Assembly: GCA_009746045.1 (NCBI GenBank)
Contig: RPFO01000380.1
Span: forward strand, 1,334,520 to 1,398,519
DNA: 64,000 nucleotides
Direction of reading: 5' to 3'
Source of the DNA: Mesostigma viride
Lineage: Eukaryota; Streptophyta; Mesostigmatophyceae; Mesostigmatales; Mesostigmataceae
Positions within the stretch are counted from its first letter, which is position 1; every line of letters starts with the position of its first letter. The notes beneath the pieces were generated by a model that worked only from the letters and a program-made list of their open reading frames with translations, was not told the DNA's origin and did no database searches. Positions 1-64,000 of the stretch are shown here, one piece after another. A program made the position numbers and the translations under genes.

Positions 1-467
1 CATCATCTACGCAGACGACATGCACCGCCACCCTCTTCGATCGAGGGCTCTGAGCATGTGCAGACATGGCTTGACTGCCTGGCAATCGAGGCCCTAGCTA
101 GCTTGCGGTGGGGCTTGAGGTCAGCACGGAGACAGAGGCTCTGGCGATTGGGCTCACTCAGCCCCCGCCTGAGGTCCTCTTTCTCTTGGATGGCGCTCCC
201 GAGTCCCGTATAGGGACCGCGTCAAGTTGTTGGGCAGCCTCAGGACTCCCCAGCTGCGAGGCCGATGTGCATGCATGGACCACCGTATCTCCCTCGCCTG
301 GCACGCTTTACGCCAATACCGGGCCCTGTGGCGCAAGCCGTGGCGCAAGCCCTTAATTGGGAAAGATAGAGAAACAGGTCCTCGTCCTCCCTGTTCAATT
401 ACGTAGTGGGGCCGAGACGTGGACCCTCACCGCCGACCTGGCCCGAAAGCTGGACGGCGCGGTCACC
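1..467 (+). pseudogene. LINE H, piece 1: reverse transcriptase/C-terminal fragment of ORF2
   Basis: The first bases translate as IIYADD, the RT catalytic box. A frame change leads to EHVQTWLDCLAIEA and VGLEVST, then a LAWHALRQYRALWRK stretch and GAETWTLTADLARKLDGAVT, the usual order in LINE ORF2 downstream of the YADD box. At least three frame changes are needed, so this copy is dead. It is cut at 467 by LINE F. The frame resumes at 40120 after one copy of an 8-bp duplication (CGGTCACC) is removed, giving a clean in-frame join. The 5' part lies outside the window. LINE ORF2 identity is firm; the clade is not. Confidence 0.85.
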
Positions 468-498
468 TTAACATTAATTAATTAATTAATTAATTAAT

Positions 499-910
499 GA
501 GGAACATAACTCAACGTTGGGAGTAAATGTACATATCACATATCCCAGAGAAGCCTGGGCGATATGGCTTTTAATACATTCTAAGCTACTTCCTGCAAGC
601 TGGGTGGGAATGTAAACGGCACTTGCTCTAAGTGCACGTACCAAGAGCACCTGCACCCCCCAGAGTCTCGGGCAACACCCAGCTAAGGGGAGCCCGTCAT
701 AGGGGGGGAAGATATCAGCATATGGCTATACAAGATCAGAAAGTACAAGAGCTAGGGCGTGGCGTCTCAGCAGAGAGTGGCTCTCTGCGTAGTCACAACA
801 TAACTTAAATAATAAAGCTAGGCATCATCTGGTGTGTGGCGCGTCATGATATGGGCACACATGTACATGACTAATAAATGTTCATAAGTCAGCTGGTACT
901 GATAGTGCGT
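499..910 (-). other. LINE F 3' UTR, distal part
   Basis: This stretch has no credible ORF. It is an inverted, diverged copy of LINE E's own 3' UTR (17240-17591, 36688-36718, 38338-38383), sharing blocks such as GGCTTTTAATACATTCTA and GGGCACACATGTACATG. Like that UTR it abuts a (TTAA)n tract (468-498). It is therefore read as the 3' UTR of the minus-strand LINE F. The 9-bp TSD of LINE E (ATAGTGCGT, 902-910) ends it. Confidence 0.75.
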
Positions 911-1137
911 CTCCTTCATGCCAAAGGCATGCCACGAGCCACGAGCCACGAGGTAGCCATCATGGCCATCATAGCCATTGGCTGACGGCGGAGCTCAGAA
1001 CTTTCGCGTCAGAGCCCCAAATTCCGTCAGATCACTTGCAACCGATGCATCTTTTCTAGGCGCATCTGCTACTATAAACGGTTACAGCTGTAACGCAGTA
1101 TTGTGACCAGCCTGCAGCTATTACGCGAACTGCTATT

Positions 1138-1158
1138 ATGACGAGCAAACGCACAACA
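1138..1158 (+). pseudogene. LINE E ORF1, first seven codons before the CACTA insertion
   Basis: ATG 1138 opens a frame (MTSKRTT) cut at 1159 by the CACTA terminus. If the element and one copy of the dinucleotide CA are removed, the frame enters 15824 without a shift and stays open for about 200 codons. This fixes the start, and it shows that the insertion duplicated 2 bp and hit an intact N-terminus. Confidence 0.75.
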
Positions 1159-1169
1159 CACTAGGAACT

Positions 1170-1495
1170 CGCTACTGAGAAAACTGAGATTTCCTGAGAT
1201 TTCCTGAGATTTCATGAGAAAAAAACTGAGATTTCCTGAGATTTCCTGAGATGTCCTGAGATTTCCTGAGATTTCCTGAGATTTTCCTGAGATTTCCTGA
1301 GATTTCCTGAGAAAGTGACCTGAGATTTCCTGAGATTGGCCTGAGAAAATTGGCTTTTTCTCAGGAAATCTCAGGAAATCTCAGGGCTAAGTGGAAACTG
1401 AGATTTTACGTGGACACTGAGATTTTTTTTTCTCAGGCTGAAAATCTCAGGGCATTTTCTCAGGCGCTTAAAATCTCAGGGCATTTTCTCAGGCA
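1170..1495. repeat. Left subterminal repeat array of CACTA A
   Basis: About 25 copies of the 10-11-bp unit CTGAGATTTC(C) run directly from 1190 to 1340. They are followed by the inverted form CTCAGGAAATCTCAG (1355-1490). CACTA subterminal arrays of this kind are transposase-binding regions in plant elements; that role here is inferred. Confidence 0.85.
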
Positions 1496-2389
1496 TGCCA
1501 TTGCCAGAATTAAATGTGTATTCTAACAAGCATAACACCACGATAGTACCGGCTACGCCCCCTTCGAGAGAAGGTTTCAGCCGTGTTCAGCCCGTCTCAC
1601 GGTGCGAGACTGAACAAGTCTCGCGTGCAGACACGTGTGTAGTACTCCTACACACAGATCTCGAGTGATTTATCTAGTACCAAATCCGAAAGGCTTGCAT
1701 CACTCCCCGGACAGGAGAAATTTTGCGGATGACTGTAGGTGTAAGTTGGCGATGCCATGGTAACCGGAGACGTCCGTCCTATTGTCAGCAAAATTTGGTG
1801 CGAGAGGTCCCCAGTTCGATTCAGGTCGGATTCATTTGTAGATCGCGTTTTCCGCGTTTTCCGCGGCCCGGCACTGAACGCAAAGGTTTTCACCTTTGCG
1901 GAGTGTCTGATCAGAATAACACCATCATGCAATAAATCCAACATTTCATTAATGAATTAAATACGTTATTAGCACATCTTGTGGTATTAGGCGTGGCATT
2001 CATGGCATCACGCTGTTTGATAGTAATGAACTTATGTTTCATTGTGGCATTCTGTGACTCATCATTTCAATACCATCAAAATATAAAACATCGACTCAAA
2101 ACTGCTCTCATCCTATTTCTGGATTGCTAGCTGATGGCTCATGGCCATATAACAGCTGGCATGCCAGAGCCCAGCAACGGTGGTTTCACTCAATATTGAT
2201 GTGTACGTCTTCTCGTCGAGCTTGTATGCTCCACGATCTGCATCAAGTCATCCCCCAAAGAAAGAAAGCATACAGAAAGCAAGGAGTTAAATTTACAAAC
2301 ATGATAAAAATGCCATATGCAACATGATATTCCAAGAATGATATAGAAGGCGGGCATGCTGCCATGCATTGCGTGACTGCGTGCAGGCG
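1496..2389. other. CACTA A interior, no gene seen; weak pol III B-box-like motif
   Basis: ORFs here are short and mutually overlapping, with no recognisable domain. At 1812-1826 the sequence GTTCGATTC resembles a tRNA B box, and a loose A-box-like TGGCGATGCCATGG lies about 65 bp upstream. A tRNA-derived SINE is possible, but no tail or TSD was found. Confidence 0.3.
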
Positions 2390-3500
2390 TGCAGCTAGGT
2401 GTGCGTGCGTGGGCGAGTGCGTGCAGTTGTGCATGAGTGCGTTTGTGCAGGCGTGCCTTGGCGGGTGGGTTGATGGCTGTGTGCAGGCGTGCGTGCGTGA
2501 GTGGGTGCGTGAGAGTGTGCAGCTATGTGTGCGTGTGCGTGCACTTGTGCATGTGCGCGTTTGTGCAGGCGTGCCTTGGTGGGTGGGTTGATGGCTGCGT
2601 GCATGCGTGCGTGCGAGGGTAGGTGCGTGGGAGTGTGCAGCTAGGTGTGCGTGCGTGCAGTCGGTGGGCGTGGTGAAGTCTCCGGGGTGTCGCTGTGGAC
2701 ATGGGTGGGGCACTGGACTCGTGGGTGATACCGTTGTGGGAGGTGAATTGGGTGGGTACTCGTGGTCCTGGGTATTGTAGAGTGTGTGTGTGTGTGTTGG
2801 ACTATTGGGGGGACCCCCCCCTTTGGCGGGGGTCATGGGGGACATTGTTATGGGTTGATTATGTAGTAGTTGTGAGTCGCAGTTGTAGGTAGCTCGTGCG
2901 TAGGTCACAGGTTCGTGTGAGGGTTGGGGATGCTTGGGTTGCGTGGGTGGCTTGGGTATGGTACGTAGGCGGGCTTGCCGGTGGTCGGTGCAGCAGTGTC
3001 AGTTATGGTTGAGTGGACAGCTGATTGGTTGCCCCGGAGGCCGGGGTGGATGGTTATGCTTCACGTGGATGGTGGGGTGGAGTCATCGTATGTTGGGGCA
3101 GCGGGGGGCGGGGTGGGCGGGGTGCAGTGGTGTAGGGGAACCTCGTTGTGGGGCGGTAGGTTTGTTTAGTAGGTGGTTTGTTATGTTGGTGTGGAAGGTG
3201 GTGTATGTAATACGGAAGGGTGGTAGTCAGATAGGTTGGTTTGCGGGGACTCAAGGTGGATGGTCGGGTGGGTCATCGGATGGTTTGGGGGAGGAGGGCG
3301 GTGTTACGGTGTTGTGGGGGACCTCAGCGTGGGGGCGAGAGTAGTCCGTAGTCAGGTGGGGATGGATAACGGCATGTGGATGTCTGTGACGTATATTTGT
3401 GGGTGGGGCGGGTATGGAACAGGCAGGGGAGTGGGGCGAGTGGGAGTTAGCGGGGTGGAGGGTGCTGGCATTGTGGCGGGATGGTTGGAGGCACACGGAC
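2390..3500. repeat. Strand-asymmetric G/T-rich tract with a ~120-bp duplicated unit
   Basis: The plus strand is strongly G+T-rich (GTGCGTGCGTG-type runs, then GGTGGG-rich sequence). A unit of about 120-125 bp containing GGTGGGTTGATGGCTG occurs at about 2400-2524 and again at 2525-2645, with a partial third start. Long overlapping frames on both strands have the low-complexity composition of the repeat and are not genes. Confidence 0.7.
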
Positions 3501-4444
3501 ACACGTAATGGCAAGAGTAACTGCATGCATAGCAACATTGGACCAGCTGTTCCTAGAACATCTGCAACCCTCAGCATGCAACAACCAACAGCAACTGACA
3601 ACTGCCGACAGTGACAACGTTAGCAAGATGTGACGCCAAGTCCACTGGAAACCCCGATGTAATTTCAGGTGGTTCCCAGTCCTGCCGTGTACTTCACTTA
3701 ATTCGGGGCCGCACACTTCGTTTGGTGCAGCAAGGGCTCGTGGCCGGTATGGTGGTAGCCGGTAGGCTTGATTGCCATGGATATCCGGCGTGGCGGAGGG
3801 GCCGCAGGGAGCGAGGCACCATGGAGGAGGCGATGGAGCGATTGAAGAAATGTAGGCAGTAGCCCGGTGCCCAGCAGCAGCGGAAGTGGAAATATTGCTT
3901 GACGCGGTGCGTGCGGTGGGATGGGTAGGCACTGCCTGCCATCACCCGGACATTTCCTGTTACGGCACAGCCCGCAGTCGGCCATATTGGAGCAGACGGG
4001 CCTTGCTGCGAATCGAGGGCGTGATATTGCACGGGAAAAATCATGCCGAGAGTCTCAGGGCGTCTCGCATGGCGACAGCTGCAGCGTGAGGGCCGACAAG
4101 CTCGAGATGCAGGTCTCGTCGGTACATGTGGGCCACCGGTGAGGTCGCCAATGTGATGGAGCCCTCTCCATCGTGCCTGTCGGACATCACTCAACAGCCA
4201 ACAACGATCTTTTGTGCGACCAGCAGCCTCCGAATTCGCCAAGTCCGGACTCAGGACGCAGCGCCCCTCTCCAACGGACTGCACGCGGAAATTTGAAATT
4301 CAGCCCGAAGGGCACGCGCCGCGCCAGAGCTGGCACAGGAAGTGGACGTTGCACGTGAATTGGAGAACGCCACCGTGACAAAGACCAAGGCGATAACGGC
4401 AGGTACGCAGCCTTGGCAGCGCCATAATTTTACTTGGACACCAT
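3501..4444. other. CACTA A interior, no gene seen
   Basis: Several overlapping frames of 60-196 codons are open on both strands, but none shows a domain, a coherent composition or a homolog elsewhere in the window. I see no repeat, terminus or RNA gene here. The stretch ends at the TSD of LINE C. Confidence 0.5.
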
Positions 4445-4454
4445 GCGCGGTGCT

Positions 4455-6472
4455 TAATTAATTAATTAATAAGCACGTGACTGCGTCACGTGGGTGCCAA
4501 TACAGAGTAAAGGAACCTTCAACCCTATATACACAGTGAGAAGGAGGGACTCAGGGCGCCCTAGCTTCTCTCACTGCCGCAGGTGGGCAGGCCACAGAGC
4601 GCTCTCTCCACGGCATGGTGCCGGGGCGCAACACTGTGGGTGCAATACAACCAGTGCAATACCATAGGTAGGCTGACGCATAGCTTATGCTACAAATGTG
4701 AGGTGGGCTCAAGACGTCGGCTAATTAAGGCGCAAGCTGATGGCCACAAGGTGCCAGAGCTAATTGAAGGTACTATAACGCTGTGCGCTAATATCGTTTC
4801 AAGTGCTGTAATGCCTAAGCTATCCCATCATCGATTGCCCCCATCTAGACAACTAGCTGGAGTGCTCTATCCCGGGGAAGCCCGGGGGGGCTTCCACAGT
4901 TTCTTGTTGACGTAGAGGTCCCCGCCCCGCCAGTACACTTGGGGCTTCTCGGGGTTGGTCTTGTGGCGGATGTAGTCGGGCCACTGATCGCGGCGTTGCT
5001 GCTGCTGGGCTGGCGTCAGGTCGTCGTCAAGCGACCAGGAGGTGTCCACCAGCTTCTTGCGGCGAGAGAGGAACCGAACTCGGGCTGTGATGTCGCTGAA
5101 GGTGAGGACCACTGGAGGGGGCCCAGCCTTGGCCCGTGGATGGGGCAGGCGGTAGGCGCCCTGCAGTATCGCACCTGGCAGCTGCATGCGCGCCAAGAGC
5201 TGTTTCTTCAGCTCGTCGAGAAGAGAGTCTGGGGTCTCCTCCGGCAGCATGTCGAAGCGCCTGAGGATGACCCGGCAGCGGCGACGGTCGCGGTCAGCGG
5301 CCTCGCGGCGCGTGTCTTCCAGCTCCTGGAGCTTGGTGGTGATGGCGGTCGTGGTAGAGGATGCCTGGCTCTTGAGCAGGTCCGCCCAGGAGGCGCGAGT
5401 CGAGGGGTCATCACTAGCCCTACCAGCAGGTTGGGCGGCGATGGTGGCCGTTCGCTCGGCGATCTCGGGGACCTGCGTGGCCAGGGCGTCTACCTTGGCG
5501 GCAACTGCCTCAAGTTTCACGGTGCCTTGGCCGACTCGGCCTTCCACCTGGTTAAGGCGGGTGGTCACAGTGGCTGTGGCCTCGGAAACTTTGGTGGCAA
5601 TGTGCTCTTGCGTAGCAGTAAACTGAGGCTGGAGCTTAAGGGCGACTCTGGCTTCAATGTTGTTGACCTTGGCCGAGAGAGTGTTGAGTGGGCCGTCAGG
5701 CGCGTTCAGGGCGGCGAGCTGCTCAGCCATCGGCGCCAGCTGCTCCGCCACTGCAGCTCGGATGGAGTCCGTGCTGGGGGAGGTGCTGCTCTGCGGGGAT
5801 GCTGCAGCTGCTGTGGCTGCCCGTCTGCGCTCATGCAGGAGGCTCCTGAGGCCAGCGTAGCCAATCTGGGTGATGTCGTGGGCGTCGCAGCGCAGGTAGC
5901 TGCACATGATGACTGCCTTCAAGTACGCCTCCGGTTCTTGAAGCAGCCATTCCCAGGCGGGCTTGGTGACCTTGTCGCCAGGGGTAGGCAGGAAAAGTTC
6001 GTCATGGCGGGCCAGGAACTTGATAACATCGTCACATTGTTCCTTCGTGAGCGTAAAGATTTCCAAGATGCAAAAATCCCGCTGGCCGGCGCCGAAGCGG
6101 CGGACGTCCCATTTGGTATGGGAAGTTCGGGTTTTCTTGGGAATGGGCGACGAATTTGGCGTAGAGCACTGCGTCGAGGGAGGCAGACCGGGGGGGAGAG
6201 CTTCGATCAGCGCAAAAAGGTTGGCGTCCGCAGGAGTTGATGTCGCACGTGCTGCTGTCGACGGGAATGCCGACGACAGCTCAAAATGTTTGTCAAGGCT
6301 GCGTTTTGGTGGCATTTGCAAAATACTGCGTTACAGCCGTAACCGATTATACTAGCAGATGCGTCTTGAAAAGACGCATCTGATGCAAGTAGCCTGACTG
6401 AATTTGGGGCTCAGACGCAAAAGTTCTGAGCTCCGCCGTCAGCCATGTCCGCTCGTGGCTCGTAGCTGGATC
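4455..6472 (-). mobile_element. LINE C, full-length ORF1-only retroposon with TSD
   Basis: A 10-bp TSD, GCGCGGTGCT, lies at 4445-4454 and 6473-6482. On the minus strand the unit has a 157-bp 5' UTR, one ORF (6315-4867), a 3' UTR of about 395 bp and a (TTAA)n tail at 4455-4470. The 5' UTR shares the block CTGACGGCGGAGCTCAGAAC with LINE E (982-1001), so the 5' end is close to complete. No RT or endonuclease is encoded. It must therefore move in trans, like mammalian HAL1 elements. LINE D is a near-identical, younger truncated copy. Confidence 0.88.
4867..6315 (-). CDS. LINE ORF1 protein (nucleic-acid-binding, coiled-coil), 482 aa
   Basis: This is the only intact ORF1 of the family in the window. 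The ATG at 6315 is chosen over an upstream in-frame TTG. Residues 1-70 are Pro/Ser/Thr-rich with a basic patch (PKKTRTSHTKWD). Residues about 70-150 form a conserved block (FCILEIFTLTKEQCDDVIKF) also seen in LINE E. Residues about 190-310 are heptad-rich and Ala/Val/Thr-rich, likely a trimerising coiled coil. The C-terminal third (RRCRVILRRFD, then AYRLPHPRAKAGPPPVVLTF, FLSRRKKL) follows the layout of L1 ORF1p RNA-binding domains, with an R-rich strand followed by a PPPVVLTF strand. It ends at TAG after KLWKPPRASPG. The expected role is to coat LINE RNA in a ribonucleoprotein. No catalytic domain is present. Confidence 0.85.
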   Translation of the reverse strand: MPPKRSLDKHFELSSAFPSTAARATSTPADANLFALIEALPPGLPPSTQCSTPNSSPIPKKTRTSHTKWDVRRFGAGQRDFCILEIFTLTKEQCDDVIKFLARHDELFLPTPGDKVTKPAWEWLLQEPEAYLKAVIMCSYLRCDAHDITQIGYAGLRSLLHERRRAATAAAASPQSSTSPSTDSIRAAVAEQLAPMAEQLAALNAPDGPLNTLSAKVNNIEARVALKLQPQFTATQEHIATKVSEATATVTTRLNQVEGRVGQGTVKLEAVAAKVDALATQVPEIAERTATIAAQPAGRASDDPSTRASWADLLKSQASSTTTAITTKLQELEDTRREAADRDRRRCRVILRRFDMLPEETPDSLLDELKKQLLARMQLPGAILQGAYRLPHPRAKAGPPPVVLTFSDITARVRFLSRRKKLVDTSWSLDDDLTPAQQQQRRDQWPDYIRHKTNPEKPQVYWRGGDLYVNKKLWKPPRASPG

Positions 6473-6489
6473 GCGCGGTGCTGTAGGCA

Positions 6490-6517
6490 GCCTTATATAT
6501 ATATATATATATAAGGC
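6490..6517. repeat. (TA)n tract inside a perfect palindrome
   Basis: CAGCCTTA, a (TA)n run and TAAGGCTG form a perfect inverted repeat centred near 6503. It lies between LINE C and the monomers of the restriction-endonuclease LINE. It could extrude as a cruciform; no function is evident. Confidence 0.7.
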
Positions 6518-6536
6518 TGTGAATGATATATATAAC

Positions 6537-7482
6537 GCCGAGGTGCGGCACCGCGGCCTACGGTAGTGATTACTGTCTGCGACACGCCCGGGGCTGGCTG
6601 CATCTACCTGTCGGCCAATTGTGACCCGTGGGCTAGGCGAATTTGAATGCGGCTTTCCCGTTAGTTGTGGCTCCACCGCTCCAGTTTTCTAGGCTGACAT
6701 GATGAACCGACGGGGGTTCCTGGATTGAGACACGTTTTTTTCTCCATGCACAGCTGAAAAAACCTGCGCCGAGGTGCGGCACCGCGGCCTACGGTAGTGA
6801 TTACTGTCTGCGACACGCCCGGGGCTGGCTGCATCTACCTGTCGGCCAATTGTGACCCGTGGGCTAGGCGAATTTGAATGCGGCTTTCCCGTTAGTTGTG
6901 GCTCCACCGCTCCAGTTTTCTAGGCTGACATGATGAACCGACGGGGGTTCCTGGATTGAGACACGTTTTTTTCTCCATGCACAGCTGAAAAAACCTGCGC
7001 CGAGGTGCGGCACCGCGGCCTACGGTAGTGATTACTGTCTGCGACACGCCCGGGGCTGGCTGCATCTACCTGTCGGCCAATTGTGACCCGTGGGCTAGGC
7101 GAATTTGAATGCGGCTTTCCCGTTAGTTGTGGCTCCACCGCTCCAGTTTTCTAGGCTGACATGATGAACCGACGGGGGTTCCTGGATTGAGACACGTTTT
7201 TTTCTCCATGCACAGCTGAAAAAACCTGCGCCGAGGTGCGGCACCGCGGCCTACGGTAGTGATTACTGTCTGCGACACGCCCGGGGCTGGCTGCATCTAC
7301 CTGTCGGCCAATTGTGACCCGTGGGCTAGGCGAATTTGAATGCGGCTTTCCCGTTAGTTGTGGCTCCACCGCTCCAGTTTTCTAGGCTGACATGATGAAC
7401 CGACGGGGGTTCCTGGATTGAGACACGTTTTTTTCTCCATGCACAGCTGAAAAAACCTGCGCCGAGGTGCGGCACCGCGGCC
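6537..7482 (+). repeat. 231-bp tandem monomers (four full plus a 22-bp fifth), 5' region of the LINE
   Basis: Units begin at 6537, 6768, 6999 and 7230 with the same sequence (GCCGAGGTGCGGCACCGCGG...), exactly 231 bp apart and nearly identical. A fifth start at 7461 breaks off after 22 bp. The array ends about 125 bp upstream of the ATG at 7608 of the endonuclease LINE. Tandem 5' monomers with promoter activity are known from mouse L1; by analogy these are probably promoter units. Minus-strand frames of 72 codons in each unit are a by-product of the repeat. Confidence 0.85.
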
Positions 7483-7607
7483 GCCCCGCGTTGGGGGGCT
7501 GCCGCCCCCCAAACCCCCCGCTTGGGGGGCACGCCCCCCAAACCCCCCGCGTCCGCATCTCGCTCTCCCCCCGCGCTTCCGGTTCCGTTGTTTTACGCAC
7601 CTCCCCC

Positions 7608-10600
7608 ATGCCTCCTTCACGACGCCGCACCTCCCGGGCGCGGGATGCGCTGCCTAGTGGCGCCCCTGCGCCGCGTCGGTCCTTACGCATCGCGGCGCAC
7701 CTGCAGGAGATGGGCGACCTGGACGACGGCGGTCGTGGCGCCCCTGTGCCACTCTCGCTTGTGTGCGAGGTCTGCCACAGTGGTGAGGATGCCCCCCGTC
7801 TCCTTGTGTGTGATTCGTGCCAATGCGGCTGGCACACGCGCTGCTTGGTCCCGCCCCTCTTCCGGCTGCCTCCCCCGGGTCCTTGGGCGTGCCCTCATTG
7901 CGTGGCCCCGCCTCGGCCGTCCCTAGGCTCCCGACGCGCGGCCGTGTCGACCCCGGGATCCCATTCGGCCCGCGCCCCCTCCCGCAGCCCCTCGCTGGAC
8001 CCTCTCCTGGGCCTTGCGGACCTCGTGGAGGGTTCCACACCGTGCTCCCGCTCTCCCCGCGCCGTCACGTCCGGCCCCTCCGCGGGGTCCCCTGGCCCTG
8101 CCCCGCCTAGCTCTGGGGATCCACCTCCGGCCAGCACGGCGGTGGCCACTGACCTGCGTCCTCCTGTGCTTGAGGGGTCCCTGGCGGCTCTCCTCCCTGA
8201 GGCTGTGGGACACCCTGCGGCGACTCCTGTGGTGGGCCCCTGGTCGGCCGCGCTTGGGTCCCACGACTTCTCCGTTTGGCCCCCCACCAACATTGCGGGC
8301 GTCAGCGCGCTCCGGCACGCCACGTTCTCTTGGCTGTATTGCCCCTTGCTGTTGGACGCTGTCGGCTTGCACGCGGCGTTTCCTACGCTCCCACGGCCCC
8401 CTGAATTTAGTGCCCTTGTGGTTCGTGTCCGGCACATGCTGCAGGCAGCCTCCCCCCCTGTCCTTGCCTCCACGCTTTGGGGGTTTGTCCTCGAGGACTA
8501 CCATGCCGGCGGCCGCCTGCCTTGGCACCTGCCCGCGGTGCGCCAAGAATGGCTCCTGAATCTGGACGCTCAAGTGGCGCAGGCGGTGGTGCTCTTTGCT
8601 ACAGGGCTTGCCGTGCAGGCCCAGCAGGCCGCCCGTGCGACATATCTCGCTGGGGGGCCACCGACCACGCCTTGCTCGATCGCCCTCAGCTGCACACGTT
8701 TCTTGCCTCTGCCGGGCCCGGCTCGGCCGGCCTTGTTGCGCAGGCCCACGGGCGCTTGACTACGGCGGTCACCCCAGCGCAAGCCGCCCGCCTGCGCGTT
8801 GACTTCGGGGCTCCTGTCACCGTGCACGCCGGCGACCTGGTTCTGTACGATGCGGGGGGGGGCGTGTTCTTGAGCTGAGCGCGGGTGCGGCCGTGCCCGC
8901 CATCTTGCACGATGTGCTCGAGCTTGCGGGCATCCCCCATGTCTGGCACCCTGCTGGTCCGCGCCGCCGTCTTCTCTCCGCCGATGAGATCGCCCGACTG
9001 CCGAGCTGGGAGCTGGGGTGGGACGCGGCGCCCGCCCACTACGGGCCGGCCCACTTGGTGGATGTCACTGCCAGCGGCCCCTCCTGCCCCATCTGCTTGG
9101 ACCTGCCTCGCCCTGGTGACGGTCTCTGCCGCCTCCCTGCTTGCGGCCACGTCTTCCATCAAGCTTGCATCGCCACGAGCTTGCACGCGACCTCCGCCAC
9201 CTGCCCCCTTTGCCGGGCCGCGGTCCTTTCCCCCTTGCCTCCTGGCGTTCTCCCGCTGGGGCCCTCGCCCGTGTCCGTGCGCCGCCAGTCCCACGCGCCT
9301 GCCCCGACACCTGCCTCCCCTGTGCGTGGTCGTGGGTCGCGCGCCGGCTTGGCTGCCTCCTCCAGCGCCCCCCTCCCGGCCGTGGGGGCCGTCCCCGCGC
9401 CGGTCTTGTCCTCGGCTGCCACGAGCCCTGCTGACCGCCCGGCGGCCGGCCCCGCCCTGGGTTCCGCTGCAGCTGTAGTTCCTCTGGCTGAGGGTGCTCC
9501 CGACCCCTCCCCCTCTCGACCCGGGCCGGCCCAACCGGGTGGGCGCACCCCCTCAGATGGCTTCCATTATTGCCAAGTCGATGGTCCCCTTGGTGACCCG
9601 TGTGGCGCGCGCCTGCCCAACCGGAATTCGTTGCTGGTGCACATTCGGGCTTCCCACCCCCACATCACGGAGGCCGCCATGCGCGCCATGGACTGCTACC
9701 GCTGCCCGGCAGCCCATTGCCAGCGGATTTTTTCGATCCACGGGCGGTACCAGCATGAGCGGCAGTGCCGCCGCCAAACCCCCCAGAACGGCCTGCCCGG
9801 CGGCCCGGCGGCCGCACCGGCCTCCCGGTCCGGGGCGGCCCCTCGGTCGGCCCCTGCCCCTCCACCGGCATCGCAGGGTACGAGCGATCCGGGGGACCTC
9901 TCGGCAGGCTGGGCATTCCTGGCCACGCTCCCTTTTGCCGCCTGTGCGCGCAACCCTTGCATGACGCTCCCGGACGTCCCTCACCGCGCCCGGAGCTTGT
10001 TTACGCGCTGCGCCCTGCTTTCCCTGGCCCGGATGCATAGTCACCCTCTCGACGAACTCGGCCACAAGCTGTTTCTCGTCACCCCCCGGCTCCTCTTAGC
10101 GCCGTTGGAGCGGGGCGTGCGTGGCGTACAGGGTGCGGTCATCGCTCGCTGCCGGCGGTTCCTCCTCGGGGATTGGGAAGGGCTGTGGGCGCTGCAGCCT
10201 CCGGCCTCCACCCGGGTGTCGGGGGCCGCCTCCTTTGCCCGGGTGGAAGCTGACGTCATGCGGTTGGTGAAGGTAGGTGAATTGAGCCGGGCCATGCAAA
10301 AGCTTGAACTGACCGCGTTGGCTCCCTCCACTCCCCCGACCCTGCAGGCTTTGCGCGACCTTCACCCCGACGAACCGGCCTTTGCGGTGCCCGCCCCGGC
10401 CACCCCCCCGCCCCCGCCTATTGTCCTGGACCTGGACATCTTCACGGCTGTGCTGAAGGATCTGCCGAACGCCTCCTCCACCGGCCCCTCAGGCTGGCGC
10501 TACGAGCACCTCTCCGTGATGGCGGGCCATGGCGGGGCGACCGCACTCTTTGAGGCTGCCGCCGACTTGGCCGCGGGGTCCCTGGCCCCCGCGGCGCGCC

Positions 10601-12813
10601 CTTGGCTGGCTGGGGCACGCCTCATTGCCCTCCTGAAAGACGACGTCCCCCCGCCTGCTGGCCGCGTTCGTCCCATTGCTTGCGGCGAGGTCCTACGCAA
10701 GCTGGTGAGTAAGGTCATTTGTCGCCAAAAGGCCCCCGAGTTTCGCGCCTACTTCTGCCCCAACCGGAGTGATACTGAGGAGTCCGTCGCGGCCCAGCTT
10801 GGCGTCGCCACCAAAGGGGGCAGCGACATCATCGTGCACACAGTTCAGGCCTACCTCGAGACGCATCCGACCCATGTGGCGCTGAAGGTGGATTGCCACA
10901 ATGCGTTCAATGCTGTCACCAAGGCTAGCATCTTTGAGGCCGTCGGCGAGGCGTTCCCTGACCTTCTTGCGTGGACAGCAGCCTGCTACGGCGAACCCAC
11001 TCAACTCTCCTTCCTCATGGAGGATGGGACGTTCGCCGACATCGCTTCCCGCACGGGAACCCAGCAAGGTGACCCCCTCGGCCCCTTTTACCTGTCTGCC
11101 CCGCTGCACAAGGCTCTCCAAGGTGTCCACGCTGCGCACCCGGATGTCGTGCTCCTCGCCTATATGGACGATATCCATGCCCTTGGCCCGGCCGACGCTG
11201 TGGTTGCCGCCCTGGCTGCCCTTGAAGTGGCCATGGCGGCCATCAACCTTCGGCTCACCCTCCCCAAGTGTGCAGTCTTTTCGCCCCAGGGGGACTGCTC
11301 TGGCTTCCCCGCGGCTATCCCGGGGGCATTGGCGCGGGCGCGTGGTTTCTCGTGCCTGGGCGTCCCTGTGGGTGACCCTGACTACGTCGAAGAGGAGCTC
11401 CGGGCCACCGTGGAACAGCGCACCCATGTCCTCGAGACTTGGGCGCGCCTCAAGGACCCCCAGACCAAAGGGCTCCTCCTGTGGTTTTGCGCCCACCCGC
11501 GGGTGGTTCACTGGCTCCGTGGCGCTCCCCCCCACTTGGTGCGGCTTGCCGCGGAAGGCCATGACGAGCGCATTCAGGCCGCCTTGCAGGTGCTCCTCCC
11601 CGGCCCTAGCCTGCCAGCTCACTCCATGCGCTTGGCCACCCTCCCCTGCCGCATGGGCGGGTGTGGGCTCACCCGCGCCGCCCGCCTCGCCCCCGCCGCC
11701 TTCCTTGGCTCTGTTGCTCAGGCCTGGGCGGAGATCCGCCGGTTGGTCCCCAGCGCCGTCAGCGCCATTCCCGACTTGGTCACCCCATCCCCCTTCCCCT
11801 TTGTGCAGGCTGTGCAGGATTCTTACCTCGGGATCCAGCAGGCTTGCGACCTCGTCCGCCCCGCTCAGGCCGTCCACCGTCGCCTGCCCCGGGGCACGCC
11901 CGGCGTGTCCACTGTCGTCAGTCCTAGTGTCTTCCCTGCCTGCGTTCATGAAAAACAACAAAAGACCTACGCGGGTATACTACACTGTGCCGACTGGATG
12001 GGTCTGCATGCGAGCTTGAACGATCAGGGGAAGGCTTGGCTTCACTCCGTTTCCCTTGAGGGGAGCGTGGGGTCCGCATTCCTGCGCGCCCTCCCCATGA
12101 GCCCTTTGTTCACACTGGTTCCGGCCCTTTACGCCATCGCTCTCCGCCACCAGCTCTTTGCCCCGCAACCTCTCATCACGGCGGGTGCGTCCTGCGGCAG
12201 CTGCGGGCTTGCTCTGGATACTACTGGGACGCACTACATCGCGTGCATGGGTGGCCAGCAGAACCAGAACTGGTTCCTCTATCTCCATACCGCTCTCCTC
12301 CGGGTGGTGTGTGCCATGGTTCGGTCGGTCTTTCCCCACTCCACCATCAAGTGCGAGGACGCGGATGGGGCCGCCCTCTACTCACCCAACCACCGCCCCG
12401 ACATTACCGTGCTTGACTACGACGGGCAGGGTTGCCACCTGCTCATCGATGTCTCCGTGGCTCGGCCGCTTTCCGGTCGCCACATCCTCCGGGCGGCTGT
12501 GGATGCCGGCGCTGCTGCCGCTGTGGCTGAGCGCGACAAGTTTGCCTCCTACGGCAATGTGGGGCCCCACCGGGTCATCCCCTTTGTCCTTGAGGAGTTC
12601 GGGGCCATGGGCCCCAAGACAGCGGAGTTTTTCCACGAGTGCTGCCAGCGCCGTGAAGACCGCCTCGACCTCGAGGGTCAGACCGCCCCGTGGTCGGCCC
12701 GCACGTGGTCCTCGTATTGGCGGCAGCGCCTGTCACTCGCCCTCACTCGCACCGTGGCTGATGTGTTATTCCGCCGCACCCGGGCCGACTTTGTCGCGAC
12801 CCATGCGGTCTAG
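7608..12813 (+). pseudogene. RLE-LINE polyprotein: PHD + RING + C2H2 fingers, reverse transcriptase, restriction-like endonuclease (two frameshifts)
   Basis: From ATG 7608 the frame is basic, then has a PHD finger at about 7764-7905 (CEVC, CDSC, HTRC, CPHC). It shifts near a G6 run (about 8651) and again at a G8 run (8854-8861). The third frame stays open to TAG 12811 (about 1,310 codons). It holds a RING-H2 finger (CPICLD, CGHVFHQAC, CPLC; about 9085-9215), C2H2-like fingers (about 9560-9760) and an RT (VDCHNAFNAV near 10890, GTQQGDPLGP near 11055, AYMDDI near 11160). The C-terminus has a Cys/His knuckle (CGSCG...HYIAC, about 12190-12245) followed by RPDITV and LLIDVSV, the PD-(D/E)xK-like endonuclease core of R2-type LINEs. 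Repairing two single-base indels would give about 1,735 codons. RT would reverse-transcribe at a nick made by the nuclease. Confidence 0.88.
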
Positions 12814-13078
12814 ATCCCTTCCAGGCCTGCATGGTGGGCCGGCAGCGCTGTTGCTGCGTGTAGTTTTGTGATGTATAGTTAGTTGTACCTTGTGCCGCTG
12901 GCGTGATCCTTGGATGTCTGTGTCAGATTACTATTAATTTCTTCAGGGTTATTCTCCCAGTTATCGGGTTTTTCCTTATGTTGCATGCCTATCTCACCTC
13001 CGTAATCTATCATTCTCAATGAATATATATCATTCACAGTGACTCGATGTAAAGTCGGGTGGTGTAATAGCGACATCA

Positions 13079-13111
13079 CCGGGCCCGCTACGTTTTTTGT
13101 AGCGGGCCCGG
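13079..13111 (+). other. Strong hairpin in the RLE-LINE 3' UTR
   Basis: CCGGGCCCGCTAC and its perfect complement form a 13-bp stem around a 7-nt GTTTTTT loop. It lies 265 bp after the stop codon. R2-type RTs recognise structured 3' UTR RNA, so this is a candidate RT-binding structure. A bacterial-type terminator reading is inappropriate here. Confidence 0.6.
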
Positions 13112-14033
<922 letters not shown>

Positions 14034-14040
14034 ATGTTGA

Positions 14041-14044
<4 letters not shown>

Positions 14045-14076
<32 letters not shown>
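14045..14076. repeat. (GAT)n microsatellite
   Basis: About ten GAT units precede the TTGTCAA-rich region. Confidence 0.9.
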
Positions 14077-14149
14077 CTTGGTTTAGGTGGTCTTTTGAAC
14101 TTGTTGATTTTAATGAAATAAGTTTACCTGTGCGTGGTGTTGATTTGTC

Positions 14150-14895
14150 AGTTTGCTACGCCTTTGGTTGTCATGTTGACGTTTGTCATGTTAACATTTG
14201 TGGACATTTTGTCATGTTTACAATTTTTTTGGCCTTCGTTTGTTAACGTCTTGACATTTCTTGACACATCACCTTGGTTTGTCAGTGTATTGACATTTTT
14301 TTCCGTGTTGATATGTTGATATTTCAAAGATTGTCAAGGTTTTGTCAACCTTTCAACATTCTGTCAAGGTTTGTCAAGCCTTTGATGTTATCATGTCAAG
14401 CTTTTGTCAAGTTCTGTCAAGGTTTGTCAAGGTCATGTCAGTTGATATGTCAAGAATCTATATTACTAATTTGGCAATGTAAGGTAATCCGACACTATTC
14501 AGGGCATCACCGAGTAGGCGGCCAATCCAGAAGGGGCGGACTGACTGACCACCAATCCGCGCCAAGCGCACGGAAGAACTGCCAACCCATCCGCGCAAAG
14601 CTCCCAGCGAGCGAAGCGAGCGGCCGCATTAGCGGCCTCCTCTCTGGAGGGCAGCGAAGGAGACCGTCAGTCCGTCACGATTCCTCTCCGGAGTGCAGCG
14701 AAGGAGTACGCTTCTACGAACTACAGTATGCGTCTACAGCGGGCAGCGGGCAGTCCCTCCATGGTCTCTCTACCGCCAAAAATTGATTAAATTTTTCTTT
14801 TTTTTTGGCTGTGTGAAGCCAGCGGGTCACACTAGAACTATTTGACCATTCTTGACAAACAATTGTCAAAGTTTGTCAACACTCCGTTCCTAGTG
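14150..14895. mobile_element. Remnant of a second CACTA-type element with TTGTCAA subterminal repeats
   Basis: Many copies of TGTCAAG/TTGTCAA/TTGACA lie at 14150-14460 and again at 14845-14880. The region ends at 14895 with GTTCCTAGTG, the complement of CACTAGGAAC, the core terminus of CACTA A and B. A near-terminus in the other direction, CACTAGAAC, lies at 14830-14838. No partner left end or TSD was found, so this is an eroded copy or an abutted pair of ends. The intervening 14480-14820 has no recognisable content. Confidence 0.5.
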
Positions 14896-14911
14896 TGGCA
14901 GCGAGGATGGC

Positions 14912-15286
14912 ATGCCTGCACCAAGGAAGAGGAGGGGTAAGCAGCCTGCAGCAGAAACTGATTCCTCCATCTGCAGCGGCAGTGATAATGGTAGCCAAGA
15001 GGATGTGGCTCCACCTAGCAGCGACAGTGATGACCCATGCAGCTACAATGCGTCTGAACCTGCACGGGGAAGCGTGGACGGAGGGGGAGAGGAAGGAGGC
15101 AGCCTGCAGCAGAAAATGCTGCTGATTCTGCCCGTGGTGGCGATGGCCGCGAGTATGCGGCTGAACCTACGCGGGGGAATCGTGGGCAGAGGGGGAGAGG
15201 GGGTAGGCAGCACAAGAATGTGGCTGAACCTAGCCGGGGCGACCTTGCACCAACGAGGAGAAGTGCAAGGGCGTATGGAAAAGTGA
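14912..15286 (+). CDS. Small charged ORF of CACTA A (unknown)
   Basis: The ATG starts MPAPRKRRGKQPAAETDSS, a basic then Ser/Asp-rich N-terminus (124 codons). After about 15095 a neighbouring frame keeps the same character (repeats of AEPTRG/AEPSRG and a TRRSARAYGK end at about 15290), so a single indel probably splits one protein. It lies just inside the right subterminal repeats of CACTA A. It could be the first exon of a lost element gene. No domain is recognised. Confidence 0.45.
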   Translation: MPAPRKRRGKQPAAETDSSICSGSDNGSQEDVAPPSSDSDDPCSYNASEPARGSVDGGGEEGGSLQQKMLLILPVVAMAASMRLNLRGGIVGRGGEGVGSTRMWLNLAGATLHQRGEVQGRMEK

Positions 15287-15449
15287 GCTACGCTGAAGCA
15301 GATTGTAGCAACTCGTCTAGTGACTGAAATTGGTGTTCTTATTAAACTTGAAGAGCTGTACTCCAACTGCACAAGAAATTATTATAATTTGTAATCAAAG
15401 TGATTTCTGGTTGCGTGGTATGAATGCGATTTCTCTGTGTGCATGAGGT

Positions 15450-15809
15450 TTCTCAGTTTTTCTCAGGCCTTAAGTTTCCCAGATATTCTCAGTCTCAGAT
15501 TTTCTCAGGCAGCAACCTGAGAAAAAACCGGGCGCCTGAGAAATTTCGTTCCTGAGAAAAAAAAATCTCAGGCCAGGCGACTTTCTCAGGCTGATCTCAG
15601 TTTTTTCTCAGTTTTCTCAGTTTTCTCAGGTGATTTTCTCAGTTTTCCTGAGAAAACTGAGATTTTTCTCAGTTGATCTCAGGAAATCTCAGGAAATCTC
15701 AGGAAATCTCAGGAAATCTCAGGAAATCTCAGGAAATCTCAGGAAATCTCAGGCAGCCTTCCTGAGAAAACTGAGAAAACTGAGAAAAACTGAGAAAAAT
15801 CTCAGATCT
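15450..15809. repeat. Right subterminal repeat array of CACTA A
   Basis: Dense CTCAGGAAAT/CTCAGTTTT units (eight near-perfect copies of ATCTCAGGAA at 15674-15755) are inverted relative to the array after 1170. The array ends at the 12-bp terminus. Confidence 0.85.
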
Positions 15810-15823
15810 GAGTTCCTAGTGCA

Positions 15824-17232
15824 ACGCAACGCAGCCTGGCGAATGCGTTAGGCAATGAAAATACGTCTGCAGCTCCGGCTGCAGCTTCGCCATCAGGGCC
15901 GGAAGGCAGTGGTGACACTAGTCGCGCACTGGTGGTCGCCCAGAACCCTCCCGGGCTCTCCTCGCCCTCTGCATCGCCTGACCCAAAGCGCAGTCGCCCA
16001 GGCGAACCTGGCTGGTCTGAGCGTGATTTTGACGTCGACAGGCTCTTTACCACCTTTGACGTCAACAGGCCTGCCTTTTTCGACATGCCACCCATCAAGA
16101 TACTGGAGCTCGTGTTTTACGGGTCACACGCCTCACTGCTGGCCCTGTGCCAGCAACTCAATTTCAACACCCAGTTTTTCCGCAACGGAGCTGACGGCCG
16201 GTATTCCCACCGCGTCTCAGACTCGTCGACCAACCTGGCCGGCTGGTCTCGCCCCCGCCTTCAGCTCGCAGCTCTCTTTACCCTCACTAAGCGCTCGGCC
16301 GAGGACCTTCTGCACCCCGGCACCCATTACCGAATCCACCTTCGTCCACCACCTCCACGCCGCCCTCTCACAGCACATGACGCCCATTGCTGCAGATGTG
16401 GCGGCAATTGGCGGCACGCTGGCTGCTGAGCTCGATCCCCACCATCCCCACCGCCACCGCCGGCCTCCTCGCCTCCCCCCCCCCCCCCCCCCGCCTCCAC
16501 CGACTCCATCACCGCCCAGCTCCGCGACATCGACCAGCGTCTTAAGGACAACGCCATCGCTATCGAGGTTCTGCAGAACACCGCAGGCCTCACCGCCCAG
16601 GCGGTGAAGGACATTGCCGCCAAGCCAGCCTCGGCTGGCCTGGCCGGCGATGCTCCTCCCATCACCACCTGGGCGGACATGCTTAAGCAACACACCACCT
16701 CCACCACCTCCGCCGTCGCAGCCCATGCAGCTCCAACGGCAGACGCTTGACCTCCGCGAGGAGGCCGAGCTCGCCAAGCGCAGCCTCAACGTCATTGTCA
16801 AGAACTTCGACATGGAGGAAGGTGAGAATTCCGAGAAGCTAGTTGCACGACGGTGTGTTTGAGAGAGAAATTCTTAGTCGCATGCATGGGTCTTAATATG
16901 GTATGATCGAGCTGGTCGCCCACCGCCTTCCCCGCGCGCGGGGTAAGGCAGGGCCGCCCCCGCTCCTTCTCACCTTTAAGAACCCGGCGGACAAGATTTC
17001 TTTTCTCCGACGCCGCAAGCGGCTCGAGAAGACTCTCTTCACCATTGACGACGACTTGACCCTGGCGCAGCAACAACGGCGACGGGAGCTATGGCCGACC
17101 TACCTCCAGCTCCGGCAGACCAAGGCGGGGCAGCCGGTGTATACTGGAAGGGGCCGGGCGGCCATCTACGTCGGCCACAAGCCCTGGCAGGCGACCCCCG
17201 CGGCCCCCGCGACTCCAGACGCCCCAGCTTAG
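15824..17232 (+). pseudogene. LINE E ORF1, main part (frameshifted)
   Basis: The frame continues from ATG 1138 and is open to 16429, including PPIKILELVFYGS and CQQLNFNTQFF, the counterpart of the conserved block in LINE C ORF1. Frame changes follow around 16300-16490, next to an unbroken C16 run (16477-16492), and again near 16860, where about 50 bp lacks homology to the LINE C ORF. The C-terminal part (AHRLPRARGKAGPPPLLLTF, FLRRRKRLEKT, DDDLTLAQQQRRRELWP) aligns well with LINE C. The last codons precede TAG 17230. The copy is defective. Confidence 0.8.
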
Positions 17233-17591
17233 GGGACTACAGCAGTAGTAGTGTAGAATAGATAGACCGTGGCCATGTACATGTACGCCTCCTACAGGCA
17301 CTATACCAGCTGAGCCACGAGCATTATTTAACCATGTACATGTGTGCCTATGATGTGCCACACTCCAGATGATGCCTAGTTTTATTTAGTTATGCTGTGC
17401 CCATGCATGGAGAGCTGCTCTCTGCTGAGATGCCACGCTCTAGTTTTTGTATAGCCATGATGATCTTCCTCCCCCGTGCCAGGATCCCCCCCTTAGGCGG
17501 GTTGAACCTGAGACAGCATGGTGGTGCAGGTGCCCTGGTGCACCTAGAGCAGGGGTAGCTTACATTCCCACCCTTGTATGTGGTAGCCTAG
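17233..17591 (+). other. LINE E 3' UTR, proximal part
   Basis: It has no ORF of note. It begins with the TACAGCAGTAGTAGTGTAGA block that also follows ORF1 in LINE F (39945-39975, minus strand). It ends with the gypsy TSD CCTAG (17587-17591). Confidence 0.75.
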
Positions 17592-18165
17592 TGTTACGTC
17601 CTGGCTCGACTCTATCCCAAACATCTCGCCTAACCTTACCTAAACTAGTGATGAGGCACCTACCTAGGAGTGAGGAGCTATATTGGCTATAAGACCTAGG
17701 ACGCGACGACGCTGCTTCTCAATGCATTCCCTTATAATACGCCATATACCGAATAAAACCAGGGTACTACGAAGGAAACAATACTACACTGCCGTGACCC
17801 AAGCCTATATGTGTTAATTCATTTAACACACGCCGAGTGCCATTCACGAAGGACAACTGCTGCATAAATGATCGCCGACAGGCGTGTATGCTCGGGCCGA
17901 CATCGACCCTCGCCCACAGGACCAACGCACGTCCACAAGGTTCACACGCAGGATAAAAGGACCACTACTAAAGTACGCAGCGCGGCGCGACTGCACCGAA
18001 CCACCATACTGTACAATTGCCACGTCACAAGGCCCGGTACCGACCGGCCAAAAGGTCCTTACTACACGTAAGCCTAGGAAAGTCAGCGAACTGCTCCGGA
18101 ATGGCTGAGGCAACAAGGGACCTAATTTACGTCCGTAACAACAACAAAAGTTACGCGACGTAACA
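17592..18165 (-). repeat. Gypsy 3' LTR (574 bp)
   Basis: It starts TGTTACGTCC and ends GACGTAACA on the plus strand, with inverted TGTTACG/CGTAACA ends. It matches 35918-36687 except for two 3-bp indels and a 190-bp insertion (with TSD) in the other copy. It is the empty site for that insertion. Confidence 0.92.
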
Positions 18166-18180
18166 CCTCCCCCCCCACAA
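18166..18180 (-). promoter_or_regulatory. Polypurine tract of the gypsy element
   Basis: On the minus strand, TTGTGGGGGGGGAGG abuts the 3' LTR directly. This is where plus-strand DNA synthesis would be primed. Confidence 0.8.
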
Positions 18181-18539
18181 AGGTAGGGAGCCCTCTCCCT
18201 ACGCACAGGGAGGAAACCAAGGGATAGGAAACCTAATGCACCCAGCACACACCAACACAATCGGCAGGCCATCCAAGATACAAAGCACCAACGTATTAAC
18301 TCGGTCTCCACCACCACGCCGGGAGGTGTAGGGTTAACCAGCACCAAGCCTGGTGGTAGGTTCCCCTAACTGCCTGGTGGAACAGAGTCCTTGCCGGGGG
18401 GGAACGGCACTGGGCAGGACACACAGAGTAAACAAATCAGTACACCAAGGACCAAGAACGACCAATCAACTGGCCAGAATATGAGGGCGACTCTATATAC
18501 CGGAGGGACAACACCCTCAGGTCGGGCCTAAGGCCCTCT
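18181..18539 (-). other. Gypsy 3' untranslated region, no gene seen
   Basis: It lies between the polypurine tract and the degenerate third ORF. Only short frames occur. Confidence 0.5.
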
Positions 18540-20514
18540 ATCTAGTTGCCATCAGTCTGGTAAGTGCCACGCGAGGCCAGCAGAACATCCAGATACGCCT
18601 GGTAGTGGGCCACATCATCGGCATTGTCATGCCTATCTACAGTGAGGAAAACATCGGCCCACACGCCATCAGGAAAAAGACCCAGAAAGGCCCAGTAATA
18701 CCTATGCTGCGTAAGAACGACCTGACCACGGGCCCAGTCCAGGAAACCACAGGCTGAAAGAGGCGTAGGAAAGGCTCTACCGCGATCAAGCAGAGAGCCC
18801 GCAGGAGTAGGCGATGGTACCGGATCCGAGAGCGCAAACCCGTCGGGAAGAACAGATCTACCAGGCCGGGCTCCACGTCAGACGGCCACATCCGGATGTG
18901 CCGAACCTCACGGAAGCGCCACCGACGGGCACACTGTCGCGACCCGAACGTCTCGAGGTAGTCGCTACTAAGCCCGAGGAGGAGGATGACCACGGGAGTC
19001 CAGACCCTGGCCCGGGATGGGCGCTGGACGACGGGCATCCCACTCTAGGATGGGCTGGAGAACCGTGCTGTACGTAGCACCCGGCACCGCAGGAAACTCT
19101 ACCGTAAGGGCAGCTGAGGCCATAATGCCCAGAGGCGGCGGGTAAGCCCACTGGAACCCACCGTAGGTGTCCAAGTCATTGTGACGCCTAGCCCAGCGAT
19201 ACAGAACGCGCCGAACCAGGATCTCGCCCTGGAACACAGGATCAGCTAAAATAACCATATCGAAAGGAGGCCGATCAGTCTCAATGGGTAGGCCACGGTC
19301 CCGCGGCGCCCGACACACCTGGGAGAACCCGAGGGACATGGGCGAAATGGCAAGCTCGGCGGACTGCGCGCGGCAGGTCACACTGTCGGCAGGCGTGCGC
19401 AGACATACCGTACCCAAGGACAGGCGTGTCGCGCGACTCCGGCGTCGCATGCACCACAGAAGGGACCCGATCCTGATCGCCCTCGGACAACTCCCGGAGG
19501 GAATCAGCAGCGCGGGTGGCGCGAGGATCAGGGCCGCTGGCCCGAACAACCGCAGCCAAAGACCGCGGGGCCGAAGGGACAGGGGCCGAAGCAGGGGTAG
19601 GAACCGGCACAGACGCAGACGGCGCCGGTACAACAGCGGAGGTCGCGTCGGACCTGCTGCCGGAGGGGGTCGCGACGGACCCGCCACCGCAGCTGGCGCT
19701 CCGGTCTCCGGTGGCGGCGCACCCCCAGGCCACATGTTGAAATTAAACAGGGCCCGTAGGGACAGGCAATCCGGCATACGACTGGTTACCATCCAAGCTC
19801 CAGTCGGGCACCTGAATCCTCTGCGGAGGACCACCCTCCCAAAGCCTGGGAAGACCGCCCGGGTCGCTAAAGAACCCCCGCGATGGCGGCGCTGGCGCTG
19901 TGGGCGGCCCGGAAGTGACGACGGCGGGCGCGGCCGCTGGGGCGGAAGACTCGCGCAGAGGCGCAGGTACGTCGGTAGCAGGCGCAGAGACAGCCGGAGG
20001 CGTAGTAGGAGCCGCAGCAACAGAAGAAACCGCAGCTACCGAGGGCTCGCACAACGCGGCGAAACCGTAGGCGCCGAGGCAACCTAAGGGGAAGGGGGCA
20101 CAGATACAACAGACACCCCACCTGGCGTGGCTGGAGCATGTGCCTGGGCCGCCATGAAGGCCCCGAAAGCCGCGGTCAGGGACTGGATCTGTGCCTGCAT
20201 CGCAGAAACAGTCGCCGAGAGAGGATCAGGCTCACGATCCGAGCCCAAAGGGGTAGGCTCCACCGACGCGCGCCGGGTCGACCGTGGTGAAGACGGGACA
20301 GGGGAAGGAGCCGACACTGAGGAGGAGGACGCTGCAGGGGAGGCCGAATACTCTGGCGTGTACTGTGCCTCGACTGGTGCGTCCGTAGGGGAAGGGTCGC
20401 CAAATGCTACTCCCGCTGTCTGGTCCGCGATCTCCATGAACTCGACCGCCCGTAGGAGGTCACAGGGGTTGTCATCTATATCTGCCTCGCCCTCGCCCGG
20501 AAGCCAGGGGAACA
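18540..20514 (-). pseudogene. Unrecognised Pro/Ala-rich third ORF downstream of the truncated integrase
   Basis: On the minus strand, coding-like sequence starts where the integrase stops (20514). It has an acidic start (LPGEGEADIDDNPCDLL), then a Ser/Pro-rich segment and a short helical stretch (MQAQIQSLTAAFGAFM). Ala/Pro-rich sequence follows, then a Cys pair (CRQCDLPRAVRRACHF) and a more ordered C-terminal part (DTYGGFQWAYPPPLGIMA; about 19200-18650). At least four frame changes break it. Composition and helix resemble a Gag N-terminus, so it may be gag of another element joined by template switching. It could equally be an accessory ORF. No homology is claimed. Confidence 0.4.
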
Positions 20515-20793
20515 CCTCCAGTAGTAAGAGCGGGCTACTAGGTCCCGTACCCGTTTACCACCCTGATGAGCAGCTAAGTCATGCAACTCAAAGAGCAAGG
20601 AGGAGCGACAGATAGGAGGGACATACAGGCGCCATTGAGGGGGAGAATCTGCTATTTGCACATATAAAAACCCACCTACAAATTTACAAGGGTGCTTGCC
20701 TAATTGTTGGGGAAGGGCTGCGATGGCAGCTAAAGCTTGCGGCTCAGTGGCCGTAAATCTACTAATAAGGCGTTCAAGATCAGAGGTAGGCAT
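20515..20793 (-). pseudogene. Gypsy integrase N-terminal zinc domain (truncated)
   Basis: RLYVPP, LLFELHDLAAHQGGKRVRD and LVARSYYW match the start of a Ty3/gypsy integrase H2C2 zinc domain (both histidines seen). The sequence diverges directly after SYYW, before the CxxC pair and the DDE catalytic core. A TAG and a frame change separate it from RNase H. Confidence 0.75.
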
Positions 20794-20903
20794 CGCTACA
20801 GAGGTATCCAGAACAGGTTTAAAGAGGTCTCCTACCGCCTTGCCAAAGAGAAGGGGAGGTCCTAGAGGGACTATGTTATCATAAGACTTTCCTGACCTAG
20901 TCG

Positions 20904-21635
20904 CTATATGGCTAAGCGGTATGGAAATTTTATTTTCCCCCTCCCCCCCACCGAGACCACAGGAAGGGCCTCACACGGGAGAGAGAGTCCTACGTGAGAA
21001 AGGAGATCAGGCATGCGAACAGCAGTATGAAAGAGATAGGCATAGGATTCATCATCAGGTAGTTCACCATAAGGGGTTACACCCATAGTAGTAGGAACTA
21101 GAGTAGTATTGAGAACATCCAGGTCCTCGAAAAAGGAGTAATCTGCGCGACGGGAGAGTGCATCTGGTACTATGTTATCTACACCCTGAACATACTGAAG
21201 TTTAAAAGGGGAAAACTGTGCTAAAAACTCCATCCAGCGCGCTTGACGAGGGGTAAGGTTGGGTTGGGAGAGAAGATGGGTAAGGGGACGGTGATCCGTT
21301 TGGATAACTAATCTATAAGGATCTATCTCACAGGGTTCATTCAGGCAGACATCAAATTGAGCACCTTTAAGAAAGTGCTGCCACGCGTGGCAACAATACA
21401 CCACCGCTAAGAGTTCCTGCTGGTGTACGGGATAGTTACGCTCCGCAGGGAGCATTGTCCTAGAGATATACTCAATTGGCTGTAAGCCCTGACCCTGATC
21501 CTGGAGAAGGACGCCCCCTATAGCTACCTTACTAGCGTCTGTAGCTACCACAAAGGGTTCAGTAGTATCCGGTAGGATGAGTACGGGAGGAGAGAGGAGT
21601 AGGGATTTTAGACTGACTGAAAAGCCGACTGACAT
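20904..21635 (-). pseudogene. Gypsy RNase H domain
   Basis: VVATDASKVAIGGVL carries the first catalytic Asp. YPVHQQELLAVVYCCHAWQHF carries the Glu, and VIQTDHRPLTHLL the second Asp. LTPRQARWMEFLAQF and GVDNIVPDALSRR complete the Ty3/gypsy RNase H pattern. It is frameshifted relative to RT upstream (overlap near 21620). Confidence 0.88.
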
Positions 21636-22169
21636 TCACTACTCCAGACAAAGGGGATATCCTTCTTTAATAAATGCTTAATAGGGGCTGCTATAGTTGC
21701 GAAACGCGGGATAAAACGCCTATAGTAAGAGGCAATCCCTAGAAAACTACGTACACCTTTAACGTCGGTAGGGGTAGGCCATTCCTGAATTGACTTAGTT
21801 TTATCCGGGTCGGTAGCGACCCCGGCATCTGACAAAACATGTCCTAAAAATGGTACACTCCTACCAGAACGAACTTTAGCACGGCGAGCCCACAAGGAAT
21901 TTTCAGCCATTATCTCTAATACTTTCTTTAAATCACGTAGGTGCGTTTCAAAATCAGGAGAGTAAATAAGGATATCATCTAAGTAAGCTTGAGCACAAGA
22001 ACGGTCATGCTCAGATAAAGAAACAGAGGAGAAGGAAGGATCCTTTAAATCAGATGACACTTGCATGAGGAAGGTGAGAATTCCCCATAACAGGTCTAAG
22101 CACTTCATTCATTAACATTTGAAAAGAGGCAGGCGAGTTACAGAGTCCCATAGCCGCTACTCTAAACTG
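21608..22169 (-). pseudogene. Gypsy RT, C-terminal half (after copia-1)
   Basis: NYYQFRVAAMGLCNSPASFQ (RT motif B region) directly follows the copia-1 TSD. A frame change lies near 22090. AYLDDILIYS is the catalytic YxDD box, followed by FLGHVLSDAGV, GVRSFLGIASYYRRFI and PFVWSSECQSAF. The upstream half is at 29925-30531, separated by the 7.7-kb copia-1 insertion. Confidence 0.9.
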
Positions 22170-22174
22170 GTAAT

Positions 22175-22696
22175 AGTTAATGCACTCGTGCAAATGGATG
22201 CGAACGTGTGTTGGATTATGCAATGGCTGGCATAATATCAACCCATGCAAGCTTGCCAAGCTGGATTGCATGGGCACGTAGGTTAGGGTAACCTAGCTAT
22301 CCTGTACTAGTGCTAACCAATGAGGTGCTGGCTCCGTCCAGCTAGATCTACTCCAGCTAGGACTGATACGATGCCCACAGGCAACGACTGCCTAACAGCA
22401 CTACGTGGACGGTCCTGGACCTCCCCTAGGACCTCCGTACAGGACTAGCACTGCAACCACCTTGTGGTCTGCATCACAGCTCATAAACCCTACCACGTGA
22501 ATACCCACGTGCGTGTGCACTACATATCTCAGTGCTAATATCTAGCACCCACGTGCCCATCCTGGCACGTGCGGATCTAAATCCTAGTAGAGATATGTCC
22601 AGTGTACTACACTACCGTCCATGTCCGTATCCCACTTGGGAGACGGGGACAACGCCACGTGTACTGATAGTCTAGGCCTGAAGCCCTAGAATAACT
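22175..22696 (-). repeat. Copia-1 3' LTR (522 bp)
   Basis: It matches 29398-29919 base for base except AACGCC versus ACCGCC near 22651/29874. Termini are AGTTAATG and AATAACT (5-bp inverted AGTTA/TAACT). Confidence 0.93.
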
Positions 22697-23072
22697 CCCA
22701 TTATTACTTTTCTTTGGGGAGTGAGGGGAAGACTCTTCCCACAACCCACTCATATGCCAACCACTACTGATAAGCAAGGTTCCCCACAGGGACAACCAGG
22801 ACACTGAAAGAGATGCATTTATAAAAGCGCCCATAGCTCCTCCGTGTTGGATACAACATCCCCACTGGTTGGGTGCCTGTGTTGGGAAAAACCATTGCCA
22901 GAAAAATATGACCACACGTTTTATTGACAAAGAACAAGCCATCAATAAAGGAGGACCCTTCTGACCTCAAGCTTTAATGACGCAAAGAGAGTCTTACGGG
23001 TGGGACACTTCAGACCCTGCCACCCCATGACCACCCTCCTATCTGGTGCTAATAGCCCTAGGCTGAGGCACT
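22697..23072 (-). other. Copia-1 3' untranslated region
   Basis: It lies between the RNase H stop and the 3' LTR. The minus-strand sequence beside the LTR (AAAGAAAAGTAATAATGGG) is a purine-rich candidate for the plus-strand primer. No gene is seen. Confidence 0.55.
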
Positions 23073-23558
23073 TCACCCTCTGCCATTGTATGGGTTCATC
23101 AGCGTGTATAGGACTCTGTACTGAGGCCCTGCAGCCTGTGGCACTTTTGTGAGTGCATCTGCTGCATTGTCAGGGTCTCGGATGTGAGTCTTGGACTCCA
23201 GATAGGTACACTCCTGCTTGAGGACAATCCAGTCCAAATCGGTGTGCACAGCCAAGGGGTTGTCCAGGAAAGAGAGAAGGGATTGACTGTCAGTCAGCAG
23301 ATGGGATTTGACACCAGCATAACTACCAGCCTGATGCTGCAACCACACCAGCAGATGGTTCAAGTACCTGGCATGTAACACAGCAGATACCACAGCACGG
23401 CATTCAGCTACATTGCTGCTGACTGCCTTGCGCTTGTGGAGTCTGCTGAACCAGGAAACCAAAGATTGCTTGCCAGTGGGGTTAGACAACATAAAGAGAC
23501 CTGCCTCTCTGGCTTGTACCTTAGTGACTACCCGTGACTCCATGGAACTGTCCATCAT
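23073..23558 (-). CDS. Copia-1 RNase H domain
   Basis: The Ty1/copia RNase H residues are visible in order: Asp in MMDSSMES, Glu in NVAECRAVVSA, Asp in LLTDSQSLL and Asp in DNAADALTK. HTDLDWIVLKQE lies between the last two. It degrades the RNA strand of the RNA:DNA hybrid. It is out of frame with the RT tail (23555-23785), so one indel near 23560 separates them. Copia-2 has the same domain at 42885-43409. Confidence 0.85.
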   Translation of the reverse strand: MMDSSMESRVVTKVQAREAGLFMLSNPTGKQSLVSWFSRLHKRKAVSSNVAECRAVVSAVLHARYLNHLLVWLQHQAGSYAGVKSHLLTDSQSLLSFLDNPLAVHTDLDWIVLKQECTYLESKTHIRDPDNAADALTKVPQAAGPQYRVLYTLMNPYNGRG

Positions 23559-24210
23559 GCATGTGATGTGATGGGTTGGAACAGATCCAAGGCATGAAGA
23601 ATAAGGGGAGGGCCATCATGTAACACCTGTTTAATAGCCCTAGACCCTACCTCCATGAGGACATCATCATCCACTCTGCTGACCACGGCCAGATGAGGAG
23701 CACAAGTGGCACACAGCCAACCTAGCTTACCCCTAATAGTGGGACAGAGATCAGGAGTGATGTCAGAGGGAAGAACATCTTGCAAGACATGACATACTCA
23801 GGGGATGCTTTGAGAGAACACACCCACTCCTTCTGCTCCTTAAACAGGTTCAGAATGATGCCACAGAACTTGACAGGATCTTTCCCCAGCTCCAGCTGCT
23901 TGCCTAATTCAAAGCTAGCAGACACTTGAGCAATGAAATCCTCCACAGCTGCCCTGGGACCAGTAATGAGCTGATCATCCCCATGCCACACAAACATCAT
24001 CATACCAGCAGGATGAGGGATGGTGAAGAAACAAGGGTCAATATCATCATACTGGGCCCCCAGCTTCAGGAAGACCTCTTGGGCAGACAGCCTAAAAATT
24101 TTAGGTGCTGACTGAAGCCCTTCTACCCCCAAGTTAGGCCTTAATGAGGTTCCTTGATGTCCCCAGACCAGACTTTGGGAGTGTTTACCACATAGACTTG
24201 ACCCCTCCAC
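23555..24210 (-). pseudogene. Copia-1 RT, C-terminal part (two frames)
   Basis: NLGVEGLQSAPKIF, DDIDPCFFTIPHPAGMMMFV and WHGDDQLITGPRAAVEDFI (catalytic Asp pair) match copia-2 residue by residue in many places. A frame change near 23780 leads to the RT tail (IRGKLGWLCATCAPHLAVVSR). A single-base deletion near 24150 separates it from the N-terminal half. Confidence 0.88.
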
Positions 24211-25574
24211 ACCTTTTGGGCTATGTCAGGGTTGCCTTTAAGGAAGGCTCGTTTAATGTCAGTGGCTTTACACACGTAGTCCTTACCAGCATTCAGATGG
24301 TGAAGGAAAGTGGCCAACAGGACCTTAAGAGACGTCTGCTGAATACCAGGGGTATACAGTTCAGCCTCTGTTAGCTCAGTGGAGCCCCTGAACTCCGTGA
24401 CACAAGGTCTGGCATGAAAAATGGGAGGTGTCCCATCTGCCTGGGGTTTATGCTTGCAGACAAACTTCAGTCTGAGCTTTCTGGCCCCTTGTGGCAGTGC
24501 CTCAATCGGTGTTACAGGTGGTACCTGGGACTTGCTACGTGGATCAGGACAAACCCATTCCTCTCTAGCCCTGTTAAAGGCTTCCATCCATTTCAGAAAA
24601 CCAATCTGCGTTTGACAGTCTTTGACCACATCATCATAGGACAAGGGAGACATGGACGCTATGTCCCATCTACCAAGCCCAAACGCAGAGGGGTGTAGCT
24701 TCTGAGAATGAATGAGGGAATCAACACAGGGTTCCTGACCTGGGAGGTATTTTATGTTGACAGCATTGATGGCTGCTTCCAGGCCATCACTGATCTGTGT
24801 TAAAGGAATTTTAAAATGGTCCAGGGTGACCTGCCCCACCCCAGTCACACTCAACCTCCCAGCTGAGATGACTACTCCAGGGTATGAGACAAATGGTTCC
24901 CCCAGCAGTGCATTCCCCTTGTAGCCCTCTACTACCTGGAAGGGAGTGGGCACACCCAGAATGGGAATTAGCACTTGGCCTTTGACTGCCATTTTTGTTT
25001 TGCCTGAAAAATCTGACACTCTAGCCCAGGGCGAGCGTTGCAGACTTAGGCCAGATACAGCTTGTGCACTGATGATGCTCACCTGTGCCTGTGTGTCTAC
25101 TGCCAGAATACTGGGATCCTGGTTAGATTCACCCACAGCATTGACTTGTGCTGCACCTGCTGCCATTTGTGCCTTGGCAGTGTGTGCTCTATGTAGAGCT
25201 TTTAGAGCCTCAGCAAATTTATTCCTGGGGACAACAGGATCTGCTGCTACTTGTGGCTGTTCCTGAGATGAGGGAGGAGCGACCTGCTGCTCATCCAGTG
25301 CACGTTCCTCCTGCCCAGTTGGACCATTGGGCTGTGGTGGGGCTGCACCACTGAGGAACACAGGAGCGTCTATGGTTGTGTTGCTTGCATCAGCTATGTC
25401 CCTGGCCAGTTCACTGGGTGAGACCAACCCACCAGACTGAGGCTCTGAATCCATGTCCAAGAATTCTACCCCTGACACGTCTGCCAAAGGAGGGTAATAA
25501 AGCTTCAGTCTATGCTTGCCAACCATTCGCTCTCTGTGATGCTGAATAGTCACCGTGTCACCTGTTTCTGACAA
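24141..25574 (-). CDS. Copia-1 integrase tail + aspartic protease + RT N-terminal half
   Basis: The first 50 codons (VTIQHHRERMVGKHRLKLYY) match the integrase C-terminus of copia-2. Pro/Ser-rich sequence follows, then a retropepsin-like domain: LAVDTQAQVSIIS (active-site Asp near 25100, DTQA in place of DTGA), a WARVSDFSG strand, and LLGEPFVSYPGVVIS near 24890 (the second conserved strand pair). RT starts with KLRLKFVCKHKP, FHARPCVTEFRG, LYTPGIQQTSLKVLLA and DYVCKATDIKRAFLKG (motif A Asp). Integrase tail and protease share one uninterrupted frame here, which makes the IN-PR order hard to explain by rearranged fragments. Confidence 0.88.
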   Translation of the reverse strand: MSETGDTVTIQHHRERMVGKHRLKLYYPPLADVSGVEFLDMDSEPQSGGLVSPSELARDIADASNTTIDAPVFLSGAAPPQPNGPTGQEERALDEQQVAPPSSQEQPQVAADPVVPRNKFAEALKALHRAHTAKAQMAAGAAQVNAVGESNQDPSILAVDTQAQVSIISAQAVSGLSLQRSPWARVSDFSGKTKMAVKGQVLIPILGVPTPFQVVEGYKGNALLGEPFVSYPGVVISAGRLSVTGVGQVTLDHFKIPLTQISDGLEAAINAVNIKYLPGQEPCVDSLIHSQKLHPSAFGLGRWDIASMSPLSYDDVVKDCQTQIGFLKWMEAFNRAREEWVCPDPRSKSQVPPVTPIEALPQGARKLRLKFVCKHKPQADGTPPIFHARPCVTEFRGSTELTEAELYTPGIQQTSLKVLLATFLHHLNAGKDYVCKATDIKRAFLKGNPDIAQKVWRGQVYVVNTPKVWSGDIKEPH

Positions 25575-25837
25575 CCTGATGATTTCAGCTGGACCATGCC
25601 ATCTACCAGAGTGGGCTTTGTTCCCTTCCCCTCCCTATAGTAGAGTACCTGATCCCCCACTTCAAACACAGGCCTGGCATTACTTTTATCCTTTTTTGCC
25701 AGCAACTTGGCCAAGTGTTGCCTTTGCGTGTTGTAGTGGTCTAGTACCTCCTGAGAGTAGCTACCTGATTGCAGGCCAATTGGTGTGATTTCACCAAAAG
25801 GAGAAGACATGAGGGTTTGGTGTTCAGAGTTCTGCAC
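25550..25837 (-). pseudogene. Copia-1 integrase C-terminal segment (shifted frame)
   Basis: GEITPIGLQSGSYSQEVLDH and ARPVFEVGDQVLYYREGKG correspond to GEVIPAGLQAGVYPPEVIAL and SRPVFQKGDQVLYYKENSFG of copia-2. The last, the GDQVLYY strand, resembles the GKGY-type C-terminal domain. It bridges the integrase core (25741-26937) and the protease-RT frame; single-base indels lie at both joins. Confidence 0.8.
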
Positions 25838-26937
25838 ACCTCAGCTGCCCACGCTGTCCTATCAGCATAGCTCCCAGACTCTGCTGTCCTGGACTCATTT
25901 TTCTTTATGAGGTCCCTGATAGCACGCATGGTACGTTCAATCATCCCCTGGCGTTCATGATCTTGAGCCCCAGCAATGTCTATCTTGGGCAGATCAGGAT
26001 AATCTTGTATCCACGTGAACTGCTGATCCAGCATTAGTTTTTCCTGAGGATGATACCGTGCTAGTGCAATCAGCAGGGCTCTGTGCAGTTGTTCATTGGC
26101 CATGCCTGGCAAGGGTTCTATCACCACAAACCTAGACCAGGCATCTTTTAGGACCAAGTAATACACCGTGTCCTTCACCAGGTGTATCACATCCCCTACT
26201 AGCTTTCCTCTAGCCAGTGGTGGGGTGGCCACATGCCATCTCTTGGGTTTAGGTGCATGCAGTTGGCACGCTTCACAGTGCTTCCTGACATGCCTGCACA
26301 TCTGTTCCAGGTCACGGCCATCAATTTTATTGGCCAGCCTTTCTGCCACTGCCTCATGCCCCATTGCCTTGTGTAGCTGCTGGGCTAACCTGGCATAGGA
26401 TATAACCTTATCTGCTGCTGCATCTAAGGAGGCTATAGTGGGATCTTGGGCCACCTGTGCTAACGTCATGTCATAAGCCAGGTCCCAATCCACGTCCTCA
26501 CTGTCAGGCAATACAGAGCAAATAGAGGGTACACGGCCATTAAGAAACCAGGGTACAGGAGACTTACAGTCGTCCTGAGTGCTGGCTTGTTTTGGGGTGC
26601 GCCCCGTCGAGGCTCCCTTCCTGGGCTTGTTGCAGCGTCCCCCTGCAGGTAACGGGTGGCGGGGCTCCCAGCAACCTGGGCACACATCCACATCAGATCC
26701 AAGTTCGGGTTTGCCCTTCCAGCAATCATCCCTCTCATGCCCCTTGCATGAGCACCTGGTGCAGTACAGGGTGGAGTCGTGAGGCTTACCTTTTTGACTA
26801 GGCCCCTGAGAGGGCCCTGCCTTACTGCCTGTGTTCCCCTTTCCCCCCTTGTCTGATTTCCCCTGCTGCTTGGATGACCCCCCTGCCTTCTTACCTTGCT
26901 GGGGACCCTTGAACACCGCCTTGACCTGAGCTACCAC
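25741..26937 (-). CDS. Copia-1 nucleocapsid knuckle + integrase
   Basis: CTRCSCKGHERDDC (CX2CX4HX4C) is the nucleocapsid knuckle. It is followed by a second Cys/His group, CPGCWEPRHPLPAGGRC, also conserved in copia-2. The integrase zinc domain is LHKAMGHEAVAERL with MCRHVRKHCEACQ (HHCC). The core has GDVIHLVKD, LKDAWSRFVVIEPL (first Asp), LMLDQQFTW (second Asp) and HERQGMIERTMRAI (Glu). No protease motif occurs between knuckle and integrase, where Ty1/copia elements have one. It would insert the cDNA, giving the 5-bp TSD. Confidence 0.88.
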   Translation of the reverse strand: MVAQVKAVFKGPQQGKKAGGSSKQQGKSDKGGKGNTGSKAGPSQGPSQKGKPHDSTLYCTRCSCKGHERDDCWKGKPELGSDVDVCPGCWEPRHPLPAGGRCNKPRKGASTGRTPKQASTQDDCKSPVPWFLNGRVPSICSVLPDSEDVDWDLAYDMTLAQVAQDPTIASLDAAADKVISYARLAQQLHKAMGHEAVAERLANKIDGRDLEQMCRHVRKHCEACQLHAPKPKRWHVATPPLARGKLVGDVIHLVKDTVYYLVLKDAWSRFVVIEPLPGMANEQLHRALLIALARYHPQEKLMLDQQFTWIQDYPDLPKIDIAGAQDHERQGMIERTMRAIRDLIKKNESRTAESGSYADRTAWAAEVCRTLNTKPSCLLLLVKSHQLACNQVATLRRY

Positions 26938-27540
26938 CTCCTTGATGAGCTTCTTCCTGCTAGGACCTGCACCGTCCTGACTACCCCCCCTTGGACTTTG
27001 TTAACCTTGGGTTCCTTGACAGTGGAGAAGGGTTCTAGGCTCTGCTGAATGAACAACATGGCCCCCCTAAAATCATCCCACTTGTCTTTAAGGCCAGCCA
27101 GCAGAACTGTTGGTGTTCTTGTCTAACTCGGCTTTGGTGAGCCACTGATGGATCAGGTACTTAGAGTTGAGCTTCTTCAACTCTCGTCCCTGTCTATGTA
27201 CAGGACATACTGTTTGTTGTCCGTACGTAGTCAGACTTGTTGACTTTGTATGAAGCCAACCATGTGAACCCCTTGAGAGCCTGCAGGTGTTCCCCCTTGG
27301 TCAACAGCCCTTTTAGGTCTGCTATGAATTCTGTGAAGATTTGCACCTCATCTGCCCCAGGCGTGCTGCCCTCCTCTCATACATCTGCACCATTTGTTTT
27401 ATGCTAGGTGCAGATTGGTGGATCGTGTTAGACACCCTAAGAGCAGGAAACCAATCACGGATATTATCATGGGACCATGAGTGTTCTATCTTGAAAAGAA
27501 ACTCAAGTGCATCCTCCTGCACAAATCCCTCAGCTAGACC
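26938..27540 (-). pseudogene. Copia-1 Gag capsid-like region (frameshifted)
   Basis: Minus-strand pieces such as EFLFKIEHSWSHDNIRDWFPAL and SAPSIKQMVQMYERRA (27322-27522) align with the copia-2 Gag stretch (FVFALEYGMEGLNLRHQF, SSPAIRALIQTYQERT). Further small frames down to 26940 carry the remainder. Several indels break it. Confidence 0.65.
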
Positions 27541-27657
27541 TGGGAAGGTAATCCTATCTTCCCTACGGGATGCATCAAACCTGGGTCGCTGTGGTACAGC
27601 GACAGTCGCTTGTGGTTGAGGTTGCTGCTGCTGCTGCTGCTGCTGCGGTTGCTGTTG

Positions 27658-27697
<40 letters not shown>

Positions 27698-28091
27698 GCT
27701 GCTGATGCTGTGGCTGCTGCTGCTGCTGGGTTGTCGCTCCAGCGTTGCTGCCGCCCGCCATACCCCCGGTGCTTGCTGGTGCCCCTCCCCCTGGTGCTCC
27801 CCCGTCCTTCCCCTCGTCACCATCCTCCTCTGGATGCGACCGCTGGGGCGTAGACGATGGTCCACACCCCTCCTGCCACTTTCCTTGGCGGACCCGCTTG
27901 GCGGCCCTCAGCAGTTGCTCGATTGCCTCTGCTGCCCGCGCCCGCTTGGTCGGGTTGGCCTCCGCTGCGTCCAGCTCCTGGTGGAGTAGTGCAGCGATGC
28001 GGTCCAGCTCCAGGTCCGTGTCGGTCTGCATGGTGTGTTTGGGTGTGGGGTGGGGGGTGGGGTGTGTCTGCGCCAGCACGAACACGCTCAC
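27534..28091 (-). CDS. Copia-1 Gag middle segment with polyserine/polyglutamine run
   Basis: MQTDTDLELDRIAALLHQEL opens a helical, basic region (RAAKRVRQGKWQ). An acidic stretch and a CAG/AGC repeat (27622-27735) follow, giving about 25 Ser/Asn or Gln residues depending on frame. Similar homopolymeric runs (poly-Asn) occupy the same place in copia-2 Gag. Confidence 0.6.
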
Positions 28092-28097
28092 GCGCGT

Positions 28098-29354
28098 TTA
28101 ACAAGGCCGTTCCTCGCTGGGCCCTTGCTGGCTGTGGGGCACGCATGAAGTCCATACCGCGTCCTCCGGCAGCGGCTCATGTGGCGCCAGACCACGCTCA
28201 AACCGGATTGCGTCTCCGAATTCTCCCTGCAGAGCCCAGGTCCTGGCCGCCTCCTGATACCTGCGCAGAGCCCGCTCCTCCTTGCGCATGCGCCTGTCTA
28301 AGGCACGAGCATTCCTCCTGCTCTTCCTTGCCACCGAGCCTCCTGCTCACGCCTCGCCGGGCCCACCATTGTTGCCAGTGTCGCCTCTGACCTCTTCATC
28401 GCCGCGTCCAGCCTCGCCTGGTGACGCCGGGTCTTCTCTGCTGCGTCGTGCGCCTTCGCACGGAGTCGCTTCATCTCCCGATGCTGCGCCTCCCTGCTGC
28501 GCGCTCCCTGGCCAGACTGTTCTCCGCCATGGACCGCACCATTGCCCTCTTGGCCTTCCGCTGGCAATGCCTGGCGTACTCTATCTTGGCCAGACGCTCT
28601 GCCTCCACCATGGCCGGGTCCATCAAAACCAGCTCCTCTCCCGCGCTCCTGGCTGCATTCCACCGACGAGTCGGTCTCCTGCAGCACATCTCCAGCCATG
28701 CGCCTGAAGGAGCGCGCTGTGCGCCTGTGCGCAAAGGTGTAAGCTCGTTCTTCTTGCGGAGAACGTATGGGGGCGCCTCTCGCGCGCCTGTCGGCCCCGC
28801 GCGCAGCCCGCCCTCGCCACTCGATCCCTCTCCAGCTGCCGCTCCGCGAGCTCCCGGGCTATTCTGTCAATCTCAGTCTCCGCCCGCAGCTGAGCCTCGC
28901 GCTGAGCCTCCAGCTCGCGCTGCTGCTCCAGCTCCTTGCGAGCTGGGCCTCCTGCCGAATGCGCTCTGCCTCTCGGCGGAGCAGCTCCTCGCGTTTCGCC
29001 TTGTCCTCCGGCAGCTCGAGGTCCACGAGGTCCTCGTCCTCGTCGTAGCCGTCTGACGGGATGTCCCCCACTATCGGCACCACCCTCCCCGGCCCCGTAA
29101 CCAGCTCGGGTGCCGTGGGCTGCCCTCCGCCGGTGGTGCGTTGGGACGCCATACATTGTACAGCAGCGGCCTTGCCGCCAACTGATCCAGGAACCGCGGG
29201 TCCTCGTCCGAAGACGAGCGACCACTGCCGGCATCGCTGCCAGCGTGATCATCCCTCCCCTGCCGGCCCCGCACTGCCGCCCGGTAGTCCAAATCTCGGA
29301 CGATGGGGACAGGCTTGACTCCGAAGAGCCCTCACGATCAGAAACGTTCGACAT
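28098..29354 (-). pseudogene. Copia-1 Gag N-terminal coiled-coil region (broken)
   Basis: The gag start is ATG 29354 (MSNVSDREGSSESS), 43 nt after the 5' LTR. Spread over three frames are long charged helices (RREAERIRQEAQLA, RKELEQQRELEAQREAQLRA, KRLRAKAHDAAEKTRRHQAR), i.e. a coiled coil of several hundred residues. Copia-2 Gag has comparable sequence (ERRARQRDREVRREAAFRLA). Frequent frame changes may be real or assembly indels. Confidence 0.6.
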
Positions 29355-29397
29355 TTTGAATGATAAAGATGAAAACTGTGAGAGTTTTATAAATGCA

Positions 29398-29919
29398 AGT
29401 TAATGCACTCGTGCAAATGGATGCGAACGTGTGTTGGATTATGCAATGGCTGGCATAATATCAACCCATGCAAGCTTGCCAAGCTGGATTGCATGGGCAC
29501 GTAGGTTAGGGTAACCTAGCTATCCTGTACTAGTGCTAACCAATGAGGTGCTGGCTCCGTCCAGCTAGATCTACTCCAGCTAGGACTGATACGATGCCCA
29601 CAGGCAACGACTGCCTAACAGCACTACGTGGACGGTCCTGGACCTCCCCTAGGACCTCCGTACAGGACTAGCACTGCAACCACCTTGTGGTCTGCATCAC
29701 AGCTCATAAACCCTACCACGTGAATACCCACGTGCGTGTGCACTACATATCTCAGTGCTAATATCTAGCACCCACGTGCCCATCCTGGCACGTGCGGATC
29801 TAAATCCTAGTAGAGATATGTCCAGTGTACTACACTACCGTCCATGTCCGTATCCCACTTGGGAGACGGGGACACCGCCACGTGTACTGATAGTCTAGGC
29901 CTGAAGCCCTAGAATAACT
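29398..29919 (-). repeat. Copia-1 5' LTR (522 bp)
   Basis: It is the partner of 22175-22696. The internal sequence next to it reads TGCATTTATAAAACTC on the minus strand, which is not the TGG-type primer-binding site expected for a tRNA 3' end. Confidence 0.93.
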
Positions 29920-29924
29920 GTAAT

Positions 29925-30531
29925 GACCAAAAGGGTTAGCAAAGGCGGTTTTATGGCAATCCTCAGGAGCTATACGCAGTTGCCAAAAACCATCCGCACA
30001 ATCCAGTACTGTGAAACAAGTGGAACCTTTAACCTTATTAAATATATCATCAATACGAGGTAGAGGGTATTTAGACTTCACAGTAATATCATTCAACTTC
30101 CTATAATCAGTAACTAGGCGAAACTTGCCATTTGGCTTAGGAACTAACAGGACACCAGCTGAGTAGGGGGAGTTACTAGGCTCTATCAATCTTGCTTCTA
30201 ATAGTGACACTAAAATCTGTTTTAGTTCCTTTAATTCAGTAGGGCCCATTCTATACATCGGAGAGTGCGTAGGAACTGCACCGTCCTTGATAACTACACG
30301 GTGTAAAACAGAACGAGGAGGAGGATAAGAAGGACTCTTTTCTTCAAAAACTTTGGAGGAATCTATCACAGCCATGTATCTTACTATTTCGTTTTCAGTA
30401 AATCCCACTCCTATTGTATCCACTGTGTTTACATCTATATCCACACTAATATTAGTGATAGGTATCTCCTGTACTTCTAACTGAAGGAACATACATAATA
30501 AATATCCATATTCCTTTAATTCAGATCGCAA
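29925..30531 (-). pseudogene. Gypsy RT, N-terminal half (before copia-1)
   Basis: HRVVIKDGAVPTHSPMYRM, PYSAGVLLVPKPNGKFRLVT, DYRKLNDITVKSKYPLPRID and FTVLDCADGFWQLRI (motif A Asp) give a clear Ty3/gypsy RT. HKTAFANPFGHY is cut at 29925 by copia-1 (TSD GTAAT, 29920-29924) and continues at 22169. One frame change separates it from the protease near 30533. Confidence 0.92.
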
Positions 30532-30535
30532 CTCA

Positions 30536-31168
30536 TCATTGGACAGGTATAGGTCTTACAGGAGGATCAACAGGTGTAGGAGGAGTAATATCTACAAAGG
30601 ATAAATTTTCTACTCTATAATGACGTTCCGGTACCCAGTAAGAGCTATCTGGAAACCAAATGACCATGGTATCATAATTAATAGTAATCTTATTATCCTG
30701 GTGCCAATCTAATCCTAGTAATACATCAGCGGTAGTGATAGGGCCTATAGTGGCCGTCAGGTTGATAGTACGTCCTTGTATGACCAGGGGAAGGGACACC
30801 GTACCCGGGGAATGACTGGTGCGACCGTCAGCATAATGAACAGTGACAGGTTTGGTGTGAGGGATAGGGACTAATCCTAAACGCCTAACTAGGGCCTCGC
30901 TCACAAAGGAGCTAGCCGCACCGCTATCCACTAACACAGAGACATTCAAAAGTTCATCAGCATGCAAGAAAGGGTCTACAACAGTATGGGGAACAGTTAA
31001 GCCACCATTCAAAAACATGAGAGGACGGACACGTAAGGGTAGGGATGATTCAGCTCCTACAGAAGTTATGAAAACAGGCAGGCAAAAATTATTATCTGGG
31101 GTACTATCTAAGGACCTGTCCAGGTTACCCCCGGCTGACAGGCCTACTGTTCCCCCTCCCCCCCACAT
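30536..31168 (-). CDS. Gypsy aspartic protease
   Basis: VSVLVDSGAASSFVSEALV carries the active-site DSGA, with LNLTATIGPITTADVLLGLD (the LLGLDW strand) downstream. This is the standard retropepsin of Ty3/gypsy elements, directly upstream of RT. It overlaps the Gag frame by about 40 bp at a G-run (31155-31165), consistent with a gag-pol frameshift or an indel. Confidence 0.88.
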   Translation of the reverse strand: MWGGGGTVGLSAGGNLDRSLDSTPDNNFCLPVFITSVGAESSLPLRVRPLMFLNGGLTVPHTVVDPFLHADELLNVSVLVDSGAASSFVSEALVRRLGLVPIPHTKPVTVHYADGRTSHSPGTVSLPLVIQGRTINLTATIGPITTADVLLGLDWHQDNKITINYDTMVIWFPDSSYWVPERHYRVENLSFVDITPPTPVDPPVRPIPVQ

Positions 31169-31475
31169 CCATTGGGACTAACCCCGAAGAAGTCCCTGGA
31201 GAAAAAGCCACTGCTGGAGGGTCGCGAGGGAGCGAAGAGGGTGCAGGAGCCTGATTATCATAGGGGAACCCTGAGGGTCCTGTCTGCACAACATTCAGCC
31301 TACTAGGGGTAGCTGAGGGAATGCGTCTTGGAGTGGGACGAATAGGAGCACGCTGAGGGGTACGAGGAGGGCGAGCATCGGGATGAGGGGGAGCACCAGA
31401 AAGGAACTTGGGGCACTCCGCCTTAAGATGGCCCACCTCATGACAATGATAACACGAGATGTGAGACACATCCAA
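31125..31475 (-). CDS. Gypsy Gag C-terminal part with CCHC zinc knuckle
   Basis: CYHCHEVGHLKAEC is a canonical CX2CX4HX4C nucleocapsid knuckle, followed by a Pro/Arg-rich tail. It lies in the same frame as the two upstream Gag segments, separated from the nearer one only by a TAA and a TAG three codons apart (about 31515-31525). Confidence 0.85.
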   Translation of the reverse strand: MDVSHISCYHCHEVGHLKAECPKFLSGAPPHPDARPPRTPQRAPIRPTPRRIPSATPSRLNVVQTGPSGFPYDNQAPAPSSLPRDPPAVAFSPGTSSGLVPMDVGGRGNSRPVSRG

Positions 31476-31526
31476 TGCAGATATATCTGTAACGCAAATA
31501 TCGAATTCTTCTACATATGCCTATTC

Positions 31527-32730
31527 TTATTCAGGAGTGAGGACAAGGTTATGAACCCTAGTACACAAAGGAGCATGAGCATACATGCAATCAGCAACAC
31601 GGAGGAGATGGGTAGGAAGAGGAGTGGTAAAGAAATCTGCTACTCTTAATAGACGCTGTCGCACATGCTTGAGGGGCAGATCAGTGAAACGGTAGGCAGA
31701 GAACTGGCGTTTTACCTCACGTAATAAGGGTCTACTGAGGCCTTGAAGGAAACGAGCACGTACTTCTGCGCCCGACAAATCCCTAATTCGTACCATCTGT
31801 GCATCAAATTCTTTCATATATTCCTTAAACGGTTTAGTACCTTGCTGCAAGGTACCAAAGGCTAATCTATCCTGCCAATCTGCATCAGGACGAACTAAAT
31901 GGCTCTCTAACCGCTAAAACAATCCTGCTACTGAGTTAGGGTAGGCATGAGAGGCCAAGGATTCACACTGAATGAGGTTAGCAAGCTCAGGGGTAATACA
32001 GGTAGTAAGATAGTGAGGGACTAAAACAGCATCAGGGAGACGCCATCTATTATGATTTTGCCACGACTCTGTGTTCTGGGTAAGCAACATAATAAAAGTG
32101 AAAAACTGTTGAGGGGTAGACTTGACATCCAACTTGGGAAGGTTAGCAAAGAGGGGAAGAGCAGGGGGCTTAGGAGGATGGGAAGGATCAGATTTACCCA
32201 TAGGACCACTGTCTTCCACTGCCACATAAGAGGGATAGGAAGGAGGAAGAGGAAAGGCTTTGGATAGGGGTCTAGAAGGGGCCACCGTTTCAGGATGGTG
32301 CCCATAGGAGAAGGGAACAGTATATTGTTCACGAAGGGAGGAGTAGGCAAAATGATCATAATTTCTGTCGTCTAGAGGCATGGTGCTGAAATCACTATTA
32401 ACTTCTAACTCTGCTACACGGGTAGGGACCTGGGCAGCCTCGTAGGCCGTGTCAGGGTAGGACCAAGAAGCAGGAGGATAAAAGAGAACTGCACTAGGGC
32501 GACCAGAAGGGCCTACAGGGGCGGAGATACGACCCATGTTATAAGCAGGGATGGAAGGAACAAGGTGAGGTTGAGGCCTAGCAGCATTATCAGGAAGTGA
32601 GGACCTGATTGAGGGGTGAGCCAAGGTTGCAGGAGGGGCAGGGGCCTGGTTCATGGTGAAAGAAGGGTCTTTACTAAATCTAACATGCATACGTTGTTCA
32701 AAGGTAGGAGGGGTGACAGAGGGACGACGA

Positions 32731-32786
<56 letters not shown>

Positions 32787-32870
32787 GTTGGCATTATTAG
32801 AATTATTAGTGGTAGGTATAGGTGACATCTCTCCACCCACTAGATCCATGTTCAGTTTGAGGAAAAACAA
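31527..32870 (-). pseudogene. Gypsy Gag capsid region with one in-frame TAG
   Basis: Gag begins near 32849 (MDLVGGEMSPIPTTNNSNN) with a polyasparagine run encoded by an (ATT)n microsatellite. Pro-rich sequence follows, then LPKLDVKSTPQQFFTFIML and the conserved QQGTKPFKEYMKEFDAQMV, ARFLQGLSRPLLREVK pattern of Ty3/gypsy capsids. A TAG at 31914-31916 interrupts one otherwise continuous frame. Confidence 0.85.
32734..32785. repeat. (ATT)n microsatellite encoding polyasparagine in gypsy Gag
   Basis: About 17 ATT units; AAT codons on the minus strand. Confidence 0.9.
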
Positions 32871-32978
32871 TTAAGGTTGCAATAAGGAAGAGGACAACGC
32901 CCTAATTTAAAGCAAGGAAAGCAAAAAGGAAAAACTTTTAATGTCCTAAGAAAGGAAAACAAGTAAAATCAATCCTTT

Positions 32979-34675
32979 TTAACCCCTAAATGGTCTGAGA
33001 TCCTGCCGATAAATCGGCTGGATCTTCACAATTTTGCAAACCAGATGCCATCCAACCTACCCATATCCAATGGCTGTCCTTGGGGGCCAAGCATGTCCAT
33101 GAGTTGCCCTTCGGGTTGGTATATCACAACCTCACATATATGCAGGGTAGGCCATGTATAACTGCCGTCAAAGTCAGGGGGGTCAAGACGCGCGTTTTCA
33201 TTTTTGGTAGAATGTGCATTTTGAATTATGTTATAAGACCTAGGCACCTACCACTTCAGGGATGATAAACAATTAGTTGCTGAACAGTTTGAGCCATTGG
33301 GGTCATCATTTGGGTGGGTATACCAGCAGTTACACCCAGTACAGCCCATAGGGGTACCGTTGGTAAAAAGCAACCAAGGGGGTAGGGGTGGGCATACTAC
33401 CTACTAATATAGCCACCAACCATGCCAAACAATACATTTCCCTTCCACAATGATGGGGAAACATAACTGCATCATCACACTGCCCTTACATGGCACCTAT
33501 GTGCAGGTGCTACCTTGTCCATGCACGTAGGTAGCGTGGTACGGATACCCTACGCAAGGCATGCATTCTAGGAGGCAGCCACCAACAAACTAGTGATGTT
33601 GAGCCTATTTCAGCCTGCCCTAGCAAGGATAAACTAGGCCTAAGCTGCTATAGCTTGCCAGGTGATGGCCAGCACACCTGGTGGCACATGCTGTCAATGG
33701 GAAGCTTTAACTCACCAGTTACGTGCTTGATGATGCCACAGCGACCAGCCAACTGCCTCACACTCATGCAATATGTGTATGGGAAATGTATAACAAACAT
33801 ATATGGAGGTATTCAAACCCATACAGCCTCTAAAACTTATCACCATCACCCTGTGGCAGGTCAACTGACTGAGGGAAGCATCTAAGAAGGGTGTTTTAGA
33901 AAGGGGCCAGGCCAGGGTCAAGAAAGAGCATGAATAATGCAAAAAGAATGTGCTACACAAGCTAGAACGTATATATAAACGTCAAACATCGATAGGAAAA
34001 CGATGATTAAGCTTTACCAGGCATGGATGGCGTTACCTTGGCCCAGGCGGTGGCCGCAAAATGGCGCATTTCGGCACACCAAAGTTGTGCAGCATGGTCG
34101 CTGGATTCGGCGATTTCTGGCCACCCTTGCACGTTTACGACTACTATGTATCATAAAAAGTATAAAGAAACCGATATATCCTTTAAAATACGCCGGAAAG
34201 GTATTGCTGTCAACGTTTCTATCGTCCGGCCTGATCGCAGTTTTTTCCAGCAAGAACGCTGCCGACACCTATCAAATGGCATTCCCGCGAACCAGAAATT
34301 GGCCTGTATGATCTTTAGGACGTATAAAATCAATATCCTAAGTTTTGTCAGAAAATTCGAACGAAAACGTAAATGCCATGCGTGGGCGCAAGCCGCCATG
34401 GCCAGGTCGTCGTTTTCCGGAATGCACGTTGTACGTGAAAAAGTACCCTGACCCCTTGTACTTTGACCGGCCAGAACACCTCTATAACTTTGTCAGAAGT
34501 ATGCAAACCCATATACCATGCTTTAGAGTATTTTATAAACTTTCGATCTTCTCAGCTAAACGTTTCCTAATTCTCAATAGTTTTCGCGGCATTTGGTCGC
34601 CCGAGAAGGGGCCGATGCATCGGCTGGAACTCGATTTTTGGCGGAAAATCGGCCGCAAGACCATTTAGGGGTTAA
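32979..34675. mobile_element. TTAA-flanked non-autonomous DNA element (piggyBac-like), copy 1
   Basis: The ends read TTAACCCCTAAATGGTC and its perfect complement (GACCATTTAGGGGTTAA), a 13-bp inverted repeat starting CCCC between TTAA target copies. TTAA targets and C-rich ends are the hallmark of piggyBac. The 1.69-kb body has only short frames and no transposase. It sits in the gypsy leader. A second copy with the same end starts at 62726 in inverted orientation. Confidence 0.8.
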
Positions 34676-35904
34676 TAACCGTAATGGATAGGGAGCCAAA
34701 CTCTAAGGTGAGAGGAGTATCTACACTAGAGGAGGATGACACCGTAGGACAAGGGGGAGATGGAGGTGGTGTACAACCAAAACAAGGCTATCTACCGAAG
34801 GGCGAGCAAGAGGAGCAGGACGAGAATGGAGGCCTACATCTGATTCACTATGAGTTAAAAGGTAGGTCTGAGTTTCTTCAAAGGACATAAACTTCTTATA
34901 TTTGGGGACAGTATATGTACACGACTAAACGAACTTCCTAGCATCGGCCCACGATAAGAAAATAGATGCCCATTGAGGGGTAATAACTACGTAGTACTTA
35001 TTTTGCTAAGCTATTATTACTAGTCGAATGAGAAGGAAAAGAACGTCTTGGGGGTACAGCACCAGAGGTAGGGGCTGCAGGAAGGGTAGAAGTATAGTGA
35101 CAGGGGGAGGACGTATTGGCTCACTGGCCCGTTGCTGGGCAGCCCTAACCTTAGGGGTATCAGTAGGGTTACCTTGTACATTGAAGGCAGGGGTATAGGG
35201 GAAGACCGATCAGGTTTCATAGGCAATAGTAGGCACTGATATGGGAGTCGTTGAAAGATGGCGCCCAAATGGTCGTCGATGACCAACGCCGTAGCCGAGG
35301 AACTCCTGCTGTGGGGTACAACACCAACCACAAGGGTCTAAACAGTAGGCATATACATCCAAGCGTAAAAGAGAGTGGAAGGCGATGAACAACGTTCTAG
35401 CATCGGCGACTAGCCGAATCTATTCCTAGGCACTTTCCTATTCTAGCCGATTCCTAATGAACGGATAGGAGGCACTTGAGGTGGAGGAGGTCCTACCTCT
35501 CCTCCCCCCCCCACAAAGCATCTATGATGCTCGCCTAGAGCTAACGAGCATATAAGAAAACGCAGCAGCGTGCACGGAAAAGAGGTGTAGTCTAAAGGGA
35601 CGCTAATCGTCCCACTATCCATCACTATTGAACCGTCAAACCCACTAGCTAACGTCAAACAGCACCCAGCAAGGAAATGCACAAACAGAAGGAAAAGGAA
35701 AAGGAACTAGCTACGTGAGGAGTTCATCCGCTTTGAGCAGGTCTAACTTCTAGGCAGGGCGTGTCCCGAATCGGGCAGCACTACCCCCCTAGCTTGACGG
35801 CGACCCGCCCATTACCTGTCAAGAGGTTGTCTTCTTCTGTGCCCTGGCCGCGGAAGGCCTCTGGCGTATAGGGTTGCAAGGGAACTTCGTCGCGTCTACC
35901 TAAA
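34676..35904 (-). other. Gypsy leader between the 5' LTR and gag
   Basis: No convincing gene: minus-strand frames of 60-100 codons lack domains. An isolated pyrimidine run (35503-35513) resembles the element's polypurine tract on the minus strand but does not abut an LTR. Confidence 0.5.
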
Positions 35905-35916
35905 CCTCCGCTACCA
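35905..35916 (-). promoter_or_regulatory. Gypsy primer-binding site
   Basis: One base inside the 5' LTR the minus strand reads TGGTAGCGGAGG. It starts with TGG, complementary to a tRNA CCA end, and is of the TGGTA type used with methionine tRNAs. The exact tRNA is not identified. Confidence 0.7.
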
Positions 35917-35917
35917 T

Positions 35918-36687
35918 TGTTACGTCCTGGCTCGACTCTATCCCAAACATCTCGCCTAACCTTACCTAAACTAGTGATGAGGCACCTACCTAGGAGTGAG
36001 GAGCTATATTGGCTATAAGACCTAGGACGCGACGACGCTGCTTCTCAATGCATTCCCTTATAATACGCCATATACCGAATAAAACCAGGGTACTACGAAG
36101 GAAACAATACTACACTGCCGTGACCCAACTAGCCTATATGTGTTAATTCATTTAACACACGCCGAGTGCCATTCACGAATTAGGACAACTGCTGCATAAA
36201 TGATCGCCGACAGGCGTGTATGCTCGGGCCGACATCGACCCTCGCCCACAGGACCAACGCACGTCCACAAGGTTCACACGCAGGATAAAAGGACCACTAC
36301 TAAAGTACGCAGCGCGGCGCGACTGCACCGAACCACCATACTGTACAATTGCCACGTCACAAGGCCCGGTACCGACCGGCCAAAAGGTCCTTACTACACG
36401 TCCATCTCCACCCTCCGCAATGATGCTGCCATGGGAGTGGACAATATTTCACCGGAGGTGGTTAAGATGCCTGAGCTTGAGCCCTTCCTCCGGGGTGTTT
36501 GCAACCGGATTCTAATGAGATTAGCATAGTACTCCGTGGCATGCCTTTGCGCATGACACGCAAGTACTTACTTACTTACTTACTTACACGTAAGCCTAGG
36601 AAAGTCAGCGAACTGCTCCGGAATGGCTGAGGCAACAAGGGACCTAATTTACGTCCGTAACAACAACAAAAGTTACGCGACGTAACA
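35918..36687 (-). repeat. Gypsy 5' LTR (770 bp, with nested 183-bp LINE scrap)
   Basis: It is the partner of 17592-18165, with two 3-bp indels (near 36129 and 36180) plus a 190-bp gain (183-bp insert and 7-bp TSD). Confidence 0.92.
36402..36584 (+). mobile_element. 183-bp LINE-derived retroposon with (ACTT)n tail
   Basis: The TSD TACACGT lies at 36395-36401 and 36585-36591, and the other LTR provides the empty site (around 18063-18070). The insert encodes STLRNDAAMGVDNISPEVVK, the LINE ORF2 segment just before RT motif A. After a TAG it ends in a short 3' UTR and (CTTA)4. RT core and C-terminus are absent, so it is an internally deleted or chimeric copy. Its tail unit differs from the (TTAA)n of the other LINEs. 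Confidence 0.82.
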
Positions 36688-36718
36688 CCTAGAATGTATT
36701 AAAAGCCATATGCCCATT

Positions 36719-38325
36719 AATTAATTAATTAATTAATAAGCACGTGACTGCGTCACGTGGGTGCCAATACAGAGTAAAGGAACCTTCAACCCTATATACA
36801 CAGTGAGAAGGAGGGAGGGCGCCCTAGCTTCTCTCACTGCCGCAGGTGGGCAGGCCACAGAGCGCTCTCTCCACGGCATGGTGCCGGGGCGCAACACTGT
36901 GGGTGCAATACAACCAGTGCAATACCATAGGTAGGCTGACGCATAGCTTATGCTACAAATGTGAGGTGGGCTCAAGACGTCGGCTAGTTAAGGCGCAAGC
37001 TGATGGCCACAAGGTGCCAGAGCTAATTGAAGGTACTATAACGCTGTGCGCTAATATCGTTTCAAGTGCTGTAATGCCTAAGCTATCCCATCATCGATTG
37101 CCCCCATCTAGACAACTAGCTGGAGTGCTCTATCCCGGGGAAGCCCGGGGGGGCTTCCACAGTTTCTTGTTGACGTAGAGGTCCCCGCCCCGCCAGTACA
37201 CTTGGGGCTTCTCGGGGTTGGTCTTGTGGCGGATGTAGTCGGGCCACTGATCGCGGCGTTGCTGCTGCTGGGCTGGCGTCAGGTCGTCGTCAAGCGACCA
37301 GGAGGTGTCCACCAGCTTCTTGCGGCGAGAGAGGAACCGAACTCGGGCTGTGATGTCGCTGAAGGTGAGGACCACTGGAGGGGGCCCAGCCTTGGCCCGT
37401 GGATGGGGCAGGCGGTAGGCGCCCTGCAGTATCGCACCTGGCAGCTGCATGCGCGCCAAGAGCTGTTTCTTCAGCTCGTCGAGAAGAGAGTCTGGGGTCT
37501 CCTCCGGCAGCATGTCGAAGCGCCTGAGGATGACCCGGCAGCGGCGACGGTCGCGGTCAGCGGCCTCGCGGCGCGTGTCTTCCAGCTCCTGGAGCTTGGT
37601 GGTGATGGCGGTCGTGGTAGAGGATGCCTGGCTCTTGAGCAGGTCCGCCCAGGAGGCGCGAGTCGAGGGGTCATCACTAGCCCTACCAGCAGGTTGGGCG
37701 GCGATGGTGGCCGTTCGCTCGGCGATCTCGGGGACCTGCGTGGCCAGGGCGTCTACCTTGGCGGCAACTGCCTCAAGTTTCACGGTGCCTTGGCCGACTC
37801 GGCCTTCCACCTGGTTAAGGCGGGTGGTCACAGTGGCTGTGGCCTCGGAAACTTTGGTGGCAATGTGCTCTTGCGTAGCAGTAAACTGAGGCTGGAGCTT
37901 AAGGGCGACTCTGGCTTCAATGTTGTTGACCTTGGCCGAGAGAGTGTTGAGTGGGCCGTCAGGCGCGTTCAGGGCGGCGAGCTGCTCAGCCATCGGCGCC
38001 AGCTGCTCCGCCACTGCAGCTCGGATGGAGTCCGTGCTGGGGGAGGTGCTGCTCTGCGGGGATGCTGCAGCTGCTGTGGCTGCCCGTCTGCGCTCATGCA
38101 GGAGGCTCCTGAGGCCAGCGTAGCCAATCTGGGTGATGTCGTGGGCGTCGCAGCGCAGGTAGCTGCACATGATGACTGCCTTCAAGTACGCCTCCGGTTC
38201 TTGAAGCAGCCATTCCCAGGCGGGCTTGGTGACCTTGTCGCCAGGGGTAGGCAGGAAAAGTTCGTCATGGCGGGCCAGGAACTTGATAACATCGTCACAT
38301 TGTTCCTTCGTGAGCGTAAAGATTT
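36719..38325 (-). mobile_element. LINE D, 5'-truncated ORF1-only LINE
   Basis: The TSD CATATGCCCATT (12 bp) lies at 36707-36718 and 38326-38337. The (TTAA)n tail at 36719-36738, the 3' UTR and the ORF1 are nearly identical to LINE C. Differences I see include CTAATTAAGG/CTAGTTAAGG and a 4-bp indel in the UTR. It starts inside ORF1, lacking about 80 N-terminal codons. It lies 14 bp beyond the gypsy TSD, within LINE E's 3' UTR. Confidence 0.92.
37130..38325 (-). pseudogene. LINE D ORF1 (N-terminally truncated)
   Basis: It matches LINE C ORF1 from about codon 82 (EIFTLTKEQCDDVIKF) to the same PPRASPG end without a visible frameshift. The near identity indicates recent activity of the family. 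There is no start codon of its own at the truncation point; internal ATGs are incidental. Confidence 0.9.
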
Positions 38326-38412
38326 CATATGCCCATTCTCAGGGATATGTGCTACATTTACTCCCAACGGAGTGATGTTGATAATTAATTAATTAATTAA
38401 TATATAGTGCGT

Positions 38413-38580
38413 GTAGTAGGCGTGCATGTACAAAAATTGGGTTAAATTAAATTAAATTATAACATCATTGCCTCCGTTGGGAGATCATGTAGCACATATT
38501 CCTTGATGGATGGTGGAGTGGAGAGAGCCGCGTAATCTAACTAACCTAACGCTAATCTATCTAGTCTAGAATTTAAATCC
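38413..38580 (-). other. LINE F 3' UTR, proximal part; right arm of a 38340-38500 palindrome
   Basis: AGGGATATGTGCTACATTTACTC...CAACGGAG and an inverted version (CTCCGTTGGGAG...ATGTAGCACATATTCC) flank LINE E's (TTAA)n tail. The palindrome arises because E's 3' end meets F's 3' UTR in opposite orientation. Confidence 0.65.
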
Positions 38581-39900
38581 TAACTACCCTACTCATCAAA
38601 ACGCCTCCTCCTCTTGGGGGGAGGTGGCTTGCCCACAGGGTCGGGCGCGTGTGAGCCTTGACAATCTTCTGCCACGTACCGCGTCTTGTTCTGCATGGCA
38701 GTCCAAAGAAGGGAGAGAGAGGAGTGGATGCGGTATTCAAACTGGGCTGGGACCAGTAGGTCATCCATGCAGCAACATCTGGATGTAGCTCGTGACATGT
38801 TTCCCTACCCTTAATTTGGGGAATGCCCTTGGGGCCAGGCCAGGTCAGAATATGCCGCCCTGGCTGGCCAAGCCGCTGGGGGCCTGCCAGACCAAGGGCG
38901 GTGTCGACCTGGCTAGTGCGAGCTATAGTAGGTGTCCTACAAATGCTATTCTACGTTGTCTAATCTCGTCCGAAATACGAGGCATGGGCACCGTGATACA
39001 AAGACTCTAATGACGGGCGCTTGGAAAACCCTACGTTCAGGACCTGTCGGAGCATCCTGTGAACTGTGCCGTCTAGCTTAGCTGCCAGTGTGGGTGTGAG
39101 TGTCCACGCCTCGGCGCCGGCCATACGTGAGCACCGTGAGGACGAGGACCTTGAAGAGCATATGCGCTTGCGGTGCTCGCCCCGAGGCCCTTGGAGCGCC
39201 AGTAGGTGTTGAGCGAACGAAGCCTAGCCCAGGCCAGGCCGATGCGGATGTCCACATCGTCGCGGCGGCCTGTCAGGGAGCCAACTCCCCAACAGTTTGA
39301 AGCGATCGCGGAACGGGATCGACCTCCGTCCCGTCGAGCAGGCGCGGCAGCGGCGGTGTACTGGAGGCCCCAATCACCATCGATCGCCTCAGTTTTGACA
39401 CTAATCTCCAACCCCACCGCCCTCGCCTCCAAGCCCAGACAGTCCAGCCAGGTCTGAATGTGCTCGGGGCTCGCGATGAGGGTGGTGTCTGACATCCGGA
39501 TAAATCAGGTCGGCCAGGCGGTAACCAGGTTTAACCCCGCCGTGCTCTTTCTCGCCAATGTCCAAGCCTGGCTCGATCGAACCCCTTAAGAGCAGTGAAG
39601 CGCGCACGTGCCCGGCGCATGACGTGATCCACGACAATAATGAATTACAGGTATGGACGGGGACAGGACACAACCTTGCCACACCCCGTGGTGAAGGGGG
39701 AATGCATGCATGGTGGGGTACGTGGTGCCTTCCGCAGTCCGCACTACTGCCTGTGAGCCCTCATACAGTACGTACGTCGACGAATGGCAGCAATAAACGC
39801 TGGTGGTACCCAATCCAGCTCTAGCTAGGATGGCCCAAAGAGCCTCCCAGAGGACCGTGTCAAAGGTCTTGATATATAGTCAACAAAAATGAAGACCAGG
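38580..39900 (-). pseudogene. LINE F ORF2 (RT) remnant
   Basis: On the minus strand in order: VFIFVDY/KTFDTVLWEALW (motif A), YEGSQAVVRTAEGT with FPLHHGVWQGCVLSP (motif B region), a TTLIASPEHIQTWLDCLGLE stretch after the missing YADD, RIGLAWARLRSLNTYWR, and a C-terminal end with PPPPKRRRRFDE before the stop near 38590. Numerous frameshifts are present. The EHIQTWLDCL block matches LINE H at the window start, so F and H are related. Confidence 0.8.
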
Positions 39901-39969
39901 GGCAAACTGTCGGGGCAAAGGCGATGTACAAAGCCACAGTCTAACTATTCTACACTACTACTGCTGTAT

Positions 39970-40111
39970 TCCCCTAAGCTGGGGTCGCTGGGGCCGGCGT
40001 GCCATGCAGGGCTTGTGGCCGACGTACTATGACCGCCCCCTTCCAGTACACCGGCTGACCCGCCTTGGTCTGCCGGAGCTGGAGGTAGGCCGGAGCTGCA
40101 TGGAGGTAGGC
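39970..40111 (-). pseudogene. LINE F ORF1, C-terminal end
   Basis: The minus strand encodes TYLQLRQTKAGQPVYW-like sequence matching LINE E ORF1 (near 17100-17170). A TAG and the same TACAGCAGTAGTAGTGTAGA 3' block follow. The 5' truncation lies at 40111, with a small local duplication of GGAGGTAGGCCGG (40081 and 40101). Confidence 0.7.
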
Positions 40112-40119
40112 CGGTCACC

Positions 40120-40311
40120 ATCCATGCAACATGTTGCGATCCATTTTCCGTATTGCATGGCTACGCTGCTCATGTTCGGAATGAGGACCTGTACCTCGGC
40201 ATGCCATATATCACGAGCACCATCAAGCAGCGGCGCCTGCAGCCAGCTATAGTAGGGCACTTAGCTCGCACCAACCAGGTCAGTAGACACGGCTAGCTCA
40301 CGTGCATGTCC
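40120..40311 (+). pseudogene. LINE H, piece 2: ORF2 C-terminal segment
   Basis: It continues LDGAVT of piece 1 in frame: NEDLYLGMPYITSTIKQRRL and IVGHLART match the conserved LINE ORF2 pattern (…RRLxxxGHxxR). It is interrupted at 40311 by copia-2 (TSD TGTCC, 40307-40311). A TAG after VSRHG marks decay. Confidence 0.8.
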
Positions 40312-40784
40312 AGTTAGATTGCGGTGGGATATATTGCTTGAGAACACTGAAGGCTGTGAGCAATGAATTGCTTGGTTCATTAGAAAATAGGTTTACCCTT
40401 TATCAACGTTCCTCTCACCGGCTGCGCCGCCAGTGACCGTTGGGTGCAGACCGTTGGCCCGAGGCCACACGATGACAGGTAGCAGTCTAGTCACTGCATC
40501 GTGCGATCACAGATCAATGCACGCTGCAGTACGGTCCCTATCTAGGATACTCTAGTACCGTCCAATGACAGGACACTACGTATACTGGGTACTGACATCT
40601 GTCACGTACCTCAGTACCCAAAGTACCTATCTAGGGAAACGTATGCGACTCGACTAGCATTCCTATCTGCATAGCCCACGTGGTATTTATATTCACATAC
40701 CAACGTAGGTTTACAAGGCTTATTCATACGTTGTATTCACAATGCCTTTGAGACTTAGTCTACAGCAAAGCATGGAGACTAACT
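40312..40784 (-). repeat. Copia-2 3' LTR (473 bp)
   Basis: I see no difference from 56865-57337, implying very recent insertion. The sequence inside (ATAATAAAACAATACTGG on the minus strand) is the candidate polypurine tract. Confidence 0.93.
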
Positions 40785-40809
40785 CCAGTATTGTTTTATT
40801 ATTTATTTC

Positions 40810-42539
40810 TTAACTCGTCGTCTGTCCCAACTCAGTCCTCACAGGAGGACTGAGTTGACAACTTTCAACCGCGTGTAGCGACTAGGTGGGGGGTCCATCC
40901 CAAATGTTTTGATGTGGATCGGGGGTGTACTAGATGTCATTTTGTTGGCAAAAATACTGCATATGTGAAAACTTGACCCGAACACCTGAAAATTACACGG
41001 ACGTTGGGCACCGCTCGCGAATTTGCATTTTTCGGGATAAGAACGAGTGGGAAAAATTCAATCAAATCCTGGTGCATGAAGAAAAAATATAGGCATGTAA
41101 ACAATATAGTTCTTGAAACGTGGCAAAAAACTGGGCTCACTTTGGCCACTGCAACTGCCTGAAACAATTAAAAAACTCTCAGTCCTCAGGAGAGGAATGG
41201 GGCTTTTGCTAACTTTGCTAGCATGTAAGTGCGGTCATACTACACAATACCGTGGCCACCAACCATCCCAATCAACTCATTTCCCTTCAAGCATTACAGG
41301 ACAACACACTTGCATCATCATACTTCAGGTATATCATACCTTATCATGTAGTGAGAGCCTATGCATGCATGTAGGGAATGGGCTTGGATACCTACCAACA
41401 AAGGGTTATGTTATAAGTGTCAACCACCAATATAATGGGTAGGTTAAGCATATTTCCATTGTTTCTAACAACAATAGATATGGCTATAACTGTTTTGCCT
41501 TGCCATGATGTGGCCAACATATTTGCTGGCACATGATGGCAGTGGTTTGTCACCAAGACTTTTCACTCACCCGTAAAAGCTTGAATGCACCCTTGACGCA
41601 GCCCGTGGCCACACAATCATGCAGTATGAACGTAGCAAGAGAATAACTAACATCTACGAAGGTGTTTAAACCTAATCACAGCTCCTAAAACCCTGCACAA
41701 CTACACTGGGTTAAGGCAAATGCCTGCTAACATCATCTGAAAAGGGGGTTTTAGAGAGGGGCAGGCAACGGTCAAGAAACAGCATCAAGACCTGAACCTG
41801 ACAACGCCTCGCAAGCTTAAACTCATGTACGAACATCAAGGAACGAAGAGGCAACGATTATCCGGCTTTACCTGGCACGGCTGGCGTTACCTTGGCCCAG
41901 GCGGTGCCCGCAAAAGTGGCACTCTTCGGCACATAGACCATGACGTGACAGAATGGTCGAAATCATCAAATCTATACTGTCACTCAATTTATTCTAATAC
42001 AATGCATGTTAAAATGTAGAAAGAAACCTATCAGCCGTTGAAATTGCGCCGGAAAGCAAGCGCCGTCATCAATTCCGTCGACCTGCCTTATCGCAGATTT
42101 TTCCAGCAAGAACAGTGCCGACACCGGGTAAATCGCATCCCCGCGAGCTAAAAATTGATTTTTATCATCTTTAGGGCATGTTAAATCTATTTCCTGAGTT
42201 TGGACAGCTAACTCGTCCGCAAACGTAAACTGCATGCATGGGCGCGAGCCGCCATGGCTAGGTCGTGCATTTCCGGAACTCGCGTTTCACGTGGAAAAGT
42301 ACCCTTACCACCTGTACTTTGACCGTACATTTAGCCGCTTATACCAAATCCAAAAAAATCCCAAAAATATGTCCAAGAAAGATCTTTTCACGTAGTATTT
42401 GAATAAATTTTGAGAGAATTTTTTTGACAAACATTCTGACCGTGGCGAATTTTCTACGAAACCCAAAAACTCGGTCCTCTAGAGAGGACTGAGTTCAACT
42501 CAGTCCTCCGTAGAGGACCAGGGACAGACGACGAGTTAA
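40810..42539. mobile_element. TTAA-flanked non-autonomous DNA element (piggyBac-like), family 2
   Basis: The ends are TTAACTCGTCGTCTGTCCC and its perfect complement. Just inside are inverted CAGTCCTC...GAGGACTG blocks at each end. The body shares diverged blocks with the 32979-34675 element (e.g. GGCACGGCTGGCGTTACCTTGGCCCAGGCGGTG versus the region at 34020-34060), so the families are related. No transposase. It is inserted 25 bp inside the copia-2 3' LTR. Confidence 0.75.
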
Positions 42540-42884
42540 TGCAGGTCTGCACCCCCAACATTATTGTTATTGTTTTTAAGTTGATTAGGGGTACAAAAGA
42601 GACATGGCTGGTTGAGCCAGGTTGGTTACAGCTGGCTGTTCTGGCCAGGTGTTATATTGCACATTAAATAAGGTGTACACAGCTGGCTGGTTTGGCCAGT
42701 TACTGAAGCACACATTAAGTAAATGGATACAGAGCTTGTGTCCTCAAGCTGCAAATGGATACAAATCTGACCTAGCCAGCACTCACACCCCACAACGAAT
42801 GTGTTGAATTTTATGGCGCCCAGCAGCTATCGCTGTGGTAAGGGGGTGTGGTGGTTGTGTACTGTGCTATGGCCAGTCATTTAT
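42540..42884 (-). other. Copia-2 3' untranslated region
   Basis: It lies between the RNase H stop and the TTAA element. It contains a short duplicated TGGTT(G/T)xGCCAG motif (near 42608, 42630 and 42690). No gene. Confidence 0.5.
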
Positions 42885-43409
42885 TCAAACACTGACTCTG
42901 ATATCATAGGGGTTCATGTTCTGAAAGAGGAGCTGGTACTGTTGGCCAGCAGCATCCCGCAGCTTCGTGAGAGCGTCTGCTGGGTTGTCCTCATCATCCA
43001 CATGAGTCCAGCTGGAAAAATAGGTGGCCTCCTGTTTGAGGATCACCCAATCCAAGTCAGTGTGGACAGCAGCAGAGACAGATTTCTTGGTTAGAAAACT
43101 GATCACAGATTGGCTGTCAGTATAGAGATGTGAGATGACATTGCATGTGCTGCCTGCCTGGGTTTGTAGCCAGGTGAGCATGTGCTGCAGGGAACGAGCA
43201 TGCAATGCAGCAGACACCACAGCACGACATTCAGCTGAGTTGCTGCTGCCAGGTTTTCTGCGGTGTAGCCTGCTGTACCAGGAAGTGAGGGACATGTAAT
43301 CTGACCTGTTGGTGAGAAAAAACAGCCCTGATTCCCGTGCCCCCATCTGATTGATTGTTCTGCTCTCCATGGAGCTGTCCATGACACTGTGTATGTGGAT
43401 GTCTTCCAT
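42885..43409 (-). CDS. Copia-2 RNase H domain
   Basis: VMDSSMESRTINQ (Asp), SAECRAVVSAALHAR (Glu), HLYTDSQSVISFL (Asp) and DNPADALTKL (Asp) give the Ty1/copia RNase H tetrad. It is close to copia-1 in length and order. It is out of frame with RT because of a C7/G7 homopolymer at 43432-43438; the protein sense (PPLILHGLNLMEDIH) runs through it. Confidence 0.88.
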   Translation of the reverse strand: MEDIHIHSVMDSSMESRTINQMGARESGLFFLTNRSDYMSLTSWYSRLHRRKPGSSNSAECRAVVSAALHARSLQHMLTWLQTQAGSTCNVISHLYTDSQSVISFLTKKSVSAAVHTDLDWVILKQEATYFSSWTHVDDEDNPADALTKLRDAAGQQYQLLFQNMNPYDIRVSV

Positions 43410-43414
43410 CAGAT

Positions 43415-45139
43415 TCAGGCCATGGAGGATGAGGGGGGGCAGTCATGGATCAACTTCCTGATGTGACTGCATTTGATTTTGACTAGAACATCATGGGTGA
43501 CCCTGCTGATGACAGCTAAGGGAGCCCCACAGATGGCTGACCACCACCCCAGTTTGCCCTGAACAGTGGCACACATGTGTAAGGGGAGGCAGGTGTGATG
43601 CAGCAGATCTAGACAATCTTGAATATATTCTGCAGGAGGAGAGAGAGAGCAGACCCATTGATCTGGCTGCCTGTGCAGCTGCAACATGATGCCACAGAAC
43701 TGGATGGGGGTTGTGCTCAATTCCACCTGTTTGCCAATCTCATATGATTCCTGGACCTGCTGAATAAATTTTTCCACCTCAGCTCTAGGCCCACAAATGA
43801 GTTGGTCATCTCCATGCCACACAAAGAACAGCAGTCCAGAGGGGGTGGGTACAACAAAAAAGCATGGGTCCAGGTCATCATACGTGGCCTTGAGCTTTTT
43901 GAATACTTCCTCTGCTGAGTCTCTGAAAATTTTTGGGGCACTGACAAGCCCTTCCACCCCAATGTTGATGATAAGGTGGGGCTCATCAATATAAGGTTTC
44001 CACACAGCTGGGGTGTCTACCACGTACACCTTCCCTTTCCACACAGATTCAGCCTTTTCTGGGTCCCCCCTGAGGAAGGCCCTTTTAATATCAGTGGCTT
44101 TGCAGACATAGTCTTGGCCTGCATTGAGGTTGTGGAGGAATAGGGAGAGCATGATCCTGAGTGAGGTTTGTTGCAGCCCAGGTGTGTATGTTTCCCCTTT
44201 TGGCAGTGTGGATGTCCCCTTTAATTCTGTGACACATGGTCTGGCATGGAAGATTGGGGAGCCCACTTTTTGTGGTTTTTGTTTGAGAACAAATTTTAAT
44301 CTGAGCTTTTTGGCTCCCTCTGGCACGTCCCATGAAGGGGTGACAGGCGGTTTGTATTGAGGGTTTTTGGGGTTGGGCAGGACCCATTCCTGCCTGGCTT
44401 GGTGGACAATGGCCATCAGCCACTTGGTAAACCCTTTTTGTGTTTTGCATTCTTGTATGACGTGGGAGATTTGGTGGGGTGAGTGCATGGCTATGTCCCA
44501 CTTACCCAGCCCAAAGGCTGAGGGATGGAGGAACTGGCTGTGCACTAACTTGTCCAGATCAGGGATCTCCCCTGGTGCATACTGAGTGTTGACTGCCTTG
44601 ATGACAGCATCCATACCAGGGACAATACTGGAGAGAGGGATTTTAAAGTGGTCCAGAGGAACTGCACCCACCCCTGTGACACTGAGCTCATTAGCTGAGA
44701 TAAGCACCCCAGGATAGGATACAAAAGGTTCCCCCAACAAGGTGTTACCAGAGTACCCCTCCACCACCTGGAAGGGTGTCTGAATACCAAGTATAGGGAG
44801 CATCACTTGTCCCACTACATCCAGTGAGCTTTGGCCTGAGAAATCCTGCACCCGTGCCCAAAATGAAGGTGCAATCTCAAGACCAGGGATGGCTTGTGCA
44901 CTGATCACACTGACCTGTGCCTGAGTGTCTATTGCCAGGGTCCAGGGGTCCTGACTAGTGCACACAGCTGAGACTTTTGCCAACCCTGCGGCCACAGCAG
45001 CTTGTTGCTTATGTGACCTGTGTAGTGCTTGCAAGGCGACTGCCAATTTGACCTCAGAGCGGGAGGTTTGGCAGACAGGTTCGTGCCTTGGGGCTGAGCT
45101 AATGCTTCCAACCCAGCTACCTCGTGCCTGGTTAAGCAA
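43415..45139 (-). CDS. Copia-2 aspartic protease + reverse transcriptase
   Basis: One long intact frame. LAIDTQAQVSVIS (active-site Asp near 44930) and LLGEPFVSYPGVLIS form the retropepsin-like domain. RT follows without interruption: KLRLKFVLKQKP, FHARPCVTELKG, DYVCKATDIKRAFLRG (motif A), DDLDPCFFVVPTPSGLLFFV, WHGDDQLICGPRAEV (catalytic pair) and VQGKLGWWSAICGAPLA. Protease and RT are thus one polypeptide, with the integrase frame upstream. It overlaps that frame at 44929-45139, the actual join being a frame change. Confidence 0.9.
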   Translation of the reverse strand: MLNQARGSWVGSISSAPRHEPVCQTSRSEVKLAVALQALHRSHKQQAAVAAGLAKVSAVCTSQDPWTLAIDTQAQVSVISAQAIPGLEIAPSFWARVQDFSGQSSLDVVGQVMLPILGIQTPFQVVEGYSGNTLLGEPFVSYPGVLISANELSVTGVGAVPLDHFKIPLSSIVPGMDAVIKAVNTQYAPGEIPDLDKLVHSQFLHPSAFGLGKWDIAMHSPHQISHVIQECKTQKGFTKWLMAIVHQARQEWVLPNPKNPQYKPPVTPSWDVPEGAKKLRLKFVLKQKPQKVGSPIFHARPCVTELKGTSTLPKGETYTPGLQQTSLRIMLSLFLHNLNAGQDYVCKATDIKRAFLRGDPEKAESVWKGKVYVVDTPAVWKPYIDEPHLIINIGVEGLVSAPKIFRDSAEEVFKKLKATYDDLDPCFFVVPTPSGLLFFVWHGDDQLICGPRAEVEKFIQQVQESYEIGKQVELSTTPIQFCGIMLQLHRQPDQWVCSLSPPAEYIQDCLDLLHHTCLPLHMCATVQGKLGWWSAICGAPLAVISRVTHDVLVKIKCSHIRKLIHDCPPSSSMA

Positions 45140-46566
45140 TCCCCAGGTTGTGAAGTGGGCCTGGCTTCACTGAGGGTGGAAGGGTTCACAGAGGGTGCTG
45201 TGGTGCTGTCAACAGCAGTAATTGGTGGCTCAGAGCTACTGCTGGGCATGCTGGAGTTGCCAGATAGAAGTAGTGAGTCCATGCTTAAAGACTCTTCCCC
45301 AGGCACGTCTGCCATGGGAGAATAATACTTCTTAATTCTATGACAGCTCACCCTGTGACGCTTCCCATTGATATTGTGCTTGACCTCCACGGTCTTGCTG
45401 TTTTTGGTAAATCCACGGATGGTAACTGGACCTAGCCAAGTTCCAACCTTACCAAAGCTGTTTTCCTTGTAATAGAGAACTTGATCACCTTTTTGGAATA
45501 CTGGCCTGGAATGGGTTTTATCTTTTTCTGCCAGTTTTGCTGAGGTTTGTGCACGTGCAGTGTTGTACAGTGCTATCACCTCTGGGGGATATACACCTGC
45601 CTGCAGGCCTGCTGGGATTACTTCACCCCACGTGGCATGCAAGACAGGTCTCATGTTTAGGGTTGTGCACATTTCATGACACCAGAGTGCCCTGTCACAA
45701 TAGACCCCTGAAGTAGCATCCTTGGAAGGATTTTTGGCTAGTAGGGTTTTGACAGATCTGATGGTTCTTTCAATGACCCCCTGACCCTCATGATCTTCCA
45801 GCCCAGCAATCTCTATTGCTTCACACCCTTCCAGGTCAGTCAGACAAGAAAATTGTTGATCAAGCAAAATTCTGTCAACTGGGTAGAATCTGGGTAAAGC
45901 AATCATGAGTGCAACACGTAGCTGCCCTGCAGACATGCCAGGTAGGGGTTCCATTACTGTGAACCTGGACCATGAGTCTTTTAGGATCAGGTAGGGTTGG
46001 ACATCTTTGTTGATGTGCATCACATCCCCCACTATCATGCCCCTATTGGTGGAAGGAGTTGCAGTATGCCATTTTTGAGGTTTGGGGCTATTGAACTGAC
46101 ATTCTTGACAGTGTTGTCTAGCCAGTTTTACTGCATTCCTGAGTTGTTTTCCCATGCTACTACCCCCCAGCCGTCTGGCCAGTTCCTCAGCCACTGTTTC
46201 ATGACCCATGGCTAGGTGCAGCTGATGAGCAAGCTCCTTGATATCTATGGAGTTGTCAACAGTAGGGGTTAGTGCTTTTATGTAAGGTTCCAGTACAGGG
46301 TGCTGGGAGGACAGTAAGGTTGCTGCCTCAAAATCAATTATGCCCTGGCTGCCATCCCCAATGGTAATGAGATCATCATCCTCATGCAGAGTAAACAAGG
46401 TGAGAGAACTCACATTGTTTTTGGTAGCGAGTCCTGTTGCAACGGCTGCCAGGAGGTCCCAGGGGATGACGTGCGTGCCAGCAACCCGGGCAGAGATCCA
46501 CGTTGGCCAGGGAGTCGTTGTTGGGGCAGTTGTCCCGAATATGCCCTCTGGAAGCACCTCAGGCAC
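44929..46566 (-). CDS. Copia-2 integrase
   Basis: LHLAMGHETVAEELARR and RQHCQECQF form the HHCC zinc domain. The catalytic core reads GMIVGDVMHINKD, LKDSWSRFTVMEPL (Asp), RILLDQQFSC (Asp) and HEGQGVIERTIRSV (Glu). The C-terminal domain has GDQVLYYKENSFG and VSCHRIKKYYSPM. Ser/Thr/Pro-rich sequence follows, and the true protein then changes frame into the protease region near 45130. The order IN then PR repeats what is seen in copia-1. Confidence 0.9.
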   Translation of the reverse strand: MPEVLPEGIFGTTAPTTTPWPTWISARVAGTHVIPWDLLAAVATGLATKNNVSSLTLFTLHEDDDLITIGDGSQGIIDFEAATLLSSQHPVLEPYIKALTPTVDNSIDIKELAHQLHLAMGHETVAEELARRLGGSSMGKQLRNAVKLARQHCQECQFNSPKPQKWHTATPSTNRGMIVGDVMHINKDVQPYLILKDSWSRFTVMEPLPGMSAGQLRVALMIALPRFYPVDRILLDQQFSCLTDLEGCEAIEIAGLEDHEGQGVIERTIRSVKTLLAKNPSKDATSGVYCDRALWCHEMCTTLNMRPVLHATWGEVIPAGLQAGVYPPEVIALYNTARAQTSAKLAEKDKTHSRPVFQKGDQVLYYKENSFGKVGTWLGPVTIRGFTKNSKTVEVKHNINGKRHRVSCHRIKKYYSPMADVPGEESLSMDSLLLSGNSSMPSSSSEPPITAVDSTTAPSVNPSTLSEARPTSQPGDCLTRHEVAGLEALAQPQGTNLSAKPPALRSNWQSPCKHYTGHISNKLLWPQGWQKSQLCALVRTPGPWQ

Positions 46567-46708
46567 CGTGGACCAGGGTTTCCAGGTTGGTTGTTGTTGT
46601 TGTTGTTGTTGTTTCCCTGCTGGGACCGGTTCTGGCCCTGCTGGGACCTGTTGTTGTTGTTGTTTTGGCCCTGTTGGGACCTGTTGTTATTGTTGCCCTG
46701 CTGGGACC

Positions 46709-46739
<31 letters not shown>

Positions 46740-48371
46740 GGGGTTGCCATGCAGGGGCACACGGTGCCACGTGTTGCCACGCCCCTGAGAGCCACTGCCC
46801 CCTTGGTGGGAGGACTTGTGGGTCTTGGGTGCCCCCCCTGGCTGGCCTGCCCCTTGCGTTTGTGGCCTTGGACACCCTGGACCTTGGGGTCCTGGGCCTG
46901 GGTTGCCAGTACCCAGGGGGTCCACTGCCTCCTCGATATAGAGCATGGCAGCTCTGAAGTTGTCCCAGAGGGACTTGAGGCCTGTAAGCAGGGTAGCCAG
47001 GACAGAAGGTTGCAAATTAGCTTTTGTTAGCCAGGTGTGGATGAGATACCTTGGTTGGAGCTTGAGAAGCTCAAGGTCTTTCTCAATCATTACCCTGTAT
47101 GTTTTTGCATCCCCAGAGAGGTTATTCTTGTTCACCTTATATGCAGCAAGCCAGTTGAAACGTTCTACTGCTTCCATGTGGTTATTGGTAAGCACTAGCT
47201 GTTTCAGATCAGTGATAAAGGTAGGCCACTGTTCAATGGCTGCTTCAGGTGTCAGGGTGCGTTCCTGATAGGTTTGAATCAATGCTCTAATTGCAGGAGA
47301 TGATTGATGGAATGTGGAGGAGGCCCTGAGAGCCTTAAACTGATGTCTAAGGTTGAGGCCTTCCATCCCATACTCCAGAGCAAAGACAAATTGCTTAGCT
47401 TGTTCAACAGTGTGACCCTCAGGCAAGCCAGCAATATTGATTTTGGATTCCTTTTTATGAGGGTTAAACACACCTGTGAGAGGGGGGTTGGCCCTCAAGA
47501 AGCCGTCGGTTGCCTGTTGGAGGCGGGTGGGATCCAGGTTGATGGTCCCCCGCTCATACCGCGACATCAGGGCGCGCAGGCCCTCGACAGTTTGCAGCTG
47601 GTTAGCTGTTAACTGCTGGTCTTGCAATGAGGCCAGCTGAGCCTGGAGAATGGCGAGCTGTTCCAGGACATCCCCGCTCCTTGGGGGGGCCTCAGCAGGC
47701 TGGTTGGGTGCCCTTGGCACCTCTGCACCTCCCCCCAGGGCCTCCTGGGGTCCTGGCCACCCCCCCTGGTTGGGGAGGGGGCCCCAACCCACAGGGCGAA
47801 CCTGGGGTGGTGGGGGAGGGGGAGGGGGGGTCGTGGTGGCCCGGGGGGAGCCCGGGGGTGTCCGGGTAACCCCACTGGGTCCAGCCCCATCGGTGGAGGG
47901 GCGGGCAGGGGTGTCTGCCTCCGCTCTCCTCTTGGCCTCCTCCCGCATGAGACGCTTCATCTCCTTGCGTACCTCATGCTCCCGGAGGGCTGCCTGAAAG
48001 GCAGCCTCATCCTCGGGTATGTCAGGGAGTGGGTCTCCCATGATCAGAGCAGGCCGGACTGGACAGTCCGCCTCTTTGCCCTTCCTCGCGCCCAGGGCCA
48101 GCAGTCCCTCCTTGTACTGCAAGGGTTGGGGGGGAGAGGGTTTCTTGCTGGTGGTTTCCAGCGGGGGGGCTTCTTCAGCTACCACCCCATGTTTGGCCAA
48201 TATGGCCTCCGTGACCCTGGCTTGGGTTAGGGAGGACATGGTTTTAAAATGTGCTGACCGAGCAAGCTCGGCCAGGTCTTGACTATCCGCATATTGCATG
48301 GGATAGTCAGCGTTTTTGAGGAGGTCACGTAGCCGCTGAGTGGCCTCGCGGTACGCCTCCGCCATCGCCTG
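46410..48371 (-). CDS. Copia-2 Gag, C-terminal two thirds (cut by CACTA B)
   Basis: From the CACTA insertion (MAEAYREATQRLRDLL) the protein is helical. It is then Pro-rich (RPVGWGPLPNQ), followed by a capsid-like region (AKQFVFALEYGMEGLNLRHQF, YRVMIEKDLELLKLQPRYLI). A Gly/Gln-rich tail with long polyasparagine runs (GTT repeats on the plus strand, 46591-46745) comes next. The knuckle begins CLRC here and continues in two other frames (GHIRDNC, CPGCWHARHPLGPPGSRC), so indels lie near 46550 and 46440. Confidence 0.8.
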
Positions 48372-48393
48372 CACTAGGAACTCGGGAATGGTA

Positions 48394-48725
48394 AAAAATA
48401 CCACTTTTACCACTTTTTACCACTTTTTACCACTTTTTACCACTTTTTACCACTTTTTACCACCCACAAGGAGTAAAAAGCAGTAAAAAGCAGTAAAAAG
48501 CAGTAAAAAGCAGTAAAAAGCAGTAAAAAGCAGTAAAAAGCAGTAAAAAATACCACCTTTTACCACTTTTACCACCTAACGGAGGTGGTAAAAGTGGTAA
48601 AAGGTGGAAAATGGTGGTAAAAAGCAGTAAAAAGCAGTAAAAAGTGGTAAAAAGCAGTAAAAGTGGTAAAAAGTGGCTGAAGTGGTAAAAAGAACACCAC
48701 GACGAGCACAAAAGTGGTAAAAAAC
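48394..48725. repeat. Left subterminal repeats of CACTA B
   Basis: Tandem ACTTTTTACC units (48394-48462), then eight GTAAAAAGCA units (48473-48548), then mixed and inverted units to 48725. These are candidate transposase-binding sites. Confidence 0.85.
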
Positions 48726-48857
48726 ACAAGGGCTGAACCGACAACAAGTCAGTTTAGGCCCAAACAATGAGTGATGCATCTTTATTCAACATAATATCGG
48801 CATGATTACACTTGTGAGCAGCATCTAATGAGGCCGCAAAATGCTGGCGCAGCAGCA

Positions 48858-51800
48858 TCAATCATAATCATCCTTGGCATCACTACCGTTAAAATCACTG
48901 TCATTCCCCTCGTTGCTCGTGGTTTGTTCTCTATAGTCCCTGACCGTGCGCGCGCGTGCACTTGTGCGCAACGGGGGCATGGGCTCCTTCCCCTTGTGTG
49001 ATGCAGGCGCCAAAGCCTCAGATTTCTTCTTTCTCTTGCGAGGCGGGGCTGCGCGTGAGGGTTCTGCCGCCGTGGTTGCCGGCGCGGGCTGCCGTTCAGC
49101 GGGCGGCTTCTTTTTCTTGCGAGGCGGGGCTGCGCGTGAAGGTCCTGCCGCCGTGGTTGCCGGCGCGGGCTGCCGTTCATCGGGCGGCTTCTTTTTCTTG
49201 CGCGGCGGGGCTGCGCGTGAAGGTCGTGCCGCCGTGCTTGATGGCGCGGGCGACGGATCAGCGGGCGGCGGTTCAGCGGGCGGCCGTTCAGCAGGCGGCT
49301 CAGGTGGGAAGTACCTGATGTCTTCCTGCCACCTTGTCGCCGTGCTTTGGAAAAACTCGTTCTCCAAAGCCCACCCGGTTGCCAGGTGACGGGGCAGCTT
49401 GCAGTGAATGACCGAAAGCTGGGGCCGATGCCGTGGGTCCAGCACAAACCCAACAGAGCTAACAGATGTTGGCCACACTAGCTTTGCCGTGCGTGGTGCC
49501 TCGGCGCTGCGGACCAACACCAAGCGTTGATCCCGAATGTAAGCCACCTCCGATGCATCGAAAAGCTCTACTCTCAGCACAAGCTGTTGAGTCCAGTTCC
49601 CCACCGGCTGCACCAGCTTCGCCACGAGAATGTGGGTCAGGTAGCCGTACTGAGTGCTGCTTCCCTCCTTATGGTAGGCTACACCACAGTTTGCAGTCCG
49701 CCATGCTTGCTTCCTGTCAGCTTCTTTTGTCCGGTAATTGAAACCGTACAAGTGCACCCTATCATACTCCTCAGCCTTGAGCTGCACGCCGGCTGCTGCA
49801 GCCTGGACAAGCTCCGGGACCAGCGGCTGCTGGTTGAGTCCGATCCAGTCTTTGAGCCATGAGAGGTCGCTGCACAAGGGCCGCCTGCATGCACATCGTA
49901 TACAAAGCAAGATAGCAATGCAAGAAAAAAAAAATTAGAATAACGGCAGTAGTCCTTGGAAATCAGATGAAGTTCCATATATACTGAAAGAAAATCAGCT
50001 CAAAGAATAGCAACTTACAATAATAGGACAGCGGCGTCTTACCAGTAGGCCTCATCGCCGTTGACTTCGGGATCTTTGTACTCCGCATTGGGCAGCGCAT
50101 ACTCCAACAAAATCGCGCCCACTTCATCAGATTCCGCGGCGGTGAAAGTGTAGAAATTCTTAACCTTGCGGCTGCGCCCCCCCAACTCGACCTTCTTGGA
50201 CGGGTCTGCGTGGATGACGTCCCAGATGTAGTAGCGGTCTTTTGGCTGAAAGAAAAAAAAGAAAGCAAACAAGACATTGCAAGCAGCGCACACAAATATG
50301 CACAGAAATTAGCTGCATGCAGCACAAGACCGGGCCACAAGCAGCGCGTACATAACACTAAATCTGCACACAAATCCATAAAAAAAAAAAATCGGTCACT
50401 AGCGTGTACTTACCATCCCGGTTTTCACCATGTGATAGGCCAGATGGGTCAGCGCCTCAGACTTGCGATATGCTCCGTCCATGGAGCACTCCACATTGAC
50501 GTTGGACAGCTTAGCTTTCGTGATGGCCCCCATCATCCGCTCGCCCGACGCCATGGTGCGGGTGTCACATCGACCCAACAAGGGGATTTGCTGGGCCAGG
50601 TGGGCCATCATATGAACAGATTTTGCCATCTCAGACGCTGGCGCTATACGCTCCATCGCCACAGCAGCAAGCAAAAACATCTCGCCGCAGTCATCCAACT
50701 GCTGCTGAGTCGCCGGGCCGCTAGAAAACACAAAGTCCCAGGCCGCTGATTGAAGGAGAAATGCTTGCCGTGCATCGTCATCTAAACGCCCACGCAAGAT
50801 GGTCGGGAGTTGCTTGCAAAAGTAGAGGATCTTGTCACGCGTCTTGGATTTTTCAGTACTCTTCGCATCGCAGAGCAAGCCACTGATCCGGCCGGTGAAG
50901 TAGTCGGGTAGGCTATGCGCCATGATGTCATCGAGACCTGCGCATTACAACCACACGCAAAAAAATAACACATAGTAGTAACACGACAGCCGAAAAAAAT
51001 AGTCAGTCCTATGTAAATCACACAGACCATAGTCAGTCCTACATATTAAATTTCCAAATTACGGGAAAAATAAAAACCCAATGTCACACTTACGCTTGAT
51101 ATCAGCCTTTTCCTCAGCCGTCAGCTGGAACCCGGGGCGCGGTGCTGGCGCCCTCTTCTTCTTGCGGCCTTTCTTCGGTGGACTTTGGTGGTCTCCCTCC
51201 GGTGGTGGGTCTCCCTCCGGTGGTGGGTCTCCCTCCGGTGGAGGGTCTTCATCAGGCCGCCACAGCTCCGGGTTCAGACCGAGGACCTTCAGCCTGCCAC
51301 GAAGTGACCCGGTCGCCATAGCCTTCCCTGCATATAGTACAAACAGAAAAAAAAAAAAAAAAAAATATTACATCAGCTTTCCATGTGAACAGATAGGCCA
51401 CAGTCAATGTATGCATGCAACAATCACAATGAAATGATACAATTAAATGTTTAGCAATTACCGCTTGTGCAATGAATGACCCGCTTGAAGTTGTTGGGAC
51501 ACAGATGGAACTCGTCAATAAAATGACGGATCTTCAGGTGAACCCAGTACGGTAACTTGAGAAACGGCTCGGGCTGCTTTTTTAGCGTAGCACAGTACTT
51601 CAGGTAGCCAGCATGGTCCATCTCCTGAACAACAGGAGCGTGAGCCGGCCGGCGGGGGTCACCCTCGGGAAACATGCGGTCATTGCCAAGGAGAACGATA
51701 CGGCCATTTGAGATAAAAACCCCACGCCACTCATCACCATGTAGGACGCATTGATAGTACCCTGCATCTGGAATGTTCAGGGACTTGGAGTATGCCGGGT

Positions 51801-52836
51801 AGTCGTGAATTATGCCAGCAAGAATGGACCTCACAAATGTCGTAGTGTAAACACCCGCCACGTCCAGCGTCACATCACAAATGTAATACCCCTTCCACAG
51901 TACCAGGAAGTCCTCAGCGATCAAGTCCAAAAAAATGGTCATGTTCTTGGGTGCCTTCCCCTTCATGGCGCCCACAAGAAGCACCATAGGGCAAAACCGC
52001 CCATTCACCATCACCCACTCGGGCAAGTTCACACAGGAAACAAACGCGGGCCAGCTGCTGTGGGTATCCATGAAAGACCTTGGACATACTCCGTCAAAAT
52101 TCAGAAGGAAGATGGTGTTCCGCGGCTGGCTGCGAAAGTCCCAGTTGTTCTTTATGTGCTGGATGGCACGGCTGTCTGCACGAACAGGTCCATGCACAAG
52201 AAACACCAGACGTAAAAAGAAAGGTGTCCATCAGAGCAGTACAAACAAAAGATAAGCGCAAGAGGAAAAATCTCGAACTTGATACTTTGGCACACATTGC
52301 ATAACAGAAGGCGTAGAAACAAGTGCAAACCTGCCTTTCAAGCCGTCCACAACGCGCGTGGATGAGTCTGGCTCCCTGTTTTCATGTTTCGCAGCGTACT
52401 GAAGGGCTTCCGCCATTTCCGGGACTCGGAACCAGGCCCTAATCCGATCCATCAGGGGGAAGTGCCTAACCTGGCGATGCGCTTTCCGCGAGTTGACGAT
52501 GTCACCGTTTCTGTCAGTGTACGTCTCGTAGCGCGACAGGTTGCAAAGAGGGCAGCTCTTAGTAATCTTGTCCTTGTACAAGTAACCCTCGCATGGGCAG
52601 GCATCGTACACACGGTACCCCAAGCCCAAGCCTTTGATCACTTTCCGTGCCTTCGAGATACTGTCGGGCAGAGCGTTGCCCGCGGGGAGAACGTTTCCCA
52701 ACAGCTTAAAGAGCTCATCAGCAAAGGTCTGAGGGCATGAGTTTTCCCCCATTAGCGTCAGCAATTGCAATGTAAACATCAGGGCCTTGCTCTCAGATCC
52801 CGGGTACAATGGCGTATCGTCCTTGACTCTGGCCAC
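48858..52836 (-). CDS. CACTA B transposase (TNP2/Transposase_21-like), six inferred exons
   Basis: Inferred exons on the minus strand: about 52836-52336, 52175-51462, 51327-51094, 50937-50414, 50245-50043 and 49884-48858, with introns of 134-168 bp. Most have GT...AG borders (e.g. GTAAGT at 51093 and 50413); the first looks like GC...AG (AG/GCAGGT at 52335). Exon 1 has YDACPCEGYLYKD, CPLCNLSRYETY and HFPLMDRIRAWF. Exon 2 has FLLNFDGVCPRSFMDTHSSW, LPEWVMVNGRF, and VGAMKGKAPKNMTIFLDLI. Together these are the TNP2 pattern (Cys cluster, then DGV/NLP/G-P core). The C-terminus has repeated SRAAPPRKKKKPP basic blocks. The N-terminus lies upstream of 52836 and involves a frame change. It would cut the element at its CACTA ends. 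Confidence 0.8.
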
Positions 52837-52960
52837 TGCTTCGTCATAATTTCTCGCAAACTGGCGTGCTGCATCCTCCCACTGGCCGACCCGTCGTCAG
52901 GGTCCTCGGCCATGAATTCATCGACTGTCTGTCCTTGACGCATTTACAATCTCTACATGG

Positions 52961-53003
52961 AGGGCCGGCATCGACCGTTGATGGTCAATGCCGGCCCTCC
53001 GTG
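52961..53003. other. Hairpin between the transposase body and its upstream part
   Basis: GGAGGGCCGGCAT and its perfect complement (13 bp) enclose a further imperfect stem (GACC...GGTC). The element's CDS frame is uncertain here, so it may interrupt coding sequence or lie in an intron. Confidence 0.5.
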
Positions 53004-53078
53004 GCTAACCAGTCGCCATCGGGATCACAAATCGAGCCACGCTAGGGCATCTGCGCCAGTGAGACCACTGGCAGCTCA

Positions 53079-53411
53079 CTAATCAACCGTGACCATGAAG
53101 TCCGGCTCAGTCGACATTTCCAGGAACGCATCCAACATAATTTGGCGATAAAACTCAGGAAGCCGGCAGGATGACCAATGAAACTGGACAATGTAGGTAT
53201 CCGTGGAGGAAGGTAAAGGAGACATCACGAAATTTGGCCACGAAGCATGTGTGTCGATGTAAGTGTTCGGCTCGATTCCGGTATCCATGGGTGGGACCGC
53301 CATTTTTCTGGTGCCATCCGCCGCCGTGATAGCCGCTAAGTCCGTTGCAAGTTTGTGTCTGCTCGCCAACGCTTTCGATGTCGTCGATCCCTTTTGATCG
53401 AACGGACATTT
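53079..53411 (-). CDS. Possible 5' exon(s) or duplicate fragment of the CACTA B transposase
   Basis: A frame beginning MSVRSKGIDDIESVGEQTQ (53410, ATG) shifts near 53300 to YIDTHASWPNFVMSPL and ends EPDFMVTVD. The YIDTHASWPNFV stretch resembles FMDTHSSWPAFV of the main transposase exon 2, so it may be a diverged duplicate instead of a 5' exon. Evidence is limited. Confidence 0.4.
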   Translation of the reverse strand, partial: KCPFDQKGSTTSKALASRHKLATDLAAITAADGTRKMAVPPMDTGIEPNTYIDTHASWPNFVMSPLPSSTDTYIVQFHWSSCRLPEFYRQIMLDAFLEMSTEPDFMVTVD

Positions 53412-53828
53412 TCTCAGTCATTGAAATGGTAGATATTACGGTCAGTGTACGGTAGTGTTGGTTAGTCACGGGCTCATTGGTAGAAGTCTACTGAAACGGT
53501 ACAGCCTTAGCTCCTGAGGCCTCTGTACTTGTACCAAGCAGTACGGAGTTTAGCCGATCCGCACGCAGCCGCGCGGGGCGTGCGGGCCCCGCGCGAGGCG
53601 TGCGGTCCGGCCGTTTGTGTAGCTGCCGTTGGTGCCTTTTGGCGAAAGACGTTCAAAAAATTTTTGCGCGGGATGCTGCCAGGTTCGTCGATCTGCTGAA
53701 TCCAACGGCGGACAGAGGCAGGTGCAGTGCGTCATGTATACGTTGGCACCGTCTCCGTTCGCAAAACGGGGGGATTCCGGACTTAGCCAGCCTTGGTCGC
53801 ATGGTGGTGTGCGGTCCGGCCGTTGTAA

Positions 53829-56030
53829 ATGCCGAGAAGGGTTGCAGTGCTACGACCAGCTCACGTGTGCAGTCCTGAGGAGTGGGAGAAATTTGATGCA
53901 AGAGCGTCAGAAGAGGAAAAGCCGAAACAAAACGTCGTTCCCTCCGAATATGTGCGGACCTTAAGACTTCAAATCACGACCTTTGGCCGTGCATACCTCG
54001 TGCAGGGGTATGTCCTCAAAGAGCAGGATGGCGCCATGGTGGATGCTGTCATTAACCGGGTAAAGAAGACCTGCATAAACTTTCTCGAAACATGTGTGGC
54101 TCACGACAACCGTGCAGAGCTGGATAAGTATGAGGCATCCAGCTGGGTGGTAGACCCGACGACTGGTGAGCTCACCGCCCAGAAGCCCAAGGGCTCCAAG
54201 CCCAAAGCCCTAAGTGTTGAAGAATTCGTAAAAAAGGAGCTGAGCCGCTGGCTAAGCAACTCCAGCTTAAAAAAGAGGCAGAGTTTTGCCGAGGACGAGG
54301 ATGATGACGAGAAGGAAAATACCAAAGCGCTAAGCGACGTGACCAACATGCCAAAGGTAATAACGCTATCTTTAGCTACAGGAGTCTGCAAGCTTCTTGG
54401 TTTTTTCTTTCATCGCAGGTCTGCTACTAACCGACTTCCCGAATGTTAACGTCCTTATTCCATGCCCCGCCCTCTGCTTGCAGACAACTCCTGCTGCCAA
54501 GCCGGCGGCAAAGCCGGCGGCCAAGCCGGCGGCCAAGCCGGAGGCCAAGCCGGCGGCCAAGCCGGCGGCCAAGCCGGCGGCCAAGCCGGCGGCCAAGCCG
54601 GAGGTCAAGCCGGAAGTAAAGCCGGAAGTAAAGCCGGAGGTCAAGCCGGAGGCCAACCCTGTGCAGCAGGCCACAGGCGTCCGCGTCCGAGCAGATGAAA
54701 TTCAAAGACTCAGAGCTCGGCTGGCTGCCCTTGAGGAGGAGTTAGAGCAGGAAGTGGAAGGGGACGCGCCTGCACCTGTGGAGGTATCGGATGTGAGGCC
54801 GCCGCCTCCGGTGGCCAAGAAGGTTGTACCGCCGCCCCCTCCCGTTCCCAAGCAGCCTGTCATGCCGCCCCCTCCGGTGGCCAAGAAGGTTGTACCGCCG
54901 CCCCCTCCGGTGCCCAGCAACGCTGTGCAGCCGTCCCCTCCGGTGCCCAACAACACCGTGGAGCCGCCCACTCCGGTGCCCAAGCTGGCCGACCTGCCAA
55001 TGCCGGATGGTCTCCCGCCTGCTCGTGTGCCTGCCATCAAGCCAGATGTCTTCGAGCCCATCACGTCGCGCCCCGCCGTCAACAAGCCGCCCGCCAGCAA
55101 CAAGCCGGCCGCCAGCAAGAAGCCGCCCGCCAGCAAGAAGCCGGCTGCAAAGCGAAAGCTTCCTAGTGGTCCCATGGACTTGGGGCTTGCGCACTATCTG
55201 AGCACCTTACTGCCAACCGCGGTGGTTCAAGAGCGACCGGGCCCTGGTGGTTTCGGAGAAGCACTGCACGGGGCCTTCGTGGCACAAAGGTACAAGTACG
55301 AGCGCGATGGGGCGCGGCCGGCTGCGTATGTTTGGGAGCCTGGCAAAGTGGTGGAGGTGAAGCCGAAGCTCAAGGCCCCTTACGGCACGCGGTTTGTGGA
55401 GCGTGATGGGGGCTCGCAAATGCTGTTTGTTGACTTTGCCACGATGCATTACGGTGACGCCGAGGGCAACGAGAATGCGTGGGTCCTTCTGGGCAACGTC
55501 ACTGACGACGACCTTCGAGGCGCACGTGCGAAATTGAAGGAGAGTTGGGGGCCAGCAGAGGAGAAGGAGGAGGTGTCGGATGAGTATGTACCGGCCAAGC
55601 GAGCGCGGGCGCCACCCAAGGAGAAGGCGTCTGCCGGTGCTCCCTCCGCGCCAGCGATCCCGCCTGCCTCTAGCTCTTCGACCGCAACGGTGTCTGCTGG
55701 TGCTCCCTCCGCGCCAGCGATCCCGCCTGCCTCTAGCTCTCCGGCCGCAACAGCGTCTGCCGGTGCTCCCTCCGCGCCAGCGATCCCGCCTGCCTCTAGC
55801 CCTTCGCCCGCAATGGCGTCTGCCGGTGCTCCCTCCGCGCCAGCGATCCCGCCTGCCTCTAGCTCTTCGACCGCAACGGAGTCTGCCGGTGCTCCCTCCG
55901 CGCCAGCGATCCCGCCTGCCTCTAGCTCTCCGGCCGCAACGGCGTCTGCCGATGCTCCCTCCGCGCCAGATCTCACCGAGGCGGAACTGGAGCTTGCCGC
56001 GCTCAAGGCCATGATGGCACCAGCCAGTGG
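53829..56030 (+). CDS. CACTA B second gene: Lys/Ala/Pro-rich protein of unknown function, two exons
   Basis: Exon 1 is 53829-54356 (ATG; MPRRVAVLRPAHV, then FGRAYLVQGYVLKEQDGAMV, a 170-residue ordered region ending in an acidic patch). Intron 54357-54483 has GTAA...GCAG borders. The frame joins in phase 0 (NMPK then TTPAAKPAAK). Exon 2 has (A/E)AKP repeats resembling a histone H1 tail and several PPPPV segments. A compact domain follows (GGFGEALHGAFVAQRYKYER, APYGTRFVERDGGSQMLFVD, about 55200-55600), then six 21-residue repeats. It reads into copia-2 at about 56030, so the natural C-terminus is missing. Its place, divergent from the transposase, suggests an accessory DNA-binding protein like TNPA of En/Spm; this is inference only. 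Confidence 0.6.
54484..54660 (+). repeat. Coding (GCCAAGCCGGCG)n-type minisatellite
   Basis: Twelve-bp units encoding AAKP/EAKP/EVKP, fourteen or so in tandem. Confidence 0.85.
55627..55968 (+). repeat. 63-bp coding tandem repeat (five and a half units)
   Basis: Units start at 55627, 55690, 55753, 55816, 55879 and 55942, each beginning G(C/T/A)GTCTGC(C/T)G(G/A)TGCTCCCT and encoding SAGAPSAPAIPPASS-type sequence. Confidence 0.9.
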
Positions 56031-56846
56031 GTGGCCAGGCGACGGGCGGCCTCCTCTTCATATTCTTGCCGCTTGGCAGCGAGCCGGAAGGCCGCCTCTC
56101 GACGGACCTCCCGGTCGCGCTGCCTCGCTCGGCGTTCTTCATTAGCCACCAGCGCGGCCTGCTCGACCGCCAGGAGCGCTGGGGTAAGATCGATTGATCT
56201 CAGTCTCCCCATCGGGGAGACTGGCCGTGTCGGAGACCTCATCGTCGGACATGGGTTGTCCGCCGATGGGCTCCACGGGTTTCCGCACCACCCGTGCGAG
56301 CTTAATGCTCTCCATGTCCTTCTTCTTGCGAAGAAGGGACGATGGTCGCCCAAACTGAAGCTCAATGTGGTTGTGTCCCTGGGCGAAAGGGACATTGAGG
56401 TTTGATGTGGCGGGACGAAAGGTAATCGTCCCGTCCGGCGCCACCGACGCCGTCTGTCGGGGCATAAGCTCCCGAATAGTTGGCAGCGAGGGGCCGAACT
56501 GGGGAGCCTCAGTGGGGTTTACCACTGAGGGCTCCGCAGCCATGGCCGCGCCAGCCGTGGTTGCGGCTGGGGCAGCCGCCGGAGTCGAGGGTAAGCCGGC
56601 TCCCCGGGGGGGAGCCGTCTCGGCCTCCGGCCTCTCAGGGGAGGGGGGTAGGTCGGTCGGCTTTGCAGCCGCCGTCCCCTCGTCCTGGCAAACATTGTGA
56701 GTCTTTTTGTTCTTTTTCTTTTTCTTGGAAATGGCCGCATCGCCAGCCGGCTTCTGGTTGTTGTCTTTGGGCATCCGCCTATCCTGCCCATCATCATCCT
56801 CGTTGTAGGTAAGCTTCTTAGCGACATTCTTGTTCGTGATAGCCAT
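56031..56846 (-). pseudogene. Copia-2 Gag N-terminal part
   Basis: The ATG at 56846 has a good context (ACCATGG). It is only 18 nt after the 5' LTR. The N-terminus is basic (KKKKKNKKTH), then Pro/Ala-rich. SNLNVPFAQGHNHIELQFG is the most ordered part. A frame change near 56200 leads to the coiled-coil ERRARQRDREVRREAAFRLA and EEEAARRLA, cut by CACTA B at about 56030 and resuming at 48371 (QAMAEAYREATQRL). Confidence 0.75.
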
Positions 56847-56864
56847 GGTAGCAAATAAAATTCA

Positions 56865-57337
56865 AGTTAGATTGCGGTGGGATATATTGCTTGAGAACAC
56901 TGAAGGCTGTGAGCAATGAATTGCTTGGTTCATTAGAAAATAGGTTTACCCTTTATCAACGTTCCTCTCACCGGCTGCGCCGCCAGTGACCGTTGGGTGC
57001 AGACCGTTGGCCCGAGGCCACACGATGACAGGTAGCAGTCTAGTCACTGCATCGTGCGATCACAGATCAATGCACGCTGCAGTACGGTCCCTATCTAGGA
57101 TACTCTAGTACCGTCCAATGACAGGACACTACGTATACTGGGTACTGACATCTGTCACGTACCTCAGTACCCAAAGTACCTATCTAGGGAAACGTATGCG
57201 ACTCGACTAGCATTCCTATCTGCATAGCCCACGTGGTATTTATATTCACATACCAACGTAGGTTTACAAGGCTTATTCATACGTTGTATTCACAATGCCT
57301 TTGAGACTTAGTCTACAGCAAAGCATGGAGACTAACT
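56865..57337 (-). repeat. Copia-2 5' LTR (473 bp)
   Basis: It is the partner of 40312-40784 with no difference found. The 18 nt between LTR and gag ATG read TGAATTTTATTTGCTACC, leaving no TGG-type primer-binding site. Confidence 0.93.
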
Positions 57338-57342
57338 TGTCC

Positions 57343-57790
57343 CCCCCGCGGGACTGCGCCCAGCTCAGCCTGGCCGGCACCTCCTTACATGGCCGGGCCG
57401 GGCCCAGCAATTAATGCTCGCCGCCGCAAGGCCCGCACCTTCAAAGAACAGCTAGTCGAGGACATGGGGGGCCTAGGACGTCTCTCCGTGATTTGGAACC
57501 ATATGATGGACAAGGCCAAGTGCCCAGGCCCAGGTTGACATAGAGGACAGCGACCCCCCTCCCGTGGGGAAGCGCCCGCGTTTGCAAACACGCGGGAACC
57601 ACGCCAGACAGGTCCCCTAGCTAGTAGGGTAGAGCTAGAGCTTAGACTAGCTAGAGTTGGCTTGATGTTAATGTAGGTAGATGATAGATTATTTAGACCG
57701 GTAGGATTGTGATCCCCATCCATCCATCCATTCATCGGGGTTAATGCTCCGTGACTCCCCATGCAACGGGAATATCCATTAATTTATTTA
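57343..57790 (+). pseudogene. LINE H, piece 3: ORF2 C-terminus, 3' UTR and degenerate tail
   Basis: RRRKARTFKEQLVEDMGGLG and VIWNHMMDKAK are a typical LINE ORF2 C-terminal helix pair. A 3' UTR with CATCCATCCATCCATTCATC follows, and an AT-rich tail region (57778-57795) ends it. It starts directly after the second TSD copy of copia-2. Confidence 0.65.
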
Positions 57791-57792
57791 TG

Positions 57793-58330
57793 TATTAGAC
57801 TCGTGCTCCCGTTGCATGGGGAGTCACGGAGCATTCCCCGATGAATGGATGGATGGATGGGGGCACACATTGAATCCTACGGCGGTCTAATCTATCTACA
57901 ACATCAAGCTAACTCTAGTCTAAGCTCTCTACCCTATATGGGACCTGTCTGGCGCGCTTCCCACGCCGTTTGCAAACGCGCGGGCGCTTCCCCACGGGGG
58001 AACACGGGGGGGGTGCACGGGGGTACGTTGTCCTCTATGACAGGTCTGCATGGGCCCACAGTCTCAGTTGGCTTTCCGTCATGCAGTCCATCATCTTGTT
58101 CCAAGTCACGGAGTGGCCTAGGCCCCCCATGTCCTCTACGAACTGTTCTTTGAAGATGCGGGCCTTGCGGCGTCGAGCATGGCGGGGCCCGGCCCATGCA
58201 CGTAAGAAGGTGCATGCCGGCCTGAGGCTGAGCGGGGCGCAGCATGGATATGCATGGTGCGCACTAAGTTATCTGGATCTGGAACCTTGCGCACTACTAT
58301 GTTATACGCTATCTGGACCATCCGCAATGA
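57793..58330 (-). pseudogene. LINE I: inverted related LINE ORF2 C-terminus
   Basis: On the minus strand RRRKARIFKEQFVEDMGGLG and TWNKMMDCMTESQLRLWAHA mirror LINE H piece 3. Together 57343-58245 form an imperfect palindrome with about 430-bp arms, explained by two related LINE 3' ends lying tail to tail. Confidence 0.65.
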
Positions 58331-59162
58331 GACAGTCTGCGTCTCTGCGAGGAATATAGCCGCGGCGGCGTAGTCTGGCGCTTTATCTACCTAGCTATGG
58401 AATGCGGCTATGCGACGATTCTGGCTCTGACAGTAATTGACCGGGCTAGTCAGGAACAACACATGGTGTGGGACCCTGGGCCCAATAACGACAAACCCAG
58501 GCTGCCCTCTGCAGCTTTTTCATGAATATCTATACTGGGCCGTAACCAGGTATTCACCATTATGCCCCACCAAGGCGATATGACTCAGGTCCACTGGCTT
58601 GGACCTGGTCGATCACATAAATGAACGCGCCCCGCCTATCAGTATAGCCCCTTCACCTGTCACCTTCATTGTCTGTGGTTCCGCTTACAGTGCTGTTCAC
58701 TTGTCACCTTCACACCGTGGTCGGTGTGTCGGTGACCACCTTCATTTAGGATTCACTGATACTCATTTCCCATTTCACCTCTCTGGTCTATATAGTTGGA
58801 TAATAAATATACCCATATCCCAGAAAAAAAAGAACTGAGGCCGAGGGCCAGCAACTAAAGGTGTGAGTGAATGACTGTACTGCAGCGATGGAGCCAGCAA
58901 CTACCGACAATCATCAAGGAGACAATCATCATGTTGGTGAACTTGTAGCCGTTTCTAAATCTCTGCTGCCCATAGTGTGCCCACCATTGTAGTACTAAGC
59001 CGTAGTTTTCAGTGTCGGTCATGCGGTCGGCTGGGCGTGCCCGCACACGCGCCGGCTCAACAACATCATGCCAAAACACCTCAGCGGCCCCGCCACGTTT
59101 CAGATTTCCAGGTTTAAGATTATGAGAGGTCCCCTAGATATTTTACCACTACTACAAGTAGT
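58331..59162. other. No recognisable feature
   Basis: Only short frames without domains, repeats or termini. A minus-strand 74-codon frame (58855-59079) is unsupported. Confidence 0.4.
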
Positions 59163-59338
59163 AGGAGCTGGAAGACACGCGCCGCGAGGCCGTTGACCGC
59201 GACCGTCGCCGCTGCCGGGCCGGTCATCCTCAGGCGCTTCGACATGCCGCCGGAGGAGACCCCAGACTCTCTTCTCGACGAGCTGCATGCATGAAGAAAC
59301 AGCTCTTGGCGTGCATGCAGCTGCCAGGTGCGATACTG
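59163..59338 (+). pseudogene. LINE A ORF1 fragment 1
   Basis: ELEDTRREAVDRDRRRC and the following segment of LINE C ORF1, with indels (a CTGCATGCATG change near 59282). It is cut at GCGATACTG by the next element. Confidence 0.8.
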
Positions 59339-59339
59339 C

Positions 59340-61109
59340 TGTCCAAAAACCAAATGTCCTCATTTGAGGACATAGTCCTCGTTTGAGACGGGGGGGGTCA
59401 GGGGGGCGGTTTTGGCGCCAAAGTTGGTCCTGAGGATCCCTGGTGGGTTTTGGCGCGAAACTGGGATAGGTACTGAGCGCGCCAAGCCCCCGGGGTCGAC
59501 AGGGGCCGACCGTACCTGGAAAATATGAGGCGAGGAAAAGTACCTACTACAGCAAGAACGTTGCAATGTAATCGAGCATTTTGTCGAGTGACGGCTATGG
59601 GGTCGTTCCAGTTCTGAGGCTTGCCTGAACGTTATAGGCCATTATTTTGCCCCGAATGAAGACAGAACTTTAGATCATCATCTAGTCATTTCGAAGATGC
59701 TGCTTTTGACGTGCAGGTGCTTTGTATACGTCGAAAATATTGTTCATGAACGGATTTTGGCATCGTTGAAGAAAATCTGGAAGCTACGTAGATGGCATGA
59801 TAGGTCAGTATGCAGTTCGGTTTTACAATTTCTTTTTCCGCCCAGTAGCTGCGGATATCGCGAGTATGGGTTATGGTACGCTTCTGGGTTAATGGGCGAC
59901 CCGGGCAACAGAGGGACCTGGGCAGTTAGATGGGTCAAAGAGTCTCCATTTTTTCGTCGTGATATCGCAGTCACGCCTGGCGAAAACCACGGCGAGCGCG
60001 AGCCATATTTTACTTTTGCCGCAAGGCTGGGTGCTTCCCGGGCGTCACCGTCCTTTAATATATATTTCTTGAGCTGTCCCGCGCAGCTGGCGGCCTGGGC
60101 GCACGTCAAGAACAAGGTTCCGGATGTCATCCGCAACCGCATCGTTCTAAATAAGCGTGTCAAGAGTATCGTAGCTTATAACCCCCGCAGACTTAATGAT
60201 TCCGGTTCTTTTCAATGCCCAACGTCGTGGTTGTGATTACGCCTATGTCCGGGGAACTTAAAGGAAGTTTGCTGGGTAATGCTTTCTTTTCCCGTGGTGT
60301 CACTGAAAAGGTAAACGGCCTTGCGTCGTCAAAACAGCAGCAAGTAGAAGTCACTGTGCTTAGTTGCAATGTGGTAGTTTGATTTAACACATATACTGCC
60401 TTGTTGCTGAAAACTTTTTCAAGGCTTGCTGGGATGTTGCCCATATGTTTCTAACGCTTAACCTCATGTCCAAGTGAGCTAGACTGGCTTGGAAACTTGA
60501 GCTTTTCATGCTTACATTGTGCTTGTATTGCTATTTGTGCCTCTTTGCAGTATCTGCTTCATATATGATTGAAGGCTTCGGCATCATTGTCGAGCACCGT
60601 GGTGGCAGCCAAGCCTCCAATAACGATCACAGACCTAACCTTGGCAAGTATTTGCTTCTTATTTCATTCTTTGGACTGAGCTAGCTTTGAGCTAGCTTTA
60701 CACCTGCTATTTGGCCTGCACCATGGTCCCTGGCTGCCAGTTACATTTTGTGCCCCCCCCCGGCAGGCTGCAGGGTCTAGGATAGCGAGGGTGTAATGTA
60801 GACATGTTGTGGGCACCTTGGGTGCATTTTCAGGACCAGCCATGACCTGGCCCTGCCTTCTTTCTGGGCATATTGTTGACTTGAGTGCTTGTTGGTCACT
60901 CGCATAGCGACCCCCCTGCATTCATAAATCGTAAGCAATTATACAATGAGCATATTTCATGGATGTTAAGCGTTGCTACTCTTGAACATATCATAAATGA
61001 ACATGGTTCCATGCAGTACCCATGGATATGTTGAAATGTGTGAGTTATTACAAATGGTATCCATGCTTAAAAATGTCCTCATATGAGGACATTTTCTTGG
61101 TGATTAGAC
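59340..61109. mobile_element. 1.77-kb non-autonomous DNA element with terminal palindromes
   Basis: It is inserted in LINE A ORF1. The direct repeat ACTGC (59335-59339 and 61110-61114) is consistent with a 4-5-bp TSD, and LINE C gives the uninterrupted site (GATACTGCAGGG). Both ends carry a near-identical palindrome, ATGTCCTCAT(T/A)TGAGGACAT (59354-59373 and 61073-61092), outside which GTC(C/T)AA...ACCAA is shared as an imperfect inverted terminus. A 179-codon plus frame (59697-60236) has no recognised domain. Confidence 0.65.
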
Positions 61110-61114
61110 ACTGC

Positions 61115-61418
61115 AGGGCGCCTACCGCCTGCCCCATCCATGCACGGGCCAAGGCTGGGCCCCCTCCAGTGGTCCTCACCTTCAGCGACATCACAGCCCG
61201 AGTTCGGTTCCTCTCTCGCCGCAAGAAGCTGGTGGACACCTCCTGCATGGTCGCTTGACGACGACCTGACGCCAGCCCAGCAGCAGCAACGCCGCGATCA
61301 GTGGCCCGACTACATCCGCCACAAGACCAACCCCGAGAAGCCCCAAGTGTACTGGCGGGGCGGGGACCTCTATATCAACAAGAAACTGTGGAAGCCCCCC
61401 CGGGCTTCCCCGGGATAG
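61115..61418 (+). pseudogene. LINE A ORF1 fragment 2 (C-terminus)
   Basis: AGPPPVVLTFSDITARVRFL, SRRKKLVDT and DDDLTPAQQQQRRDQWPDYI through PPRASPG, as in LINE C, with one indel near 61250. Confidence 0.88.
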
Positions 61419-61458
61419 AGCACTCCAGCTAGTTGTCTAGATGGGGGCAATCGATTAT

Positions 61459-62615
61459 TAATTAATTAATTAATTAAACTCGTGCTCCCGTTGGGGAGTC
61501 ACGGAGCACCGAAGTGCTTTTAATCCCTGTGTGTGCACTACAGGAGAAAGGGCAGAGACCCCCATGCAGTCTCCTTCATGCCAAAGGCATGCCACAGCTG
61601 CAATCGGGCGCGCGGCTAGCTAAAAGGACAGGCTAACGATCCGGCAAACTGTGGGTGCAATAAGACCCATGTGAGCATATCATAGCAAGGAGCGTGGGCA
61701 GGTAATCTGAACATAGCCAGGGCGTAGCATGGAGCCCTGTACTAGGACTAGGCTAAGGCTATATGGCTGGTTGTGTACCGTGCGTTGGCGGCACGTGGCT
61801 AGGTGTGTTGGCACAGGTATAGGCAACATTCTAGGCATGGCTGCCTTAGCGGCAGTGACGCCAATGGTTACAAGCTAGGGCTATTAATTGCTATTCTAGC
61901 CCGCTGGGGGCGTCCACATCTTGTGGTTGATCATCAGGTCCCCGCCCCTCCAGTACACCTTGGGCTTCTGGGGGTCCTGCTTATGGCGGAGGAGGTATTC
62001 CGGCCACAGGTCGCGTCGCTGCTGTTGCTGAGCGGGGGTGAGGTCGTCATCCAGCGTCCAGGTGAGGTCGTGCATTGAACCGCTTGCGACGAGAGAGGAA
62101 CCGCTGCTTATCCTCAGGGAAGGGGAAGGTGAGTAGGACTGGTGGGGGAGCCGCCTTGTCCCGTGAGTGGGGAAGGCGGTGGCACCCACGCAGTTCTACC
62201 TCACCTACCAGGCCCATGAGGGTAAGAAGCTGGTTCTTGAGCTCGTCAGCAAGAGAGGTTGACGTCTCACCTGGCTTCTGGGGGAAGCGACGTAGCACCA
62301 AGTGCTCGGCACTCGCGGCGAGCGCGGTCGGTGACCTCCCGTTGCTGGGCCTGGCGGTGGTCCTCCAGCTCCTGGAGCTTTGTGGCGATGGCGTCGGTGG
62401 TGGAGGCGGTCGCTGACCGCAGCAGGTCCGCGTAGGAGAGCGGCGGGAGGTCGCCAGCATCCTGCCGGGGTGGCTGGGATGCAATGGTGGCCGTCTGCTC
62501 CGCTATCTTGGGGACCTGTGTGGCCAGGGCCTCGGTGTGGGCGGTGATGGCCTCAAGCTTCTTCAGGAGCACGCCACACTTGCCCTCCACCTGGTTAAGG
62601 CGAGTGACAAGTGCA
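61459..62615 (-). mobile_element. LINE B, 5'-truncated LINE of a related ORF1 family
   Basis: The TSD GCAATCGATTAT (12 bp) lies at 61447-61458 and 62616-62627, in LINE A's 3' UTR. The (TTAA)n tail is at 61459-61481. The 3' UTR includes CTCCTTCATGCCAAAGGCATGCCAC, identical to the 5' end of LINE E. The ORF1 is at 61896-62615. Confidence 0.88.
61896..62615 (-). pseudogene. LINE B ORF1, truncated and frameshifted
   Basis: TEALATQVPKIAEQTATIAS, ATKLQELEDHRQAQQ, ELRGCHRLPHSRDKAAPPPV, FLSRRKRF and TLDDDLTPAQQQQRRDLWPE appear in order over three frames. It is the same protein type as LINE C ORF1 at clearly lower identity, so a separate subfamily. Confidence 0.85.
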
Positions 62616-62725
62616 GCAATCGATTATGGGATAGCTTAGGCATTACAGCACTTGAAACGATATTAGCGCACAGTGTTATAGTACCTTCAATTAGCTCTGG
62701 CACCTTGTGGCCATCAGCTTGCGCC

Positions 62726-64000
62726 TTAACCCCTAAATGGTCTGGCTGCCGATTTTCCGCCTAAAACTGAGTTACAGCCGACACGTCGGCCCCTTCTCGG
62801 GGGACCAAATGCCGCGAAAACTATTGAGAATTAGGAAACGTTTAGCTGAGAAGATCGAAAGTTTATAATTTTCCTCACAGCATGGTACTAGGGTTTGCAT
62901 ACTTCTGACAAAGTTATAGAGGTGTTCTGGCCGGTCAAAGTACAAGGGGTCAGGGTACTTTTTCACGTACAACGTGCATTCCGGAAAACGACGACCTGGC
63001 CATGGCGGCTTGCGCCCACGCATGGCATTTACGTTTTCGTTCGAATTTTCTGACCAAACTCAGGAAATTGATTTTATACGTCCTAAAGATGATACAGGCC
63101 AATTTTTGGTTCGCGGGAATGCCATTTGATAGGTGTCGGCAGCGTTCTTGCTGGAAAAAACTGCGATCAGGCCGGACGATAGAAACGTTGACAGCAATAC
63201 CTTTCCGGCGTATTTTAAAGGATATATTGGTTTCTTTGTACTTTTTATGATACATAGTAGTCGTAAACGTGCAAGGGTGGCCAGAAATTGCCGAATCCAG
63301 CGACCATGCTGCACAACTTTGGTGTGCCGAAATGCGCCATTTTGCGGCCACCGCCTGGTCCAAGGTAACGCCATCCATGCCTGGTAAAGCTTAATCATCG
63401 TTTTCCTATCGATGTTTGACGTTTATATATACGTTCTAGCTTGTGTAGCACATTCTTTTTGCATTATTCATGCTCTTTCTTGACCCTGGCCTGGCCCCTT
63501 TCTAAAACACCCTTCTTAGATCCTTCCCTCAGTCAGTTGACCTGCCACAGGGTGATGGTGATAAGTTTTAGAGGCTGTATGGGTTTGAATACCTCCATAT
63601 ATGTTTGTTATACATTTCCCACACACATATTGCATGAGTGTGAGGCAGTTGGCTGGTCTCTGTGGCATCATCAAGCATGTAACCGGTGAGTAGAAGCTTC
63701 CCATTGTCAGCATGTGCCACCAGGTGTGCTGGCCATCACCTGGCAAGCTATAGCAGCTTAGGCCTAGTTTATCCTTGCTAGGGCAAGCTGAAATAGGCTT
63801 AAAATCACTAGTTTGTTGGTGGCTGCCTCCTAGAATGCATGCCTTGCGTAGGGTATCCGTACCACGTTACCTACGTGCATGGACAAGGTGGCACCTGCAC
63901 ATAGGTGCCATGTAAGGGCAGTGTGATGATGCAGTTATGTTTCCCCATCATTGTGGAAGGGAAATGTATTATGTGGCATGGTTGGGGGCCATATTAGTAG
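62726..64000. mobile_element. TTAA-flanked piggyBac-like element, copy 2 (runs off the window)
   Basis: It starts TTAACCCCTAAATGGTCT and follows the 32979-34675 element in inverted orientation with high identity. It is inserted at a TTAA in LINE A's 3' UTR; the unoccupied site is visible in LINE C (CGGCTAATTAAGGCGC near 4720) and LINE D (near 36983). No transposase. The other end is outside the window. Confidence 0.82.

Follow-up and report, generated by a model that had tools for sequence, protein, structure and literature searches.

Two LTR retrotransposons with the coding order Gag, integrase (IN), DTQA domain, reverse transcriptase (RT) and RNase H (RH) were found on the minus strand of the window, that is, the whole stretch of 64,000 nt analysed here. 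This Gag-IN-DTQA-RT-RH layout is confirmed in both elements, referred to as copia-1 and copia-2, with the naming of the DTQA domain as protease (PR) staying at the motif level. Where integrase stands with respect to protease and RT is a main structural character separating LTR-retroelement families, and the two elements probably represent a pol order not described before, in a mosaic related to copia. With moderate confidence, we regard them as two members of one LTR-retrotransposon lineage with the polyprotein Gag-IN-PR-RT-RH and a copia-type RT (and RNase H, as judged by eye), in which the DTQA domain serves as the protease.

The boundaries of both elements were determined from paired LTRs and exact target site duplications (TSDs), the hallmarks of an LTR retrotransposon (Table 1). 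The TSD was GTAAT for copia-1 (22170-22174 and 29920-29924) and TGTCC for copia-2 (40307-40311 and 57338-57342), and the LTR pairs differed at 1/522 and 0/473 positions, respectively, bearing out the claim of the sequence-only reading that both elements are bounded by LTRs with TSDs. Each copy is a recent insertion, and the lineage is diverged and recently mobile, not one broken copy. The LTRs of both elements end in AGTTA...TAACT (5-bp inverted) instead of TG...CA. By eye, no TGG-type primer binding site (PBS) was seen beside either 5' LTR, and the check for a polypurine tract gave only weak purine tracts in both elements; no tRNA gene for PBS comparison was present in the 64,000-nt window.

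Table 1. Features of the two elements and of neighbouring elements in the window
Feature	Position	Strand	Basis or remark
copia-1, LTR retrotransposon	22175-29919	-	paired LTRs and exact 5-bp TSD
copia-1 3' LTR	22175..22696	-	521/522 positions identical to 29398-29919; termini AGTTA...TAACT
copia-1 RNase H-like ORF	23073..23615	-	58% identical to copia-2 ORF; best Pfam E 0.12, unrelated
copia-1 RT, several frames	23606..24500	-	RVT_2; tblastx blocks to copia-2
copia-1 retropepsin-like domain with DTQA and LLG	24819..25121	-	motif scan, gag-asp_proteas, pairwise alignment
copia-1 integrase C-terminal part and linker, two frames	25200..25813	-	matches copia-2 IN, 51% then 35% identity
copia-1 integrase zinc domain (HX4H, CX2C) and DDE core	25813..26493	-	rve match; motifs by eye
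copia-1 CCHC zinc knuckle	26722..26763	-	by eye; shares ORF 27000-25741 with integrase core
copia-1 Gag region, several frames	27021..28194	-	tblastx blocks to copia-2 Gag
copia-1 5' LTR	29398..29919	-	1/522 mismatches to 22175-22696
copia-2, LTR retrotransposon	40312-57337	-	paired LTRs and exact 5-bp TSD
copia-2 3' LTR	40312..40784	-	0/473 mismatches to 56865-57337; termini AGTTA...TAACT
copia-2 RNase H-like ORF	42885..43442	-	similarity to copia-1 ORF; best Pfam E 0.19, unrelated
copia-2 RT, in ORF 45166-43415	43415..44359	-	RVT_2; HGDD at active site
copia-2 retropepsin-like domain with DTQA and LLG	44651..44953	-	motif scan and alignment; without Pfam match
copia-2 integrase ORF, 585 aa	44929..46686	-	zinc domain, DDE core and Ty3-like C-terminal module by eye
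copia-2 Gag ORF, 668 aa stop to stop	46410..48416	-	tblastn match to copia-1
copia-2 5' LTR	56865..57337	-	identical to 40312-40784 over 473 positions
tnp2-type transposase inside copia-2	51451-52230		Pfam E 2.2e-16
gypsy protease	30536-31177		flanks copia-1
gypsy RT pieces	29830-30555 (runs into copia-1 LTR) and 21608-22108		flank copia-1

The window sequence is eukaryote-like and rich in transposable elements. Copia-1 sits inside a gypsy element, pieces of which flank it on both sides. The length of copia-2, 17 kb, is accounted for by about 8.4 kb between its 5' LTR and its Gag ORF. A block inside copia-2 (48399-56145) includes the tnp2-type transposase, a long plus-strand ORF and, at one end, arrays of a 10-bp TTTTTACCAC-like repeat; none of the 25 pairs listed of 47 made convincing terminal inverted repeats, and the termini of this block were not found. 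Elsewhere in the window, a 1.3-kb inverted repeat pair was detected at 33401-34675 and 62726-64000 (96.6% identity), a relative at 74% lies within copia-2 (41734-42325), and a 1.6-kb segment with a long ORF occurs twice (4454-6063 and 36721-38326, 99.7% identity). An ORF of 1336 aa at 8803-12813 on the plus strand matched RVT_1 (1.4e-12) and carries an N-terminal RING-type finger (zf-RING_2, 1.1e-9), and thus encodes a retroelement-like protein whose finger may be of ubiquitin-ligase type.

Comparison of the two elements by tblastn and tblastx indicated that the coding blocks, Gag, IN core, IN tail, DTQA domain, RT and RNase H, are colinear in both copies. On the minus strand, copia-1 reads knuckle and IN (ORF 27000-25741), IN tail, DTQA domain and start of RT (ORF 25634-24141), RT (24225-23722) and RH (23615-23073), and copia-2 reads Gag (48416-46410), IN (46686-44929), DTQA domain and RT (ORF 45166-43415) and RH (43442-42885). 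In both copies integrase thus precedes the DTQA domain, as had been proposed from the letters of the sequence. Amino-acid identity between the copies was 50% for the IN core, 51% for the next block, 35% for the IN C-terminal block, 68% for the DTQA domain, 57% for the linker after it, 67% and 63% for RT, and 65% for RNase H in the block alignment; the DTQA domain is therefore as conserved as RT. Aligned with each other, the LTRs of copia-1 and copia-2 are near background, with 316 matching positions in 588 columns where 20 shuffles averaged 301, and in most blocks synonymous change is close to saturation or past it. The shared order in copies so diverged, with LTRs near background, indicates descent of this order from a remote common ancestor; divergence of this degree excludes one recent jumble, in agreement with the earlier claim that the elements are not a jumble of fragments. 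The lineage is represented by two copies within one window, in which no third member was seen.

Neither element is a single open frame; the tblastx blocks revealed frame interruptions in both, at different places. In copia-1, one ORF holds the knuckle together with the IN core and a second one the IN tail, the DTQA domain and the beginning of RT, so that the frame said to be common to integrase tail, protease and RT holds as far as this beginning of RT. In copia-2, the IN tail is within the IN ORF and the DTQA domain is in the next ORF. Programmed frameshifting was considered and dropped because the frame changes fall at different places in the two copies. The frame breaks may reflect errors of assembly or decay that set in recently, or the broken copies may have been helped in trans.

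The individual domains were then assigned by profile search and by motif, all Pfam matches of rve, RVT_2 and gag-asp_proteas described here falling below the curated cut-offs. For Gag, tblastn between the copies gave 25.8% identity at E 9.6e-22, a score inflated by repetitive sequence as the low-complexity filter was off in the tblastn and tblastx comparisons; nothing better than E 0.037 was found in Pfam for the copia-2 Gag ORF. A DDE integrase with an rve-type core and zinc domain was recognised by eye in both elements, and by rve in copia-1 only (E 6.2e-5 on the IN piece, 23.6 bits against a cut-off of 32.6; 2.3e-4 on the whole ORF), the copia-2 integrase being without a Pfam match of its own. 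The integrase tail contains GP and the patterns GDQVLYY and HRxKxYY, as judged by eye. The RT of copia-1 matched RVT_2 at E 2.7e-4 on piece 24144-24500 and 0.0039 on the ORF, with nothing in Pfam for the second piece (23782-24135), and that of copia-2 at E 2.9e-6 (27.5 bits against a cut-off of 31.6) and 1.1e-5 on the ORF; no RVT_1 match was obtained in Pfam for either RT. Both copies have HGDD at the RT active site (43415-44359 and 23782-24135), where YVDD is usual in copia. The identity of RNase H was judged by eye from motifs and from position. The HMM searches named in the sequence-only reading as its check thus returned rve for copia-1, RVT_2 for both elements and a weak gag-asp_proteas match for copia-1, with none relevant for RNase H and none for the copia-2 integrase.

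As the order hinges on the DTQA domain, its nature was examined by several approaches. By motif scan of the minus frames, which recovered the gypsy protease as control, DTQA was the sole aspartic-protease-like motif of each element besides the RNase H active-site stretch, in agreement with the earlier statement that no protease motif lies between knuckle and integrase. A two-part clan-AA-like signature, D[TS]x[AS]... followed by LLG..F after 44-72 residues, was found at three places in the six frames of the window, namely both DTQA domains and the gypsy protease, against a shuffled expectation of 0.003 per set (1000 shuffles of 485 segments of at least 60 aa); this signature had been loosened after a stricter form matched the gypsy protease only, making the test partly after the fact. 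The spacing from D to LLG in the DTQA domains is near that of the window's gypsy protease, and LLG is present in both copies by pairwise alignment. The catalytic glycine of DTG/DSG is replaced by Gln in both copies, which accordingly read DTQ in place of the D-[TS]-G of clan AA. For the DTQA domain, dN/dS was 0.16 with dS 1.6 by NG86, and 0.250/1.591 by YN00; of its 101 codons, 37 are identical, 35 differ synonymously and 29 by replacement. These values show that purifying selection acts on the domain. By NG86, which gave dN/dS for 3/8 blocks and left the other five without dS, the ratio was 0.22 for the IN middle and 0.72 for the IN C-terminus, and YN00 put dN above dS in the IN C-terminal block.

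Profile, alignment and structure searches gave less. The gag-asp_proteas profile matched the copia-1 DTQA domain at E 0.0096 for the trimmed piece and 0.075 for the whole ORF, and its D, if no gap precedes it, would fall on the same profile position as that of the gypsy protease; no match was found for the copia-2 domain. Aligned directly with the gypsy protease, the domains did not score significantly: 493/1000 shuffles reached the score of copia-2 and 169/1000 that of copia-1. A two-row DTQA profile against the same protease was equalled by 86/500 shuffles, with 27.5 for the reversed profile against 28.0, and hhalign returned a probability of 0.2 on a percent scale. No PDB sequence matched the DTQA domain at E up to 10, and PDB searches with the element sequences gave nothing or unrelated matches at E 0.17 to 2.1; the element ORFs had no NCBIfam match except unrelated ones (E 0.025-0.057) on the copia-2 RNase H ORF. 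AlphaFold models were of low confidence, with pLDDT 36.8 for the PR domain with two alignment rows and 39.6 for the PR core with rows of the window's gypsy protease added (not independent). These models contain strands, and Foldseek with the former found no retropepsin in the best 50 of 164 matches at E up to 10 (best E 0.38), matches that are uninformative. Taken together, the identification of the DTQA domain as a retropepsin is suggestive only. The motif, its LLG spacing and the copia-1 profile match speak for the name given to it in the sequence-only reading, and the missing copia-2 match and the non-significant gypsy comparison speak against it.

Most likely, the polyprotein is matured by the DTQA domain in the IN-RT linker. 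As the element's protease, this domain would dimerise inside the particle and cut at the Gag/IN, IN/PR and PR/RT junctions, releasing integrase from the side near Gag. Such an element may have arisen from a copia ancestor that gained an ILG-type (Ty3-like) protease between IN and RT and then lost its original one between Gag and IN. This origin appears to be the one most in line with the motifs, and movement of integrase within a PR-RT-RH element would give the identical layout. A further step, which we regard as rather doubtful, is that of a third pol order in a deep lineage of its own, combining copia-type RT and RNase H with a Ty3-type protease, a Ty3-tailed integrase, a working D-T-Q protease and AGTTA...TAACT ends; such a lineage might branch off at superfamily level, close to the copia/gypsy split. 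The main doubt concerns the Gln in the catalytic motif, which may mark either a working variant or a pseudoprotease. The replacement of Gly in both copies would fit a degenerate retropepsin that is kept for structure or dimerisation and is non-catalytic, processing being left to a host protease, to another element in trans or to none, and the broken frames of recently inserted copies would fit help in trans. We consider this reading unlikely, because the motif retains its Asp, Thr and Ala, and LLG is likewise kept, despite differences in 64 of the 101 codons; the codon for Gln does not differ between the copies and thus gives no synonymous evidence either way.

The weak profile support, the lack of a PDB match, the low pLDDT of the structure models and the non-significant similarity to the gypsy protease would also be in line with an unrelated beta-rich linker domain in a lineage that lost its protease. 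However, D[TS]xA..S.I and LLG stand near retropepsin spacing, the signature occurs otherwise only in the window's gypsy protease, and the Pfam protease match places D as in that protease, making an unrelated domain improbable. Scrambling of a normal copia order in this genome, by local rearrangement or by nesting of fragments, would agree with the frame interruptions in both copies and with the roughly 8 kb including a foreign transposase inside copia-2, but can hardly be reconciled with the identical order in two copies that have near-background LTRs, near-saturated synonymous sites and a TSD each; we give it very little credence. If the Gag-IN-PR-RT-RH elements form an established lineage, pol modules can be reordered yet still transpose, and the lineage would offer a naturally occurring aspartic protease whose catalytic motif is changed.

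Relatives of the elements were sought in sequence collections and in the literature. Protein database searches gave no match at E 0.001 for the copia-2 PR-RT ORF among 7998 candidates sharing most words, none at E 0.01 for residues 130-460 of the copia-2 IN ORF among 3203 candidates, and none for the two-row IN alignment among 7995 scored, the last search being probably swamped by poly-Q words. As candidate length was tied to that of the query, these searches were blind to relatives carrying the whole Pol as one long protein. Scans of viral contigs with PR-RT, IN, RH and RT alignments, and of prokaryotic genome contigs with PR-RT and RH, gave pattern matches of which none was confirmed; absence from viral and prokaryotic collections says little about eukaryotes. 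No relatives of the window's gypsy protease were found for a better profile. Among the titles and abstract starts listed from the open-licence PMC literature, none named the order Gag-IN-PR-RT-RH. In its available text, Llorens 2009 (PMC2774666) distinguishes five states of integrase. It may follow PR, as in Gmr1 and in every copia element then known, or follow RNase H; it may be truncated and reversed, as in REM1, or lost; and in PVCV it lies upstream of gag. A place between Gag and PR is not one of the five. Among newer lineages, neither Troyka (PMC12440569) nor the Kuafuorterviruses (PMC11673190) are described with this order in the available parts of those reports. In the large plant survey of Neumann et al. 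2019 (PMC6317226), elements with unexpected domain order were removed as likely wrong predictions, according to its available text, and such order-based filtering may have discarded lineages of this kind.

The two elements share with Ty1/copia (Pseudoviridae) an RT matching RVT_2, below Pfam's curated cut-off, and an integrase upstream of RT. They also have the HX4H integrase zinc domain and the RNase H motifs (both by eye) and the 5-bp TSD that are typical of Ty1/copia. Unlike in Ty1/copia, the protease-like domain comes after IN, so that the order PR-IN-RT-RH does not apply if the DTQA domain is the protease; the published copia order is GAG-PROT-INT-RT-RH in the available text of both PMC6317226 and PMC2774666. 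According to the latter, all but a few copia PRs have LLS at the site where ILG stands in others, and copia INs are without the GPY/F module. In contrast, LLG is present in both copies, and these integrases end in a GP-containing Ty3-like module by eye. The label 'copia-like' given at first suits the RT by Pfam, and RNase H by eye; the LLG motif and, as judged by eye, the integrase C-terminus look unlike copia. As in Ty3/gypsy (Metaviridae), PR lies directly upstream of RT, LLG is of the ILG type and the IN tail resembles GPY/F by eye; unlike in Ty3/gypsy, integrase is upstream instead of after RNase H and the RT matches RVT_2, not RVT_1, so that neither the order PR-RT-RH-IN nor an RVT_1-type RT is present. 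Gmr1-type Ty3/gypsy elements likewise break the integrase position of their family, but the Gmr1 integrase is downstream of PR, copia-like, and here it is upstream of PR. PVCV-type caulimovirus has integrase upstream of protease as well, but upstream of gag and not between Gag and PR, as far as the available text of PMC2774666 describes both. From LLG, the GP-containing IN tail and RVT_2 together, the RT of these elements looks copia-type, and the PR and IN tail look Ty3-type.
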